IMG/VR virus record: IMGVR_UViG_3300033153_008530
Location: 23,012-87,011 of that record
DNA: 64,000 bases
Source: a virus
Strand: one strand, 5' to 3'
Within the stretch, counting starts at the first letter, position 1; the number at the start of each line of letters is the position of its first letter. The notes under the pieces are model-generated. The model saw only the letters and a program-made list of their open reading frames with translations, was not told the DNA's origin and did not search any database. Below, piece by piece: positions 1 through 64,000 of this stretch. The translations under genes were made by a program, and so were the position numbers.

Positions 1-71
1 GTTACTGCAATAAATAATAATAATGCAAAAGTAGTCTTACGACCACCACAGAAATTAAATAACTTTTCCAT
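1..71 (-). CDS. Partial small membrane protein (N-terminus only)
   Basis: An ATG at 71-69 on the minus strand opens a frame that stays open to the window edge. The 23 visible codons start MEKLFNFCGGRKTT and run into a hydrophobic stretch (FALLLFIAV), as in a small phage protein with an N-terminal membrane anchor. It is divergent from the gene at 110, so the 38 bases between them should hold both start regions. The layout (short charged head, GGRK, then one hydrophobic helix) resembles small anchored proteins of Bacteroidetes phages, but the function is unknown. The rest of the gene lies outside the window, so length and identity cannot be judged. Confidence 0.5.
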   Translation of the reverse strand, partial: MEKLFNFCGGRKTTFALLLFIAV

Positions 72-109
72 AATTTTTAATTTAAAATGTAACATAATAT
101 ACAGAAAAT

Positions 110-595
110 ATGACACTTAGAAAAATAAAAATAAAAGAAGCTGAAGAACTTATAGATAGTTTTAGATCAAACTTTAAAGAATTAATAGGAACAGACGTAA
201 TAATTAAATATATGCTTAAAGACGATTATACAAAAGAAAATCTACCCATATTGAATCTTATTGAACTTGAAGAAATTGTTAATAAATTTCTATTAGAAGT
301 ATTTCCAAGTGGAATAAAAGATACTATTAAATCCAGAAAAGGTTCATATATTATGTATAAACACATATTTTGTAAACTTGCATATGATATGAATCACACA
401 ACAGTTGAAATTGGAAAATATTTAAATCAGACACATTCAACAGTATGTTGTGGAAAACTTAGATGTAAAGATCTTTTATTCTCTAGAGATAAAGAATATG
501 TTGAAACATATACTAAGATAGTAACCTATATAAAAATAATTTATGGATATGATGACAATGTACAACATACTGATAAAGAAGAATGTAACACCTAA
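110..595 (+). CDS. DnaA domain IV-like DNA-binding protein
   Basis: A 161-residue protein. Residues about 95-125 (HTTVEIGKYLNQTHSTVCC) match the pattern of the C-terminal DNA-binding domain of DnaA, where a helix-turn-helix ends in a D/T-H-[ST]-T-V signature that reads the DnaA box. There is no AAA+ ATPase part, so it cannot be a complete initiator. It could bind an origin or recruit or block host DnaA; that is inference. It is the first gene of the replication module, and the next reading frame overlaps its 3' end. A stand-alone protein of this type, as opposed to full-length DnaA, fits crAss-like phages. Confidence 0.65.
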   Translation: MTLRKIKIKEAEELIDSFRSNFKELIGTDVIIKYMLKDDYTKENLPILNLIELEEIVNKFLLEVFPSGIKDTIKSRKGSYIMYKHIFCKLAYDMNHTTVEIGKYLNQTHSTVCCGKLRCKDLLFSRDKEYVETYTKIVTYIKIIYGYDDNVQHTDKEECNT

Positions 596-1136
596 TCAAT
601 TCTATTTGATGTATTGTATTAAAGAAAATCTTGATACACCCTTAATTAATATATCACTTGAATTAAGATTATTAAAGAAAAATGACTGGATAGATAACCA
701 AAATACTCTATTACCAAAAAGTCTAAAACTTATTGATGATATAGAAAGTTATTTTAAAGTTTCTAAAACTAAAACAAACAAAATTATATTAGGTAATAAG
801 TTTAGTGATAATATAAAAATATATAGAGAACTCTTTCCTAAAGGATTGTTACCACACGGTAAACCAGGAAGAAGCTCTATTAAAAATTTAGAAATAGGAT
901 TTAGATGGTTTTTTAAAAACTTTTCCTACACATGGACTATTATATTAAAAGCTACTGCAATTTACGTTGATGAATATGAAAAAGCCAACTATAAATTTAT
1001 GCAGACATCACAATACTTTATAAGAAAACAAGCAAGTGATAAAAGCTGGAACTCAACATTAGCTGATTATTGTGAAATTGTTGATTCTGGTGAAGATATA
1101 GAAGAAGATACACACTTCTCAGAAAATGTAGTATAA
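543..1136 (+). CDS. Hypothetical protein of the replication module
   Basis: 197 residues from the first ATG. In-frame ATGs also occur at 549, 552 and 558; the last (MYNILIKKNV) is the most natural start by its following sequence and would shorten the overlap with the upstream gene to 38 bases. The N-terminal part is helical and hydrophobic (TPNQFYLMYCIKEN), the middle is basic (LPHGKPGRSS), and the C-terminus is acidic. No motif identifies it. Its place between a DnaA-like gene and the DnaB-type helicase makes a DNA-binding or helicase-loading role possible, on context only. Confidence 0.7.
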   Translation: MDMMTMYNILIKKNVTPNQFYLMYCIKENLDTPLINISLELRLLKKNDWIDNQNTLLPKSLKLIDDIESYFKVSKTKTNKIILGNKFSDNIKIYRELFPKGLLPHGKPGRSSIKNLEIGFRWFFKNFSYTWTIILKATAIYVDEYEKANYKFMQTSQYFIRKQASDKSWNSTLADYCEIVDSGEDIEEDTHFSENVV

Positions 1137-1318
1137 TGGAAAAAACAAAAACAAAAACAAAGTCACATTTTAAAAATATTTTTATAGGAATTATATGCTC
1201 ATTATTAGCATTTACACTGATAAATCTTTTGATAATTAACATTAGCATTTATCAATATATATTCCTTGAAATATGTTTTGTAATGTGTCGTAAATTACAT
1301 ATATTAGCACAAGAGTAA
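1136..1318 (+). CDS. Small membrane protein
   Basis: 60 residues. The start ATG shares its A with the TAA stop of the gene before (TAATG), which points to translational coupling. A basic N-terminus (MEKTKTKTKSHFK) precedes a long hydrophobic segment, about residues 13-50, long enough for one or two membrane helices, and a short basic tail. By the positive-inside rule the N-terminus would be cytoplasmic. No family recognised. Small size and low-complexity composition keep confidence moderate. Confidence 0.5.
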   Translation: MEKTKTKTKSHFKNIFIGIICSLLAFTLINLLIINISIYQYIFLEICFVMCRKLHILAQE

Positions 1319-1364
1319 ACTGACGATACTCCTATATATGCTATAAACCAATAAATTTAACTAT

Positions 1365-2396
1365 ATGTCAAGTATGGCCCTTAAACCGTGGAAAAAACAA
1401 AAGGAAGGGTTTGAAGATTCATTAATATATTTAAAAGGCAGACAGAAAGGTATAATCACAAGTATCAAAACACCTTGGTTAAAGGTAAATGATGCAACAA
1501 CAGATGGTATAGAATGGCATTCTATGACTGTTATTGGTGGAAGACCAGGTAGTGGCAAGACGTTAATGAAAGATCAGCTTATAAAAGAAGCTTTTCCTTT
1601 AAATCCAGCGGAGAATTTCAGATGTTTAGAATTTCAATTAGAAATGCTAGCAAGAACATCTGCAATCAGAGCGTATTCAAGTGAATTAGGAGTTACATAT
1701 AAATATTTATGTAGCGCTGATGGTAAGTTATCTGAAAATGACTTATCAAGATGCTATGAATATGCTAAAAAGAGGATTAAATATCCTATAGATATTGTTG
1801 AATTAGCACCAACAGTTGAACAATTAAAAAATATAATTGAAGATTATATGAATGTACATAGTAAGTACATTGAAAAGACAATTAAAAAAGAAGGGGTTGA
1901 ACAAATAGTTAAACTTAAAGAGTTTACTAAAACTATTATAACTCTTGATCATTCAATATTAATAAAATCTGCAAAATCACATAAAGGAAAACAAGATACT
2001 TTATATGAATTAGGTGAAGTACTTACTGAACTTAAAAGAAAATATCCTATAGCGTTTATTATTCTTAGTCAATTAAATAGAGGAATTGATAAACCAGAAA
2101 GAAATGAAGATGGAAAGTATGGGAACTATGTATTAGATTCAGATATATTTGGAGCTGATGCTCTATTGCAACATGCTGATACTGTGATTGGTCTTAATAG
2201 ACCAGGTAAGCAGAAAATACGTTTTTATGGCCCTGATAGATATATCATTGAAAATGATAAAGTACTTGTTATGCATTTTTTAAAATGTAGAAATGGAGAC
2301 GCAAGAATGAGTTTCTTTAATGCAGCATTTGAAAGAATGTCAATTGAAGAAATGGCAACTCCTCCTACAATGGATAGAAGATCAAATAGAATGTAA
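1365..2396 (+). CDS. DnaB-type replicative helicase (SF4)
   Basis: 343 residues with a RecA-fold ATPase core. Walker A is GGRPGSGKT (residues 58-66, Lys65), Walker B is IITLDH, motif H3 is IILSQLNRG with its sensor Gln, and KCRNG near residue 310 fits the arginine finger. DnaB-family helicases form hexameric rings that unwind DNA at the fork. Cellular DnaB is about 450 residues with an N-terminal primase-binding domain; that domain is missing here, leaving a helicase-core-only form. The primase lies downstream in the same unit. The start is the first ATG after a 46-base gap. Confidence 0.88.
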   Translation: MSSMALKPWKKQKEGFEDSLIYLKGRQKGIITSIKTPWLKVNDATTDGIEWHSMTVIGGRPGSGKTLMKDQLIKEAFPLNPAENFRCLEFQLEMLARTSAIRAYSSELGVTYKYLCSADGKLSENDLSRCYEYAKKRIKYPIDIVELAPTVEQLKNIIEDYMNVHSKYIEKTIKKEGVEQIVKLKEFTKTIITLDHSILIKSAKSHKGKQDTLYELGEVLTELKRKYPIAFIILSQLNRGIDKPERNEDGKYGNYVLDSDIFGADALLQHADTVIGLNRPGKQKIRFYGPDRYIIENDKVLVMHFLKCRNGDARMSFFNAAFERMSIEEMATPPTMDRRSNRM

Positions 2397-2397
2397 A

Positions 2398-2922
2398 ATG
2401 AATTTAGAAAAAAAGAAACCAACACCTCAAGAAAGAAAACATATTACAGAAGAATTAAGAAAAAAACATAAGCCAATTTTTGATAAATTAGATGCACCAG
2501 ATGCATTATATATCCCTAAAATGGCATATGTACCAAAAGGACTTAATGAAGTGTGTATGGGGTTCTTTGAGAGTGAATTAGATAACGGTGATATTTACAC
2601 TGAAAAAGTAAGTATGAGTATGGAATCAGAAGATCCATCAAGAACATTGTATAAAATAAAATATAATCCTTATTACAAGGATGAATATGCAGCAAGTGAG
2701 CCTAATAACATTACGGGTAACGTAAGGTATTATGTACCATTTGCGGAAATGGAGGTAGTTCAAGAACCTGAAGAAGAAAGTGAGTTTAACTTAATAGATC
2801 CAGATGAAGACATGCCTTTAGACCAAATGACTATGAGAGATTTTGCTGCCATTGTGCTGGTTGAACCAGTGAGTAAAAAAGAATGGCTAAATAAGATAAT
2901 TAAGAATGTAAATATAAAATAA
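2398..2922 (+). CDS. Hypothetical protein
   Basis: 174 residues from the ATG at 2398, which directly follows the helicase stop with one spacer base. An upstream in-frame ATG at 2320 exists but lies inside the helicase gene and adds only frame-shifted helicase sequence, so it is rejected. The protein starts with a charged helix (TPQERKHITEELRKKHK) and has an acidic C-terminal third (QEPEEESEFNLIDPDED). No family recognised. Position between helicase and ATPase suggests an accessory role in replication or recombination. Confidence 0.75.
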   Translation: MNLEKKKPTPQERKHITEELRKKHKPIFDKLDAPDALYIPKMAYVPKGLNEVCMGFFESELDNGDIYTEKVSMSMESEDPSRTLYKIKYNPYYKDEYAASEPNNITGNVRYYVPFAEMEVVQEPEEESEFNLIDPDEDMPLDQMTMRDFAAIVLVEPVSKKEWLNKIIKNVNIK

Positions 2923-2939
2923 CCAACAAATAAGTAAAT

Positions 2940-3623
2940 ATGGCACAAAGTATTTTGATCATTGCTGAGTCTGGAGCTGGTAAATCCACTGCAGGTAGGC
3001 ATTTAAATCCAAAAGAAACATTTTGGATAAACGTAGCAAATAAACCATTACCATTTAAGGGATGGAAAAAGAAGTATAAAAAATTAAATAAAGAAAATTT
3101 AGATGGTAATTTATCATCTGTTGCAACACCAACTGGTATTATTAAGGCCATGGACTATGTAAGTAATGAGAGACCTGAAATTAAAGTTCTAATTGTAGAT
3201 GATTGGCAATATATGTCAGCATTTGAATATTTTGATAGAGCAGATGAAGTAGGTTATGCTAAGTTTACTGACATTGGTAAATGGTTAGCCAAAGTTGCAA
3301 AAAAACCTATGTCATTAAGAGAAGACCTATTTATATTTTTCATGACTCACTCTGAAGAAACAACAGACTATAAAGGAAAAAGAAAACAAAAAGCAAAAAC
3401 AATTGGTAAGATGGTAGATGAAAAGCTTACCCTTGAAGGTTTATTTTCAATTGTCCTTTATGGAAAGATAAAACAGAATGAGAATGGTGAAACTGACTAT
3501 GTATTTGAAACAACAAGTGATGGATCAAATACATGTAAAGCACCTATGGGAATGTTTAAAACAGAAGTTATACCAAATGATCTGAAAATTGTTAAAGAAG
3601 CAATTATTGAATACGAAAAATAA
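2940..3623 (+). CDS. P-loop ATPase (AAA_24 / Sak4-like)
   Basis: 227 residues. Walker A is ESGAGKST at residues 10-17 and Walker B is VLIVDDWQY with Asp87 and Asp88. FFMTHSEE near residue 137 looks like a sensor strand. This matches the short RecA-like phage ATPases annotated as phage nucleotide-binding proteins; the Sak4 branch promotes single-strand annealing. An SSB-like gene follows at once, the usual partner of such ATPases. The specific recombinase role is inferred from fold and neighbour; the ATPase call itself is clear. Confidence 0.78.
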   Translation: MAQSILIIAESGAGKSTAGRHLNPKETFWINVANKPLPFKGWKKKYKKLNKENLDGNLSSVATPTGIIKAMDYVSNERPEIKVLIVDDWQYMSAFEYFDRADEVGYAKFTDIGKWLAKVAKKPMSLREDLFIFFMTHSEETTDYKGKRKQKAKTIGKMVDEKLTLEGLFSIVLYGKIKQNENGETDYVFETTSDGSNTCKAPMGMFKTEVIPNDLKIVKEAIIEYEK

Positions 3624-3630
3624 AATAAAA

Positions 3631-4320
3631 ATGATTAGTACAAAAAACATTAGTAATGGTGGTTCTATTTCAAAAGTATTAGAACCAGGGAACAAAGTAA
3701 TTAAAATAAATTCAATTAAGCTTGAAGAATATCCTTATAGAGATAATGCATATCATTTTGTAATGCATTGTGAAGGTCAGGATCTTGGGAAAGATTTTGA
3801 AGGGTTTTATATTGACCCCGCTAAACCAAAAACAGGAAGATATAAAGGACAAGTAGGGAATGTAAAAGCTGGTGAATGGGCCTTTAGTGATTTTATCACA
3901 CAAAGCGGTATTGAAATCAGTAGAGATGAAGAGATACTTAAGTTTGTTAAAAACCTTTGTGATTTATTTGATTCAGAATGGTTAGATGCACAAGATAATA
4001 AGCATGAAACTATTGAAGAATTAGTAATCCAGTTTAATGAAGATAAACCTTTTCAAGGTGCCTTCTTTAATGCATGTCTATGTGGTAAAGAATACACAAA
4101 TAAAAATGGATATACTAATTATGATATATTTCTACCAAAGTTTACAAGGAATGGTCTTCCATTTGAACCTGAAGATGTAGATTCATCTATCTCACGTGTT
4201 TATACTTTTGATCCTAATGAACATATTAGAAAGAAAAAAGTATCAAAGGAAGTTGATTCCTTTAAGAAGGAAGAAGAAAAAGAAGAAACTACTACAAAGT
4301 CTGATGATTTTGAGCTATAA
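3631..4320 (+). CDS. Single-stranded DNA-binding protein-like
   Basis: 229 residues from the ATG at 3631, which lies seven bases after the ATPase stop. An in-frame ATG at 3589 overlaps the previous gene and adds only a basic shadow peptide. The middle alternates short strands and loops, consistent with an OB fold. The C-terminus is a long Lys/Glu stretch ending in SDDFEL, an acidic tail like those by which SSB proteins bind replication partners. Known SSB aromatic residues cannot be assigned by eye, so the call rests on tail, size and position between a RecA-like ATPase and the primase. Confidence 0.55.
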   Translation: MISTKNISNGGSISKVLEPGNKVIKINSIKLEEYPYRDNAYHFVMHCEGQDLGKDFEGFYIDPAKPKTGRYKGQVGNVKAGEWAFSDFITQSGIEISRDEEILKFVKNLCDLFDSEWLDAQDNKHETIEELVIQFNEDKPFQGAFFNACLCGKEYTNKNGYTNYDIFLPKFTRNGLPFEPEDVDSSISRVYTFDPNEHIRKKKVSKEVDSFKKEEEKEETTTKSDDFEL

Positions 4321-4327
4321 TTAACAC

Positions 4328-4359
4328 TAATGAGGAGGTACTAACCTGCCTCCTCATTA
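4328..4359 (+). terminator. Terminator-like hairpin between SSB-like gene and primase
   Basis: A perfect 11-base inverted repeat (TAATGAGGAGG / CCTCCTCATTA) with a 10-base loop, between the stop at 4320 and the primase ATG at 4374. No U-tract follows, so it may attenuate transcription, protect an mRNA end or mark a processing site, not fully terminate. Confidence 0.5.
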
Positions 4360-4373
4360 ATAACCTTCTAACT

Positions 4374-5321
4374 ATGATAAGAACTAAGATTGATATTGAC
4401 AAAATACCATCTAATTGGATATTTGAATATTATTGTAAAACAACTGAAAAATTACATGGACAGGACTTAAAGATACTATCATTATTTAATGAGTCAGATA
4501 CAGTACCTTCTATGTGTATTTATGTTAAAGATAATAAGTATAAATTTAAAGATTTTTCATCTGGTTACGGAGGAGATGGCATACAACTAGTGTCCTTACT
4601 TTTTGATATTAAATCAAAAGACAGAGTTATCCGTAAGATTATTGATGACTATGATCAACAAGAAAATGTAATTCCAAATGACATTAAACCAGTTTCTAAA
4701 TTTAAAATAACATCACATATAAAAAGAAAATGGAATGTTATTGATGCAAAATACTGGTTAAACTATAATATAGATTCAGATATACTTCAAAAGTATAATG
4801 TATTCCCTTTAAAAGGAGTAACTCTAAGTAAAAATATTGATGATAACATTGTTGAATTTAAAAGAACAAATAATCAAATGTATGGTTACTTTAAGAAAGA
4901 TGGTACTCTATATAAAACATATCAACCAAAAGATAAAAAGAGGAAGTTTTTTAATGTAAGTTCCTATATTCAAGGTACTGACCAATTAGAATATAAGAAT
5001 AAAACATTAGTTATAGCCTCTTCATTAAAAGATATGATGTCTATTGACTCATTGAAACTTGCAGTAGATTTGGTTGCTCCAGGAAGTGAAAATACACTTA
5101 TTCCAAAAACAAATATGTCGTCATATGTATTAAAGTATGATAACATGTATACATTATTTGATAATGATGACGCTGGTTTCAGAGCATCAGATAAATATGA
5201 GAGTGTATATGGAATTAGTAGTATATACTTAAATCTTGCTAAAGACGTATCAGATTCAATATATGAATATGGCGCAAATACTGTTAAAAATTGTTTAAAA
5301 CCTTTAATTCCAATATTATGA
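4374..5321 (+). CDS. DnaG-type primase with degenerate Toprim domain
   Basis: 315 residues. The N-terminal part (ESDTVPSMCIYVKDNKYKF, then KDFSSGYGGDGIQLV) follows the layout of the CHC2 zinc-finger domain of DnaG primases, but the cysteine ligands are not intact. Residues about 212-222 (VIASSLKDMMS) and 261-268 (LFDNDDAG) are the two acidic motifs of a Toprim domain. Ser216 stands where the general-acid Glu usually is, while Asp263 and Asp265 remain. A primase makes the RNA primers used by the family B polymerase at 10384. It overlaps the next gene by ATGA. Confidence 0.75.
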   Translation: MIRTKIDIDKIPSNWIFEYYCKTTEKLHGQDLKILSLFNESDTVPSMCIYVKDNKYKFKDFSSGYGGDGIQLVSLLFDIKSKDRVIRKIIDDYDQQENVIPNDIKPVSKFKITSHIKRKWNVIDAKYWLNYNIDSDILQKYNVFPLKGVTLSKNIDDNIVEFKRTNNQMYGYFKKDGTLYKTYQPKDKKRKFFNVSSYIQGTDQLEYKNKTLVIASSLKDMMSIDSLKLAVDLVAPGSENTLIPKTNMSSYVLKYDNMYTLFDNDDAGFRASDKYESVYGISSIYLNLAKDVSDSIYEYGANTVKNCLKPLIPIL

Positions 5322-5500
5322 GTAATATTACCGTAGAAGAACTTGAAAAAACATATGATGAAATGATTGAAAAATCAGATAGCCCTTTTGAAAAGAATAT
5401 TCTTAAAGCTGAATTAAAACATAAATTATATTTACTTTCAGTAGGATTGGAGAATATAACACCTCCAGATCCAGAAGATTGTATTGCATGTAGCGGATGA
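5318..5500 (+). CDS. Small hypothetical protein
   Basis: 60 residues, starting at an ATG that overlaps the primase stop (ATGA at 5318-5321) and itself overlapping the next gene by ATGA at 5497-5500. A longer in-frame start at 5291 falls inside the primase gene and is rejected. The protein is mostly an acidic helix with a C-terminal DCIACSG, where two cysteines could bind metal. Tight coupling on both sides supports a real gene; function unknown. Confidence 0.6.
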   Translation: MSNITVEELEKTYDEMIEKSDSPFEKNILKAELKHKLYLLSVGLENITPPDPEDCIACSG

Positions 5501-5940
5501 AAATATTAAGCTTAGACATAGCATCTACAACAGGATGGTGTATTGATGAACATCTATATGGAACGTGGGATTTTAAAACACGTAAAGATGAATCAATGGG
5601 TATGAAACTCATTAGATTTATGTCAAAATTAAAAGAAGTATATGAATATGAAAAATTTGATATTGTTGTATATGAACGTCCCGCAGGGAGACATGCTCAT
5701 GCTATTATACATCAGGCAAAACTAATTGCCATACTTGAAAAATTTTGTGAAGAAAATAATGTAGACTACAAATCCTATTCTGCATCTGAAATAAAAAAGT
5801 TTGCCACCGGAAAAGGGAACGCAAACAAACAACAAATGATTGACGCAGCAAAAGCAAAACATAATTATCTTGGAAATGATGATAATGAAGCTGATGCAAT
5901 TCATATGCGTTATCTTATAAAAGACGAATTAGGTCTTTAA
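5497..5940 (+). CDS. RuvC-like Holliday junction resolvase / RNase H-fold nuclease
   Basis: 147 residues. The RNase H-fold acidic residues are visible: Asp7 in ILSLDIASTTGW, Glu60 in IVVYERP, and an acidic cluster ending in Asp133 within NDDNEADAIHM. This matches RuvC-type resolvases, which cut four-way DNA junctions symmetrically; the size is close to the usual 150-170 residues. In a phage it would resolve recombination intermediates before packaging. The start overlaps the stop of the upstream 60-residue gene. Confidence 0.83.
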   Translation: MKILSLDIASTTGWCIDEHLYGTWDFKTRKDESMGMKLIRFMSKLKEVYEYEKFDIVVYERPAGRHAHAIIHQAKLIAILEKFCEENNVDYKSYSASEIKKFATGKGNANKQQMIDAAKAKHNYLGNDDNEADAIHMRYLIKDELGL

Positions 5941-5958
5941 TTTAAAAAATTAATAATT

Positions 5959-7116
5959 ATGGCATACAATCCATTTATAGAATTGGATGATGCTGAGATA
6001 TCAAAACTTGGTTTTGAGTTCAAAGAGCATCCCTATTTATATTATTCTGAAACAACTGGTAAAAATTTAGGAACCATTTATTCAGTTGATGATAAAATAT
6101 ATAAAACAATAATAAAAATACTTGAAGGAGATTCTAATAATACAATATCTAAAAAAGATAAAGTATTTTTTACTCCAGGTTGTAAACTACCGCAATTTAG
6201 AATTAAGGAATATCTTAAATCTATAAAAGCTACAATGACTAGAGATATGTCTAAAGCAACAATAGTTGTAGGGACAGATGATATTGCTGAAAGTGTTCAG
6301 CATGGAACTAATGATTATAAACAAGCTAGACTTGGTAGACTTCTCTTTGAAGATGATACTTTATGGAGAGTGGATGATCTAGATAATTTTAGTGATGATG
6401 ATATAGAAACATTACATCAAGATATAAGAAATGAAATTGGAGGTTATATTAGTGATAAACTTACAGATGATCAACTTTTAAATTTACGTATGTCTAATGC
6501 ATATAGAAATGAAACCTCATGGTCAGATATTTTTGTAAAAGATAGTGAATATTATCTTTATATATATCCAATAACTCTAAAAATCATTTATGAAGTATTG
6601 GCTAATAAATTACCAATAATCCATGAAGATGACTTTTGTTCTATTGCTAATTCAGGAATGAAATTAAATGATCAAGAGACTTTTAACAGTATACTGTTAA
6701 TGTTAGATAGTCAAGACTCTAAAGATAAATCAATGGCTGTTGAGATGTTATGCAATTGTGATTTTTCTGATGCAACATATGAGCTATGGAAAATAGCTAC
6801 AAAGCATTCACATATTCAATATATTAATAATAGTAAAAATTTGAAATATTTTCTAAATGAGTCTAACTTTTGGAAATTGGGACTCATGAATGAGTCAGAA
6901 TTTATAAGTTATTTAAAAGAGGATAATGAATTAACAAAAGATTTATTTGGAAAATTTCTTCCAGACTTTATGAACAGTGCTTTTGTAGAATGGGAAAATA
7001 ATACTCATATGGAGAAATTTTTTGATATAACATTAACTCTTAAAGATAATTGGAAGGACTATTCCTATAAAAAAGATCATATTACTAAAAAAACTAAAGA
7101 ACATGAAATGGAATGA
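5959..7116 (+). CDS. Hypothetical protein, paralogue of the next gene
   Basis: 385 residues, no recognised family. It shares two blocks with the protein encoded at 7103: an N-terminal block near residues 65-100 (DKVFFTPGC, then a basic RIKEYLKS stretch and KAT) and a C-terminal block near residues 230-310 (N-D-x-x-x, MAVEMLCNCDFSDA, then a helical region). The pair looks like an old tandem duplication. The 3' end overlaps the next start by 14 bases. Its position between RuvC-like and PD-(D/E)XK nucleases suggests recombination or repair, on context only. Confidence 0.75.
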   Translation: MAYNPFIELDDAEISKLGFEFKEHPYLYYSETTGKNLGTIYSVDDKIYKTIIKILEGDSNNTISKKDKVFFTPGCKLPQFRIKEYLKSIKATMTRDMSKATIVVGTDDIAESVQHGTNDYKQARLGRLLFEDDTLWRVDDLDNFSDDDIETLHQDIRNEIGGYISDKLTDDQLLNLRMSNAYRNETSWSDIFVKDSEYYLYIYPITLKIIYEVLANKLPIIHEDDFCSIANSGMKLNDQETFNSILLMLDSQDSKDKSMAVEMLCNCDFSDATYELWKIATKHSHIQYINNSKNLKYFLNESNFWKLGLMNESEFISYLKEDNELTKDLFGKFLPDFMNSAFVEWENNTHMEKFFDITLTLKDNWKDYSYKKDHITKKTKEHEME

Positions 7117-8242
7117 ATTTGATAATGTAGTTGTCATTGAAAGTCTTCATCATCCTGCCTCTAAAGAGGAAAAAATACATTATTCTAAAAGACTAATGTA
7201 TAAGGATGGGAATACAGATCCAATGTTAACATTAAATAAATATATACCTCAGAAAAATGATAAATTATTTTTTAGTCCAAGTTGCATCGCACCCAGACAT
7301 AAAGTAAGAGAATGGGGTAAAAAGAATGATATAAAAATAACAATTAAATTAGAAAAGGCTACTGCTAATTTTGTTAGTAATAAATGGTTTTTTAATATAT
7401 TTGATTGGTATATTTCATGTTATGCTACTGTTATAAATGCAGATAACATGATTAAGTTTATTGAACTTAATTATCCTGATGAAAAAGGTATTATAAAAGA
7501 AATTATCAATTCAGGAAAAGAAAATATATTACTGAGAAATTCATATGGTTCTACACAAACCATGATAGGTGACAAAGATACCTATGGATCCAACAATCTA
7601 ACCCAAATAAAAAAAGATGAAAAAGGTATTGTAAAGACCTTTTGTGAGATGTTTGGAACTGGCATAATGAATAATAAATTAAAAAGTAGCCGTTCTGTAG
7701 TTGCAGAAAATAAAGTTAGTGAACTTCGTAGATGTTTAAAAGAAACAGAGAATATTCCTTTATATACAGATACATCATTATTAGATTATTTAACTGAAGA
7801 TTGTGTTACTATTAATGATGAGATGTATATACAACTCAGAAATATGTTTGGTAGTCGTGATCATGCAAATTATGTTATTGGAATGGAAATCCTAGCTAAC
7901 TGTAATTATAGAACGTCTATACTTAAGATATTACTTACTCTTAAGGATTATGGACATGTTATGTATGGTACAAAAGAACGTACTCATGTAAACTTTAAAA
8001 GTTTTATAAAGTTTCTTGATGTACGTGATTGGACCCGTTTAACATTTGATGATATAATAAAGTGTATGATGGATAAAAAATATCTTACAGGAAAATTTTT
8101 AAAAGAGATGATGCCTCTTGTAAAGAAGGAAATGGAAAATAATTCAAATGGTAGATATGATAATTTTACTATTAAAACTATAACTGTTTCAGATGATATT
8201 AAAAGTTATTTTGGAGCACAAATTGAAGAAAAAAATAATTAA
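7103..8242 (+). CDS. Hypothetical protein, paralogue of the previous gene
   Basis: 379 residues. It matches the upstream protein in DKLFFSPSC with following KVREWGKK and KAT near residues 52-90, and in MEILANCNYRTSILKI with the surrounding helices near residues 260-300. Identity is low outside these blocks, so the duplication is not recent. It starts inside the 3' end of its paralogue and ends two bases before the PD-(D/E)XK nuclease gene. No catalytic motif is evident; function unknown. Confidence 0.75.
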   Translation: MKWNEFDNVVVIESLHHPASKEEKIHYSKRLMYKDGNTDPMLTLNKYIPQKNDKLFFSPSCIAPRHKVREWGKKNDIKITIKLEKATANFVSNKWFFNIFDWYISCYATVINADNMIKFIELNYPDEKGIIKEIINSGKENILLRNSYGSTQTMIGDKDTYGSNNLTQIKKDEKGIVKTFCEMFGTGIMNNKLKSSRSVVAENKVSELRRCLKETENIPLYTDTSLLDYLTEDCVTINDEMYIQLRNMFGSRDHANYVIGMEILANCNYRTSILKILLTLKDYGHVMYGTKERTHVNFKSFIKFLDVRDWTRLTFDDIIKCMMDKKYLTGKFLKEMMPLVKKEMENNSNGRYDNFTIKTITVSDDIKSYFGAQIEEKNN

Positions 8243-8244
8243 TT

Positions 8245-9237
8245 ATGATAGAAGATAAAATTAAAGAATTTTATAATAAAGATTTCTATTTTAGTTACTC
8301 AAGCTTGAATAAGCTTTTGTATTCTCCAACATTATTTTTTGATTGGTACGTATTGAATCAAAGAGAAGACAGAACAGATAAGCATCTTATTGAAGGTAAG
8401 GTGCTTCATTGTCTTCTTCTTGAGAAAGATAAGTTTGATGATAATTTTATCATTGCACCTAATACAGTACCAACCGGGAATAATAAGGCTATTATAGAAA
8501 GTATATATGGACATTGGTTAAACGATAATAAATCATCCAAACTCAGTGATTTCAAAGATGAAATCATTGACTGGTTAAAATATAATGATCTTCATCAGAA
8601 ATTAAGTTCAGATGAAAAAAGAATAGAAAAGATAACTATTGATAAGAATGTTGTTTATTTTGAACATTTAATAAAAGCATCCGGGAATAAAGACATCGTA
8701 GATGAGGAGATGCTTGAAAAATGTGAAGGATATATAAAAGCTATAAGAGGTTATCAAAAAGCTGTAGAGCTTCTAAGATTAGGAGATAGCAGTTTTGAAT
8801 TAGTTGAAGTTTTTAATGAAACCTTGCTAAAACGAAAATTAACCAAGTTTCCGTTTGGAATTCATGGAATAATTGATAACTTTGTAATAGATCACACTCA
8901 GCGTACACTCTACATTAACGACCTAAAGACCACTCAAAAATCACTCTCTGATTTTCCAGATTCAGTTGAATACTATAAATATTGGCTACAAGCTGCCATT
9001 TATAAAACTCTCTGTACTGGTTACCTAAAAAACATCCAAAAAGAAGATTATAAAATTATCTTTAACTTTATTGTTGCAGATAAGTATAATCAAGTGTATT
9101 GTTTTGAAGTTAGTAAATCAACTATGAGAGATTGGGAAATTAAAACAGCAGAAGTACTAAAAAAAGCGAAGTATCATTACAAAGAAAAAGAATATAAGTT
9201 ACCATATGAGTTTGCCCAAGGAAGCGTAGTATTATAG
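8245..9237 (+). CDS. PD-(D/E)XK exonuclease (RecE / Cas4-like)
   Basis: 330 residues. The PD-(D/E)XK core is visible in order: EGKVLHCLLLE (Glu50, His55), GIIDNF (Asp211), INDLKTT (Asp226, Lys228), then SVEYYKYWLQAAIY with the Gln-helix seen in RecE, lambda-exonuclease-like and Cas4-like enzymes. These resect double-stranded ends to give single strands for annealing, which fits the Sak4-like ATPase, SSB-like protein and RuvC-like nuclease in the same unit. It ends in TAG, the only TAG among the plus-strand genes here. Confidence 0.85.
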   Translation: MIEDKIKEFYNKDFYFSYSSLNKLLYSPTLFFDWYVLNQREDRTDKHLIEGKVLHCLLLEKDKFDDNFIIAPNTVPTGNNKAIIESIYGHWLNDNKSSKLSDFKDEIIDWLKYNDLHQKLSSDEKRIEKITIDKNVVYFEHLIKASGNKDIVDEEMLEKCEGYIKAIRGYQKAVELLRLGDSSFELVEVFNETLLKRKLTKFPFGIHGIIDNFVIDHTQRTLYINDLKTTQKSLSDFPDSVEYYKYWLQAAIYKTLCTGYLKNIQKEDYKIIFNFIVADKYNQVYCFEVSKSTMRDWEIKTAEVLKKAKYHYKEKEYKLPYEFAQGSVVL

Positions 9238-9246
9238 TTAAAATAT

Positions 9247-9837
9247 ATGAAGCCATATAAAATAAAAAATGTATATGAAAAATATTTTCAAAAATCCAGG
9301 GTGTTTTTATATCCTGCGTTGTCAATAAAAAGAGGAACAAGTGTTACTCCAATTGAGACATATGTATCATGGAAAAAAGTAATGGATAGACATGTTGGTA
9401 GAACAGAGATGAAACTAATATGTCTATACCATTTAAGAGATGATGATGAATTTTTAAGATTTGAAGAGCAAAAACTACTTAGTAACCCTTTATTCTGTGA
9501 TTATTTTGAAACAGATAAAAAAGATCAAGCAGTTTATACTTTTAATTTTGAAGATTATGAAAGAGACTGGTTTTACTTTCTGCATGGGAGATATTCAAAA
9601 TTGTCAAATAGTCTTAAAAAATCTATAATGAATTTTTATGGAGAAAATAAGGCAAATTATAAGTTAATTGATAGTTATCTTAACCCACATAAATATTATG
9701 ATCAATATAGTAATCTCCTGAATGTTAGTGTAGAAACACTTGAGAAAGTAATTGAATTATGTAATAAGCCAAATTTTGAAAAAGAAGAGTTAGACTTAAA
9801 AATTGAAAAAACAATTTGTAACATTCAAGATTTATAA
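9247..9837 (+). CDS. Hypothetical protein
   Basis: 196 residues; no known motif. The N-terminus (YEKYFQKSRVFLYPALSIKRG) followed by TYVSW looks like a conserved strand-rich head, and the second half is helical with many aromatic and charged residues. It begins nine bases after the nuclease stop and clearly belongs to the same transcript. Function cannot be stated. Confidence 0.75.
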   Translation: MKPYKIKNVYEKYFQKSRVFLYPALSIKRGTSVTPIETYVSWKKVMDRHVGRTEMKLICLYHLRDDDEFLRFEEQKLLSNPLFCDYFETDKKDQAVYTFNFEDYERDWFYFLHGRYSKLSNSLKKSIMNFYGENKANYKLIDSYLNPHKYYDQYSNLLNVSVETLEKVIELCNKPNFEKEELDLKIEKTICNIQDL

Positions 9838-9868
9838 CTAATATTGCACAAACCAATAATTATATATC

Positions 9869-10318
9869 ATGCCAGAAAAAAAATCATATGTTGACCCATC
9901 AATGATGCTTGTAACAAGCAATTGGGGACCAAGTAAAACTTTCAAATTAATGCCTATAAATATTAGTTCTCCATTCATTGAAGGAATATTCAATCCAGCT
10001 GCAAAAGTATTAGCAGTCATTGGGAAGGAGAAGAAAAACGTTTTTCATATGGTTGAAAGACTAGATGAAAATGGTGATCACAGAATAAGAAAAGGAAAAC
10101 CAAACAAAGAAGAACCTTATCAAAAACAAAGAGTTGAAATTGAAAGTTATAGTGAATATTATATTACTGAAGAAAAAGAAATTATTGACTTCATTAAAAA
10201 ATTTACTATTAATCACAAAGAATATGATTATAAAGTACATATGGATGCCCCAAATATGGATCCAACTAATGGTATCACACAAATGGTTCCAGAAATTACT
10301 TTAGATACTAAAGTATAA
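9869..10318 (+). CDS. Hypothetical protein, last gene before a terminator
   Basis: 149 residues, no recognised family. Core strands (SKTFKLMPINISSPFIEGIF, then KVLAVIGKE) are followed by a basic, Lys/Glu-rich middle. It is the last gene before the strong terminator at 10340, so it ends the first plus-strand transcription unit. Soluble, probably one compact domain; role unknown. Confidence 0.75.
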   Translation: MPEKKSYVDPSMMLVTSNWGPSKTFKLMPINISSPFIEGIFNPAAKVLAVIGKEKKNVFHMVERLDENGDHRIRKGKPNKEEPYQKQRVEIESYSEYYITEEKEIIDFIKKFTINHKEYDYKVHMDAPNMDPTNGITQMVPEITLDTKV

Positions 10319-10339
10319 TTATATACTTTTCAACATATT

Positions 10340-10365
10340 AGCACGGATAGTCCGTGCTTTTTTTT
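10340..10365 (+). terminator. Rho-independent terminator
   Basis: An 8-bp perfect stem (AGCACGGA / TCCGTGCT) with a 3-base loop, followed by a run of eight T (10358-10365). It lies between the 149-residue gene and the DNA polymerase, so the polymerase should have its own promoter in 10366-10383 or depend on read-through. No promoter is recognisable in that short AT-rich gap. Confidence 0.88.
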
Positions 10366-10383
10366 GCTTAAAATTTAAAATAT

Positions 10384-12294
10384 ATGGATAACCATTGGGT
10401 AATGGATTATGAAACCATGATCAATTGTTTTGTGGGTGTATTTGAGCACTATAAAACAGATGAACAAAAGATTTTTATAATTCATGAATTACAAAATGAT
10501 TTCATTGACTTAGTTAAATTTTTAGAACAAAATAAAGAAAACGGAGAAAAACATATTTCATATAATGGTTTAGCATTTGATGCTCAAATCACTGAATACA
10601 TACTTAAAAATAGCACAAAATGGGCTAAATTAAGTGGAGATGAAGTAGTTACTGAAATATATAAAATGGCACAATATGTTATTGAAAGATCTAATGCCAG
10701 AGAATGGTTAGATTTCTATGAATATAACATGTCAATTCCTCAATTAGATGTTTATAAACTTAATCATTGGGATAATGCCGCTAAAAGATCAAGTCTTAAA
10801 TGGATACAATTTTCAATGGATTGGTATAACTTACAGGATATGCCAATTAAACATGATGAATTTATTCACTCAAGAGAAGATCTTGATATAATAATTAATT
10901 ATTGTATTAATGATGTAAAGTCAACAAAAGAAATTTTATATAAATCAAAAGATCTCATTTCTTTACGTAAAGATCTAACAAATAAATACAAGATAAACCT
11001 ATACAATGCTTCAGAACCTAAAATATCTAAAGAACTATTTCTACACTTTTTAAGTAAAAAGTCAGGAGTTCCTAAAAATGATATTAAATATTCTAGCACA
11101 AATAGAAAAGAAATAATAGTTAAGGATATTTTACTTGATTATATTAGTTTTAATAATCTTGTATTCAAAGAGTTACATGAAAAGTTTAAAGAAAAAGTTA
11201 TATATGCAGATCAAACCAAAGGAGGTTTTAAAACAACTGTAAAGTTCCATGGTGTAAAAACACATTTTGGATTAGGTGGAGTGCATGGCGCTAGACCAAG
11301 TGGGGTATACGAGAACAATGAAGATATGATGATCATGACTTCAGATGTTACAAGCTTCTATCCCAATTTAGCTATTAAGAATAAATGGTCTCCAGCTCAT
11401 TTACCAAAAGAAGACTTTTGTGAGCAATATGAGTGGTTTTTTAATGAAAGGAAATTAATTCCTAAAACAGATATTAGAAACTACACATATAAGATCATAC
11501 TAAATTCTACTTATGGTCTCTCTAATGATAAGTTTAGTTTCCTATATGACCCGCAGTTTACTATGCAGGTTACAATCAATGGTCAATTGTCATTGATGAT
11601 GTTATATGAAATGATCATGGACGGTATTCCTGGTGCTATTCCAATCATGCAAAATACTGATGGTTTAGAAACTATGATACCAAGAACTTATGAAGATAAA
11701 TATCTTGAGATCTCTAAAAAATGGGAAGAGATAACTAAGCTTAATCTAGAGCATGATAAGTATCAAAAGCTAATTCTTGCAGATGTTAATAGTTATATAG
11801 CTGTTAACACATTTAAAGAAGTTACTAAAGATGAATTTAGTGATCTGAAAAAGAATCCACATAATATCATAAAAGAAGAGGATGGTAAATATTATCATGC
11901 AAAAACTAAATGTAAAGGTAGATTTGAATTTCAAGATTTGCCATTACATAAAAATAAGAGTAACTTAATCTTTGACTACTGTATAGGAGTTAAAATCAAA
12001 GGAAACTGGACATTTAAGATGAGATGGATTGATGAAGAATTAAAAGAAGAAGCTCTTCAGAAAACAATTAGATACTATGTGAGTAATCATGGTAGTAAAA
12101 TTTATAAATGTAATAATGCAGATGGACGTGAAATCCAAGCTGAAAGTGGTAAATGGTTACTTAAACTATTTAATGTATATAAAAAGAAAGCCTGGAAAGA
12201 TTATAATGTTAATGAACAATATTATCTGAAATCTATTTATAGAGAAATAGAAAATATAGCAGGTCCAAAACTAAAACAACTAAAATTATTTTAA
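10384..12294 (+). CDS. DNA polymerase, family B
   Basis: 636 residues. The 3'-5' exonuclease comes first: DYET (Asp8, Glu10), SYNGLAFDAQ near residue 60 and YCINDV (Exo III) near residue 177. The polymerase motifs follow: motif A TSDVTSFYPNL (Asp321), motif B KIILNSTYG (Lys370, Asn374, Gly378) and motif C QNTDG (Asn424, Asp426). The first Asp of the usual DTD is Asn; the second, catalytic one is present. The protein is compact for family B, with only about 49 residues from motif A to motif B. It is the replicative polymerase acting with the helicase and primase. It ends one base before the next gene. Confidence 0.92.
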   Translation: MDNHWVMDYETMINCFVGVFEHYKTDEQKIFIIHELQNDFIDLVKFLEQNKENGEKHISYNGLAFDAQITEYILKNSTKWAKLSGDEVVTEIYKMAQYVIERSNAREWLDFYEYNMSIPQLDVYKLNHWDNAAKRSSLKWIQFSMDWYNLQDMPIKHDEFIHSREDLDIIINYCINDVKSTKEILYKSKDLISLRKDLTNKYKINLYNASEPKISKELFLHFLSKKSGVPKNDIKYSSTNRKEIIVKDILLDYISFNNLVFKELHEKFKEKVIYADQTKGGFKTTVKFHGVKTHFGLGGVHGARPSGVYENNEDMMIMTSDVTSFYPNLAIKNKWSPAHLPKEDFCEQYEWFFNERKLIPKTDIRNYTYKIILNSTYGLSNDKFSFLYDPQFTMQVTINGQLSLMMLYEMIMDGIPGAIPIMQNTDGLETMIPRTYEDKYLEISKKWEEITKLNLEHDKYQKLILADVNSYIAVNTFKEVTKDEFSDLKKNPHNIIKEEDGKYYHAKTKCKGRFEFQDLPLHKNKSNLIFDYCIGVKIKGNWTFKMRWIDEELKEEALQKTIRYYVSNHGSKIYKCNNADGREIQAESGKWLLKLFNVYKKKAWKDYNVNEQYYLKSIYREIENIAGPKLKQLKLF

Positions 12295-12295
12295 A

Positions 12296-13645
12296 ATGCC
12301 AAAAAGTATAGAAAATATATCAGAAATGGAGCTTAAACAAGTTCCACTTCCAACAAGTCATAGTAAACAATACGCTGTGGTATCTCATGGATACATAATT
12401 GATATTGTTAAACAAGAATTAGAAAATAATAATCTTGAAATAGATGCTGAGTATTATAGATCTACTCACGATGGTCAAGTAGCACAAGGAATATATCATA
12501 TAAAATATGATAATGACCCTGAATTAGGTCTCATGTTTGCATGGTGTAACTCATATAATAAAACTATGAGATTTAAGTGTGCAGTAGGCGCACATGTGTT
12601 TGTATGCGGTAACGGAGTCATGGTTGGTGATATGGGTAATTATACCAAGAAACACTATGGTGACTCAGCTAAAGTAAAAGGTTTAGTTAAAAATCATATA
12701 GAAACACAAATAGCATCTGCAGATAATTTCTATAATATGTTACAAAAGGATAAAGAGGCAATGAAATTAGTTTGCTTATCTGAAGAGGACATAGCAGGGA
12801 TGATGGGATGTGTATTCTTTAAAGATATAATGACTATTAATCAGTTAAGTATTGCTAAGAAGCAATATGAAAAACCGGATTATGATTACAACGCAGAACG
12901 TAACTCTTTATGGTCTGTATATAATCATATTACTTTTGCTCTTAAGACAAGTCATCCCAAGAATTGGATGGATCAACAAGCAGACTTGCACAAGTATGTA
13001 GTTAAAACATATTTACAAAATAGTTTAACTCCTCCTGTTGTCACGGAGCTAGATCCTAACCAAATCAACATTGTTGATCAGATTGATGAAATAGAAAAAG
13101 AAGATTCTAATGATCAATTAATTGATAGGGAGATAACTCCTAGTCCACTTGAATGTTCTAAACCTGAAGGGACAGAGTTTGATACTCCACATGATATCCC
13201 GGAAGACATAATGGAACAGTATGATGATCAAACTAGATTAGAAGAAGGTTTAGATCATAAAGGTGAATTTCCTGAACATGATCCTGTTAGTTTAAGAGTG
13301 AGAGATGATAAAATAGAACAGTTTGATGATGAAACAGGTGAAGTAGTAAAAAATGAAGCTTTAGATAATGCTGCTAATGAAGAAGCTGATATGATTGAAA
13401 AAGAAGAGATCATTGAAGAAAGAGAAGAAGAAGATCTTGAGGAGTCAGACCTTACGTTTGAGGATTATCTAGGTAGCGAAGATGCTGACCTGGATCCACT
13501 TCATGATACTGAAGCTGAACTTAATAAAGAATCAGAAGAAGTAATTGAAGAGGAAGAACCAGACTTAAGTACTGACAGTGATGTTGGATTAGTTGATGAA
13601 GATTCAGATGAAGGTAAATTGGAGTTGCCAGATTTTGAGTTTTAA
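12296..13645 (+). CDS. DUF932-like protein with acidic C-terminal tail
   Basis: 449 residues. The first 240 fit the DUF932 phage/plasmid-like family: PTSHSKQYAVVSHGYIID, then GLMFAWCNSYNKTMRFKCAVG and AHVFVCGNGVMVGDMGNYT. The family is common in phages and plasmids and its biochemical role is not settled. The C-terminal 200 residues are strongly acidic and low in complexity (Glu/Asp-rich), perhaps a protein-binding tail or DNA mimic; that is inference. It follows the polymerase with one base between and is the last plus-strand gene. Confidence 0.72.
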   Translation: MPKSIENISEMELKQVPLPTSHSKQYAVVSHGYIIDIVKQELENNNLEIDAEYYRSTHDGQVAQGIYHIKYDNDPELGLMFAWCNSYNKTMRFKCAVGAHVFVCGNGVMVGDMGNYTKKHYGDSAKVKGLVKNHIETQIASADNFYNMLQKDKEAMKLVCLSEEDIAGMMGCVFFKDIMTINQLSIAKKQYEKPDYDYNAERNSLWSVYNHITFALKTSHPKNWMDQQADLHKYVVKTYLQNSLTPPVVTELDPNQINIVDQIDEIEKEDSNDQLIDREITPSPLECSKPEGTEFDTPHDIPEDIMEQYDDQTRLEEGLDHKGEFPEHDPVSLRVRDDKIEQFDDETGEVVKNEALDNAANEEADMIEKEEIIEEREEEDLEESDLTFEDYLGSEDADLDPLHDTEAELNKESEEVIEEEEPDLSTDSDVGLVDEDSDEGKLELPDFEF

Positions 13646-13648
13646 TAG

Positions 13649-13680
13649 AAAAAGGGAGGTGAAAACCTCCCTTTTTTTTT
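13649..13680. terminator. Bidirectional terminator between convergent units
   Basis: A stem AAAGGGAGGT / ACCTCCCTTT extended by A-T pairs, with a GAAA tetraloop, followed on the plus strand by T up to 13680. On the minus strand the same hairpin is followed by five T. It sits between the end of the DUF932 gene (plus) and the end of the 3,086-residue gene (minus), so it can stop both. The remaining 102 bases (13681-13782) are AT-rich with nothing else recognisable. Confidence 0.88.
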
Positions 13681-13782
13681 ACTAACCTTTAATCTAACTA
13701 TATAGATTGTAATAAACTTGACGATTGTCAAATATAAACAAAAATTATTTATTAAACAATTTTAATTAACCATTATCTGATA

Positions 13783-16700
13783 TTATCTAAAACGTTGTCT
13801 TATTGCATTATGATTTTTAACAGCATTTGCAGGATCAATACTTGAACCTGTTATACCAAATAGTTTAAAGAAGTGATTCCAAGCTTTTGCAGAACCTTGT
13901 TTCTGCCATGAATATGGGCCAACATCTTGTTGATAGAATCTTCTATCATCTCCTGTAAGACTCTGATAAAAGTCAACTACGAGTTTGCCATAACCATCAA
14001 GAGTAGGGCCAAATACCACTGAAGTAACATTCTTTAATTGTAATAAATCTCCAAGACCATACCCTGGTAGTGGAATAAATTGTTCATTCTCTGCACGTAT
14101 ATTCATTAACAACCATAATCCATGATTGGCCATCCAGCCAGTCCATTGAAAGTCTTCATCTTTACCTTGTTTTGTTCTTAACTTCTTATATTTCTCCTCA
14201 TCGTCTGGATCCCATCCATATAGTAATGCCATTAATAATACAAGTGAACTCAACATAGCAACTTCAACTCCTGTTTTCATTAATGCCTGTTTTTCTTCAG
14301 GTGTAGCATACATCATTTCTTTCCCTCCTGACTTAAGTCCTCTTCCTAACCACTTCATTGACCTTACATAATAACCCATTGATGATTCTCCAAGGCCAAT
14401 ATTATATCTTTCCTGTGGATCCTTCCAACTTCCTTTATATGACCATCTATTTACCATCATTGGTACAAAATATCTTCTTAAGAAACTTACCATTCTAAAA
14501 GCTAAGTATCTCTGAGCTTCAGGTTGATCAAATTTTGAGTATGCTCCTTGTAGATTATTGTTCACCATATGAATTCTATTTTTCATTTGATGAAATTTAG
14601 TACCACCTAGATCCCATGACTTATCTTCTACGTCATCTCTTAATTTAATTTGTTGATCAACTGTCTCATACGCATGTAATAATGATATTTCAGTACCATC
14701 TTTAAGTTTTACTTTCTGATGTTCCATCATCCCTGCAAATGTTTGGAGTGTTGCTTCAATCTCCATCCACTTTCTTGGTGAGTACATCCATGATGTTCCA
14801 ATGGCATCCATTAAAAACCCTCTAGAAGATGAATCTCCTAGTTTAGACTCAGTTCTTCCTTGGACAGCATCATACTCATCCATTAACTGTAATTTATGTG
14901 TTTTTGGACCACGTTTATAAATTTGTGCACTCATTTCTATTGCTGTTGCAGCTGACCATACTCTCCCTTTTGCATATGAGATTGGTGTCATGTATCTGCC
15001 TGCTGTTGTTTCAATAGTTGCTTGAAACATGGCCCCATATCTGTTCTTTAATGCTGACGGTATGTTTAATGCAAAGAAAGCAAACGAGGCACGTCCCATA
15101 ATTGCATTTACTGTCTTATGTAATGTATTATTATCTTTTCCCAATCCTGTCAATGTCTGACCTTCAAATTCCCTTTCATAGAAACCATTCACCATCATTG
15201 CTCTAACATTCTTATCCTTCTTATTACGATATGTAAACATACCTTTATTGAGAAAGTTTTGTTTCTGAATCTCTTTTATCTGATTTGCAGGATCATGTAG
15301 GGTATCTCTTAATGCTGCTGCAACTGGGTTGATCTCAGTTTTCTTAGATTGCTCATTTAAACTCTGATTATATATTATAAGTGCTTTTACTACATCTAAT
15401 GAAACCTGATCTAAAGGTATATCATATATACCTTTTACAGGTATATTTACAGTCTTATCAAATAAACCAGCATTTGTTAAATTATCTGTCTCATCATAGT
15501 TTAAATCATTATAATGATCATATTCTGTCTCAACGAAAAAATCCTTTATTCCCTGCCATATGGTTTTAACTTTACTATATGCTTTTTTACCAGTTCCTTT
15601 GGCTTTTAAATATTCAAAGTTTGACATTGGGAGACGTGGTACATCCAAATATAATCTACTTTCTTCTTCTGAATCACTTTGAAAGTCTAATGAGGCTTTT
15701 ACTAACTTTTCAATTAATTTAAAACGCTCTGGATCTTCACGTTTAATTCTAAAATAATCTTCATTTCTAAAGATATCAGGTACACCTGGGGCTAGATCTT
15801 TCCCTTCTTTTGGTAACCATCTTCCCCTATTGTCAACGGTCTCTCCAACTATTTTTGGAGTTTTTAATTGAATAGTTTCTCCTGTTTCCTCATCCACATA
15901 TGAATCCTTTACTTTTCTATCAAAATACTCAAAGGTTGGGACACCTACAATTGGATCTCCTATTTGCTTACCTTCTTTATCTCTTATTATTGTTGTTTCA
16001 TAATACTCTTCATCATTTGGTCTTACAACTGTCCATGCATAAACAATGTCATATCTTTTAACATGAGATTCACTAGCTTTATCATAAACCTTTTTATCAA
16101 TATGATTCTTATCAAACCAGTCTTTAAATTTATCATCTTGAGATAGCATTTTAAGAACTAAACTTCTATTATTTAAAAATGCAGCAACGTTTGCTTTGGT
16201 TACTTCATTTGTTTTGAGTTTTAGGATCATATCTGTTGTATCAACCTTACTTAAGTAGTTATTTATTATATCTAAATAATATTCAGTTGGCTCTTTATGT
16301 TGAAGTTCATTTAATTCACCAAACAAAGAGAATAACTCAGATCTTTCAAATTTATTGAGACCAATTTTTACTTTCTCACCTGTTATAGGATCTATAGACA
16401 TTCCCTCATCCATAATTTTTCTAAGAACAGACCATCTATCTATTTCAGATTGAGTAGGTTGTATATCATTTTTGAGTTTATATTGTATTTCGTCAAACTC
16501 TTCTTTTTCCTGTAGTGTTAATCCGCTATATCCGGCAACTCTTTCTTTTGCCTCAATTAATTCTTCTTGTAATGCTTTAATATGTGCTATGAGTTTATCA
16601 GCCATATCTGTTCCTTCAGGTTGACCATCAACATCTTTATATGGCCCAATTGAGTCAAAGATTTGAGTATATATATCTGAAAGGTCAAGTTTTTCCTGAG

Positions 16701-19700
16701 TTTCTTCTGGAAGTTTTGATATAAGCTCACTTAATCTTGCACTTATGTCAGCTCTTGTATCATAAAATTCTTTTTTAACCTGGACTCTTGTATTGTTAGT
16801 TACCCACTCTTCTAATTTAACTTTAATCTCATCTTCATTAAGACCAAATCCCTCTAACTCTGTTCTATAATCCTCATACTTTCTTTGCCATAGGTTTGGT
16901 GACTCAGTGTATTCAAAGAACTTACGTGAATCTTCATTATATTGTTTTAATATCATAGCAACATCAAGATCATTATGCGCATCCTTTGCTCCTGCAATCT
17001 TTCTATTACCGTTTAAGTCTGTTAATGATGATAATTGTCTAAGTTGTCTTAAAAGAGCTTTTTTATCATCTAAATTCTCTATTTTTTGTGTTTCATTGCC
17101 TGCTATTCTATCTAGATTTGACAATGCTTCTAATATCTGTTGTCTTCCCGTCCACGCCTTTTGACCAGCAGGTGTATCAAATACTTGCTGTCTATCATAG
17201 TATACTTGGGTAAAAGGTCTCCAATAATAATCTCTTAAAAATTTTCTAAATTTGTTTGATGCATCAATAATACCTGTTTTATTTCCAGTTTCAACAGCAT
17301 CATTTTTTGCTTGTTGAATTGCATTAAGATGTTCCTGATATGCTTTCCTATTTCCAATAAAAGGATTTAAGAATGTATAAATCTCTCTTTCTTCCCATGT
17401 TACTTCACCCTCTTCAGTCTCAACTCTTTTAAGAAGGATGTCTACAAATGTTGTTTTTTCTCCTATTGCTCGTGGATTCATACTTACATTTGCAGCTTTA
17501 ATATCAGCCTCCATTATCTTAAGAAATCCGTTTGTTTCTTTGTTTGTCTTGACAATTATATCAGATATTGCATTTTTTACAAAGACTGCTAATGACGAAA
17601 TAACAGGATCTGCATTATACATAAATCCCTCAAAGAAACTATTTGCCCAATGGGCATCTCCTAATTCTCCTTTAAGAGTCTTGAGCATTTGGGGTTTTGT
17701 CAAGTTTAACTTATCAAAATCTGCTTTTAATTTTTTTAAGTATTTATCTCTTGCTTTTCCTTCTGGTCTTACTTCCTCAGCATGTTTTTTTAATTCTTCA
17801 TAACGTATTTTAATATTTTCTAACATTGGTTCAAGCTGCTCCATTAAAGCATCTTGTAAACCATATAGATATATACCCTTTATTGTTTCCTGAGCATGGG
17901 TGATTTCTGTTCTTATATCTTTTATGATATCAAAAAATGGTGAACGTCTATTTATAGACTTACCTTCTTTATTTAATTGTTCTATTATAGATGTAAGATC
18001 CTTATCAAATTGATCCCAGTACTTAATTATCTCCTTATAATAAAAGGCTTTCTGTAAGTTATCTTTGTTATTTGGATCTCGTGATATCTCATCAAGATGA
18101 TCATTTATCTTTACTAACATATCTCTAGTCTGAAGCATGTTGGTTACTAGACTTTCTTGATGTTGTCTCACATAATCAACGTCCTCACTTAATTTCATCA
18201 TCTCTTTCTCTAGATTCTCTGCAGATAGGTTTTCCATTGTTTGATAGTTACGTAAACTCTTTTGTATCCCAGATAAATAACCACGCCCTTCTTCTGTAGC
18301 AAGTATTTCTTTCATGGCCTCATAATTCTTATTATTAAGAACTTCTTTTATCTGTCTACTAACTGTATCATAATATGCATTTGTTATCTGTAACAAATCT
18401 GAATTTTTTAAATTAGCAAGACTATCAGAAAATTTGTTTAAGTTACTTGCATATGCTGCAACATCTTTATCTGTGATTATCTCAGTGTCAATCTGAAACT
18501 GCTCACTAACTAACATATCTGCAAGTTCACTAAGAGTTGTATTTTCAGATAGATTTTCAATTTTTACTTTTCCAAACACTTTTCTTAAAAGTTGTTTTAA
18601 AGCAAATACTATCTTATTAATTACTTTTTGAAATGCTGATGGGGCTTTTAAGTCTTCTGTATTAACTTTACTCTTCTCCGCAAGGGCCCTAACTATGGCT
18701 TCTTCTTTGAAATATTTGTAAGTTTCATCATATTCTTCCTTTAGATTCTCAATTATCTCTTTTCCTTCCTTTGTTTTTACTAGATCCTCATAGATCTTGT
18801 TAAACAATCTGGGATTCTGAGCCCCAATTGAGCGCACCAATGGATGAGCAAACTCATGTAATACATCTTGTAATGATGCATTATCTCCTACTAAGAACAC
18901 TTTACCATCAAAGAAGAATGCATTCTGGCCCTCATATGGATATATTGTATTTTTTAAAAGGTCAACAGCCTGTTCAGATGTAATAACATTAAAAGGAATG
19001 CCTAGATTAATAGAAAGATGATTGGCAAGCTTGTAAAGGATCTCTTTAGCTTTGAGTTTCTTTTGTGATTCAACATCCATTTCTATTGGTGCTACTTCAG
19101 GATCCTTTTCTTCTAATATAGCTTCTACAACAGTTTCTTCAGTAGTAGATTCCTCTAATCCATACATTAATGGATTTTTATAATTATAATTTGATAAATC
19201 AACTAAATAACCACCTGCATCATTTTTAATTCCAGATATTTTGTGTACATATTTTAACTTAATACCAGGCATTGATGAAAGTGTGTTATAGAGAGCACCA
19301 GTAGTTAAAGGTTGATTGTTTGTTTCAGCAAAAAGAGCCTTTACATATTTCACCATCTTACTATTGTCCTTGTATTTATAAATATTTAAAGCCTTTTTTA
19401 TATCTTCAATTGTTCTTGGAAAATTTATTTCCATCATATCAAAAGTAACGGGATCTTCATCATATAATTTATCAAAAATCTGTCTTATAATATTATCTAC
19501 TTTTTCTTGTTTAACTTGATTATATTTTTTAGTATAGTCTTTTTTACTTATTTTTTCACCATTTTCTCTATATACTGGTTGTTTTCCGTCTTCTAAAAAT
19601 GCAGTATATTTTTCAGCTCCAAATTCAAAACTCTCAAAAGCTACAAATTGTGCTACTTCTTCTGGACCTGCATATATTAAAGCTGTTTGTTTACTTGATT

Positions 19701-22700
19701 GAAGCAGATTTGCTAATTCAAATCCAGAAAAATACATTGGCATATCTTTTCCAAATCTATTTATATGTCTTTGTATAGCTTCATTAACTAAAGGTCTAAA
19801 ATAATTTTCTTCTACAGTAAGTGCTTGAGATAACTGATTTAAATCTGTAGTTTTAACTTTTTCTATAGCTTTATCTCTCTCAACTTCAGCCTTTTGCATC
19901 TCTTCTAATAAAATATAGTCAAGCTCCTGTTTTTTCTTATCACTTATTTTAGTTCTTTTATTAATGATTACATTCTTTAAGGCAGCTGATAAAAAGATTT
20001 GTGCGTTATACTCAATGTTTGATGCATACTTAACAAACATATCTAGTGTCATATGCTTTTTTACATCATTTATTAATTTATGTTTTTTATTGGTTTGTTC
20101 ACTATATATTAGTTGTTGTTTAGCAAAATTTAACTCTTTATATACATGATCTTGATTTCTAATATTTGAAAATCTATTTATAATATTAATATTTGTTCCT
20201 AATTCATCAACTCTTGGTTTTTTTACTACATTTACTTCATAAAAGGGTCTGAATCTTGAATTTCTTTCTTTAAAATATGCGAAATGTTCAGCAAGAAAGT
20301 CATTTATCTTTGCATAAACTGATCCCTCAGTCACACCTTGAGGCGTGTTACCAAGTGCTAGTTGAACCCTATTTTTCCTATCATTCATCCCTACTATCCC
20401 AATATTATTAACCTCTTCAATTATCCTGATAACTTCATCACTTACTTCTTGAGGCATAATATTAAGAATACCACCTTTTCCACGTATTGATAAACTTGTA
20501 GGTTTATTTATGTAATCAAAAATATGTTTTTGAGTATATAATTCATCTACTTTTTTTCTTCTTCTTTTTATTTCTTTATTTACGTCTTCTATATTACCTA
20601 TATATTGAAGATCTTCTTCTAATATTTCTTTAAAGCGGTCAAATAGGTTTTTTTGAGCCTCTTTTGAAACTGTTTTTATTGATCTCTCTATCTGTAAATT
20701 TTTTACTGCTTCATCTATATTTGAAGGATCTATTTGTGAGATACTTATAGTCTTATTATAATAGTTCCTTATACCAATAGCGTGGCCTGCAGCAGATACT
20801 AAATAATTTAAACCTGTACTTATTGCTGGCCCATGCTGGGCAAAAAGCATGTCCCAATCAAAGCTAATACTCTCACTATTTAAGCTATCTAGCTTCTTTT
20901 TCCATCTTCTATTTAAATTAAATAAATGATCATCAAATTCTTCCTCAATTTTTTGATTTATATCTACATCATCATCTACTTTACTTTTAACTAATTCTCT
21001 TATATGTTCTATATGATCATTCTGTATTTCATGAAGAATTACAGCATCTTTTTGAGAAGATGAAGGGTCTGAATAAAAATATGTTAAAGTTGCAAAGGCT
21101 GAAGGAGAACCAAAATCATGCATATAAAAATGTCCTCCACGTTGCATGGCTTCTTTATTAAATATTATTGATATTTTTTCATGTAAAACTTGATCAACAT
21201 GAACAGGAGTACTTTCTTTTAATGTAGTTAATACTCCTGGATCTATCACATCCTGAGCATTAAGAGCTGTAATTAGAAACTGTCGTTCTTCATATGGTAA
21301 ATTTCTTATTTGATCTTCTGTAAGATTATTATAATGATCCATTTGTTCAACGGTTAAAGAGACATCAGCCTGTCTTCCCCCTGAATCTAATCTTGTAAAT
21401 GTGTTATTTACACCATAAGAAAGATGATCATTTTCATTCATAAAGGATAATAAATAATGAGCCTGCATGAATGCTTCTAATTCTTTAATTAATTCAATAC
21501 CTTTTATTGATTTTAATTTTGGATTTTCCTTTTTTATAAGATTAAGAATATCCTGATAAATACCTTTATCAAATTTTGGAAAACCTTCTAATTTAAGAGA
21601 CTGATTAAGTGGAATGGATCTATCCCCATATTTTTCAATAAATTCAGAAACACTTCTTAATGAGGGTACTTTCTCTATATATTTTTTAGAAGTCTCTAAC
21701 CTCTTTACTAGAGTTGGATCAACTTTCTTTTTTAAATCTTTACTTGCATCAAAAGATAATCTAAAGTGTTTTCTAATGTTAGGAGCTGCCAAAGTGGATT
21801 TAATTATTTTATTTATTGTTTTTGGAAGATACCTTGTTCTCTTTTTAAATTGATTATTAAGTTTCTTTATAATAGCAGATGATTCAATAACTAAATCATT
21901 ATTTTCTTTTTCTACAACAGCCTGGTATGACAACATACTTTCATGGAGAGATCCATACATTTTGTGATACTCATCAAAAGTCATTAGATCTGTTAAATCT
22001 GATGTAAGTATTCTATATGCTGCATGATCCCATAGATTATTATCTTCATCTTTTAATTCAGCCGTTAAAGATCTCCATGAACTAAATAAATCCTTAAACC
22101 ATTTAATAAATGCTTTTAAGAAACTATAGTCTTCAGGTGTTGCAGCTTTTTTGTTTTGTACTCTCTCTATGGCATCAGCAATTAACTGACCTATTGATTC
22201 TTCTGTAAGTGTATCTAGTAATTCTGAGGACACGTTAGAAGGGTCAATCACTGGTGTATCGCCTGAATACACATCCTTATATGATACATCTTTTAGTAAT
22301 TCTTGTAATTTATCAGATCTTTTTGCAGCCTCCCAGAGTTCTTTCTTTAATCCAGAATCTTCTTTTAACAATCTATAAAAAAAATGCGCTGCTTCTTCAG
22401 GGACCTTATCCCATGCTTTCTTTCTTTTTGTAATCTCATCTACAATGTCAACAGAACCATTCATAAAGTTGGCCACAGCTAATGCAGATTTTACTACATC
22501 CCCTCTCTCAGATAATATTCTGGGAACTAAGTTTATGTCAACTCCAAGTTTTTCTAAGAACTGTTGAACAACGTCTATTGTACCAGAATAAAATCTCCAG
22601 TTATCTTTATATTCATTTTTTAGGATACCAAACAAACTAGTTTGATCTGTAGTCTCTACTATCTTATCTAATTCACTGTTAGTTAATGCAGGTTTAGTAT

Positions 22701-23043
22701 CTTCAAAATCTTCAACAATATGTAAATATAGCTTTTCAGTTAAGTCTTTTCCAATATAACTTGTGAATATAGGGTCATTAAATAGCTTATCATTAGCCGC
22801 CTCTATTATAATTCTAGATGGCGTATTAGGTGTAAAAGCGTCTCTAGATTCTTCATCCACATATTGATCTAAAAGTAATGCAGCCTCATTAAAATTATTC
22901 TCTAAAAAATTCTGATATAATGAAATTTTAGGTTCTACTATCTCATTGTTTCTTCCCCAGCTCTTCCAAGCTCCATCATCTTTTAGAATCTCAACTGACT
23001 TTTTCCATTCTCGTGTGTTTGTATTTGGACATGTTGCTCCCAT
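13783..23043 (-). CDS. Giant crAss-like virion protein with zincin-like domain
   Basis: 3,086 residues. Near the N-terminus, CPNTNTREWKKSVE (from residue 5) is a short motif seen at the head of large crAss-like proteins. VILHEIQNDH (residues 668-677) resembles the E-I-Q-S-D signature of phage polyvalent-protein domains. A zincin signature HEFAH is at 1396-1400 with candidate third ligand Glu1447/1448, followed by an amphipathic helix (KQLLRKVFG). Long helical, coiled-coil-like stretches cover about 1500-2400. Near the C-terminus a hydrophobic segment (AMLSSLVLLMALLYGW, about 2925-2940) could cross a membrane. It is the last gene of the late unit, just after the RNA polymerase, and is probably a co-packaged cargo protein. 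No enzymatic role is proven. Confidence 0.8.
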   Translation of the reverse strand: MGATCPNTNTREWKKSVEILKDDGAWKSWGRNNEIVEPKISLYQNFLENNFNEAALLLDQYVDEESRDAFTPNTPSRIIIEAANDKLFNDPIFTSYIGKDLTEKLYLHIVEDFEDTKPALTNSELDKIVETTDQTSLFGILKNEYKDNWRFYSGTIDVVQQFLEKLGVDINLVPRILSERGDVVKSALAVANFMNGSVDIVDEITKRKKAWDKVPEEAAHFFYRLLKEDSGLKKELWEAAKRSDKLQELLKDVSYKDVYSGDTPVIDPSNVSSELLDTLTEESIGQLIADAIERVQNKKAATPEDYSFLKAFIKWFKDLFSSWRSLTAELKDEDNNLWDHAAYRILTSDLTDLMTFDEYHKMYGSLHESMLSYQAVVEKENNDLVIESSAIIKKLNNQFKKRTRYLPKTINKIIKSTLAAPNIRKHFRLSFDASKDLKKKVDPTLVKRLETSKKYIEKVPSLRSVSEFIEKYGDRSIPLNQSLKLEGFPKFDKGIYQDILNLIKKENPKLKSIKGIELIKELEAFMQAHYLLSFMNENDHLSYGVNNTFTRLDSGGRQADVSLTVEQMDHYNNLTEDQIRNLPYEERQFLITALNAQDVIDPGVLTTLKESTPVHVDQVLHEKISIIFNKEAMQRGGHFYMHDFGSPSAFATLTYFYSDPSSSQKDAVILHEIQNDHIEHIRELVKSKVDDDVDINQKIEEEFDDHLFNLNRRWKKKLDSLNSESISFDWDMLFAQHGPAISTGLNYLVSAAGHAIGIRNYYNKTISISQIDPSNIDEAVKNLQIERSIKTVSKEAQKNLFDRFKEILEEDLQYIGNIEDVNKEIKRRRKKVDELYTQKHIFDYINKPTSLSIRGKGGILNIMPQEVSDEVIRIIEEVNNIGIVGMNDRKNRVQLALGNTPQGVTEGSVYAKINDFLAEHFAYFKERNSRFRPFYEVNVVKKPRVDELGTNINIINRFSNIRNQDHVYKELNFAKQQLIYSEQTNKKHKLINDVKKHMTLDMFVKYASNIEYNAQIFLSAALKNVIINKRTKISDKKKQELDYILLEEMQKAEVERDKAIEKVKTTDLNQLSQALTVEENYFRPLVNEAIQRHINRFGKDMPMYFSGFELANLLQSSKQTALIYAGPEEVAQFVAFESFEFGAEKYTAFLEDGKQPVYRENGEKISKKDYTKKYNQVKQEKVDNIIRQIFDKLYDEDPVTFDMMEINFPRTIEDIKKALNIYKYKDNSKMVKYVKALFAETNNQPLTTGALYNTLSSMPGIKLKYVHKISGIKNDAGGYLVDLSNYNYKNPLMYGLEESTTEETVVEAILEEKDPEVAPIEMDVESQKKLKAKEILYKLANHLSINLGIPFNVITSEQAVDLLKNTIYPYEGQNAFFFDGKVFLVGDNASLQDVLHEFAHPLVRSIGAQNPRLFNKIYEDLVKTKEGKEIIENLKEEYDETYKYFKEEAIVRALAEKSKVNTEDLKAPSAFQKVINKIVFALKQLLRKVFGKVKIENLSENTTLSELADMLVSEQFQIDTEIITDKDVAAYASNLNKFSDSLANLKNSDLLQITNAYYDTVSRQIKEVLNNKNYEAMKEILATEEGRGYLSGIQKSLRNYQTMENLSAENLEKEMMKLSEDVDYVRQHQESLVTNMLQTRDMLVKINDHLDEISRDPNNKDNLQKAFYYKEIIKYWDQFDKDLTSIIEQLNKEGKSINRRSPFFDIIKDIRTEITHAQETIKGIYLYGLQDALMEQLEPMLENIKIRYEELKKHAEEVRPEGKARDKYLKKLKADFDKLNLTKPQMLKTLKGELGDAHWANSFFEGFMYNADPVISSLAVFVKNAISDIIVKTNKETNGFLKIMEADIKAANVSMNPRAIGEKTTFVDILLKRVETEEGEVTWEEREIYTFLNPFIGNRKAYQEHLNAIQQAKNDAVETGNKTGIIDASNKFRKFLRDYYWRPFTQVYYDRQQVFDTPAGQKAWTGRQQILEALSNLDRIAGNETQKIENLDDKKALLRQLRQLSSLTDLNGNRKIAGAKDAHNDLDVAMILKQYNEDSRKFFEYTESPNLWQRKYEDYRTELEGFGLNEDEIKVKLEEWVTNNTRVQVKKEFYDTRADISARLSELISKLPEETQEKLDLSDIYTQIFDSIGPYKDVDGQPEGTDMADKLIAHIKALQEELIEAKERVAGYSGLTLQEKEEFDEIQYKLKNDIQPTQSEIDRWSVLRKIMDEGMSIDPITGEKVKIGLNKFERSELFSLFGELNELQHKEPTEYYLDIINNYLSKVDTTDMILKLKTNEVTKANVAAFLNNRSLVLKMLSQDDKFKDWFDKNHIDKKVYDKASESHVKRYDIVYAWTVVRPNDEEYYETTIIRDKEGKQIGDPIVGVPTFEYFDRKVKDSYVDEETGETIQLKTPKIVGETVDNRGRWLPKEGKDLAPGVPDIFRNEDYFRIKREDPERFKLIEKLVKASLDFQSDSEEESRLYLDVPRLPMSNFEYLKAKGTGKKAYSKVKTIWQGIKDFFVETEYDHYNDLNYDETDNLTNAGLFDKTVNIPVKGIYDIPLDQVSLDVVKALIIYNQSLNEQSKKTEINPVAAALRDTLHDPANQIKEIQKQNFLNKGMFTYRNKKDKNVRAMMVNGFYEREFEGQTLTGLGKDNNTLHKTVNAIMGRASFAFFALNIPSALKNRYGAMFQATIETTAGRYMTPISYAKGRVWSAATAIEMSAQIYKRGPKTHKLQLMDEYDAVQGRTESKLGDSSSRGFLMDAIGTSWMYSPRKWMEIEATLQTFAGMMEHQKVKLKDGTEISLLHAYETVDQQIKLRDDVEDKSWDLGGTKFHQMKNRIHMVNNNLQGAYSKFDQPEAQRYLAFRMVSFLRRYFVPMMVNRWSYKGSWKDPQERYNIGLGESSMGYYVRSMKWLGRGLKSGGKEMMYATPEEKQALMKTGVEVAMLSSLVLLMALLYGWDPDDEEKYKKLRTKQGKDEDFQWTGWMANHGLWLLMNIRAENEQFIPLPGYGLGDLLQLKNVTSVVFGPTLDGYGKLVVDFYQSLTGDDRRFYQQDVGPYSWQKQGSAKAWNHFFKLFGITGSSIDPANAVKNHNAIRQRFR

Positions 23044-23044
23044 A

Positions 23045-26000
23045 TTATGCTAAACATTTGTTTTTTAATTCTTGAATTTCATAATCACTAATAGGTTGAT
23101 CTTTTTGGATTATGGCTCTTATACTGGTAGATCTTAATGATCCAGGATTAATATAACCAAATTTATCATAAAGTTTACTAGATAAGTGAACATATGTTTT
23201 TCTTGATTTTACATTATCTAACAATTCTTTACCATATCCAGTTTTAATTAAGGCAATAGAATTGTTTCCCTTCATTAAATTAGCTATCTTATCAATAGCA
23301 TTATCAATTAAGATCTTGTTTTCTTCTAATGTTTCATCAGTCATCATCTTTCCATCGTTTATTAATGGGATACCAAGACTGTTATCAAACTCACTTAATG
23401 ATTCATCTCTTCCTTTTTTTCCTCTCTCATTATATATAAAGGTTACTCCACCACTCTGAGTTGCTAAAACTTCATATTTACTTGATGATGTTTGTGCATC
23501 ATATATATAAACATCTTTAGTTTTATACTTTTTTAAGGGTATTCCTTCTTTAACTGGTACTTTCTGCTCAGATGTCATGGTACTTGCCAAAGTTTTATCA
23601 ATCATATAATTTTTAGAGCGCATGTTTAATGATTTAGTTATTGCCCTATTCATTGTTATCATTCTATTTGTATAAAGTGTAAGAATCTCTTCATTTAGAT
23701 TCTTAATATATGATTCATAAGGACCTTTAAGAAGTAATAATATATTACGTTGATCAATAATCCTAGTCATTGAGAGTGGGCTCTTTGTATTTAACCCGGA
23801 TTGTAAGAAGGCGTAGTAGTTAAATCTCTGAAAGAAGTTAGTTATTTTTAATTTATCCTCTGGATCATCTATTTTTATTTCACTTGGATTACTAAGTTCT
23901 AGTAGATTCTCATGATAAACCTCTACTGTATCTGGGTCTAAAACAGTTTCTTTCAGTTTCAAGTTCTTTATTCTTTCACCAGGCTTTGCTTTTGATTGGA
24001 TAATACTTTCCATTAATGGATAATCTCTTGATAATGAGGGATATTTAGCTTTAATATCCATAAACTGATTAACCATACTATTATGTCCATAGAACATATT
24101 TCTAATATTAAGAGTATTGTCAAGAGCTTTGTCACGTAGTATCTCTTCGTAAGTGAGTAATTTCATTCTCTTCTCATACATGTTATCAGTTTCTCCTTCT
24201 TGTCTTTCTGTTTCAATAGAATCAACTTGATTCATGTTTCTCTTAAGTTTTTCTTTAAATTCTTCTTTTTTACTTTCTTCTTTAAAAGAAATAATACTTC
24301 TTAAGTATTCTCTTTCATATATAAATTTGTAAAATTCTTTTTCACTTAAAACATCTCTTGTTTTAAAAGCATCTGGAGTGAGAAGAGCATGTCCTGATAA
24401 CACCCATTCTTTCTTTACACCTTTTCCTTCTTTGTTAATCTTCTGCACCCATCTAACTCTTTTATTTTGGTCTGCATATGTTTTGTTCTTAAACATATCA
24501 TTAAGAGCTTCTTTGTTAACATATAATACATTATCTTTTACATAAGCGCCTACAGTTAATACATCTACTTCTTCAACTCCAATCTTATCATTAACTGTTA
24601 GACTTCTATATTCTTTTGTATTCTTATTAAAACCTTTTATTGAATTTTGGAATATAAAGCTTACAAGATCATTTTTCCATGCAGCAACAAACTTCTCTTG
24701 TTCATTCTGACCATAGGTTGTTCTTACTGCACCTTTTCCAGCGGCTGTATCCAAAAAGTCATATAAGAATTTATTAACTAATTCATGATTACGAAGTGGG
24801 AAATATTTACTCCATACCTCTTCTTGAAAGTCAGGTACTGAGGCAAATGAAGATATTGGACTTTCTGTAAGCAATCTATCTAAAGGTCCTCTTGGAAACA
24901 ATCCATATTTGTTAATTGTTCTCATGTTTCTTCTTCTCTCCTGAACATTATATAAAGAGGCTGCGGGATCTGTATCTAAATTTGTATTAAGTTTTACATC
25001 ACGTACAGAACCAGCTATTAATTCTAACTCAATAAAGTGTAAGAATGCATCTCGTGCTGTATCATTAACAGTTCCATTTAATGCAATCTCTTTAAGTTTA
25101 GCAGGATTAAAGTTTGATGTACGTCTCTGAGCTGTAAGAAGTATGTTTGGTACACTAGGTGTATTCGTTGCATCTAACCCTAATGTGGAATAATTATCAA
25201 ATCCATTACGTGCAATTACATTTACCTTTGCTTGATATCTAGTATACTGAGTTTCATCAGGGGCCATTCCTAGAGGCATTGAAAATGAGCTACTCATAAT
25301 TCTCTGTTCCTTTACGTACTCTTTTATAAGAGGATTAGAAAGGAACATAACTGCGTCAGTCAATGATACACCTGATTCAACTAATAATAATAATATAGGT
25401 GTTAACTCAGTATTACCCTGAAGATGAAAAATCCAAGGATCTTTTTCAACATCAACCCAACCATTTATTAATTGTTCTAGTATTTGAGCTATTTCAACAC
25501 CGTCTACATTATTTATATTAGATAAAGATATTACGTCATTCTTACCAACTTTAAAAGTATTATGATCTAATAAGATTCTTGTATTAAACTCACTCTTGTC
25601 TCTCATAAAAGTTGGCATTAAATACATACCTACTCTATTAAATAATGCATTATAAGTATTTGCAATTGCTCCTTGTCCTAATGTCTTTTTACCAACGTTA
25701 AAGGCCTCATGAATATCTGTATTAAATCCTATTTCTAATATTTTTGTATGACTAATGTTTTCTGCTTCTTCACCACGTATCTGATCTACAACATCCATTG
25801 CAAGATGATTTGAGTTTGGACGAACAAGACTTATAAAGTTATGTGGTAATTCAAGAATTTCTTTCATCTTATACATTATCTCATTCTCCACTCCTCTAAC
25901 ACCTTCAGTAGATAAAATTACTTCACCTTCTTTATTTCTTCTAATATTAGGCATCATTATAGTTAACTTGTCTATGTCAAAATCAGAACCTGATTTAGAA

Positions 26001-29000
26001 ACAATTTCTGATGGTGGAATAATTATGTTACCTGCGGATTCTGGTAAAAACTCATATACTTCCATGAACTCTGCGGAGTTAAGACCCTGAACTGGAATAC
26101 GCACACCCACCATGGTGATTAGTTTCCTATTATCATCTCTATTTAACCACTGTTCATCTTTGATCATTTCATTAAGCCTAAGTCTTGTTTTTATTCTTTC
26201 ACCATCATTATGTGTTAATCCTAATAATTTAATAAAACCACCTTGTAAAGCTATTTTAACTTTCATAGCAGATATGGTCTTACGTATATTACCTTCTGCG
26301 TCAAACATTGAGTATGTAGGTAGATCACTTGATCCCCACTTTGCAATTTCTGCATCTGTAGGATTAGTGAAATTTCTATCAGCGGGGGTGGCCTCATTGT
26401 TTGTAAATAGAGCAGTTGATATCTGAACTAACATTTGTCCATTAACTTTTTGTCTAACAAGCTGTTTATTAACTACTGCAAAAAGAATATTCTCAATACT
26501 CTCTGCATTAACTGACATTCCAAATGGAAATACTAAGTCTCCTTTATCATCAACTTCTAATACATCAAGTTCAGATGCTGTTATATCTTTTCTTTCAAGA
26601 TTTGGTATGATAACTTTATTTAGAAGATCCTGAAGATTTCCTTCTAATTTACCTTTTTCATTATATGACCATCCTGCATCTTTAAGTAATTGATCTTTCT
26701 TATACTTCATTAACTTATCTAATAACTCCTCGTATTCTTTATATTTAGAAAAGTAATCAGATTCATCCTTCATTACTTGTAAACCCTTTTTCTCAATCTT
26801 CTTCCATTCAACACGTCTCTTTGTAAGGCTTGTACCGGGCATAAAGTCAATTGGTACGCCACCTTCAACTAAACCAGTTTCAATTAGTTTTCTAAGCTGA
26901 GTAGAGAATGTTACTTTAGTTTTATGCTTTGAATCAATATCTAATTGATCTTTTAGAAATTCCAAAAACATAACATTAGGTGTATATTGATCTGCAGATT
27001 CAACAGACTTAAAGATCCTTTTTATGGGGTCTGCATAAACTTCATCATAAGTTCCATCTTTTGTAATAGTACTTATTTTTGAACCTGATTCAAATAATGC
27101 ATAATCAAATTTTTGATCAACTAAACTATCATGAAGATCTTGTAATCTAGTATTCTCTATAACGTTTGGTATAAGAGGCATTAAAGAGAACTTATGACCA
27201 GCTATAACTGGTAAACCATCTGTTTTTAAGGGCCCAAAATATTGTACTTTCTTTGGTGGAAAAAATTCTGTTACAAGTCTTGGATCAACATACTCACCAG
27301 CAACAATTTTTTTATAAAGTTGTTCTTGTGTATTACTCCATTTTCCTATTGCAAACTGATATATCCTATATGCATCAAATGTAATCCAACCTTGACCATC
27401 ACCTTCGTTCATTTCTTTGTAAGGTTTTATAGCATGGTAAACCGCATTCTCTAATTTTTTACCTTTTAATTCTGCTACAGTGCTATAATAATCTCTAAAC
27501 GCTTTTTCATATTCTTTAACATATACTGAAGATACTATATGATCCTGAAATACTGCTGACTTAAATGTACCATCAAAGTCTTTATCTTTTATCCCTCTTT
27601 TTATACTGTAATCACCCTTCATATTATTTCTAATATAATTGATAATTGCCTGATCAGTTCTAGGGAAACGTCCTGTTGATGCAACCATTTTGTTTCTCTT
27701 AAAGAACTCCATTCCATTCTTATATTGGGCAGGATCTCCATAAAAGAAAATTAACGTTTCAAAATCACGTATCCATTTATTATAAACAAAAGACTCAAAT
27801 ATTGCTTCTCTTATTTGTGGAGTTGTTGCACTGTGATTCTGATAAGATATTTGTTTTATCAATGAATCAGATATATAGTTAAGATCTCTATATCTTTCAG
27901 TAACATCTTTTACTTGACTATTAAAATACTTAGTTATTTCATCATGTAATCTATTATATAAATCCTGATTAGTTTTTAATTCCTCAAGTAGTTCAACATT
28001 AAGATCTTTTAGTTCTTTCTTTAAAGGATTTGAAAGAATCTTGTCAAATATTGAAAACTCTTTAGCTCTTTTATTATAACCAGGTACATTTTTTACTTGA
28101 TCTGCTTTATTAATTCTAGTTAATTCAGCTTGTATATAAGGAATAATTATTTCTACTGCCTTATCTTCCCCAGTATTTGTAAAGAAATCTTTAGTGTCAA
28201 CATATAAATGCTTATCACTTCCTAATGTGTGAGCTTCAGATATACCTGCAGAATAAGCGCTCCCAGCAGAAGCATGTCTTAATAACTCAGGAGATCCTGA
28301 GACTGGTGTACCACTTAACAGTGTATAATGAAGATCTGTGATTAGTTTTGTATGCTTGTCTGCCTCTACAGTAGTTGAGCTATATCCAATATCTGTAATA
28401 AGATTATCTACTACCATCTGGTTTCCAGATAGATTATTTAAATCTAGTGTAACACCTTTTCTTTTAATACCACCATTTTCAAAATCAAATAAAGAATTTA
28501 ACCATTGTGATGTGCTTTTATTTTGCCCGTTTTCATCCTGATAAATATACGTCCATGGATTACGTTTTGATGAAAGATAAGACATAAAAGGTTTATTAAT
28601 TAACTCATTAAAGGACTTTGAGTCATTAATTTCATTGATAATCACACTTAGCGAACTTTGAAGTGAATATTCATATTGGATATCACCTAATGCATTTGTA
28701 ACAGCTGCAGAAGAATATTTATCTGAGTATTTTAACTGTAATAAAGCTAACTCTTTAAGATTCCCTTTATGACCTTTATGTACAACTCTCCCTTTTTCAA
28801 TTATATCATATTCTAAAGCTTCAATAATATTTCTTACTTTAGTACCTTTTTCATTAAAATATTTTAATCTTTTTACTATTTCCTCAACAAACACTCTGTA
28901 TCTACTCTTACTATTAATATTTTGTTTTAATTTTATATTTCTTGTATCAAGATCAATTCCAATATCTCTTAAGAATACAAACGGATTACCTGATGGAGAT

Positions 29001-32000
29001 GCAAATTTTTTCATGACAGAATTTATGTCAAGATAATTTCCTTCTGTATCTGGTTTTATGTGTGGAGACTCTTTTGTTGTTGCAAAAGAATTCATCCAAT
29101 CAAATCTTATTCTTCTCCAATTTGCAGAGGCATTCCCAATTTTATCCGTGTATGACCATGCATTTTCTGTATCTCCAAATGCACCTTCCCTTGTTAAAAG
29201 TGTTCTATCCATTGTGTATTGGACCAATGGAATTCTTGTTCTGTTAAACGCTTCAACAAATTTATTCCATAACATGGCATCATAGTATGTCTCATGACCA
29301 GGAGTTTCATCACCTTTTTCATTTATAACAACAGGTTTACCAAGGCGCTCTATAAGTTGTTTATAAACTGGAAAGTCTTGAGAATCCTCTTCTAATAGAT
29401 CATATATTTTATTTGAGTCTCTTACTCCCTGTAATAGAGATAATGTATGTTCCCAAGTTACTTTAAAGTTTGAAAGCTTTTTTACACCAAGTTTGTTATA
29501 CACACCGTCAGGATCTTGTGGTGTCACTTCAAAGAGAGTCCTTAAAAGATAAAGCACCTCATTTGAAGCTAAATCTTTTACTGAAAGTTCATTACCTTTT
29601 CTGTCATGACCTTTAATTTTGTTAGATGTCTCCTCTTCAGAAAATTCTGTAATGAATTTATCCTCAAGATTTAAGATTTCAGTTCGTTTTTGATGAAAGG
29701 CAATAACACCTTTAGTTTGTTTTTTAGTTATGAATGATTCAAAGTCACCAAAATTATCAATTGCAAATGTCAATAGATCTATACTATTCTTTGTTACTAT
29801 ATCCTGTGGCTTCTTTTCTTCTTTTGTTCTAAGTTCATTTAGTCTTTCTATGACATATTCATATGCAGTATTTAATCCTGTCTTACTTGATAATAATTTG
29901 CTTATAGCTGCACGTCCTTTCCCGCTTACAATAAACTCTCTATTAGCTTTATCTATAAGTTCTCCAATTAATGAATCAACTGTTTCACTGATTAAAATAG
30001 AATCAGTAAAAGATATTTGTTCGTCATTAAGTCCTTTTATACCACCCTTATCAAGCTTTGCAAACATCATATTATTTAGAGATGGCGTATAATCATTTAT
30101 GTCACCAATATATAATTTGTCATAAAGATCTTTAACTCCTTCAACACTTTGTTGATCAATAACAACTTGGTCAAGAGTTGAATTTCCAAATAGTTGTTTT
30201 AGAAAGTCTAATATCTTTTGGAAAATAGTCTTGGCAGCTGGCGTATTTATTTTACGCTTGCCGTCTGAAAGTACATATAACCTAAAATCTTCAGCTAAAT
30301 ATTCTTCTAACATATAATCAGAAGCCTTTTTAAAACTGATTTTATCACCTAAATAATTTGTAAATGTTCCACTTCTCTTCTTTAAACTATCATATAGATC
30401 TCTTTTTTGTTCAACTGTAAGATACATTTGACTAAATCCGTGCCATGCCTCATGATAGAGATCTGTATAATTAGAACCTTTGTATAATATTATTCCGTTT
30501 TTAGTAAATTCTGCAAAGTTTTTGGAATTGACTATATTGAACGCAGCCTGGTATGGAAGATTTTCTCGCATTGGATGGTTGTTATACCACTCTTCAGCAT
30601 CTCTTATTTGTTTTTTAGTAGCTGCATTATTAATATTTTTGTTTTTATCTAACTTAAGAAATCTATTAAGTGCACTGTCCCTGTTATTGTCAGTGGGATT
30701 TTTCGTGACTGCATTGTAATCTTTAAGAATATTTTGAGTTAACTCATCTTCTAATTCTTGTTCTTCTAATTTAATTACTACAGCGGAGCTCTTTTTAATA
30801 TTTGGGATTTCTCTTCTCTTTATGAAATCATCTGCATTATCTTTATTACCAAATCTACCTTCAATTCTTTTATTACTTGAGGGAACCTGGATTACATAAT
30901 CAGCATGCTCAATAAAATTATACGTACCAGTCAAAATAACTTTACCTTCTTCTTTTAGATCTTTTATTTGCCCTAAGACATCATCTTGTACAAGCTTGTA
31001 ACTTACACCGCTATCTTTTTTCCAATATTCTAAAATAAAATTCTTATCCTTTTTCACTTTAAAATCAGGATCTCTTCTTTTTATTTCAGCTTTTAGTAGT
31101 TCATCCGCATCAATAACACCTTCCATTGTTGGGACAAAAGTAGTCTTACCTGCTCCAGGAGTTGCATAGATTAATTTACCCGTGTATTTTGATTTAGATT
31201 TTTTACCAGCTTTTGGAGTTGAAATAGAAGGATAAGTTGCTGTGTTCTCTAATACTTCACCAGGTTTATATTCAGTGTATATATCATATATGGATTTCTT
31301 TTTTAATGGTATAGTTAAAGAACCATCAGAAGATTTTGGAGATTCAGCTGTTGAATATTCTCTCTTACCAATCCCCTTATTTCTTATTAATTTAGTTGTA
31401 ACTGGAAATATTTTAAGTGTATCTAATACTATTCCTGTACGTTGTCTGAATAACTCAGCGTAGGCATTTAGTTGAATCTCGTCTTGAGCTTGATAATTAT
31501 ATTGTTTGGTTTTATAGGCAATACGTCTATTAAGACCAGATGTTTTAAGATCTACAAGATGAAAGGTTTTATTCTTTTCATGATATAATAACATGTCAAT
31601 TGTACCAGCATAATTAACATTTCCAAGTGTCCCCCATAGGGTTGGTATCTCAGTATATATTCTATAATTCTTCTTAAGTCTTTTCTTTGCCTCAGCATAT
31701 ACATCATAGAGTTCACCTAAAAACACATCTGAAAATACCTCAGTATTTTTTCTTTCAGGGTGTTCAACATACATTTTTTTAAAAGCCTTATATGATGTTA
31801 TCTGATCAGATAATGTAGCTCTAAATAAATCATCAGCAATTGTACCTCTTGTACGTGCTTGTCCTTCATCTCTAGGAGCATCAGCTGGATACGGAATAAG
31901 ATCTCCTTTAAAGGCGCTTACTCTTCTAAATGATTCTCTAGCTTCATCTATATAAAATTCAGAATCTTTTTTATTTACAGTTAATTTCTTTTCTGAAAGT

Positions 32001-33799
32001 GGTTTAAGTGCTTCAGTTGGATTATCTACTTTGCTTATGATCAGATCATCTGGAGTGCTCTCAATTATATTCTTTTTCTTTCTTCCAATTTGTTCTAACG
32101 CCTTATTGGACAAAGCATATGTAAAATATGCATTTAACTTAACAATCTTCTTTTCTTTATTTATAGCTGTTTTAGCTTCAAAATTATCTGTAATCCATAG
32201 ATTATACTCCATTTCTGTTAGAGTAACAATATTATCCTCAACACTAAAGCTATTAAACCTCTGATTGATAAACTTTTTATTTATGTTCAGTCTTGAGGCA
32301 GATGTATTGTTTTTTCTTTCTTCTTGAAGATATTGTATAATCTTATCTCTTACTGCTTCAGGATTATCTGATTTACTTATATTTTCCTTTTTAAACTTAA
32401 ATATAATTGATTTACCTACCTGATCTCTTCTAAAATATATACCATCATACTTTGGGAAATATATAGAGGATAATAGTTCAAATCTCTGTTGAGGTCTTAA
32501 TTCTTCTAAAGTTCCTCTTTTGGTTTTAATGTTAAGAGGCATTGTCATCATACTTGCCAAGTTAAAGATCTGATCATCAATCATCTTTGGTCTGTCAACA
32601 TATATAGGATCAGTACTATTTTCTTCATAGTCAAAATATGTGAAACCTTTATTTTTTCCAAAAGAATTATCAAGTGCTGGATATGGAAGGAAACCAAACT
32701 CTCCAAAATCTATTTCAGAAAGTTTTGTGTTTCTTTCATATGATACAGGACGATATCCTAAACTGCTACTTTCTAATATTGATGCAGTTACAGTTTCTCC
32801 ATTACTTACAGATCTTTGTATTGCTACAATATCTTCTAAACCTTGATATTGAAGTTTCTTAACATGATCAGTTTGCTTTTTAGTTGGTGTATCACCATAC
32901 ATTTTTCTTGCAACCTCATTAACTTGCTGAATATCTGATCTCTCCAAAAATAATTTACCATCACTTTTTCTTATAGGCGTTCTCATTTTAATAGGAATGA
33001 CATAACCATTTTCTTCATTGGTTATTTTTAACTCATCATTAAAATATATAGGATGTCCTTCACTATCAGTAATTATCCATACAACACCTTTTTTTGTTTT
33101 TTCAGGATTTTTTGTAATATACTGTTGTTCACCTTGGGTCCAATTTTTAAGAGGAACATCAGCTGCTAAAACTGCAGTTATATAATAACCCATCTTATCC
33201 CCCGTGTCATCACTACTAATTCTTATTTTACTTATAATATCTCTTATAACAGCATATCTACGTTTTGAAGCTGGATCTTTACTTGGTATATTAGTAAATT
33301 TTCCTTTTTCTGTTTCAGGAGCTTCATTACCTGTTGTTGTATTTGAAGATATTGGTCTTGCTTCAAAATTTCCTTCAATGTCCAGCTCTTCATTGGTAAG
33401 ATCTTTTCTCTCCTCTGGATCAAGCATATTTAATATTCTCAATCTTGTTACAATAATCTCAAGTTCTTTAATATCTACTTCAGGATATACATACTTAAAT
33501 ACATTATCAAGATTTTCAAATGACTCTGTCATCTCAACTAACTCACTGTACTTATTACCAACGTATTTACCTATGGTATTATCATTTGCTGCCAGCTTCT
33601 TTACAAAATCTGGAACCAATTGAACATATGCAAGAACTTTTGCCTTTTCTTTTTTAAGGTCATTAGATGCAATGTTCTCTATATGATTAATGATGTCATT
33701 AAGGTTATATTCAACCTCCTCATTCATCATATTTTTAAGTTTTCTTGCAGTAATAGACAATATTGCTTCTATATGTTTATCTGGTAATCTACATTTCAT
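23045..33799 (-). CDS. Giant virion RNA polymerase fused to nuclease, P-loop and zincin domains
   Basis: 3,584 residues. The active-site loop DFDID at 2606-2610 follows a strand-rich region (RIPVQGLNSAEFMEVYEF) laid out like the double-psi beta-barrel of RNA polymerases before NADFDGD. This is the hallmark of crAss-like virion RNA polymerases, single-chain enzymes carried in the capsid to transcribe early genes. Three more domains precede it: PD-(D/E)XK nuclease (GTIDML with Asp735, VDLKTSG with Asp750 and Lys752), P-loop NTPase (ATPGAGKTT, Lys885) and zincin (HEAWH 1116-1120, Glu1165/1166). The phi14:2 enzyme is about 2,180 residues, so this is an enlarged fusion. The next gene starts one base beyond its stop. 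RNA polymerase call near certain; the exact N-terminal activities are inferred. Confidence 0.92.
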   Translation of the reverse strand: MKCRLPDKHIEAILSITARKLKNMMNEEVEYNLNDIINHIENIASNDLKKEKAKVLAYVQLVPDFVKKLAANDNTIGKYVGNKYSELVEMTESFENLDNVFKYVYPEVDIKELEIIVTRLRILNMLDPEERKDLTNEELDIEGNFEARPISSNTTTGNEAPETEKGKFTNIPSKDPASKRRYAVIRDIISKIRISSDDTGDKMGYYITAVLAADVPLKNWTQGEQQYITKNPEKTKKGVVWIITDSEGHPIYFNDELKITNEENGYVIPIKMRTPIRKSDGKLFLERSDIQQVNEVARKMYGDTPTKKQTDHVKKLQYQGLEDIVAIQRSVSNGETVTASILESSSLGYRPVSYERNTKLSEIDFGEFGFLPYPALDNSFGKNKGFTYFDYEENSTDPIYVDRPKMIDDQIFNLASMMTMPLNIKTKRGTLEELRPQQRFELLSSIYFPKYDGIYFRRDQVGKSIIFKFKKENISKSDNPEAVRDKIIQYLQEERKNNTSASRLNINKKFINQRFNSFSVEDNIVTLTEMEYNLWITDNFEAKTAINKEKKIVKLNAYFTYALSNKALEQIGRKKKNIIESTPDDLIISKVDNPTEALKPLSEKKLTVNKKDSEFYIDEARESFRRVSAFKGDLIPYPADAPRDEGQARTRGTIADDLFRATLSDQITSYKAFKKMYVEHPERKNTEVFSDVFLGELYDVYAEAKKRLKKNYRIYTEIPTLWGTLGNVNYAGTIDMLLYHEKNKTFHLVDLKTSGLNRRIAYKTKQYNYQAQDEIQLNAYAELFRQRTGIVLDTLKIFPVTTKLIRNKGIGKREYSTAESPKSSDGSLTIPLKKKSIYDIYTEYKPGEVLENTATYPSISTPKAGKKSKSKYTGKLIYATPGAGKTTFVPTMEGVIDADELLKAEIKRRDPDFKVKKDKNFILEYWKKDSGVSYKLVQDDVLGQIKDLKEEGKVILTGTYNFIEHADYVIQVPSSNKRIEGRFGNKDNADDFIKRREIPNIKKSSAVVIKLEEQELEDELTQNILKDYNAVTKNPTDNNRDSALNRFLKLDKNKNINNAATKKQIRDAEEWYNNHPMRENLPYQAAFNIVNSKNFAEFTKNGIILYKGSNYTDLYHEAWHGFSQMYLTVEQKRDLYDSLKKRSGTFTNYLGDKISFKKASDYMLEEYLAEDFRLYVLSDGKRKINTPAAKTIFQKILDFLKQLFGNSTLDQVVIDQQSVEGVKDLYDKLYIGDINDYTPSLNNMMFAKLDKGGIKGLNDEQISFTDSILISETVDSLIGELIDKANREFIVSGKGRAAISKLLSSKTGLNTAYEYVIERLNELRTKEEKKPQDIVTKNSIDLLTFAIDNFGDFESFITKKQTKGVIAFHQKRTEILNLEDKFITEFSEEETSNKIKGHDRKGNELSVKDLASNEVLYLLRTLFEVTPQDPDGVYNKLGVKKLSNFKVTWEHTLSLLQGVRDSNKIYDLLEEDSQDFPVYKQLIERLGKPVVINEKGDETPGHETYYDAMLWNKFVEAFNRTRIPLVQYTMDRTLLTREGAFGDTENAWSYTDKIGNASANWRRIRFDWMNSFATTKESPHIKPDTEGNYLDINSVMKKFASPSGNPFVFLRDIGIDLDTRNIKLKQNINSKSRYRVFVEEIVKRLKYFNEKGTKVRNIIEALEYDIIEKGRVVHKGHKGNLKELALLQLKYSDKYSSAAVTNALGDIQYEYSLQSSLSVIINEINDSKSFNELINKPFMSYLSSKRNPWTYIYQDENGQNKSTSQWLNSLFDFENGGIKRKGVTLDLNNLSGNQMVVDNLITDIGYSSTTVEADKHTKLITDLHYTLLSGTPVSGSPELLRHASAGSAYSAGISEAHTLGSDKHLYVDTKDFFTNTGEDKAVEIIIPYIQAELTRINKADQVKNVPGYNKRAKEFSIFDKILSNPLKKELKDLNVELLEELKTNQDLYNRLHDEITKYFNSQVKDVTERYRDLNYISDSLIKQISYQNHSATTPQIREAIFESFVYNKWIRDFETLIFFYGDPAQYKNGMEFFKRNKMVASTGRFPRTDQAIINYIRNNMKGDYSIKRGIKDKDFDGTFKSAVFQDHIVSSVYVKEYEKAFRDYYSTVAELKGKKLENAVYHAIKPYKEMNEGDGQGWITFDAYRIYQFAIGKWSNTQEQLYKKIVAGEYVDPRLVTEFFPPKKVQYFGPLKTDGLPVIAGHKFSLMPLIPNVIENTRLQDLHDSLVDQKFDYALFESGSKISTITKDGTYDEVYADPIKRIFKSVESADQYTPNVMFLEFLKDQLDIDSKHKTKVTFSTQLRKLIETGLVEGGVPIDFMPGTSLTKRRVEWKKIEKKGLQVMKDESDYFSKYKEYEELLDKLMKYKKDQLLKDAGWSYNEKGKLEGNLQDLLNKVIIPNLERKDITASELDVLEVDDKGDLVFPFGMSVNAESIENILFAVVNKQLVRQKVNGQMLVQISTALFTNNEATPADRNFTNPTDAEIAKWGSSDLPTYSMFDAEGNIRKTISAMKVKIALQGGFIKLLGLTHNDGERIKTRLRLNEMIKDEQWLNRDDNRKLITMVGVRIPVQGLNSAEFMEVYEFLPESAGNIIIPPSEIVSKSGSDFDIDKLTIMMPNIRRNKEGEVILSTEGVRGVENEIMYKMKEILELPHNFISLVRPNSNHLAMDVVDQIRGEEAENISHTKILEIGFNTDIHEAFNVGKKTLGQGAIANTYNALFNRVGMYLMPTFMRDKSEFNTRILLDHNTFKVGKNDVISLSNINNVDGVEIAQILEQLINGWVDVEKDPWIFHLQGNTELTPILLLLVESGVSLTDAVMFLSNPLIKEYVKEQRIMSSSFSMPLGMAPDETQYTRYQAKVNVIARNGFDNYSTLGLDATNTPSVPNILLTAQRRTSNFNPAKLKEIALNGTVNDTARDAFLHFIELELIAGSVRDVKLNTNLDTDPAASLYNVQERRRNMRTINKYGLFPRGPLDRLLTESPISSFASVPDFQEEVWSKYFPLRNHELVNKFLYDFLDTAAGKGAVRTTYGQNEQEKFVAAWKNDLVSFIFQNSIKGFNKNTKEYRSLTVNDKIGVEEVDVLTVGAYVKDNVLYVNKEALNDMFKNKTYADQNKRVRWVQKINKEGKGVKKEWVLSGHALLTPDAFKTRDVLSEKEFYKFIYEREYLRSIISFKEESKKEEFKEKLKRNMNQVDSIETERQEGETDNMYEKRMKLLTYEEILRDKALDNTLNIRNMFYGHNSMVNQFMDIKAKYPSLSRDYPLMESIIQSKAKPGERIKNLKLKETVLDPDTVEVYHENLLELSNPSEIKIDDPEDKLKITNFFQRFNYYAFLQSGLNTKSPLSMTRIIDQRNILLLLKGPYESYIKNLNEEILTLYTNRMITMNRAITKSLNMRSKNYMIDKTLASTMTSEQKVPVKEGIPLKKYKTKDVYIYDAQTSSSKYEVLATQSGGVTFIYNERGKKGRDESLSEFDNSLGIPLINDGKMMTDETLEENKILIDNAIDKIANLMKGNNSIALIKTGYGKELLDNVKSRKTYVHLSSKLYDKFGYINPGSLRSTSIRAIIQKDQPISDYEIQELKNKCLA

Positions 33800-33813
33800 A
33801 ATCTCTAACTATT

Positions 33814-36800
33814 TTAAGTAGGTGAACAAGGGGGTTCATCTTCTAATGCACTAATATCCTCATCATCAGTTTTATCATCAGATAGTTTAATTATCTCTTT
33901 AACTTTATCACTATCATCACCTATATCTAAAGCAGCATCTTTAGTTTCATTTATACTTTCTGCATCTTCTCCTGTTATTACCTCTGTTATCTCTGGTTTA
34001 ACAAACTTAGTCCCTTCAACAACACCTCTTATTTGTTTATCAAATGTTTCTCTTTTTATTACTAATTCATTTCCCTTTTGATCTTGTGCAATAATTTGGT
34101 TTTTAGAAACTTTAACTACCATCACGGGACCTGATATATCTTTACCGGGATTTATTGGACTAAGAAGCATTTTTGCTTTTACATCATCAAAGCTGAATTT
34201 TATTAGTTCTTTCTTTATGTTATACATATCTGTAATTAAATCTGAATTAAGTGATCTACCATCTATTATTATACTACTTCTTAATTTTGAGTTAAGTGTT
34301 AAGAGTTTTTCAGCTGCCTTAGACCATTTCTCTAAATCTTTAAAAGTTTTAATATTTTTATATTGTGATGATAATACTCTATGTATTTGCATATTAATAT
34401 CAATATCTTCTGGATCAGCTTCTTTAATCTCTTTTTCAACTTCAACAATATCATATGCATGTAATTCTCCTTTTTTTAACCATGTTTTTATAGTTGTGTC
34501 TTCAGTATCTACAATAAGATCATCAACAACTATATCTCCTACTGGGATACGCCCATGATGTACTAATGTATATACTTTATCTCCAATTACTATATGACCT
34601 ATTTGGTTTTTTGTTTTTAAACCAATCTGTGTAGCTCTTGTTGCATTTACAACTAAAACCTTTCTTCCTTCTTTTTCTTGTATATTTTCAATTTCTTCAG
34701 GTGTTAGTATATCTGAACTTATACGTATACCTAATTTTTCTTTTTCAATATCTGTTAATCCTTCAAGTTCTTTTGCTGAAGGCATTCCTTCTTTTAATGC
34801 AATGAGCTCATTATTTCTACGATCACTTATCTTTTTTATAAGCGCTTTTTTGCTACTTGCTTCAAGTTGAACTTTTTCTCCATTACTCTTTTCATAAATT
34901 GTTGTAAAAACCTTACGTGATCTTTCATCATCTAAATCTTCTATGTCTTCACTGATATTATCTATAGCATCTTTAGCTCTTCTGGCTATATCATCTTTTT
35001 TAGATAATTTTTTAGATTTCTTTTTAACTTTTTTCTTATCTGTTTTAAGACTCTGATTATATTTTGCAATAATTACAGCGGCAGAATTTGTATTTTCTAT
35101 ATATTCCTTTAATCCAATTGGTTTTTCATCAATTGCTTCTTTTCTCTTATTATGCGTTTCTAAACCTTTTTTAAGTTGCTCTATTAAGGGAGCTGGCAAA
35201 TCTTCAATCTTTGTGTCAGGAGTAAAACCAAGATCAGGTCCATCATTGTCCTTTGGATCTTGTTTACCAGTGTTTGTCTGATCAATATACTCTGTTGTTA
35301 AAGCTATTGTTTGATCTAAAACTGTATTACCCGTTTTGATACCTAATGCTTTATTTAAGAATCTTGTAACAGCTTTAAGGAATTCTTGCCAAGCGGATGT
35401 TTTTGCATCATCCCATTTGATTTCTTTTAATAACTTTTGGAAGTTATCATTTGTCATTGCTTCAGCAACAAATTCTTCAATATCTTTTAACCCATAAGGA
35501 ACTATACCAATTTTACCAGTATTAGCTAAATAATAATCAACTGTTTTTTTCCATATTTCCTCTATTGCTGTTCTATATTCTGTATCTGTTCTTAATCCTT
35601 TAACAGTAAGTCTATGTATTATTTCATGAAGAATTGTATGCTCAATTGCGTTTTGTCCTGCTGTATAGTCAATAGAAGAATATCTTACATCTATATATAC
35701 GTCACCAGATTCTGTATCATAAACACCGGGTGTTGAAAGGTTATTTACAAACTTGATTGTATCAGTTGCGTTTGTTTTCATTAATAATGCAGCCGCTAAC
35801 TTTTTCTCTCGTGGTGTAGATAAAGACCCACTGTCTATAATTGACTGTAATACCACTCTTTGTAATACTGTACTTTCTGCAGAATCAGGATCAAAACCAA
35901 ATTGCTCTGCATAATCTTTATAAGTACGTTTATCATTTTTATATTTACTTCTTCCTCTTGGATCATATCTTGTATCAGCTCTTGCTTCAGGAATTGGCTT
36001 TCCAGTTACTTCACTCCATTTATTGACAATTTCTAATATTTTTACCCAATCTTCTGGATGAGTGTCTTGTGTTATTTCTTCAAGATCTGTTACTCTGTAA
36101 AAGGTAGCTGGTAATATCTTATCTGTTTTAAATGCTTGTGCATCATCTGGATCAAAAAAGTATCCTGCTTCATAAAGAGACTGAAACAAACCATTATCAT
36201 CTGATATATCTTCGTAAAGATTTAATAAGTGAGCTATATCTTCCTTTTTACGTTTGTATGTTTCCTTCATTATAGAAGCTTCTCTCCTAGCGCTATTGAT
36301 CATAGGGGCTCCTGATGGATCTAGTAGTATGTTAACTGAGTTTGTTAGATTTATACTCTCATTTTCTAATTTATAGTAATCTGCTAGTTTTTCAAATGAA
36401 GCTTCTATATCTTCATTAAATACATGACCACTATTTATTTTAGCTATAACTTCTAAATAATTTTTATATTTATCAAATAACTTTTCCTTTGAAGTCATTT
36501 GTTTTTTAACCTGATCAAAATCAAACTCCAATTGACCAGCTTCAACTTTAGCATTAGTAATTGATTCTTCTTCTAAATTGTTTTTATATTCCTCAATTGA
36601 ATCTTTTAACTCTTTTAAAGCATCTAATTTTAATTGTTTAGACTTTTTAACTGCTTTAAATGTTTGATCACCCTCTGAAAATTGTTCAACTTCTTTCTTT
36701 AAGAGCTCTATTTCTTTATAAATTGAACCAAGCGCAAGCTCTGTTGATTCATCTTTTGAATCAAATAAAAGATTAAAGTCATGGGCTTTAGCTTTAGATA

Positions 36801-39078
36801 CAGGTATATCAGTTGATATATCCTGATAAATAGAATCCATTCTTTCTAATGCTCTATCAAATGAATGTGTCATAAAAACTGCACGTTTTAGTGCTTTGTC
36901 ATATGCAAGTTGACGTATACCTTCATCTTCCCATTCTTTAGAACCAAAATCAAATTTGTTTGCATTAAAAGGATTAGTAAATCTTTTTGAAACATATTCA
37001 TATCTTGCTTCTATTCTTTTTGATCTTTCAATAGTCTTATCAATTTTAGCATGAAAATCTTTTTTAGAAACAGCAAGTTTGTCTAATGAGTAACCATAAG
37101 CTTCTTTTAATTCTTCATTGCTCATGTTTTTCATTCCTTCTAACCTTTCTCTATAGAAATTCATTTTTCCAGTTTGAATTGCCGTTACAACATGATTATA
37201 AATACTTTCATCTTTTAAATCTTGCCATGCTTTTCTATCACCATTACGTTCTGCTTCATTCATAGCTGATGCAAGCTTTCTGTTAAGAGACATATTTTCC
37301 ATATCAGGTGCAAAATATTTAAATGGATCAGCATACATCTGATTAAGTTGTTCTGCTACTTTGTCTCTATCTTCTTTACGTTTAGCATTTTTAGCTTTAT
37401 ATCCTTCTTTATCAGACATATATTCTAATGCTTTTGCGCTATATGTAGGTATTTTAATTATTGGTTGTACAAGACCTCCCATTAAGAAACCAGACATAAA
37501 AATTTCAAAACCTTGTTGAGAATACTGTTTAGATATATTATTTGCAATATTTGTATAAATACCACCTCTTGCTGGATCATTCTTATATAGTTCAGTATAG
37601 TAATCAGTTGCAGTACCTCCAATTATTTCCTGCATAGTCTCTTGAATTCCTTCAGCAAAGTTTGCTTTAAAATATGATAAACCTATTCTACCATATGTTC
37701 CAGGCATATATACACTTTTTGCAAGATTTTTAAAATTCTTTTCCTGAAATGAAAAGACATCATCAAGACCTTTTTTTGCTGCTTTTCTATTATATACTAA
37801 CCTTGCACCTAATGCATGTTCAAGCGCTCCTCCTCCTGCTTTAGTGTAAGGTCTAAAACCTCTGAACATATTGTCAAACACTATTCTATTAGAAAATAAA
37901 ATAACTGGTAAATTCCACCCAACTGTAGCAAATCCTGCTTTTTGACCTGTCTCTGCTATTTCTCTTGCTTCCTCAGAAGTTGGATTTTTTCCATTTTCTT
38001 GATAAAAATCATTAAATAACTTTGCAGATACTTCATTAGCTACTAATCCACCTTCAAGTTTAGATTCTGCTAATGCAAAATTAATTTCACGTACATCTCT
38101 ATAAAAAGATCCAAAAAAACTATGTGCTTTTGTAAACTCAGTTATGTTATCTGCGTTTCTAAACCCTTTAACATAATCAAATGTTCTTTCAAAAGGATTA
38201 ATAAATCTACCCGCACCTCTGCCTAAGTTTTTCCAAAACTGTCTTGCTGTGCTAACATCATTTAATCCTTTAAATGCTTTTGTTGTTGACTTTACTGCAT
38301 TTCCAAATTTATTTACAGGTAATCCTTTTGCAATTCTACCCATACCACTTGCAAAACGTGAGGCACCTAATCCAAATGTAGAACCTCCTGTAAGAGCGCC
38401 TACACCTAAAAGAGCTGCTTCTTCCATGGCCATTTCTGCAAGAATACCAAATGTATGTGCACTATTTAGAATCAGATTGTTTGTGAATGCACCAACTCCT
38501 CCTCTTGAACTATACCCAACTGCCATTGCTTTAGCTTGTTCCTCAGCTGTTTCAAGATCTGGAGACATTGGTCTACCTGTGAACATATCACCCCAACTTC
38601 TAAAACCACTTTTAATACCACTCCACATTAAATTAAAAAACTGATCATTACCTCTTTGCCAATCTTCATATGGAGTACTATTTTGATTATAGTAAGAGTC
38701 ATTATTTCTCCATGGATTAAAATCTAATTTTTCAAAAGCTGGATGTGTATAATATCTAGCAAAGTTAGCTCCAGTATAACTTGCATCATAATATGTATTA
38801 GCTCCCATTTTATAGGGGTTAGCAGCATGTGAAGGTGCAGTTTGGAATGAATTCAACATATATGCATTCATATCATCTGGTGAAGGAAGTTCAGGGGGTT
38901 GTGAAAGATTACCTGCATATCTGTTTGACATGGCGTATCTTGAAGGCGCATTTGTACCATACTGGTCTGGTGTAAGAATACCTTGTTGCTGTAATATATC
39001 GTCTACTGCAAGAGAGATCTGATTAGGTCTGTCCCCTAACATCTTATCTAAAGGATCTATGTTATTATTATCTGACAT
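33814..39078 (-). CDS. Giant crAss-like cargo protein with zincin-like domain
   Basis: 1,754 residues. The N-terminal 150 residues are rich in Asn, Tyr and Pro (AFEKLDFNPWRNNDSYYNQN, then SGFRSWGDMFTGRP) and match the style of large crAss-like virion proteins. Residues about 190-245 hold two hydrophobic Ala/Gly-rich helices (HTFGILAEMAMEEAALLGVG). Coiled-coil-like Lys/Glu helices cover about 770-900. A zincin motif HEIIH lies at 1151-1155 with Glu1201/1202 as likely third ligand. The C-terminus is acidic. It lies upstream of the virion RNA polymerase in the same late transcript; co-packaging and injection with it is inferred from crAss-like phage biology. Confidence 0.78.
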   Translation of the reverse strand: MSDNNNIDPLDKMLGDRPNQISLAVDDILQQQGILTPDQYGTNAPSRYAMSNRYAGNLSQPPELPSPDDMNAYMLNSFQTAPSHAANPYKMGANTYYDASYTGANFARYYTHPAFEKLDFNPWRNNDSYYNQNSTPYEDWQRGNDQFFNLMWSGIKSGFRSWGDMFTGRPMSPDLETAEEQAKAMAVGYSSRGGVGAFTNNLILNSAHTFGILAEMAMEEAALLGVGALTGGSTFGLGASRFASGMGRIAKGLPVNKFGNAVKSTTKAFKGLNDVSTARQFWKNLGRGAGRFINPFERTFDYVKGFRNADNITEFTKAHSFFGSFYRDVREINFALAESKLEGGLVANEVSAKLFNDFYQENGKNPTSEEAREIAETGQKAGFATVGWNLPVILFSNRIVFDNMFRGFRPYTKAGGGALEHALGARLVYNRKAAKKGLDDVFSFQEKNFKNLAKSVYMPGTYGRIGLSYFKANFAEGIQETMQEIIGGTATDYYTELYKNDPARGGIYTNIANNISKQYSQQGFEIFMSGFLMGGLVQPIIKIPTYSAKALEYMSDKEGYKAKNAKRKEDRDKVAEQLNQMYADPFKYFAPDMENMSLNRKLASAMNEAERNGDRKAWQDLKDESIYNHVVTAIQTGKMNFYRERLEGMKNMSNEELKEAYGYSLDKLAVSKKDFHAKIDKTIERSKRIEARYEYVSKRFTNPFNANKFDFGSKEWEDEGIRQLAYDKALKRAVFMTHSFDRALERMDSIYQDISTDIPVSKAKAHDFNLLFDSKDESTELALGSIYKEIELLKKEVEQFSEGDQTFKAVKKSKQLKLDALKELKDSIEEYKNNLEEESITNAKVEAGQLEFDFDQVKKQMTSKEKLFDKYKNYLEVIAKINSGHVFNEDIEASFEKLADYYKLENESINLTNSVNILLDPSGAPMINSARREASIMKETYKRKKEDIAHLLNLYEDISDDNGLFQSLYEAGYFFDPDDAQAFKTDKILPATFYRVTDLEEITQDTHPEDWVKILEIVNKWSEVTGKPIPEARADTRYDPRGRSKYKNDKRTYKDYAEQFGFDPDSAESTVLQRVVLQSIIDSGSLSTPREKKLAAALLMKTNATDTIKFVNNLSTPGVYDTESGDVYIDVRYSSIDYTAGQNAIEHTILHEIIHRLTVKGLRTDTEYRTAIEEIWKKTVDYYLANTGKIGIVPYGLKDIEEFVAEAMTNDNFQKLLKEIKWDDAKTSAWQEFLKAVTRFLNKALGIKTGNTVLDQTIALTTEYIDQTNTGKQDPKDNDGPDLGFTPDTKIEDLPAPLIEQLKKGLETHNKRKEAIDEKPIGLKEYIENTNSAAVIIAKYNQSLKTDKKKVKKKSKKLSKKDDIARRAKDAIDNISEDIEDLDDERSRKVFTTIYEKSNGEKVQLEASSKKALIKKISDRRNNELIALKEGMPSAKELEGLTDIEKEKLGIRISSDILTPEEIENIQEKEGRKVLVVNATRATQIGLKTKNQIGHIVIGDKVYTLVHHGRIPVGDIVVDDLIVDTEDTTIKTWLKKGELHAYDIVEVEKEIKEADPEDIDINMQIHRVLSSQYKNIKTFKDLEKWSKAAEKLLTLNSKLRSSIIIDGRSLNSDLITDMYNIKKELIKFSFDDVKAKMLLSPINPGKDISGPVMVVKVSKNQIIAQDQKGNELVIKRETFDKQIRGVVEGTKFVKPEITEVITGEDAESINETKDAALDIGDDSDKVKEIIKLSDDKTDDEDISALEDEPPCSPT

Positions 39079-39083
39079 TTAAC

Positions 39084-42000
39084 TTAAAATTGTGACTGAC
39101 TATCTAATATTTCATTAACTCTCTTTTCCACGTCAAGTGGTTGCCATGGTTTATACACTGCTTGATCTAAACTATTACCCATACCACCGTCTTGTGTAAA
39201 CCATGCAGGCACCTGAGCTTTACCATTTTTAATTTCTCGTGCAAGAATACTCATCTGTCTATTATAGGCATCCTGCATAGCGAACTTATTAACATAGAAA
39301 TCTCTAGTTTTATCTGCATCAACAAAATTAATGGGACCTAAAAACTGTGTTTCTTCTTTTAATATTTTATGTACTAATTGGTTGTTACCCTCTGCATCAA
39401 CTTGAACTTCATAACCTTTTAATTGATATGTTGAAAATAGTCCACCTTCTTTTGCAAATATCTTTACTCTTCCTGCAGTTTTATCATAAGTATCAATTAC
39501 ATATCCTTCATCACCATTTTCTCTTATAAGTAAATCTGTTTTAGTAAATGCAGAACTTGTTTTCATAACATGATCTGTTTTATCTGCTTTTTGATATATT
39601 GTAAAACCTTCTCCACTAGCTAGAAGATTTAAAAACTCAGCATCATTTGAATCTTTAATTTTACCTTTAAACCAATCTTTATGTTTTGCTTGCCATTCCA
39701 AATTTGGTTGAATATGAGCAACAGTCCAGTCTGCGTCATTCCCAGCTATATTTTGATATGAAAAGTTTGCCCATGCTCTATTTGTCTGTTTAAGTAATTC
39801 TTTAGTAGGATTAAATCTCTGTGCATCTCTATCTCCAAAAAATTGCATTGCTATAGTCTGAGCTAAATCTGAATGTTGAGGAATTTTTCCTACAGCTGGT
39901 CCACCAACTGATACATGATAATTTGATTGATCTCCTTGTAGTTGAAGAAAATTTCTTTGTATATCATCTAGATTTACATTAGCAATTGACGTTTTATCAG
40001 CAGGATCTGAATACATATTTGCTGCCATTGTAGTTTCTGCAGTTGCTCCTTTACCCCAGCCTCCATAACCTGTAGCATTTTTCTGATATGAATCTCCATA
40101 TGCGTTTACTAAGTCATCATATAAGTCATTTATATTATTTGTACGAGTAGCAGGATAACGATTTTTAAATTGAACTGATCCAAAATAGTCACTACCAAAT
40201 GTTAGTCCTTTTAAAACAAGATTCCTAAAACTTTTTAAAGTTTGATAACCATCTCTAAGAGATAAGGTTGGTTTAGAATTATAATTATATGCTACTACTT
40301 TGGATAAAGATTGTTCTTTACCATTAATAATGACTTTTTTATTTGGATCAATTCTATCTAAATAAACATTATTATCACCATTTAAGTGTTCTTGATAAGT
40401 AGGCATTGCACTCTCCACTAACTCCCTAAACTCTTCTCTTGTTGGAAATTTAAAATAGTCACCATCTAAATAATTACCCGCCCAGTCCTGACGTCTTGCA
40501 AACATATCAAGGAGCATTGGTGCCCAGTCCATGCCTTCACCTAGAGATATAGGTAAAGCATCCAAGGCAGCTCTATTATTTTTATTAGATAATTTACCAA
40601 TTGCTGTTAAGGTCTCTTGCTTTGTTTTATTATCTTCAATTGCTGTTGCATTCTTAAGGAAAAAATTTGGTATTGATGCGTTTTTATCATTAGCATACCA
40701 GCTTGTTGCAATATCATAACCTTTCCATTTTCCTCCTCTTAATGATATTATTTCATGATACAAAGATTGTTGTTGTGCAGCATCTAAAGTTCCAAGATAT
40801 TTGTCTATTATTCCAGCATACTCTCCTCCTTTAGCTTTTTGAACTTTGTAAAGAACCTCCATAATTTTACTACTACTCTTTTTGTTATTCCATTGCCTAT
40901 TTTCTATATTATCTAGAAAACTTGCTGCAAATGAGCCTGATATGTTTCCTTCTTCCTGATGATGCATTTTAGCATCAATAAACAATTCATTTAAGTAAGC
41001 TCTTGTTATATCATCTGTACCCTTTCCATAGTCATCTACAACGTTTTCTAAATATTTTATATTTTTAGATTTAGTAGATTCCCCTTCATCACCACTTGTT
41101 GTACCTGTTCCTTGGCTATATATAGCTATATTTGCTGCTTGACTACCGTCTTGTAATGCTTGAAGATGTGTATCTTCAATTGCTGCTTTAATATATTCTC
41201 GTTCCTTCCAGTATTTATGATCTAACTTTGCTTTATAATCTATCAACCATTTTTCATCATAATCTAATTCATATTTAGAATCTTTCATTGCATAGGCTTC
41301 AGCAGCAGTGTATGTGTCTTGTTGTCTTAAAAGAGCTGCACTTAACACATCAATTCTACCTCTATAAGCCTCAATATTCATCTTTTGACCATTATTCAAC
41401 ACAATGTCAAGTTTCCTCACAGATGCCTTTGTTTGATTTAAACGATCTTTCTGTTTACTTAATGAATTAATATATTTGTCTAATGAAGGATCTCCTCCAT
41501 GTTTCTCAACATCTTCAGTAAATGTATTTTGTAAATAATCAATAGTTGCTTCCTCAGATTTAATATCACTCTTCATATTGTCCTGAGACTTAATCATAGA
41601 ATTTAAAACATTAGATATGTATTGATCTTCTGCCTGCTGTTCTGTTTCATATTCCTCTTTATGCTGCTGAATCCAGGAATATTTTGATAATTCTGCTTTA
41701 ACATTATAGTATTGCTGTGCAGCAGGATCCTCTGCATAGTAACCATCATAATAGTTATATAGACTAGGAATTAATTGTGCTCCTTTTGTTGCAGTAACTT
41801 TAAACTGTCCATTTGCCACAGGTGGACCTCCAGCATAATCTGCAAAATATTCTGTTACTGGTGCACCAAAAACTTCTTCTGCATCTTCACTTAGTTTTTT
41901 CTTTATATCAAATCTACGTACATAACCAGGAGAAGACATATTTAATGCACCTTCATTAGAAGCATCAATAAATTTTTGTTTCCATAAGCTCAAATAGTCC

Positions 42001-42428
42001 AGACCTCCTTGCCAAAATGTTCCAGCACCTTTTTCTTCATCTAACTCATTTCTTAGATTTTCCCCTTCTTGTATATGTCCTTGCCAAAGTTTAGTTTGAT
42101 GTGTATCATGAATAATATCCTGATCACTATAATATGGTTTAAATAACTTATATGCTGCATCAATGTTAGTAGGATTAGATAAATCTACTCCAGATAATCT
42201 TTTAATTTCAAATTGAGCCCTTTTAAAGAAGTCATCTCTTTTTTCAATATTTTGAGATCTCATCATTGGTGCATTTAACAAACTGTTATATAGCGTGTTA
42301 ACCTTACTCCATCCCTTATCATACTGATGTTGCTTACGTGCCAATACATTCTGATAAAAATTAAAATCAGGTCTGAAAGGCTGTATTTGAGGTATATAAT
42401 CTGTAACTCCTTTTATATATGTTGCCAT
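39084..42428 (-). CDS. Conserved crAss-like virion protein (cargo type)
   Basis: 1,114 residues. The N-terminus (ATYIKGVTDYIPQIQPFRPD) is a distinctive start I associate with a conserved large protein encoded next to the virion RNA polymerase cluster in crAss-like phages. The next 200 residues are helical (FFKRAQFEIKRLSGVDLSNP). Coiled-coil-like segments lie near 280-400; the rest mixes strands and helices. No enzymatic motif, signal peptide or membrane segment is seen. Probable cargo or internal virion protein by position and by analogy; the exact location in the virion is not shown by the sequence. Confidence 0.75.
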   Translation of the reverse strand: MATYIKGVTDYIPQIQPFRPDFNFYQNVLARKQHQYDKGWSKVNTLYNSLLNAPMMRSQNIEKRDDFFKRAQFEIKRLSGVDLSNPTNIDAAYKLFKPYYSDQDIIHDTHQTKLWQGHIQEGENLRNELDEEKGAGTFWQGGLDYLSLWKQKFIDASNEGALNMSSPGYVRRFDIKKKLSEDAEEVFGAPVTEYFADYAGGPPVANGQFKVTATKGAQLIPSLYNYYDGYYAEDPAAQQYYNVKAELSKYSWIQQHKEEYETEQQAEDQYISNVLNSMIKSQDNMKSDIKSEEATIDYLQNTFTEDVEKHGGDPSLDKYINSLSKQKDRLNQTKASVRKLDIVLNNGQKMNIEAYRGRIDVLSAALLRQQDTYTAAEAYAMKDSKYELDYDEKWLIDYKAKLDHKYWKEREYIKAAIEDTHLQALQDGSQAANIAIYSQGTGTTSGDEGESTKSKNIKYLENVVDDYGKGTDDITRAYLNELFIDAKMHHQEEGNISGSFAASFLDNIENRQWNNKKSSSKIMEVLYKVQKAKGGEYAGIIDKYLGTLDAAQQQSLYHEIISLRGGKWKGYDIATSWYANDKNASIPNFFLKNATAIEDNKTKQETLTAIGKLSNKNNRAALDALPISLGEGMDWAPMLLDMFARRQDWAGNYLDGDYFKFPTREEFRELVESAMPTYQEHLNGDNNVYLDRIDPNKKVIINGKEQSLSKVVAYNYNSKPTLSLRDGYQTLKSFRNLVLKGLTFGSDYFGSVQFKNRYPATRTNNINDLYDDLVNAYGDSYQKNATGYGGWGKGATAETTMAANMYSDPADKTSIANVNLDDIQRNFLQLQGDQSNYHVSVGGPAVGKIPQHSDLAQTIAMQFFGDRDAQRFNPTKELLKQTNRAWANFSYQNIAGNDADWTVAHIQPNLEWQAKHKDWFKGKIKDSNDAEFLNLLASGEGFTIYQKADKTDHVMKTSSAFTKTDLLIRENGDEGYVIDTYDKTAGRVKIFAKEGGLFSTYQLKGYEVQVDAEGNNQLVHKILKEETQFLGPINFVDADKTRDFYVNKFAMQDAYNRQMSILAREIKNGKAQVPAWFTQDGGMGNSLDQAVYKPWQPLDVEKRVNEILDSQSQF

Positions 42429-42463
42429 AGTCTGCTAATTTACGTAAAATCTTTTTTGTTTAA

Positions 42464-42480
42464 TAAACTTTAAAAGTTTA
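42464..42480. repeat. 17-bp palindrome after a late gene, copy 1
   Basis: TAAACTTTAAAAGTTTA, an 8-bp stem with one central base; flanking AA and TT extend it to 10 bp. It lies directly after the TAA stop of the 1,517-residue gene (minus strand). An identical 17-mer occurs at 50591-50607. No U-tract follows, so a classical terminator is unlikely; an RNA processing or end-protecting hairpin is possible. Confidence 0.6.
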
Positions 42481-45400
42481 TTACCACCATCCTGAGTTTC
42501 TTCTATCATTCAAATAATTTCTTCTAGAGTTATTTCCATATCCACTATTGTTTCTACTTTTACTATAATAGTTTTTCATATATGCTTCAATTTCCTCATC
42601 TGTTTTATTTAACCCTTCTAATCTAGATTTTTCTGCCCAATAGTCATTAGAAGAATTGCCTGATTCTGCACCAAAGTCTCTTGCCTTGGTTGGATCAAAT
42701 GTTGTGAAACCTCCACTTGGTGTATGAATATTATATTGAGGATATAATTCATTAAGAGTTTGTGCTTGTGCTCTGTTTGTTATTCCAGAAACAAGTTGTG
42801 CTCTCATATTATCCCGCTTCATAGATCTTGCATTATCATATTGTTGATTAGCAACAGTTGTTTCATCATAGAACTGTTTTCTTCCCGCTTGATCAGCTAA
42901 GGAGGCTCTATTTAGTATGTCTGCTCTTGTGTTTTCAAACTGATTAGCAATTCCAACATTTCTTCCTTCATAATCAGAAAGAACATTAGCTGCTCCTGCT
43001 AACCCTTGACCTTGAATATTACTTACTCTAGATCCCATACCTTGTGGTCCAAACTGTGCGGATGCTCTAGCTGCAATACCTGATTGTTCAGCATTGGCTG
43101 CAAGCGCCCTACTTGGATCATAAAACGTTGGATCTGGTGTGAATACATCAGCTGGTTGATAATGAGGCATGTATTTCTTAATTGGTTGTGCAAAAGCTGC
43201 GCCTGCATTTATAACGTCTTGTGCCCACCAATCTGCGTCAGCTCTATCATAATTATATGAAGGATCATTAGGAGTGTCCTCATCTTCAGGATCAAATGTA
43301 ATATCTTCTGATTGCCAATTATCTCCTAATGCTCCTGATAATTGTTGTAATGTTGTATCACCTAAAAAGGCATCTGCTGAACTTAATCCTGCTGCATATG
43401 TTGCCTGATCCCAATCTTTACCAGATAAAGTTTCATCTTGTAATCCCTGTTGATACCATCTCATAGTAGGAAACTTATCTTTTAACATATCAGGATTCAT
43501 TTGGTTAAGAGCATTATATGAAACCTGAAAATCATATGATTGATTTGCGTCAGGTTCAGGTAAGCCCATATCTTCATAAACTTTTGTTATTTCCGCATTT
43601 GAATATTTACCAGTACTACTATCCTTTTTCCAAGCTTTATCCATGGGTCCTTTAGTTCCAGGTGCTATATAATTTGGATCTCCTACATCTCCTTCTCCCC
43701 AATAATATTGATTAAATGTTTTACCACCTTTATAGTCACGTTTATCCATACTCCTTCTAGTCTCAAGAATAATATTTGCTCTTTGTTGATTTACTAACTT
43801 TTCAATTTGTTGATCTGCATCTAACTCATATGTAGCACCTCTTTTATTTGGATTGTCATCCGCATATTTCTGTGCATTTTGAAAAAATTCTTGTTTAAAA
43901 TTGTCATCATTGAATGCCTTTTCATAATTTTGTTTAATATATGCAACTCTTCTTGCAACATCTTTAAGTTCATCATCAGAGTAAGTAGTTCCATCATCTT
44001 TTCTCATATCCAACTTTGTCAATGCAGTTAATGTTTCATTATCATAATTATCCCCCATTGTATGATAAACATCCTGCTCTGTTTGATAACCTGATATCTT
44101 TTTATAACCACCACTTGGTGTTTTATAGTAGAAGTTTCCTGAACCATTTGCAGCTCTATGTGCTGCTTGTGCTGCCGCTTCATTGTCAAACATTTCATTA
44201 TCTGGTATATCTGATAGTTTAACTGAACCACCGCTTTGGAATCTTGGTGTTCCACCACGTCTCTGAATTTCTATTTCTTCTTGTACTTGACCTTCTTCAA
44301 CAGGAATATCAAATCTCTGATTATAAAAATTAGGATTATTCTGTTGTTGATTCTGCATATATCTTAAATAAGCATCTCGTTTATCTTGAAGTTTTTGCTG
44401 ACGTCTAGATAATCCACCTTCATCTTGATCATCTCCTCTAAATATGTCTTTAAAGTTAGATACTTTATCATGTAAGAATTGATTAGGATAATATTTTCTT
44501 GGTCTCCTTTCATCAAAGTCTTCTTTAAATTCATCAATTTCTTGATTAGTTTTTATTCCTGTATCACCAACAAAATTATATGTCCAATCTTCATTAGGAG
44601 TCTCTGGATCATTGTCTACATCAAAGGGTCTCACAATATCTTCTTCAAAAGCATCAAGATTTTCCATATCATTTGCTCTAAAGTATTTTCTCATGTCTCT
44701 TTTTCTAAGATCTCCAGAATGTTTTAATTCAGGAGAAATAGGAATTCTTATACTTTGTTCTTGTGTAAGAAGAGTATCTTTAACAGTTTGATCTAACTCT
44801 TCCCAGTTTCCATCTGGATTTTCACTTAAGTAACGCTCACGTGCAGAGTTACTTAAAGAATCATGAAATCTTCCTTTTTGTTCAAGAGGATATCCCCTAT
44901 CAGTTTCATATCTTTTAAGATATGAATCTCCTTTATAATCATATTGAGTTCCTCCACTTAGATTATCAAAATACTTTTCAGTTGAATAATTACCTACTTC
45001 ACTTGTATAGTCTTTAAATGATTTTCTTATTGTGTTAATTTGATCTTTTGATAAATTATAAGTATTTAACTCAGGATATTCAGATATCTTGAATGCTTCT
45101 TTATCATCCATAGTTAATAGCTTATCTAAAAACTCATCATCTATGTCTACATCTTCTCCTAATATTTGATTTATACCTTGTTTCTTAAACTCATTTAAGT
45201 GAAATAATTCATAATCACCTTTTGATTTGTCATAGTCTTCTACAAATTCATCAGAATAATCTCTCATTCTCTGTCTTTTAAATGCATCCTGACGTCTTTC
45301 TTCTCTTCCAGCAAGCCTTTTCATAATTCTTTGTTTCCTTTTCTCATCATCCCAGACACCACCTCTTTGAAAGTGTCCACCAAACATTGCTTCTTGTTGT

Positions 45401-47034
45401 TCTTGATCCGCAAAAGGGTTCTCAGTAAACGGCATCTGTACAAATTGTGATGCTTGCTGTGCTGATATTGGATGAGGGGTACCTTCTTGTTGTTCACTTT
45501 GAAAAACACCAGCTCCCATATCTGAATAACTAAACTTATCCATTAGTCCTTGTATAACTTCTGGAGGTAAACTATTCATGAATTGATCAGGATTTGCCAT
45601 AATATCCATGTAAAAATTATTCAACATATCTTGTTGTAATTCTTCAGGTGATGGTTGTCTTTGTTGAGGTTGTTGTTGTTGTTCAGGAACTTGTGATTCA
45701 TTACCACCTGGATAACCCCCCTGCATATCACCTCCCATTTGAGCTACATTTAATCCAGGAAATCTTTTTGCCATTCTTTTATTTCCACCGTGAGCTGCAA
45801 ACATAGGAGGATCATAATTTCTTTCAGCTCTATTTTGATCAGTCATCTCTCTTCTTACACCTCTATTATGTCTTCTATTATCTCTTCTATTTGGTGCTCC
45901 TGCTCTCCAATCTTGAAACTTATCTCTAATTCCAAAATTTGGCATTTCTCTACTTGTATCATATTGAGAAGTATTAGATTGAACATTACCTTGTCTTGGA
46001 TTATTAGCTTGCCATGTATCAATAAAGTCTTGACTCATTCTATCTCTTGAATTACCTTGTGAATCTACACGTCCTGGATATGGAGTAAAACCTCCTTCAG
46101 GAGCACTAGTTGGGCGACTAAAATGTTGACCTTGTCCCATCCATTCATTACCTGTTGTTTCCATTCCTGGAATACTTGGAAATCCACCAAGCTGTGCTTG
46201 TCTTAAAGAAGGATATTTAGCATATACTTTAGATTTTATAGCTGAGGGATTACCTGAATGATGAGCTAGCTTTAATGCTGATCTTGCTCTATCAATTGAA
46301 TTAATAGGATATGTTCCATGAGGTCCTGCAAAATCTTTAACATTAGGATATTTACCTGCATTAGACATCCCTGGTCTTTTTCTTAATTTAGATAAGGAAC
46401 CTCCTTTTTGTGCCATTGGTGCTTCCTCTTGTGGTGGCCCCTCTTGTCCTTCTTCTTGCGGAACTATTTGATTTGGGTCAATTCCTGCAGCTTGTAAATA
46501 AGGCATAGCAATAGCAGGTATCCCGTCAGGAAATCCTTTCATTGATTCCTGAACAATAGCAAGTTTTCCAAGTTTCAAATTAAAGTTACTTATCATCTTC
46601 TCTGCAGTATCCCGCTGAAACAAATCACTTATAGGATCTCTTAGTATCTTCTTATACTTGTTTAAGTCATATTTCTTTGCAATTTCAGCTGGTGTATAAC
46701 TTTTAGATCTTCCTTTCTTAGGAACAGGCATGTCAAACTCTTTAAGAATCTCTTTATCCTTAATTAATAATGATCTTGTATCAGAAAATACAAAGGAGTT
46801 TTCAGGAACAAGTAATGGAGTTCCACCATGAGAATGTCTTTTACCACCTACTCTGTAGTTTTCAGGTATACCATCTCCTTCAAGATCTGTTATAACCCTT
46901 TCATTCTTTTCAGCTTCAATATTTGCGTCATCTCTTGGAACAGGTTTAAGAGTGCTTGATACTTCCATACCAGCTTGTCCAAACTTTGTTTTACTTGATG
47001 CTTGCGGAAGTTTGTTGATTCTTACTCTACGCAT
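42481..47034 (-). CDS. Gln/Gly-rich structural protein with GG-peptide repeats
   Basis: 1,517 residues. The N-terminal part (residues 1-190) is a folded region with NYRVGGKRHSHGGTPLLVPE and FVFSDTRSLLIKD, a pattern known from crAss-like structural proteins. From about residue 205 the chain is broken by short Gln/Gly motifs (MAQKGG, AQLGG, AQMGG, FQRGG, RRGGTPRFQSGG), separated by disordered, Pro/Gln/Asn-rich linkers and charged helical parts. The C-terminus is Asn/Arg/Tyr-rich and basic. There is no enzyme motif. It is a tail or capsid-associated structural protein of unknown position; the motifs could be linkers or protease sites. Confidence 0.75.
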   Translation of the reverse strand: MRRVRINKLPQASSKTKFGQAGMEVSSTLKPVPRDDANIEAEKNERVITDLEGDGIPENYRVGGKRHSHGGTPLLVPENSFVFSDTRSLLIKDKEILKEFDMPVPKKGRSKSYTPAEIAKKYDLNKYKKILRDPISDLFQRDTAEKMISNFNLKLGKLAIVQESMKGFPDGIPAIAMPYLQAAGIDPNQIVPQEEGQEGPPQEEAPMAQKGGSLSKLRKRPGMSNAGKYPNVKDFAGPHGTYPINSIDRARSALKLAHHSGNPSAIKSKVYAKYPSLRQAQLGGFPSIPGMETTGNEWMGQGQHFSRPTSAPEGGFTPYPGRVDSQGNSRDRMSQDFIDTWQANNPRQGNVQSNTSQYDTSREMPNFGIRDKFQDWRAGAPNRRDNRRHNRGVRREMTDQNRAERNYDPPMFAAHGGNKRMAKRFPGLNVAQMGGDMQGGYPGGNESQVPEQQQQPQQRQPSPEELQQDMLNNFYMDIMANPDQFMNSLPPEVIQGLMDKFSYSDMGAGVFQSEQQEGTPHPISAQQASQFVQMPFTENPFADQEQQEAMFGGHFQRGGVWDDEKRKQRIMKRLAGREERRQDAFKRQRMRDYSDEFVEDYDKSKGDYELFHLNEFKKQGINQILGEDVDIDDEFLDKLLTMDDKEAFKISEYPELNTYNLSKDQINTIRKSFKDYTSEVGNYSTEKYFDNLSGGTQYDYKGDSYLKRYETDRGYPLEQKGRFHDSLSNSARERYLSENPDGNWEELDQTVKDTLLTQEQSIRIPISPELKHSGDLRKRDMRKYFRANDMENLDAFEEDIVRPFDVDNDPETPNEDWTYNFVGDTGIKTNQEIDEFKEDFDERRPRKYYPNQFLHDKVSNFKDIFRGDDQDEGGLSRRQQKLQDKRDAYLRYMQNQQQNNPNFYNQRFDIPVEEGQVQEEIEIQRRGGTPRFQSGGSVKLSDIPDNEMFDNEAAAQAAHRAANGSGNFYYKTPSGGYKKISGYQTEQDVYHTMGDNYDNETLTALTKLDMRKDDGTTYSDDELKDVARRVAYIKQNYEKAFNDDNFKQEFFQNAQKYADDNPNKRGATYELDADQQIEKLVNQQRANIILETRRSMDKRDYKGGKTFNQYYWGEGDVGDPNYIAPGTKGPMDKAWKKDSSTGKYSNAEITKVYEDMGLPEPDANQSYDFQVSYNALNQMNPDMLKDKFPTMRWYQQGLQDETLSGKDWDQATYAAGLSSADAFLGDTTLQQLSGALGDNWQSEDITFDPEDEDTPNDPSYNYDRADADWWAQDVINAGAAFAQPIKKYMPHYQPADVFTPDPTFYDPSRALAANAEQSGIAARASAQFGPQGMGSRVSNIQGQGLAGAANVLSDYEGRNVGIANQFENTRADILNRASLADQAGRKQFYDETTVANQQYDNARSMKRDNMRAQLVSGITNRAQAQTLNELYPQYNIHTPSGGFTTFDPTKARDFGAESGNSSNDYWAEKSRLEGLNKTDEEIEAYMKNYYSKSRNNSGYGNNSRRNYLNDRRNSGWW

Positions 47035-47044
47035 AATTTTAATT

Positions 47045-50000
47045 TTAATCTAAATAATCTACTAACCCACCTCCATCTAAGAAGTTTTGTAATTCATTTT
47101 CATCCATATATACTTCATCACCTACATTCCCACCAAAACGGGCCACTTTTCCATAGTTACCAAATGATCCCATTCCTGTATCTGTAGGTCTAAAGTTTGA
47201 TCCTTGTGCGTTCCACAAATAGTCTCCTTCTAATCCAGATGTATCTGCAGATGTTGCTCTATACATGCTGTCACCAACCAATGTATCTTCAAATTCATCC
47301 TGAGCTTTTCTATTTCTTTTTCCTTGTCCAATAGAACCAAGAACATTTAATCCTGCAATACCAATGTTTGCTCTTTCATCTCCTGATAAGTTTGACCAAG
47401 CAGATCCATGTTCTGCTTTTTGTCCTTTTCTCCAAGCTCTCTTATCTGTTCTATACATTTGTTTTTCTTGTCTTTCTCTTCCTCTATCTCTTTTATAGTC
47501 AACAGTACCAGTTCTTGTTGGTGTAAAAGTTTGTTCATTTTTCGTTTCCCAGTCACTTTGCGATAATATACCTGTACCTTGACCTGTTGGATCTACATCT
47601 TGTACATATTCATCATAAGTACCAGCTCCTGTTCCTGGAGCACCTGTCATTCCAAAGTTCCATTCTCCTTTACGTCCAAATAAACCTTTTCTTTGAAAAT
47701 ATCCTGGATCCATAGAAATATCTCCTTCTTCAATTCCCATATCATCTGCATATTGTTGCATTTGATTATATGCATCTCCTTCTTCTAGTGCTGAATAGTA
47801 TCTTGCTGGTTTTGCACCGGGATATGATACACCCCATTGAGCTTTAGGAATATGACCTCCTAATTGCTTGTGTTTTTGCTGTGTATATATGTCTACTCTC
47901 TCTTGTAATTCTCTTTCTATTCTATCTGATTCACTTTCTGTATATTCTTTTAGCATTATTTCCTCTTTCCTTCCCTCATTATATTCTCTTTTTAATTTCT
48001 CTTCATCAGTCTCACCCCACATATAGTCAGCACCCAAATAACCAAGTCCACCTAATATGCCATATGCACCAAAATCAGTTAAATTTCTTGCCCATCTCTT
48101 TTTAAGACCCAAGCCTTGACCTATACTGAATTTTGATGCAACATTAGTTATAGCCTCTCTTACTTTTGGATCTGTTATTTTACCTATCTTCTCCCATGTT
48201 ATATTTTTTACTGTATAACCACCAGATAAGTCAGCTTTAATATTATCTAATATTACTCTATCATAGTCTGAGATAGTAATACCCATACCTTCAAGTTGTG
48301 CTACAGTATGTTCAAAACCTGCTAGACCTGCTTCATTTAATCCATAAATAGTTACTCCGGGTCCTCCATAATGACCAGGCCATGTTGAACTTTTTGTTTC
48401 TGGATCATAACCTCTAGTAATATCCAGTTTAGGATTATAGTCAGCACCTAATATCTCAGCTCCTGGACCAGTAAATTCTCTGTTAAAAAGAGGCAATCTA
48501 TTAAAAGGTGCCATATCTCCTGTAAATTTATTACCATATTGTCCAAGAGGATCATAGTCTAAATCTGTTACACCAGTGGTTTTTTGTCTTGCGGCAGCGT
48601 CAATTAATATATTTTCTATACCTCCAGCTATGTCTTTATATTCTTGAGGAACATCAACACTCTTAATTGCATTATTTTTATCAATAGTTATACTACCTAA
48701 ATCAACAGATTGTGTACTCTTCAATCCCAACCATGGTGTTCCTTCAGTGTTTCCTTGTAAGGTAATACTATAACCAGAGCCTTCAATTGGTGTTATCCTA
48801 AAATTTTCTGAACCCATTTTTATTCCAAAAAGACGTGGATAACCAATCTGTTGTCTAAAAGGTGAACTTAATTCATAATTACCGTGTGGAGAAAGTTTAT
48901 CTCTAGATGGAAACCAACCACCTGGTGGTCGTTTTGGCATAAATCCTCCCTTTTGCATTTGAGGAATATTTCCACCTCTTTGTCTTTTAGATGGATGTTT
49001 TAATGTCTCATCTTTAGGATCAAAGTCAGAAAAATCATTTGTATTATGAATTCTACCATACCAACTATTCATGTAAGCAGGTGACCATTCTCCGTAATCT
49101 CCTTTTATCATTTTACCTTCATCATCCAAACCATAATCATAGTTAGTATTTTTAACACCACTATTTTTATAATACCAATCTCTACCTAGATTGTTCATCA
49201 CCCTTCTGTCATTTTCTTTTAAAGAACCTACAGTTGTTTTATATAACTTATCTATATCATCATCACTCATTGAATTTCTTTCTGCCCAGGATTGTCTTCC
49301 ATACTTATCTTTTGTTATTAATTCAGGATTATTCTTTCTATAGAACTCTTGTATAGCTTGTCTTTTAGGATTGCTTCCGCTATTAAATATAAAATCTGTA
49401 GCTTCTGCTTTTTCCATTGCAGAATTATAATCCGTTAAGTCATCTGATATATCCATAAGTTTATCCATATATTTAGGATCATTATAGTAAGATAAAGGAT
49501 TTCCCTCTTTACTTCCTTGTAATTGTTCATATTGCACTATCTTATTATGCTGATGTCTTAAACTATCAGAATGTGTTAAACCGTATTGAGCTTGAGGAAT
49601 ATGTCCACCTCTTTGTATATATGGATTATAACCCGGAGCAAATGAAGATTCATTACCTTGATTATCCATTCCCCATGTTGTACCTTCTGGTGTATCAATA
49701 CCATAACCATCAGATCCTGGTATGACATTTTTATAATATCCTTTATTACCTTCTTTGTCAACTCCTTGTTTTTTAGGATTAATAAACGGAGAAAGAGTTT
49801 TTACTCCTTTACGTATAGAAGTAGCAAGGGTGTCATTACCTAATTCTTTATTATAAGCACTTTCATAGGCACCTTGTGAAGCACTATTAGGATTATATCC
49901 AAAATCATCCTTTCTAAAATCAACATCACGTATTCCAGGAGTTGGTCCAATATATCCAGATGGAGCACCTCCTTGTTGAAATCCTTTTTTTAATTGTTTA

Positions 50001-50545
50001 GAAGATAAACCAAGCTCTTCTAAATCAGTTGTAATAGTTGCTAAATCTGATGTTTTAACTACGTTCTTTACAAAAGTCTCTTTCTTTTTCTCAAAGAAGT
50101 TCTTTTGATCTGCAGTTGGCATGAACGGATTTCCACCATCTTGCATCATTGGCTGCTCCATTGGAGGTTGCTCCATTGGAGGCTGTTGTTGTTCTTGTTG
50201 CTGAGATTGCTCCTTTATCATTTCAACAACACTCTTTATAATTCCAATTGCTTGTTCTTCTTCAAGTTCAAGTTCTTTAACTAATATTTTAACAATGTCT
50301 TCAGGTTTAGTTCCCTGTTGAATCATCTGAGCAACTTGCATCATCAATTGTTGCTGCTGCTGTTGTTGTTGAGCTTCTTCTTCACTCATCTGAGGTTGCT
50401 GCTGTTGTTGAGGCTGTTGTTGAGGCTGACCTTGCATCATTCCTCCTGGAGGAGGTCCACCTTGTTGAAACACATTACCACCACAATCAAAACATGGCTT
50501 GTTACCACCTTTTTTATATACTCTAACTCGTCTTGTTTTACCCAT
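47045..50545 (-). CDS. Gln-rich structural protein with GG-peptide repeats
   Basis: 1,166 residues. It opens with a basic stretch, a CxxC (KPCFDCGG) and FQQGG, then a poly-Gln/Pro region (residues about 35-75) and a Gln-rich helix to about 130. Spaced GG peptides follow: FQQGG, IQRGGHIPQAQYG, QRGGNIPQMQKGG and LGGHIPKAQWG. The C-terminus (EVYMDENELQNFLDGGG) resembles a short helical module found in the neighbouring 2,787-residue protein. There is no catalytic motif. Probably a structural virion protein related in design to its two neighbours. The CAA/CAG-rich poly-Gln tract may vary in length. Confidence 0.73.
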   Translation of the reverse strand: MGKTRRVRVYKKGGNKPCFDCGGNVFQQGGPPPGGMMQGQPQQQPQQQQQPQMSEEEAQQQQQQQQLMMQVAQMIQQGTKPEDIVKILVKELELEEEQAIGIIKSVVEMIKEQSQQQEQQQPPMEQPPMEQPMMQDGGNPFMPTADQKNFFEKKKETFVKNVVKTSDLATITTDLEELGLSSKQLKKGFQQGGAPSGYIGPTPGIRDVDFRKDDFGYNPNSASQGAYESAYNKELGNDTLATSIRKGVKTLSPFINPKKQGVDKEGNKGYYKNVIPGSDGYGIDTPEGTTWGMDNQGNESSFAPGYNPYIQRGGHIPQAQYGLTHSDSLRHQHNKIVQYEQLQGSKEGNPLSYYNDPKYMDKLMDISDDLTDYNSAMEKAEATDFIFNSGSNPKRQAIQEFYRKNNPELITKDKYGRQSWAERNSMSDDDIDKLYKTTVGSLKENDRRVMNNLGRDWYYKNSGVKNTNYDYGLDDEGKMIKGDYGEWSPAYMNSWYGRIHNTNDFSDFDPKDETLKHPSKRQRGGNIPQMQKGGFMPKRPPGGWFPSRDKLSPHGNYELSSPFRQQIGYPRLFGIKMGSENFRITPIEGSGYSITLQGNTEGTPWLGLKSTQSVDLGSITIDKNNAIKSVDVPQEYKDIAGGIENILIDAAARQKTTGVTDLDYDPLGQYGNKFTGDMAPFNRLPLFNREFTGPGAEILGADYNPKLDITRGYDPETKSSTWPGHYGGPGVTIYGLNEAGLAGFEHTVAQLEGMGITISDYDRVILDNIKADLSGGYTVKNITWEKIGKITDPKVREAITNVASKFSIGQGLGLKKRWARNLTDFGAYGILGGLGYLGADYMWGETDEEKLKREYNEGRKEEIMLKEYTESESDRIERELQERVDIYTQQKHKQLGGHIPKAQWGVSYPGAKPARYYSALEEGDAYNQMQQYADDMGIEEGDISMDPGYFQRKGLFGRKGEWNFGMTGAPGTGAGTYDEYVQDVDPTGQGTGILSQSDWETKNEQTFTPTRTGTVDYKRDRGRERQEKQMYRTDKRAWRKGQKAEHGSAWSNLSGDERANIGIAGLNVLGSIGQGKRNRKAQDEFEDTLVGDSMYRATSADTSGLEGDYLWNAQGSNFRPTDTGMGSFGNYGKVARFGGNVGDEVYMDENELQNFLDGGGLVDYLD

Positions 50546-50590
50546 GATTTATGCTATATATATAATATACGAAATTTTTGTTAAAACCTT

Positions 50591-50607
50591 TAAACTTTAA
50601 AAGTTTA
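50591..50607. repeat. 17-bp palindrome, copy 2, overlapping a TAA stop
   Basis: The same 17-mer as at 42464-42480. On the minus strand its first three bases are the TAA that would end the frame continuing past the TGA at 50800. In both copies the palindrome therefore coincides with the end of a long late reading frame, 45 bases before the next ATG at 50545. Confidence 0.6.
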
Positions 50608-50799
50608 CATATACTCAATTTCATATCCTTGTTTTTCTAATTTTTTTATTTCTGAATTAGAGAGATTATACTCTCCTCCTTCTTTATAATCTATATTAAT
50701 TTTGTTACCCTCTCTATCATATCCTTGATAAAATTGATTATTAGGTGTATCTAGTAAATCATACTCAGCAGAAGGTATAGACCATAATGGACTTTGTAA
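50605..50799 (-). other. In-frame 64-codon extension beyond a TGA
   Basis: After the TGA at 50800-50802 the same frame stays open for 64 codons and ends in TAA at 50605-50607. It reads as natural late-protein sequence: LQSPLWSIPSAEYDLLDTP first, and KEGGEYNLSNSEIKKLEKQG near the end. That second part resembles the GGEY helical module of the upstream protein and the C-terminus of the 1,166-residue neighbour. This points to a read-through tail, a recoded TGA, a recent nonsense mutation or a base error. Confidence 0.6.
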
Positions 50800-52962
50800 T
50801 CACCATTGTCCTGCAGTTCTAAGTGCAGGGTTTATATAATCACCAAAAGTCTTACGTTGCAGTTGTCCAGGAAGACCAAACTCACCAGGATAATATGATC
50901 CGTGTTTAGTAAAAGGTTTATAAGGTTTTTGATATCTATTATATAGTAATGAGGGTTTATATGAAATTTGTGCTCCAGGAGGATGAGACCATCCTGGTGT
51001 TTTTTCCAAAGGAGTAACTGTTCTTCTATATATACCTGACGTACTTATTGGTGCCTCCATTCCAACATGTAAAGGTTTCCCCGTATATATACCTCTGTTC
51101 TTTCCTAAACTGATTCCTAAACCATAATTAGCACCTTCTTTAGGAGCGTAATATAAAGGCTTTCCGCCAGGCAGTAAAGGCATCCCATGTTTTTTAGGAT
51201 TCATTAAATATCTCCCAAAAGATGGTATCCTTCCTATTGATTTAAAAAGAGGACTTACAACTTTACCAATAGGAAGGGCTAACATGCCAGCACTAATCAG
51301 GTCCATTCCACTAACACCGTATTGATCATATGCATATTCTCTATGTTGACTATGAAGGCTCCCACTATTGTCATATAGAGAAGAGTCATTATCACCAAAA
51401 AGACCATGTGTATTTCTTATTAGATTTCCATGTTCATCAACTATATTTGTATTTCCTACAAATCCACCAGGTCTATCTGAATCTTTTTTTTTTTTTTTGG
51501 GATTTAATCTTGAATTAAAGAAATAATATGGATTTTGTGCCATTATATTATAATCTTCTGCACGACTATAAGATCCAAATTCAGGACCAGCTCCTGCAAA
51601 GGCTGCTGGTATTGTATAAGCTGTATTACCTAACCAACCAAGCATGTGTGCTGGAGCACCTGCAAAGTTATCCCAAAAATATTTGTCACTTTTTCTTGTT
51701 TCTCCTGTGTAATTAAAAAATCTTCTATCAGATGGTGAAATATCAGAATTACCTGATAAATAATCAGCAGTATGAATAGGATTTGTTAAACCATACCAAA
51801 TATCACTTAACGTTCCTGCTTCTTTTTGTTTATAGTTTTCTTTTCCTTTTTCATATAATTTATGTTGATCCATTGTGCCTTCATGCATATCAACTAATCC
51901 TTGCTCATAAGATTTAACACCCTGTTGAGTCATATCAGTTAATGCCATGTCATAGTGTGAACTTAATCCTCTATTCTCAAATTCTTTTTTTAATGTTTCA
52001 TGAAATACTTTGCTACCTAGATTTCCAAGTTGCTCTTTAGTTTCTTTATTATGTTCAAAATATCCATATGGATTAGAGTTTCTTCCATAATCATAATTAC
52101 CTGGTCCCTCTGAACCATATGAGTTACCTGTTAAAGGATTTATTCCTATGTATCTATTTGTTGCCTCCTCCAAAGTTGCATCACCAAAATAACTACTTCT
52201 ATAACCAGATGCCATTGAATTAATTTGAGATTGTGTTATATGTTGTAAATTAGATTGAGTTGAAGGACGATACCCTTCATTTAAATACTCCTGTTCAGGT
52301 GTTATAGGCCAATTTTTCTTATCATCCCCGTATACTTCTCTCATTATTTTTTCTTCTTCTTCTTTAGAAACATAATTAGGATCATCTGGATCTAAATATG
52401 AACTTCCTATTGTCCAGTCATTACTTGGATCATAATGATAGTATTTTTGATATGTTTTATGATCTCTTAAAATTGGATTTTCAATATTCTCTATCTCACC
52501 CATTATTTTTGTCAACAATTCATTTTCATTTGCTTCAATGTTTGCTGGACTATCTCCTGTTAATCTTTCATATAAGTCTTCTCCCTCCATACCGTGTTTA
52601 GCAAATATTTCTTTTCTATAAGCCTCATCAGCTTTATATGCTGCTTCATATGCTTCATTTATATCCTTTAGATAAATTTGATTTTGAAGATGCTGATATT
52701 GTTTGTTAATTACTTCTTCATCAGATAACTCATTAAAATGATTTATTGTTGCTTCATTCATCGTCTGATCTTGTTTATACATAGGACCTGATGAATCTTC
52801 TTTATATAAACTTATTCCAACATCTTCTGGATTAGTTGGTCTTTTCCATGTTCCGTCATAATAACTATTTTGAAGGTCTTTTAGAGAGTTAAATTTGTCT
52901 GAATTATAATATTTTACTTGTTCTAGTAGTCCTGGATCTGAAGTTACTTCCTCTTTTGTCAT
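50800..52962 (-). CDS. C-terminal part of a split giant structural protein
   Basis: 720 codons from an ATG at 52962 that lies inside a 52-bp tandem duplication. Its first 18 residues (MTKEEVTSDPGLLEQVKY) repeat those near the end of the upstream frame, so this ATG is probably not an original start. Removing one duplicate copy joins both frames into 2,787 codons. The sequence is hydrophilic and Tyr/Asn/Gly-rich with two hydrophobic patches (WLGNTAYTIPAAFAGAG near 450 and LISAGMLALPIGKVV near 555). A run of 15 A at 51484-51498 codes for five Lys. It ends in TGA, the only TGA among late genes here. Function unknown; structural by context. Confidence 0.6.
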   Translation of the reverse strand: MTKEEVTSDPGLLEQVKYYNSDKFNSLKDLQNSYYDGTWKRPTNPEDVGISLYKEDSSGPMYKQDQTMNEATINHFNELSDEEVINKQYQHLQNQIYLKDINEAYEAAYKADEAYRKEIFAKHGMEGEDLYERLTGDSPANIEANENELLTKIMGEIENIENPILRDHKTYQKYYHYDPSNDWTIGSSYLDPDDPNYVSKEEEEKIMREVYGDDKKNWPITPEQEYLNEGYRPSTQSNLQHITQSQINSMASGYRSSYFGDATLEEATNRYIGINPLTGNSYGSEGPGNYDYGRNSNPYGYFEHNKETKEQLGNLGSKVFHETLKKEFENRGLSSHYDMALTDMTQQGVKSYEQGLVDMHEGTMDQHKLYEKGKENYKQKEAGTLSDIWYGLTNPIHTADYLSGNSDISPSDRRFFNYTGETRKSDKYFWDNFAGAPAHMLGWLGNTAYTIPAAFAGAGPEFGSYSRAEDYNIMAQNPYYFFNSRLNPKKKKKDSDRPGGFVGNTNIVDEHGNLIRNTHGLFGDNDSSLYDNSGSLHSQHREYAYDQYGVSGMDLISAGMLALPIGKVVSPLFKSIGRIPSFGRYLMNPKKHGMPLLPGGKPLYYAPKEGANYGLGISLGKNRGIYTGKPLHVGMEAPISTSGIYRRTVTPLEKTPGWSHPPGAQISYKPSLLYNRYQKPYKPFTKHGSYYPGEFGLPGQLQRKTFGDYINPALRTAGQW
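51484..51498. repeat. 15-base homopolymer inside a coding region
   Basis: Fifteen T on the plus strand, read as AAA x5 (five Lys) on the minus strand within the 720-codon frame. Runs of this length invite polymerase slippage and sequencing indels. Confidence 0.9.
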
Positions 52963-55900
52963 ATTTTACTTGTTCTAGTAGTCCTGGATCTGAAGTTACT
53001 TCCTCTTTTGTCATACCAGGTATATAAGGAATATCTGAACCATAATATTTACCATAAATCCCTCCATATTCAGACTCACTTAATAATGTTGTTGGATTTT
53101 TATATAAAGGTTTATCATTTTTATCTACTATTATAACATCCTCATAAAAGGTACTTGATCCTTTATCTGGATTATCTGGATCACGGGGATCTCGTAAGAA
53201 CATTGCATCTTTCTTTGAAACTTTATAAACTTCATTATATGCATCTTTCTTTGATCCATCTCCTTTATACTTATATGTCATATAGTCTTTACCATCTTTT
53301 CCTTTAGTCAACTTAGGAGTACCATCAGTATTAAATACTAACTCTGCATTTTCATGTTCTTTTATATATTTCTCATTAAGTGCTTGTCTTTGATTTCGTT
53401 GATCTTCTTCTTGTATTATTCTTTGAGTATCTTTTTCAACATACTCTTGTGCTGCATTAAATTCTTCTTCATTTTTAAACTTACTGATTGTTAAAGGTTG
53501 ATTATGCCATTCTCCTTTATTATCATAATATCCTCTATCTGAATGGTTTCTAACATTTTCAACCCAAACTCTTTCTTTTGTTTCAGGATCAATATAATAA
53601 TATCCTCCACCATCCTGAAATTTAGGTACTGAGCCTCCTTTTTGGAAATCCCATTCTGGTCTTGATTGATCAATTCCTGGTATTCTTTGATGACCTTTTA
53701 TTGCTCTTTTATTCCAGACTGCTCCTGAATCAACAGACCAATCATCACTCCAACTAAGATCTCTAAGTTCCCTATAAGGAGATATTTCAACACCACCAAA
53801 CCTATTTGCTACTTCACGCCAATCTATACCAGACATCAGTGGTACACCAGGCATTAAACTTTTACCAAATGCATCAGTAAATTGTACAATAGATTCTGGT
53901 CTAGTGAGTTTTACAACTTTATCTGGACCATGACCATAACTTAAGTCTAAACTAAATGGATTAGATCCATGAAACTTTTCTGGCATTTCATATTGTGACC
54001 AATCTCTCCAACTATTACCTTTTCCATACCATAACCCTTCTGGTTTCTTTAATTTACTTGAATTATGCATACCTATTTCTCCAACTTGAGGATAATCTTG
54101 TAATCTCAATTCTGATCCATGAATAGAAGTAACAGGTGCATCTTTATAATACTTTTCAATCATTTGTCTAGTATCATGCGTTTTACCCATACTTTCTAAA
54201 TAGGCAGTTTGTAATTCATGTAATTCCTTTGTACTTCCGTTTACTGTCCAATCCTTATAAAGTTTAGCTAAATTATATGGCTTATTACCATCCTGAGATA
54301 AGTAATAAGTACCTTTTGAAGTAGGTACAGCAGTAAGTCCAAAATGTGAAGCATCCTTTATTAATTGTTTAGCTATTCTTGTATCTAGTGTATTCGTAAA
54401 CCCCTTCTCATTTATATGATATTTTCTTAAAAAATTATTTACAGCAGGTTTTATAACTCCACCTTTTTGTGCTTTAGGAAGTTCATCTATTTCAAATCCC
54501 TGATTTTTGAAATTTTGGATTTGTTCTTCAGTGAGATCAAGATCCATGTATTCACCTCCTAATTGTTCAACAGGTAAATAAGGATCTTCAAAATCAGGAT
54601 TTAAATCAACGTGTGTTTCAGGATTGTAAATATATTTTTTAAAATCATAATATTTATCTGAAAGTGGCTTTATCGCATCATAGCTATCATGTTCTGGATG
54701 CATTTTGTTAATCTGCCTAATATTATCTTCCATTGGCTTAAATTGCTCATTATAATTATCCCAATAATTCCAATTTTTATAATAAGGATCTCCAAAATAG
54801 TAATTAGTCAATCTCTTTAAAAGAGGTACATTACTATAAGCATTACTTTCTGCTACATCTAATTCTTTTTGAAGATTATATTTATCTAAATCAAGATTAA
54901 AACTTTGAAGGTTCCTGTCTCTTATTTTTTTACTTTGTTCTACAAGGTTAGCTAATCCTTCATAACTCAAAGATTCCATTTGCTCTAAAGAAATTGGAGT
55001 AGGATTTTTTTGTAACCAAGCTGTATATTCTTCCTGGTACTTTTCTTTACTTTTTCCCTCTAATACTTGATGTTCATAGTTTTTTCTCCACCACTCTGTG
55101 TCATAGTCAGTAACTTTTATGTCATATGCCTCTGGATCAATAATTTGTAATTTTTTATCATTTAATACTTTTAAATCTTGTTTATATTTATCATCCCAAA
55201 GATTTACGCTTTGATTTGCAAAACCACCCATTGCTTCTAAATATGGTAAATCAGCACTAATATTATCAAACTTTCTAAAATATGGATTATATATTTGTGG
55301 TACTCCTGACCATGAAGTTCTAGTTCCAGTTATAGAAGGAACATTAAATAACTTTTTCCCTATTGTTTTAAGTAAACTACCTCCTTTTTGATATTGATTA
55401 ACAATATTACCAGTTCTATTATCAATAATATAGTTTCCTTTTATATCAAAAGGTTTACCTCCCATAAATCTTAATAAATCTGTATCTTTTAAAAATTTTG
55501 GAATAAATTTAGATTCTGACTTTTGTAAAGGATGTAAATCCCATGTATCATTATATTGAAAACGTGTTTGATCAAAACCAGAACTACCTTTTCCTATTTG
55601 TGGTTGTACATCCCATCTATAACCTCCCATTATGTTATGACCTTCATCATAAACTGAATGAGTAGCAAAAGGATTGTCAAGTGGATATAAAGACTTTTGT
55701 ACAGTTTGTGAAGGATTGTATGCGCTCTCAGATCCAGGACTATTAGATAAGGCATACGTAAAATATGCTTTTTGTTCTTGTGGGCTTAACGTTTCACCTC
55801 TTCGTAATTTATCTTGAGCACGTTCAGCTATTCTTTTATTAAAATTTTTCTGGACACCTTTTAATTCGTTGTTAAGAATCAACGCATCAGCTTCCTTTGG

Positions 55901-58900
55901 ATATTGTTTTAATAAATTAAAATGTTCCATATCTGATAAAAGAGTATTAAAATATTCATCTTTTCCAAGTATAGAATTCTGCCCTGGAGTAAAATCATTT
56001 ATTCTATAACTTCCATCAGGATTTAAAGAAAATGTATTATGTTGTTGATCTAACCCTAAGCCTACTCTAAATGCATCTACTCTAGATTGACCAGACTTAA
56101 GTGTAGCCAATCTCATATTTTCTAATCTTTCAGGTGTAATAAAATAATCGTCTTTTGCCCTTATTGGATCATTCTTATATTGAGATAATGCATAATTGTA
56201 TGCACCCTGACTAAGCATTTCACCCGTCTTCATGGCTCTCTCATCAGCATTAAGCTTTATGTTTTCTCTGTAAACAGAAGGAATATTTTTAAAATGACTT
56301 TTCTTATAACCAACTGGATTAACAGCATTAAACCAAAAGTTTCTATAGGCATTAAGATTAAATGGATTTTTGTATGAGGGTGGGTGAATGGGTTCTACAA
56401 GTTTTAATCCTTTTCCACCTCCACGTTGTAATTTTTGTATCTCTCCTCCCTTTTGCAACTTAATATTATTTACTTTATTTATAAATGCTGGGTCTACTTT
56501 AATTTGCATTAGTTTATATCCAAATTCATCAGTTACTATATTTATCCAATCTTTAAATTCTTTTTGTATAAAGTTTTTATGTGATCCATCATAGTTTCTT
56601 TGGTGTATTGTTATTTCAGGAATAGGTGGGTCTAAAACTTCAAGCAATTGCTTTATCCTTGCTACTTCTATATTCTTTTCTAGTTCTTTCTGCGAAAATA
56701 TTTCTGTTAGCTTATTGTTTTCTCTTACCTTAGTCTTATAAGCTTTATATGAATCTTTATCTATAGTCTCAGTCATCTTTTTAAACCACTCAAGCCTTTC
56801 CTCTCTTATGTACCTATACTCCGTTTCTTCCCCATATCTCATCTTAAAATAATCTTCTGCTAAGACTTCTCCTTTACTCTTTGTTCCAGCTATAGATATA
56901 TTATCAGGCAACATTAAATACGAACTTATATCATTAACCATTTTACTCAATTCTGCATCCTTATCTCGGAATGACTGATAACCAACCTTATCACTAAGGG
57001 ATCCATCTGGATTGTAAGCTAAAAACGTATCAGGATATTTTTTGGCTAGACTCTCTAGTGAATAACCTTTAGTATCTAAATATTTTTGAACTATTTCATC
57101 ATGACTAGACTTTGTGTCTTTCATCTTTTCCTTATACTTAATCCTAACACTTTTATACTTATCCTTTGTCTGTCGTAATAGGCTCTCCTGCTTTTCTATC
57201 TCATTAAAATTATCTTTTTTTAATTTAATTATATCTTCTGTAGTTTGTTTATCATGTATATATTCACTACGATCACCCTGTGTTGATGTAGCTATTTCAC
57301 CTAACGGTAAATCAATTGTTGTATAACCTTCCTTTACTAACTGTTGAAGATATGCGTAAGTATTTAATTTCTGATAACGTCTATCTTTAGCTTTTGTACC
57401 CTTATTACCTTGTAGCAGTTTTAAAAATTTATTTGCATTTGAATTCTTATTAGAAGTTCCAGTAATTGATTCAGCATTATGAGAATAAAATTCTCTCATC
57501 TCATAATCTCGCATTACTGAAGCATCTCCTAGCAGTGTTTTCTTTCCATCTTCTACTCTATACTTTTCTACTCCCCATGTATCATTACCAAAACGTTTAA
57601 AATATCTACTCTCACGTTTTGTTCCATGTATAACTGTAAATTCATTATTATCTTGTTTAAATTCTTCCCAAGATTTAGGTGGTACTAAAACTTCTTTAAT
57701 ATTCTCTCCTCCCTTTCCTGGCTGCATTGGATCTGATTGAGGTTCTACAACAGTGAAATGAGTTGGATCATCTAAATGCTTAAATCCTCTCATATGAGCA
57801 ATTGTTGTTGGACCTGCTGCTGCATGATGACCTGGAGCTAAAGGGGGAATTGTTGTTTCATTACCAAAATGTTTATCTCCAATAACATTTGTTCCAGGTG
57901 TATTTATAGTATATATTGCATACTCATGATTAGGTGAATCTCTATATTCAGCAGGAGTGTAAGTCTCTAAATATGTATCCTGTGGTTCCAGATTGCCTTG
58001 AATAAAATCCCTATAACCTCTAACTCCTACTTCTGAAAGTATTTTATTTTTGGCTCTAAAATCAAGCTTTGGTTTATAAAGCTTTTGAACTGTTACAGGA
58101 AGAGTTAAATCATTATGAATTGAATTAGCAAGATCAATTGGTTGTATTTCTCCAAATAAATTATTATCTAAAACATAATCATCTAATAACTTAAAATCTT
58201 CTTGTTTAAGACCTTTATTTTGTAAGTATTTCTTTTTAAACTGACCAAGATCATATTCATTATTTAATTTGATTGATGGTAATGTAGATTGCAACTTTCT
58301 AATTTCATCAGCTAATCTCAATGTATGATTAATGCCTTCTCTTTGTACTTTATCTATAAGAGGCATACTTCTGTAAGGACCTTGTGGTATCTCTCTTAAT
58401 GCATGACCCCAATCTATAGATCGTGGTTTATAGGATGATGTAAAAGGTTTAAAAGGTACTGTAGTTGTAATAGGATATCTTATATTTGTATATCCTGAAA
58501 CATTTGAAGGTTTAGTTCTTAACTTAAATTTTCCACCAAATTGTGTTTTAGGTAATTCTTCAACAACATGACCACCTCTTCTGTATTCTTCTATCTCTTC
58601 ATCTGTTAAGTCAAGTTCTTCATATTCTCCACCGTCTTGTTCTTCATCTAAATTATGTCTAAATAAAGGAGATACTCTTTTATAATTTTCTTCTGCAAAA
58701 TATTGTGCATCTTCTGGTCTATCAAATCTCATTGCTTCTCTATCTTCAGGACTTGCATCAGTGTTATAAAAAAGTTGACCATCAGGTCCTTCTTGAATAG
58801 AAGGAACTGCATAATTATCTACAGAAAACATATAATGTGATCCTGGATTGCCAGCCATCTCTGGTGTAGTGTATGGTTCTGTTCCTGTAAAAATATAAGG

Positions 58901-59215
58901 ATCATCTAAAGGAGCAAGCAATCTTTTAGCAGCAGGATTTCCATGCATGACTTCATAAGCAAATCTTGCCTTCATCATACCATCTAAGTTTGGTTCACCT
59001 CCTTCTTGTGCCAAAGGTGTTTCTCTTACAACATCTTCATCAAACTGATGTGTTCCTGAATAAGGTGGTAAAATTCTACCATTAGCCCATAATGGAATTC
59101 CAGTTTGAGACATGTCAATAGATCCATCAGGTGTATGAATATCTATATGAGATCTATCTCTATAAGGAGAATCATCTCTATATCCCATTTTTGATATGAA
59201 CTTCTTATTATGCAT
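52904..59215 (-). CDS. N-terminal part of a split giant structural protein
   Basis: 2,103 codons; the last 16 or so (from DKRGSNF) are a frame-shift product of the tandem duplication. The ATG at 59215 shares its A with the upstream TAA; MGYRDD at residue 10 is an alternative start. The head (YRDRSHIDIHTPDGSIDMSQ, then GIPLWANGRILPPYSG) is typical of large structural proteins of crAss-like and related phages. GG peptides follow (LAQEGG, LPKTQFGG, LQKGG, LQRGGG, LPKAQKGG, FQKGGSVPKFQDGGG). Two GGEY-type helical modules occur near residues 195-225 and 1550-1585. A segment with FTVVEPQSD near residue 487 and later YLQQLVKEGYTTIDLPLGE resembles a phage polyvalent-protein domain. Probably tail-associated; role unproven. 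Confidence 0.72.
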   Translation of the reverse strand: MHNKKFISKMGYRDDSPYRDRSHIDIHTPDGSIDMSQTGIPLWANGRILPPYSGTHQFDEDVVRETPLAQEGGEPNLDGMMKARFAYEVMHGNPAAKRLLAPLDDPYIFTGTEPYTTPEMAGNPGSHYMFSVDNYAVPSIQEGPDGQLFYNTDASPEDREAMRFDRPEDAQYFAEENYKRVSPLFRHNLDEEQDGGEYEELDLTDEEIEEYRRGGHVVEELPKTQFGGKFKLRTKPSNVSGYTNIRYPITTTVPFKPFTSSYKPRSIDWGHALREIPQGPYRSMPLIDKVQREGINHTLRLADEIRKLQSTLPSIKLNNEYDLGQFKKKYLQNKGLKQEDFKLLDDYVLDNNLFGEIQPIDLANSIHNDLTLPVTVQKLYKPKLDFRAKNKILSEVGVRGYRDFIQGNLEPQDTYLETYTPAEYRDSPNHEYAIYTINTPGTNVIGDKHFGNETTIPPLAPGHHAAAGPTTIAHMRGFKHLDDPTHFTVVEPQSDPMQPGKGGENIKEVLVPPKSWEEFKQDNNEFTVIHGTKRESRYFKRFGNDTWGVEKYRVEDGKKTLLGDASVMRDYEMREFYSHNAESITGTSNKNSNANKFLKLLQGNKGTKAKDRRYQKLNTYAYLQQLVKEGYTTIDLPLGEIATSTQGDRSEYIHDKQTTEDIIKLKKDNFNEIEKQESLLRQTKDKYKSVRIKYKEKMKDTKSSHDEIVQKYLDTKGYSLESLAKKYPDTFLAYNPDGSLSDKVGYQSFRDKDAELSKMVNDISSYLMLPDNISIAGTKSKGEVLAEDYFKMRYGEETEYRYIREERLEWFKKMTETIDKDSYKAYKTKVRENNKLTEIFSQKELEKNIEVARIKQLLEVLDPPIPEITIHQRNYDGSHKNFIQKEFKDWINIVTDEFGYKLMQIKVDPAFINKVNNIKLQKGGEIQKLQRGGGKGLKLVEPIHPPSYKNPFNLNAYRNFWFNAVNPVGYKKSHFKNIPSVYRENIKLNADERAMKTGEMLSQGAYNYALSQYKNDPIRAKDDYFITPERLENMRLATLKSGQSRVDAFRVGLGLDQQHNTFSLNPDGSYRINDFTPGQNSILGKDEYFNTLLSDMEHFNLLKQYPKEADALILNNELKGVQKNFNKRIAERAQDKLRRGETLSPQEQKAYFTYALSNSPGSESAYNPSQTVQKSLYPLDNPFATHSVYDEGHNIMGGYRWDVQPQIGKGSSGFDQTRFQYNDTWDLHPLQKSESKFIPKFLKDTDLLRFMGGKPFDIKGNYIIDNRTGNIVNQYQKGGSLLKTIGKKLFNVPSITGTRTSWSGVPQIYNPYFRKFDNISADLPYLEAMGGFANQSVNLWDDKYKQDLKVLNDKKLQIIDPEAYDIKVTDYDTEWWRKNYEHQVLEGKSKEKYQEEYTAWLQKNPTPISLEQMESLSYEGLANLVEQSKKIRDRNLQSFNLDLDKYNLQKELDVAESNAYSNVPLLKRLTNYYFGDPYYKNWNYWDNYNEQFKPMEDNIRQINKMHPEHDSYDAIKPLSDKYYDFKKYIYNPETHVDLNPDFEDPYLPVEQLGGEYMDLDLTEEQIQNFKNQGFEIDELPKAQKGGVIKPAVNNFLRKYHINEKGFTNTLDTRIAKQLIKDASHFGLTAVPTSKGTYYLSQDGNKPYNLAKLYKDWTVNGSTKELHELQTAYLESMGKTHDTRQMIEKYYKDAPVTSIHGSELRLQDYPQVGEIGMHNSSKLKKPEGLWYGKGNSWRDWSQYEMPEKFHGSNPFSLDLSYGHGPDKVVKLTRPESIVQFTDAFGKSLMPGVPLMSGIDWREVANRFGGVEISPYRELRDLSWSDDWSVDSGAVWNKRAIKGHQRIPGIDQSRPEWDFQKGGSVPKFQDGGGYYYIDPETKERVWVENVRNHSDRGYYDNKGEWHNQPLTISKFKNEEEFNAAQEYVEKDTQRIIQEEDQRNQRQALNEKYIKEHENAELVFNTDGTPKLTKGKDGKDYMTYKYKGDGSKKDAYNEVYKVSKKDAMFLRDPRDPDNPDKGSSTFYEDVIIVDKNDKPLYKNPTTLLSESEYGGIYGKYYGSDIPYIPGMTKEEVTSDPGLLEQVKYDKRGSNFRSRTTRTSKIL
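52909..53015. repeat. 52-bp tandem duplication splitting a gene
   Basis: Positions 52909-52963 are identical to 52961-53015: 55 matching bases at a period of 52. The unit is not a multiple of three, so it shifts the frame and separates the reading frames starting at 59215 and 52962. Deleting one unit restores a single frame. It may be a real duplication or an assembly join. Confidence 0.95.
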
Positions 59216-62200
59216 TATCTTGGTGAGAATTGATCTTTCTGATTAAATATTTTAAACCACATTTCTCTATTGGTCTGGTTCTTTCTTCTAAACTTAACCT
59301 TATTCATGTAATGTCTGAATTTTTTTCTTTGATGCGGGGCTTTTGCATAATCTAAATTGTTTTGATTTAGATTTCTTATGTAACCGTTATACTCAGTATC
59401 CCAAATTGGTTGTTGTGAGAAAGCTCCAAACTGATTTATAAACTCACCTCTATCTCGTGTGATATCCCAGAATTGGTTTAATCTATATCTTTGTTCAACT
59501 TTGTTATAAAGTATATCTATATCCTGAGTTGCTAAGTTCACCTGTGGAAAGTTAAGTAAGGCAGGTGCGTCATTCTTTGGTGCAAGGTTTAACTTTAATA
59601 ATCCAGATACTTGTTCTGTATTATATACAACTACCTCATCAAAATTATAATCTAGATCATGAAATTTGTCCATACATTCATTATCCCATATATAACATTC
59701 TAATAGATATTGAAAACTCTTAACAGTGTTTACTGTTTGTCCATATGGAATATCCATTTCAATTTCCCATCCATGCTGTATTCCGTAATATTCACCAAAA
59801 CTATCACATCTTACGTTATGTTTCCATATACCCTCATCTTTGGTTGTCATGAAAAGATTTCTACCAGGTAAAGATAAATCAGGATACCAATCATGGAATG
59901 ATATCCAATATCCTAATTTAGCATCATATGAAACAGTCCAACTTGCATCAATGAAATAAGTTGGATCACCTAATAAAAACTTATATCCAGTAGCCACCAC
60001 CATAAACTTAATTCCCCCTATCCATTCAATTGAACCAGGTACAACTCTAGGATGTAATTTGTAATCCTTTTTACAGAAATACATAATACCGTTACTGTTA
60101 TCATATATAGATTGACAACCTATACCAGCAACAGGATTAGATGTTATATCAAAATCTGGAAAGTCTTCAAGAAGTTTATATGGCATATATTGTTCAAACC
60201 ACCATTTCATTCCTTCAGCAGATATCTCATCAAGCTTGTTTGCAAAATGAAATATTTTTCCTTGATTCTGAGACATATAGAACATCCCTGCAGGAGTATT
60301 TGTAACACTTAGTCTGTCCTGACATGATCCAAATTCAAATGAAGGATCTGCATTAACTATATGTTGAATTGGTTGTGCAAATAGACCACCATCTCCAATT
60401 GTTAATTTTTGCTTCTGATCATACTTCCATGAATCTTCAGCAACAATTTTTGCAGGAGCTTGAGCATCAAATAGTATGTATGCACCACCTAGTCCCACTT
60501 GTCTGACTTCAGTGACCTTACTTGTAAAATCTCTATAGTTATTAACTAAATAGGAAGTCCAATTATCATATCTTAATTCTTTATGCTGTGGTAAAGAATA
60601 TATCATTCTGTTAGGCCAGTATGTAAAGCACTTCTCTGCCTTTTCAGGATCATAATCTCTATACTGTAGACTTCCCCATGATGCAAATTCCTGATAAAGT
60701 CTGGAAACACTTAATGAATAGTCATACTTATAATAGTTTCCTGCTTTAATGATGTCTGTTGCAAACAAGGTTGGAAGATCAGTCAGCTTTTGTGGATCAT
60801 AATATCTCTTTTCTGGAACATTATCCCAATCTCTTAAATCAATATTAATCTCACTCTCAATATAAAAGTCTCTTACACCACTATTAAATAAATAGAAGTA
60901 AGCTTCTTTAATCCAGAAAACGGAGTTTGCCCAACTATCCGCACTTGCATCTGGATCTGGCTTTGTTCCATCTCCTGTGTCATATAAACCCTCATTAAGA
61001 TTACTTCCTCTATCAAAGTTGTGAAAGTTACTTGGTACTATAGTTGAAAAATCCATGTTAAATAAACCAGATATAAATGTATCTGTATCAAAATCTTTTG
61101 AATCAAACCAATAAGTTGAATAAGGTAACATATACCTTAATCTATAATTAAATTCAAAACCATCTGGTTGATTAAACATCCAATCATAGAAATAGAACAT
61201 TGTGTTCTTTTCCGTATAACGTCCTATATATGTATCTCCTCCAAATACAACTCCTGATTCAACAACTGTATCTCCCTGATTAGCTAAAGTGTTATCATAC
61301 TTAAAATCAAAAACACAATTTGATGCAGGAACTTGAATAATACTATCTAATTGTCCGTACTGATTTCTTATTCTGTTTTTCATGGACGTGTAAAAAGCAG
61401 CACTATATGGTCCATCCTCAAAAGCATTTGACCAGGGAGATGTCAAAGTTATATCATCTCCATCATCACCCGCTTCTTCATCATAATTATAATAGTTTGA
61501 ACCTAAATCAGCTATTCTTAATCTTGACTTATCATCATCATCGTACTCATGATAAGGTTGAATATCGTTTGTAACCTGAAGTACAACAGCGTCTCCTCTA
61601 AATAAATTATTAATTCTGTATCTTTTAAATGTAGAAATACCTGTTGTAGGATCTAGTTTATCTGTATTAAAATCCTGTACATGATTATCCAGATAATTTG
61701 CTGCATTAATTAAACGTCTTGTTCCACATTTACTAGTTTCTCCTGGAGTATCGTGTATTCTATTATAAAAACAATGTGATCTTGCTGCTAAGGCATAATT
61801 CTTAAATGGAACTAAGTTTTTAATTAAACGTAAGGCTGCTTCAGTTCCTTCACACCAGTAATATGAAAGCATAGGAATATTAAATATCAATTTTTGTAAG
61901 CCACTAAATCCTCCTGAATTTTGTTCGTATTGAATTGCCCAATCTCCCAATTTTTTTAAATTCCATGTATGAGGAGCTCCACCAGTTATAGGAATGGCAT
62001 AAGCTCCATTTATTGCAGTATCAACGCCTTCTAGTGCACCACCAATTAATGTATCATTACCAGTTCCAAACATTGCACTTAATGATCCACTTATACTATT
62101 TATACCAGCTGTTGCAAGAGCCTGCGCTCCTCCTGCAGCTATATTTGCTGATGCTGTTCCAGCTAAAGCTGACGCACCTGGTCCACCTATTCCAGACCAA

Positions 62201-64000
62201 AAATTTGTTCTTACCCCTCCACCTGGTACAACTGGAGTAAAATTAGTTCCAGTAACAACACCTGTTGAAGGAACACCCAATATTGACCAAGTTCGCTGAC
62301 CTTGTGCTTCAGGATATTTAACTTTATTTGGAGATCTTGTTACATTTCTTTTACCCGTTAATGCTAAGAAGGCTGTTCCCAAACCAACAATAGCAGCCAC
62401 AATAAATGCAAAATTTGATAATACTTTATGTGAGGGATGGTCTTTTACAAGATCATAATTTCCTTCAACATCACCATGTAATAACATATTAATCTTGAGC
62501 TCATCAGCTCCTAAAAAGGGATGTCTGAAATTTGTATCTGCAGCATGAAAAGTGAATGTGTCTTTAAGGAAATTCCATTCATCTAAACCTAATTTATTAA
62601 TATCTGGATATGGTCTTTTAGTTGGATTATCTTTTCCTGGCATTTTCTCCCTGCTAAAAAACATATCCTCATGAAGATCATTATAGGGGTAATTTTGGAA
62701 TAAACCTGTTATGTTATCTTTAGCTACTTTATCCGCTAGTTTATACTGACGCATGTTGTTTATGATCCCTTTTGCAACAATTGTTTTATTACCTTCTCTT
62801 GAACCTCTTAATATCTCGTAACCAACAATACCCGGAATTGGATTTCCATCATTGTCTACAGGTGCTTGTATATTTTCAAATCTAACACCAATTACACGTA
62901 TTGGAGTTGTATCACCAGCATTAACTTCACTTTTAAAATGCGCAGCTTCAGGCATTGGGGCCATTGAACCACCTTGTGGATAAACACAATAATCAGGCAT
63001 CTTATGATGTCTTATGTTTTTACCACATAAATTCCCCCAAATATCTGGCATATTATCAGGATATTTTTCTGTTGACTCCCAATATCCCATGTCACCTTCA
63101 GCAATAACAGTTCCTTCTCTAGTCTCATATTCTGGTGTAAGAGGTGAGGGAAGAGATACCGCATTCATAAATGCTGTATTATAAACTTCCCAGAATTGAG
63201 GAGTATATCCCTGATCAATTTCAATTGCATTAAGACCATATGTAGGTACTACTTCTGCGTTATATGCTGCTCTTCCTGGAATATGATAAGAAGATGATTT
63301 ATCTGCTGTGTTATATATCCATCTAATAAAAAATGAATATTGTTCATCTCTTAAATAAGATGTTATATTACCACCCTTTTCATAATAGTCAGGAGGTAAC
63401 TCAACAGAAACCCATTTAACTTTAATATTATTTGCTCTTATTTGATAATTGAAATCAAATCTTGTTGTAGGAGCTACTCTTAAAAGATATTCTCCATTTC
63501 TATATATACCTTCAGATTTTTCATAGGATGGTCTTATAAGTGGTAAAAACTCTAAAGGAATGGTTTCTAAGTTCTCATTAAATCTGTCTATACTTATTGT
63601 TCCATAAGAAGTGCTATATGTCCCCATTCTCTTGGCAACAGTCTGTTGATTTACAACTCTTATTAAAACCAGTTCAAATTCATCATAGGTTTCATCAATA
63701 TTAGTTATTTCAATATCTAAAGAGCCATTAACATCTCTATGATCAAATAAAGCTTGAACATTTGAAGGAAGGGAATAGTCTGTAACACGCTGCTCATTTT
63801 TTGTATAGGCAATACATACTTGATAAGATCCATTAAGTAACTCTCCTCCATTTGGTCCCTGTGATACATATGTACAGGGCATTTGAGTTAATCTGGCTAA
63901 TCTTGTTTTTTCACAATCTAATTCTAAGGGATAAATAGGTTCACATACTATACAAGGACTCTCTTCTCCTCCCTCACCCACAGGTACGTCTTCACATATG
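59215..64000 (-). CDS. Large tail protein, crAss stabilization/muzzle-like (5' end outside window)
   Basis: At least 1,588 residues. The frame is open to the window edge: before the GTG at 63981 come in-frame codons ICEDVP, so the true start lies beyond 64000. The visible head (GSYQVCIAYTKNEQRVTDYS, then IEITNIDETYDEFELVLIRV) has the beta-rich pattern of proteins annotated as tail stabilization proteins in crAss-like phages. Residues about 522-543 form a strong hydrophobic helix (FIVAAIVGLGTAFLALTG), followed by an Ala/Gly-rich weakly hydrophobic stretch to about 670. The remainder is Tyr/Trp/Asp-rich, as in beta-structured tail proteins. The stop overlaps the next start (TAATG). It is probably a tail-hub or muzzle component. 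Confidence 0.65.
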   Translation of the reverse strand, partial: ICEDVPVGEGGEESPCIVCEPIYPLELDCEKTRLARLTQMPCTYVSQGPNGGELLNGSYQVCIAYTKNEQRVTDYSLPSNVQALFDHRDVNGSLDIEITNIDETYDEFELVLIRVVNQQTVAKRMGTYSTSYGTISIDRFNENLETIPLEFLPLIRPSYEKSEGIYRNGEYLLRVAPTTRFDFNYQIRANNIKVKWVSVELPPDYYEKGGNITSYLRDEQYSFFIRWIYNTADKSSSYHIPGRAAYNAEVVPTYGLNAIEIDQGYTPQFWEVYNTAFMNAVSLPSPLTPEYETREGTVIAEGDMGYWESTEKYPDNMPDIWGNLCGKNIRHHKMPDYCVYPQGGSMAPMPEAAHFKSEVNAGDTTPIRVIGVRFENIQAPVDNDGNPIPGIVGYEILRGSREGNKTIVAKGIINNMRQYKLADKVAKDNITGLFQNYPYNDLHEDMFFSREKMPGKDNPTKRPYPDINKLGLDEWNFLKDTFTFHAADTNFRHPFLGADELKINMLLHGDVEGNYDLVKDHPSHKVLSNFAFIVAAIVGLGTAFLALTGKRNVTRSPNKVKYPEAQGQRTWSILGVPSTGVVTGTNFTPVVPGGGVRTNFWSGIGGPGASALAGTASANIAAGGAQALATAGINSISGSLSAMFGTGNDTLIGGALEGVDTAINGAYAIPITGGAPHTWNLKKLGDWAIQYEQNSGGFSGLQKLIFNIPMLSYYWCEGTEAALRLIKNLVPFKNYALAARSHCFYNRIHDTPGETSKCGTRRLINAANYLDNHVQDFNTDKLDPTTGISTFKRYRINNLFRGDAVVLQVTNDIQPYHEYDDDDKSRLRIADLGSNYYNYDEEAGDDGDDITLTSPWSNAFEDGPYSAAFYTSMKNRIRNQYGQLDSIIQVPASNCVFDFKYDNTLANQGDTVVESGVVFGGDTYIGRYTEKNTMFYFYDWMFNQPDGFEFNYRLRYMLPYSTYWFDSKDFDTDTFISGLFNMDFSTIVPSNFHNFDRGSNLNEGLYDTGDGTKPDPDASADSWANSVFWIKEAYFYLFNSGVRDFYIESEINIDLRDWDNVPEKRYYDPQKLTDLPTLFATDIIKAGNYYKYDYSLSVSRLYQEFASWGSLQYRDYDPEKAEKCFTYWPNRMIYSLPQHKELRYDNWTSYLVNNYRDFTSKVTEVRQVGLGGAYILFDAQAPAKIVAEDSWKYDQKQKLTIGDGGLFAQPIQHIVNADPSFEFGSCQDRLSVTNTPAGMFYMSQNQGKIFHFANKLDEISAEGMKWWFEQYMPYKLLEDFPDFDITSNPVAGIGCQSIYDNSNGIMYFCKKDYKLHPRVVPGSIEWIGGIKFMVVATGYKFLLGDPTYFIDASWTVSYDAKLGYWISFHDWYPDLSLPGRNLFMTTKDEGIWKHNVRCDSFGEYYGIQHGWEIEMDIPYGQTVNTVKSFQYLLECYIWDNECMDKFHDLDYNFDEVVVYNTEQVSGLLKLNLAPKNDAPALLNFPQVNLATQDIDILYNKVEQRYRLNQFWDITRDRGEFINQFGAFSQQPIWDTEYNGYIRNLNQNNLDYAKAPHQRKKFRHYMNKVKFRRKNQTNREMWFKIFNQKDQFSPR

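What the first reader, a model, noticed from the sequence alone, without database searches (positions are those of the whole stretch)
13783..39078. Three neighbouring giant proteins each carry one zincin-like domain
Seen: HEFAH 1396-1400 with EE at 1447, HEAWH 1116-1120 with EE at 1165, and HEIIH 1151-1155 with EE at 1201, in three adjacent genes. The distance from the first His to EE is 51, 49 and 50 residues, and an amphipathic Lys/Leu/Phe helix follows in each. Chance HExxH motifs would not share this layout. Inference: one domain family present three times, possibly for maturing cargo proteins or attacking the host envelope on entry.
Basis: partly seen in the sequence, partly recalled or inferred. 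Interest (0 to 1): 0.75.

Follow-up and report, generated by a model that had tools for sequence, protein, structure and literature searches.

The report
Zincin domains in phage RNA-polymerase giants
A gut-type (crAss-like) phage carries one metal-dependent, protease-like domain in each of three neighbouring giant proteins, one of them its packaged RNA polymerase; the domains are old relatives of each other and two are always kept intact in related phages, so the phage probably uses them to cut its own packaged proteins, though no cutting has been shown.

Summary
Each of three adjacent giant genes of a crAss-like phage has one HExxH followed 50-52 residues later by an invariant Glu (second E of 'EE'). 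No other large protein in the window has one, and the joint layout never occurred in 3,000 shuffles. The three domains belong to one zincin superfamily: hhalign B-A 96.6%, B-C 95%, A-C 59%. A-B similarity survives masking of the catalytic columns. They are three old subfamilies, not recent copies. A lies in the RNA-polymerase protein (P0002, DFDID motif), C in a crAss001-gp49-type RNAP-associated protein (P0001), B in P0003. In relatives picked without using the A motif, A keeps HExxH in 44 of 44. C keeps only H, E, H and the far Glu invariant in 52 sequences. B is dispensable: missing in six of seven close relatives and dead in one. Domain A sits at a gene-fusion joint: at the end of gp47 in crAss001, at the start of a separate RNAP gene in other phages, internal here. 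Prior art: zincins of polyvalent proteins (Iyer 2017), N4 vRNAP, and p-crAssphage gp45. Best guess: proteases that process the packaged giants around assembly or ejection. Zincin identity about 0.9, processing role about 0.5. Fold search against PDB was not significant.

The parts
13783..23043 (-). P0001, 3086 aa, gp49-type RNAP-associated giant protein carrying zincin domain C
   Evidence: Profile of this family matches crAss001 gp49 (E 7e-22), cr118_1 gp15, cr4_1 gp27, phi14:2 gp65 and the C-terminal half of p-crAssphage gp44
18439..19113 (-). Zincin domain C (aa about 1311-1535)
   Evidence: 52-sequence alignment with H, E, H and the far Glu as the only invariant columns; AlphaFold2 pLDDT 81.8, pTM 0.77; BFVD fold matches to crassviral proteins
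18844..18858 (-). HEFAH, aa 1396-1400
18700..18702 (-). Third-ligand Glu, E1448 of P0001
   Evidence: invariant column E138 of A11
23045..33799 (-). P0002, 3584 aa, crAss-like virion RNA polymerase giant carrying zincin domain A
   Evidence: tblastn to phi14:2 gp66 (annotated catalytic RNAP subunit), crAss002, cr108_1 and others; DFDID motif
30035..30709 (-). Zincin domain A (aa about 1031-1255)
   Evidence: 48-sequence alignment A10; profile hits in all close relatives; AlphaFold2 model with a confident core
30440..30454 (-). HEAWH, aa 1116-1120
30302..30304 (-). Third-ligand Glu, E1166 of P0002
   Evidence: invariant column E136 of A10
25970..25984 (-). DFDID catalytic motif of the RNA polymerase, aa 2606-2610
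31403..31717 (-). PD-(D/E)XK-type exonuclease-like region N-terminal to the zincin, aa 695-799
   Evidence: PHROG 298 exonuclease, E 4e-6
33814..39078 (-). P0003, 1754 aa, giant protein carrying zincin domain B
   Evidence: orthologues in 7 related contigs, gene order conserved
35287..35850 (-). Zincin domain B (aa about 1077-1264)
   Evidence: profile A7, self E 6e-60; PDB sequence hits to podovirus ejection proteins
35614..35628 (-). HEIIH, aa 1151-1155
35473..35475 (-). Third-ligand Glu, E1202 of P0003
   Evidence: invariant columns of A2 and A7

Best explanation
The three domains are divergent zincin-type metallopeptidase domains (two His and a distal Glu as Zn ligands, the Glu of HExxH as general base) of the kind found in phage polyvalent and virion-RNAP proteins, built into the packaged RNA-polymerase and cargo giants of a crAss-like phage. 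Shown here: sequence family, collinearity, retention of catalytic residues in A and C, and placement of A at a gene-fusion joint. Inferred: A and C are active peptidases that cut the giant virion proteins they are part of, or their neighbours, around head packaging or after ejection. This would separate or activate RNAP modules that must pass a narrow tail. The B copy in P0003 is an accessory that comes and goes.
For: Profile relations: B-A 96.6% (E 7e-10), B-C 95% (4e-8), A-C 59% (9e-5); masked A-B still 82%; 0 of 60 column shuffles reach any observed score. The B profile hits A domains at E 6e-9 and the C profile hits A domains at 2.5e-7. A keeps HExxH in 44/44 complete domains in contigs selected only by C. 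C keeps HExxH in 7/7 genomes selected only by A. Invariant columns are the zincin residues (A also one Ala). Predicted topology (helix, strands, HExxH helix, Glu helix) matches the published zincin core. A lies at the fusion joint: internal here, C-terminal in crAss001 gp47, N-terminal (HExxH at aa 80-90) of separate RNAP genes in L056, L063, L089, L093, L094, L099. crAss001 gp47, gp49 and gp50 are virion proteins and must pass constrictions below 50 A (PMC10172136). Precedent: P1 DdrB is processed before packaging and its C-terminal zincin is proposed to do this (PMC5512222).
Against: No cleavage product, site or metal binding is known. N4 vRNAP, with a related domain, is packaged uncut (PMC5512222). 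crAss001 gp47 keeps the zincin although RNAP is a separate gene, so cutting a fusion cannot be its only job. Slot-C copies in crAss001, cr85_1, cr108_1 and cr118_1 have EExxH, and B is dead or absent in relatives, so catalysis is not needed everywhere. Foldseek against PDB gave no significant match for A or C.
Confidence: 0.5

Rival explanations
1. The zincins are effectors: injected with the RNAP complex, they cleave host proteins early in infection (defence, transcription or envelope stress factors).
For: Proposed as one option for polyvalent-protein peptidases (PMC5512222); the homologous giants are virion cargo (PMC10172136); lineage-specific loss and gain of B resembles an arms-race accessory.
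Against: A and C are strictly conserved in the same architectural slot of the RNAP giants across many phages, more like a housekeeping role than a host-specific target.
Confidence: 0.2
2. The domain is mainly structural or regulatory: a packaging or folding module whose metal site is often kept but whose protease activity is unimportant.
For: Decayed EExxH copies in four named crassviruses; dead B copy in G021 (HEIIH to NPMLQ); the N4 region with this domain is needed for encapsidation, yet N4 vRNAP is not processed (PMC5512222).
Against: All four catalytic residues, including the general base, are invariant in A (48 sequences) and C (52 sequences); part of this invariance comes from motif-based selection, but the 44/44 and 7/7 counts do not.
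Confidence: 0.17
3. The domains breach the cell envelope, cutting peptidoglycan cross-links or envelope proteins as part of the ejection channel.
For: The B profile matches podovirus ejection proteins in PDB: 23sg gp10 (3e-7), phiM1 tetrameric ejection protein 8vb2 (6e-7), 9sfn internal virion protein (0.0016). The phiM1 region was called endolysin/exotransglycosidase-like by its authors (PMC11440229).
Against: Domain A is part of the RNA polymerase, which acts in the cytoplasm. HExxH + Glu is a protein-peptidase signature, not a known glycosidase one (general knowledge). P0003 has no strongly hydrophobic segment by a simple hydropathy scan.
Confidence: 0.1
4. Chance or convergent HExxH motifs without homology.
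For: Pairwise identity between the three is very low; A-C masked similarity is weak (13%) and near a reversed-profile control.
Against: 0 of 3,000 shuffles reproduce the layout; B recognises A and C by profile with E 6e-9 to 4e-8; each domain is conserved in other phages.
Confidence: 0.03

Closest known systems
Zincin-like MPTase domains of polyvalent proteins (Iyer et al. 2017, PMC5512222), including Pfam PF18818 MPTase-PolyVal
   Same: HExxH helix, three strands before it, Glu in a later helix, variable insert between, embedded in multidomain injected phage proteins; an HExxxH variant also occurs here in relatives
   Different: No window domain reaches PF18818's cut-off; the paper's main text does not mention crAss phages; here three separate subfamilies sit in three adjacent RNAP/cargo giants
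N4-like (Schitoviridae) virion RNA polymerase zincin (PMC12633501, PMC8472413)
   Same: Zincin inside a giant packaged phage RNAP; B profile matches two sites in Vibrio phage 1.238.A vRNAP (E 3e-7 and 1e-4)
   Different: N4 RNAP is T7-like and the zincin lies C-terminal to it; here the RNAP is the crAss DFDID type and the zincin lies N-terminal to it
p-crAssphage gp45 'RNAP associated protein fused to zincin protease' (BK010471)
   Same: B-type zincin in an RNAP-associated giant of a crassvirus, already annotated
   Different: One zincin annotated there; window has three of three subfamilies, with A inside the RNAP polypeptide itself
phiM1 tetrameric ejection protein gp48 (PDB 8vb2, PMC11440229)
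   Same: B-type HExxH...EF domain at residues 377-488 by profile
   Different: Authors describe residues 268-528 as endolysin/exotransglycosidase-like; no RNAP in that protein
SprT-like family (PF10263)
   Same: Weak match of 6 of 9 B domains (best 0.0042)
   Different: Below the Pfam cut-off; A and C do not match

Membership tests
Zincin-like MPTase of polyvalent proteins (Iyer 2017 description) | HExxH motif in a helix | tested here: met
   All three domains have the motif; A and C motifs lie in predicted helices 83-96 and 81-99
Zincin-like MPTase of polyvalent proteins (Iyer 2017 description) | Zn-ligand Glu in a second, downstream helix | tested here: met
   E1448, E1166, E1202 invariant in alignments; in predicted helices for C and A
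Zincin-like MPTase of polyvalent proteins (Iyer 2017 description) | Three-stranded sheet and N-terminal helix before the HExxH helix | tested here: met
   C model, pLDDT 81.8, has helix, three strands, HExxH helix in order; A model similar with lower confidence before the motif; B not modelled
Zincin-like MPTase of polyvalent proteins (Iyer 2017 description) | Embedded in large multidomain phage or plasmid proteins delivered with the DNA | tested here: inconclusive
   Large multidomain proteins: met. Delivery not testable; crAss001 homologues are virion proteins by mass spectrometry (PMC10172136)
Pfam PF18818 MPTase-PolyVal | Score above the curated cut-off | tested here: not met
   0 of 18 records over cut-off; sub-threshold matches fall on B zincins of cr10_1 and a Vibrio N4-like phage
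Pfam PF10263 SprT-like | Score above the curated cut-off | tested here: not met
   Best 17.4 bits against 25.6
Known zincin folds in PDB | Significant structural match | tested here: inconclusive
   No significant Foldseek hit; weak A hits include selecase 4qhf, jannalysin 4jix, MATCAP, NleC; C no zincin in the listed hits
Active metallopeptidase | Metal binding and proteolysis | not testable with these tools
   Needs biochemistry
Crassvirales virion RNAP (host protein of domain A) | Homology to phi14:2 gp66 and the DFDID motif | tested here: met
   tblastn 7e-24 and profile 7e-25; DFDID at aa 2606-2610

The most novel reading that the evidence does not exclude
Crassviruses package a set of resident proteases, one per giant RNAP/cargo protein. 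The A zincin acts as a self-cutting joint between RNAP modules (explaining why genes are fused, or split, right beside it), and the gp49-slot zincin is an old partner that became a pseudoprotease in some families.
Probability: 0.3. Interest if true: 0.7.

Novelty: new variant of a known kind. Interest (0 to 1): 0.5.

Why it matters
The roles of the giant RNAP-associated proteins of the most abundant human gut phages (crAss001 gp47, gp49) are largely open. If they carry working and decayed proteases in fixed slots, then how these very large proteins are packed, threaded through a narrow tail and turned into an active polymerase becomes testable with single-residue mutants in cultured phages. 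The B profile also suggests that a domain in a solved ejection machine (phiM1) described as endolysin-like may be a zincin.

Tried and rejected
Pfam, NCBIfam and PHROG scans of the whole proteins and domains give no family over cut-off for any zincin. PDB Foldseek with both models gave nothing significant. PDB sequence search with A and C profiles gave only chance-level hits. A scan of IMG/VR with the whole RNAP found one distant locus and a scan with the single B domain found none; alignments A1, A2 and A5 were too diverse to scan. Recent tandem duplication was considered and rejected: the tree puts each domain with its subfamily in other phages. Two key crAss papers (Yutin 2018, Drobysheva 2021) are not held, so what they say about zincins could not be checked.

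Full report
What is there. The window lies in an 87 kb IMG/VR phage record. Three giant genes on the minus strand are read in the order P0003 (1754 aa), P0002 (3584 aa), P0001 (3086 aa). Each has a single HExxH, and there is none in the other large ORFs. The conserved partner is the second Glu of each EE: E1448, E1166 and E1202. In 3,000 shuffles of the three proteins, HExxH occurred in all three in 0.03%, and the combined layout with EE never.

What the host proteins are. P0002 matches crassviral RNA polymerases, including phi14:2 gp66, and holds the DFDID motif. It also has a PD-(D/E)XK exonuclease-like region before the zincin (PHROG 298). P0001 belongs to the crAss001 gp49 / phi14:2 gp65 / cr4_1 gp27 type, and matches the C-terminal half of p-crAssphage gp44. 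crAss001 gp47, gp49 and gp50 are virion cargo found by mass spectrometry (PMC10172136). The phage is therefore a divergent crassvirus.

One family, three old branches. I call the domains A (P0002, HEAWH...EEYLAEDF), B (P0003, HEIIH...EEFVAEA) and C (P0001, HEFAHP...EEAIV). Relatives were collected from named crassviruses and IMG/VR: 80 A loci and 80 C loci. Profile comparison: B-A 96.6% (E 6.7e-10), B-C 94.9% (4.1e-8), A-C 59.4% (9e-5), always with HExxH on HExxH and Glu on Glu. After masking the conserved H and E columns, A-B stays at 82% over the same columns, B-C falls to 20% and A-C to 13%. All observed scores exceed 60 column shuffles; the masked A-C score (27.0) is close to a reversed-profile control seen for A-B (25.4), so the direct A-C link beyond the motif is weak. 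Plain HMM searches link B to A (6e-9) and C to A (2.5e-7). A tree gives C and B as groups (100/99 and 84/98) with A as one group or a grade; each window domain sits with its subfamily from other phages. So these are not recent copies.

Structure. The C domain (52 sequences, only H86, E87, H90 and E138 invariant) is predicted with pLDDT 81.8 and pTM 0.77: long helix, strand, helix, two strands, HExxH helix, two helices, Glu helix, amphipathic helix. The A domain gives the same order with a confident core but a weaker N-terminal part. This is the zincin core described for polyvalent proteins. Foldseek of C against viral models finds six matches at E 0.001 or better, among them a cr108_1 protein; by fragment length I infer that the two cr108_1 hits are gp52 (decayed slot-C; E 6e-4) and gp54 (A-type; E 9e-3). 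Against PDB neither model gives a significant hit. B was not modelled, but its profile matches three solved podovirus ejection proteins.

Is the catalytic Glu kept? In contigs selected by the C motif alone, the A domain keeps HExxH in 44 of 44 cases where the motif lies inside the fetched stretch; three more are cut off by the end of the stretch. In seven genomes selected by A, C is HE[FY][AS]H in all. B is different: of seven relatives of P0003, six lack the domain, and G021 has it with HEIIH replaced by NPMLQ. In other crassviruses the same slot of gp49-type proteins holds an intact B zincin (phi14:2, cr4_1, cr10_1), an HExxxH variant (G001, G004, G035), or a decayed EExxH (crAss001, cr85_1, cr108_1, cr118_1). 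DAC15 shows no intact copy in the stretch read.

Where A sits. In crAss001 the A zincin ends gp47 (HEAFH near residue 2158 of 2341) and RNAP is a separate gene. In a group of environmental contigs (L056, L063, L089, L093, L094, L099) the RNAP gene starts just before it, with HExxH at residue 80-90. The preceding gene ends at a TAA or TGA, in another frame in L063, L089, L093 and L094, so this is not read-through of a recoded stop there. In the window and many others the two parts are one polypeptide. The zincin thus lies at the joint where genes fuse or split. In L093 a B zincin lies near the end of the upstream protein and an A zincin near the start of the RNAP protein.

How it most likely works. 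Steps shown: family, conservation of the metal site residues in A and C, and position. Steps inferred: zinc binding, peptidase activity, and substrates. The joint position, the invariance in RNAP cargo, and the proposed autoprocessing of P1 DdrB (PMC5512222) favour cutting of the phage's own giants around packaging or after ejection. In crAss001, gp47 is transcribed late and was suggested by others to serve packaging, ejection or RNAP activation (PMC8375218). Against this, N4 vRNAP with a related domain is packaged uncut, and decayed copies exist. I give about 0.9 to zincin identity, and about 0.5 to self- or neighbour-processing.

Known and new. Zincins in polyvalent proteins and N4 vRNAP are known (PMC5512222, PMC12633501, PMC8472413), and p-crAssphage gp45 is already annotated as fused to a zincin protease. 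I found no held paper describing A and C, or decayed copies in gp49, but two central crAss papers could not be read. Pfam, NCBIfam and PHROG models do not recognise A and C above cut-off. I therefore rate this a new variant of a known kind, of moderate interest.

Noticed in passing
L015:33434-37483 (crAss001 gp49), L018 (cr85_1), L011 (cr108_1), L009 (cr118_1): The gp49-type proteins hold a zincin-like domain in which the first His is Glu (EEFAH, EEFAH, EECAH, EEVMH): likely a decayed or altered metal site.
   Followed up: partly
L235, L236, L237 (genomes G001, G035, G004): gp49-slot domains with HExxxH (HEILGH, HEILAH, HEIFGH), a spacing variant described for polyvalent proteins.
   Followed up: no
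L132:2-3952 (G021): P0003 orthologue with a dead B zincin: HEIIH replaced by NPMLQ while the rest of the domain is recognisable.
   Followed up: yes
PDB 8vb2 chain A, residues 377-488 (found with the profile of window 35254-35853 and relatives): phiM1 tetrameric ejection protein matches the B zincin profile (E 6e-7) with HEAAH and a downstream Glu, although its authors call the region endolysin/exotransglycosidase-like.
   Followed up: partly
L093:2-8249: A B-type zincin near the end of one giant protein and an A-type zincin near the start of the next (RNAP) protein.
   Followed up: no
L163, L193: Two C-type zincin domains in one protein.
   Followed up: no
G000:C1:17521 (outside the window), locus L001: An HELLH motif in a 460-aa frame, probably a separate metallopeptidase-like protein not related to A, B or C by inspection.
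   Followed up: no
window 30710-31400: P-loop-like stretch (ATPGAGKT) in P0002 between the exonuclease-like region and the zincin (read from the translation).
   Followed up: no
window 14200-14275: Hydrophobic segment near the C-terminus of P0001 (aa 2925-2946), a possible membrane helix.
   Followed up: no

What the first reader, a model, noticed from the sequence alone, without database searches (positions are those of the whole stretch)
23045..33799. Nuclease, P-loop NTPase, zincin and RNA polymerase in one 3,584-residue protein
Seen: PD-(D/E)XK residues Asp735/Asp750/Lys752, Walker A Lys885, HEAWH 1116-1120 and DFDID 2606-2610, in that order in one uninterrupted frame. Known: crAss-like phages carry a single-chain virion RNA polymerase with DFDID, about 2,180 residues in phi14:2. 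Inference: an injected machine that may cut, move or protect DNA, process itself and transcribe early genes. The added N-terminal 1,200 residues make this an unusual fusion.
Basis: partly seen in the sequence, partly recalled or inferred. Interest (0 to 1): 0.75.

Follow-up and report, generated by a model that had tools for sequence, protein, structure and literature searches.

The report
Viral RNA polymerase with inserted enzymes
A crAss-like phage encodes one giant protein, probably carried in the virus particle, that joins an RNA polymerase to a protease-like domain and has a nuclease and a kinase-like domain spliced into a linker; relatives fill that linker with other enzymes or leave it empty, which suggests an exchangeable payload site.

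Summary
A single 3,584-residue reading frame on the minus strand carries PD-(D/E)XK residues, a Walker A lysine, HEAWH and DFDID at the stated positions. The DFDID part is a crAss-like phage virion RNA polymerase: a profile without phi14:2 matches PDB 6VR4 at E=4e-41. Zincin-RNA polymerase chains of 3,000-5,800 residues are normal in this viral group, and a PD-(D/E)XK domain in the transcription proteins has been published, so the size and most of the fusion are not new. What is new is a ~460-residue insert (about residues 576-1035) in a short linker that is nearly empty in colinear relatives. It folds as a RecB/RecE/Cas4-type nuclease plus an adenylate/shikimate-kinase-like P-loop domain. In some relatives the same pair sits at the C-terminal end of the preceding cargo protein. 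In others the linker holds a nuclease with SLOG/NADAR-like domains, or only the P-loop domain. The exact four-enzyme combination was seen only here among about 100 loci. Best reading: an injected, polyvalent-type virion RNA polymerase with an exchangeable payload slot. The zincin fold is supported by conserved residues only. All activities, virion location and self-processing are inferred.

The parts
23045..33799 (-). 3,584-aa polymerase-containing giant cargo protein (residue r starts at 33799-3(r-1))
32096..33799 (-). N-terminal domain NT, residues 1-568, conserved in the near clade, function unknown
30695..32074 (-). inserted cassette, residues about 576-1035, absent from colinear relatives L016-L019, L021, L025, L028
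31274..31948 (-). PD-(D/E)XK nuclease domain, residues about 618-842 (D735, D750, K752, Q776)
30707..31183 (-). P-loop kinase-like domain, residues about 873-1031 (Walker A G882-x-G-K885-T886; D897/D899)
30188..30520 (-). putative zincin domain, residues 1094-1204 (HEAWH 1116-1120, E1166)
25247..27844 (-). RNA polymerase core, residues 1986-2851
25970..25984 (-). DFDID catalytic loop, residues 2606-2610
23054..25111 (-). C-terminal region CT, residues 2897-3582, conserved in relatives
33814..39078 (-). preceding cargo protein, 1,754 aa; orthologous over residues 50-1027 to the L100/L101 protein that carries nuclease+P-loop at its C-terminal end; here a zincin-like domain lies at residues 1142-1243
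13783..23043 (-). following giant protein, 3,086 aa; residues about 1290-3080 match the 1,700-2,300-aa ORF after the polymerase in relatives; HEFAH at 1396

Best explanation
[quoted passage not shown] The likely course is: the chain is packaged, ejected with the DNA, and its two-barrel RNA polymerase transcribes early genes. The zincin N-terminal to the polymerase may release domains or cut a host protein. A linker between the N-terminal domain and the zincin is a tolerant site that takes exchangeable enzyme cassettes. Here it holds a RecB/RecE/Cas4-type nuclease and a nucleoside-monophosphate/shikimate-kinase-like P-loop domain, which probably act at the earliest stage of infection on host DNA, nucleotides or defence. 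SHOWN by computation: polymerase homology, folds of nuclease and P-loop domains, conserved catalytic residues, position and variability of the insert. INFERRED: virion location, ejection, activity of each domain, processing, and the payload role.
For: Polymerase: tblastn to phi14:2 gp66 at E=8e-23; a profile without phi14:2 hits PDB 6VR4 at E=4e-41 with GSDFDIDK aligned. phi14:2 g065-g069 were found by MS/MS in virions (record annotation). Phage: crAss-like primase and a replication block converging on a giant cargo block. Zincin before the polymerase in one ORF in most relatives. Insert: NT and zincin-polymerase-CT are colinear with seven relatives whose linker is 92-106 aa against 534 here. 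Exchange: nuclease+P-loop at the C-terminal end of the preceding protein in L033/L100/L101/L038; nuclease+cpYpsA (E=2.8e-23)+weak NADAR in L024's linker; P-loop alone in L097's linker. Folds: model pLDDT 77; AddA Z 12.4, MGME1 Z 10.9, Dna2 Z 10.1; adenylate and shikimate kinases Z 9-9.7; RecE Foldseek E=1e-4.
Against: No experiment on this protein or phage. The zincin fold was not confirmed: model pLDDT 60, Foldseek found nothing, best zincin-like Z 4.1. No processing site could be tested. The P-loop lysine is lost in two relatives (L034, L038), so kinase activity may not be essential. Nuclease+SLOG/NADAR rests on three related loci, of which L022 and L024 are near copies.
Confidence: 0.72

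Rival explanations
1. Polyprotein reading: the chain is only a fused precursor. The zincin cuts it into separate nuclease, kinase and polymerase proteins, and the order of modules in the chain has no functional meaning.
For: Module-to-ORF boundaries differ widely: the zincin is in another ORF in phi14:2, crAss002 and L044-L051, and the nuclease is in the previous or next ORF in many loci. Published work expects processing of polyvalent proteins by zincins (PMC5512222).
Against: No cleavage site was identified; the N4 virion polymerase keeps its HExxH domain in a ~3,500-residue chain whose structure was solved (PMC12633501).
Confidence: 0.35
2. DNA-metabolism reading: the nuclease and the kinase-like domain form one salvage unit that degrades host DNA and phosphorylates the released nucleotides for phage synthesis.
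For: The two domains travel together in L033/L100/L101/L038 and the window; their folds are RecB/RecE-like exonuclease and NMP/shikimate kinase.
Against: The P-loop lysine is lost in L034 and L038 while the nuclease residues remain; L096 and L097 have the P-loop domain without the nuclease, and L020/L022/L024 the nuclease without the P-loop domain.
Confidence: 0.2
3. The insert protects or processes the entering phage DNA ends, or helps recombination, rather than attacking the host.
For: RecB/RecE/Cas4-type nucleases commonly act on DNA ends (general knowledge of the families; folds).
Against: The replication block already has its own ExoVIII-like nuclease, window 8245-9237.
Confidence: 0.2
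4. Artefact: misassembly or chance motifs.
For: The record is a linear metagenomic contig and no other locus has all four modules in one chain.
Against: Uninterrupted frame, similar GC and third-position GC across all modules, conserved catalytic residues, independent three-of-four combinations in other contigs.
Confidence: 0.03

Closest known systems
crAss-like phage virion RNA polymerase, phi14:2 gp66 (PDB 6VR4)
   Same: single-chain two-barrel polymerase, DFDID loop, same giant-protein gene block
   Different: gp66 is 2,180 aa and lacks the NT domain, insert and zincin in its chain
Suoliviridae giant polymerase proteins (cr4_1 gp26 4,491 aa, cr10_1, cr118_1, cr273_1 gp35 5,794 aa)
   Same: HExxH domain N-terminal to the polymerase in one chain
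   Different: no nuclease or kinase-like domain detected before the zincin by the module profiles; some use TAG=Q
Environmental relatives L016-L041 (IMG/VR)
   Same: NT-zincin-polymerase-CT colinear, up to 44% identity
   Different: linker empty or filled with other sequence; exact nuclease+P-loop combination not seen in the chain
Polyvalent proteins (Iyer et al. 2017) and N4 virion RNA polymerase
   Same: giant chain with polymerase, HExxH domain and other enzymes, predicted or shown to be ejected
   Different: N4 polymerase is T7-like, unrelated to two-barrel enzymes; its HExxH domain is C-terminal
PD-(D/E)XK domains in crAss-like transcription proteins (Yutin et al. 2021)
   Same: a nuclease domain in a large transcription-block protein already reported
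   Different: that paper's main text gives no P-loop partner and no linker position; its supplement was not readable here

Membership tests
crAss-like phage RNA polymerase | DxDxD catalytic loop inside polymerase homology to phi14:2 gp66 | tested here: met
   E=4e-41 to 6VR4 by a profile without phi14:2; GSDFDIDK aligned
crAss-like phage RNA polymerase | two double-psi beta barrels by structure | not tested
crAss-like phage RNA polymerase | present in the virion and active in early transcription | not testable with these tools
   needs proteomics and biochemistry
Crassvirales | crAss-like DnaG primase and convergent replication/transcription blocks | tested here: met
   tblastn hits mainly crAss-like phages; layout
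Crassvirales | TerL, portal and major capsid protein of the order | tested here: inconclusive
   not found among the proteins scanned of an 87-kb linear record, which may be incomplete
PD-(D/E)XK, RecB/RecE/Cas4 type | fold and catalytic D, D/E, K plus conserved Q | tested here: met
   AddA Z 12.4, MGME1 Z 10.9, RecE E=1e-4; D/D/K/Q conserved
P-loop kinase, adenylate/shikimate kinase type | Walker A in a P-loop kinase fold | tested here: met
   Z 9-9.7; Walker A intact here
P-loop kinase, adenylate/shikimate kinase type | phosphotransfer to a nucleotide or similar substrate | not testable with these tools
   no substrate evidence; two relatives lost the lysine
Zincin, gluzincin type | HExxH and downstream glutamate | tested here: met
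   HExxH in 101/107 and E1166 in 107/107 rows
Zincin, gluzincin type | zincin fold | tested here: inconclusive
   pLDDT 60; Foldseek none; weak Z 4.1; weak Pfam E=0.059 and, in one relative, Tox-MPTase2 E=9e-4
Polyvalent proteins | several disparate enzymatic domains in one chain encoded with virion genes | tested here: met
   four enzyme modules by sequence; ORF 59215-63999 in the same block matches a virion structural family
Polyvalent proteins | injected with the DNA | not testable with these tools
   inferred from virion detection of homologues in phi14:2 and crAss001

The most novel reading that the evidence does not exclude
The linker between the N-terminal domain and the zincin of this virion RNA polymerase is a dedicated payload bay. 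Different phages load it with different early-acting takeover or counter-defence enzymes (nuclease+P-loop kinase-like; nuclease+SLOG+NADAR-like; P-loop alone), which enter the cell with the polymerase and may be released by the neighbouring zincin.
Probability: 0.35. Interest if true: 0.7.

Novelty: new variant of a known kind. Interest (0 to 1): 0.5.

Why it matters
If the linker is a payload site, the sequence of the polymerase protein alone shows which enzymes a crAss-like phage delivers at the moment of infection. It would also show how these abundant phages trade functions between their giant cargo proteins.

Tried and rejected
Megablast in named phages: no match. Single-protein scans of viral and genome contigs gave at most one distant locus; the short alignment around DFDID gave 80 loci. 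A long alignment had no stretch conserved enough to scan with. The ten-sequence profile against PDB was rejected as evidence because it contained phi14:2; it was replaced by a profile without it. The first mixed alignment misplaced P-loop rows on the zincin and was not used for modelling. The zincin fold search led nowhere. The P-loop domain found no named phage relative. Fusion of two neighbouring genes by loss of a stop codon was rejected: NT starts the polymerase ORF both here and in relatives, so the cassette lies inside the gene. Whether the nuclease was gained once or separately in the window and L020/L022/L024 was left open.

Full report
OBSERVATION. Window 23045-33799 encodes, on the minus strand, one uninterrupted 3,584-residue protein. 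The record is an 87,011-base viral contig, of which the window is bases 23012-87011. A plus-strand replication block (DnaB-like helicase, Sak4, primase, exonuclease VIII-like, DNA polymerase) converges on about 50 kb of giant minus-strand proteins. Its primase hits mainly crAss-like phages, so it is a crAss-like phage; terminase and capsid genes were not found among the proteins scanned.

POLYMERASE. tblastn finds phi14:2 gp66 and many crAss-like polymerases. A profile built without phi14:2 matches PDB 6VR4 at E=4e-41, with the GSDFDIDK block aligned; that block is invariant in nine polymerases apart from an I/V change. A scan with the block found at least 495 relatives in IMG/VR, of which 80 were kept.

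WHAT IS ORDINARY. Profiles of each module show the HExxH domain N-terminal to the polymerase in the same chain in cr4_1, cr10_1, cr118_1, cr114_1, cr273_1, Dulem virus 42, cr108_1 and most environmental relatives. Of 63 environmental polymerase ORFs with an intact start, 51 have it. Chains reach 5,794 aa in cr273_1, and a review gives up to about 6,000 aa (PMC10136315). Yutin et al. 2021 reported PD-(D/E)XK domains in large transcription proteins (PMC7886860), and crAssphage gp45 is annotated as fused to a zincin. Iyer et al. 2017 describe N4 virion polymerases fused to zincins as polyvalent proteins (PMC5512222). Size and polymerase-zincin fusion are therefore not new.

WHAT IS UNUSUAL. Residues 1-570 and 1035-3584 align colinearly with L017, L018, L021, L025, L026 and L028. 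In seven relatives (L016-L019, L021, L025, L028) the gap between the N-terminal domain and the zincin is 92-106 residues; here it is 534. An alignment puts the insert between VKLNAYFTYALSNKALEQIG and NPTDNNRDSALNRFLKL, about residues 576-1035.

THE INSERT. An alignment of 15 window and locus sequences gave a model of mean pLDDT 77. Its first half matches AddA (Z 12.4), AdnA, MGME1 (Z 10.9), Dna2, Cas4 and RecE; its second half matches archaeal adenylate kinases and shikimate kinases (Z 9-9.7). Catalytic D/D/K and a following Q are conserved in 40-44 of 45 nuclease domains; the Walker A lysine in 9 of 11 P-loop domains, being lost in L034 and L038. The P-loop family has no match in named phage records.

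EXCHANGE BETWEEN SLOTS. In L033, L100, L101 and L038 the nuclease+P-loop pair lies at the C-terminal end of the preceding protein. The window's preceding protein (33814-39078) is orthologous to the L101 one over residues 50-1027, but carries a zincin-like domain at 1142-1243, while its nuclease+P-loop pair is in the polymerase protein. The polymerase linker itself holds nuclease + cpYpsA (E=2.8e-23) + a weak NADAR match in L024, nuclease plus unassigned sequence in L020, and the P-loop domain alone in L097. In the polymerase tree the window sits in a supported 15-row clade with both empty and filled linkers. Exactly four modules in one chain were seen only in the window.

ZINCIN. H1116, E1117 and H1120 are present in 106, 106 and 101 of 107 rows and E1166 in all. 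The fold itself was not confirmed: the model is weak (pLDDT 60), Foldseek found nothing, and the best zincin-like match, the protease core of a lethal factor structure, has Z 4.1 only.

MECHANISM. Best-supported: a packaged, ejected polymerase chain that also delivers other enzymes. Shown: polymerase homology, the two folds of the insert, residue conservation, insert borders and cassette variability. Inferred: virion location (from phi14:2 and crAss001 virion proteomics), ejection in a partly unfolded state (PMC10172136), activity of every domain, and zincin processing. Whether the nuclease acts on host DNA, phage DNA ends or defence cannot be decided from sequence.

LIMITS. Sampling is biased: the 80 loci were chosen by likeness to the window's DFDID block, and many are cut by contig ends, so absence of a module in the neighbouring ORF is not firm.

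Noticed in passing
L024 residues about 590-1300 of ORF 1709-13948: The same linker holds PD-(D/E)XK, a circularly permuted YpsA (SLOG) domain (E=2.8e-23) and a weak NADAR match, a combination suggestive of NAD or ADP-ribose conflict.
   Followed up: partly
L003 27538-32949 (cr4_1 gp27): The protein after the polymerase has a polyvalent-type ADP-ribosyltransferase domain (E=5.2e-9), a zincin-like domain and a PD-(D/E)XK domain.
   Followed up: no
L006 13329-24919 (cr108_1): The polymerase ORF breaks at the GSD of the DxDxD motif and continues in the next ORF after a gap, as published for other crAss-like phages.
   Followed up: no
window 39084-42428, 47045-50545, 50800-52962, 52904-59215: Four large neighbouring ORFs had no significant family match and no relative among the fetched loci.
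   Followed up: no
window 13783-23043: The following 3,086-aa protein has about 1,290 N-terminal residues that most relatives lack at this place, and an HEFAH motif at 1396.
   Followed up: no
L034 2-2677 and L038 1-3597: P-loop domains with a destroyed Walker A motif beside intact nuclease residues.
   Followed up: partly
L005 2672-13090: A distant 3,472-aa polymerase relative with DHDGD in place of DFDID, also behind an HExxH domain.
   Followed up: no
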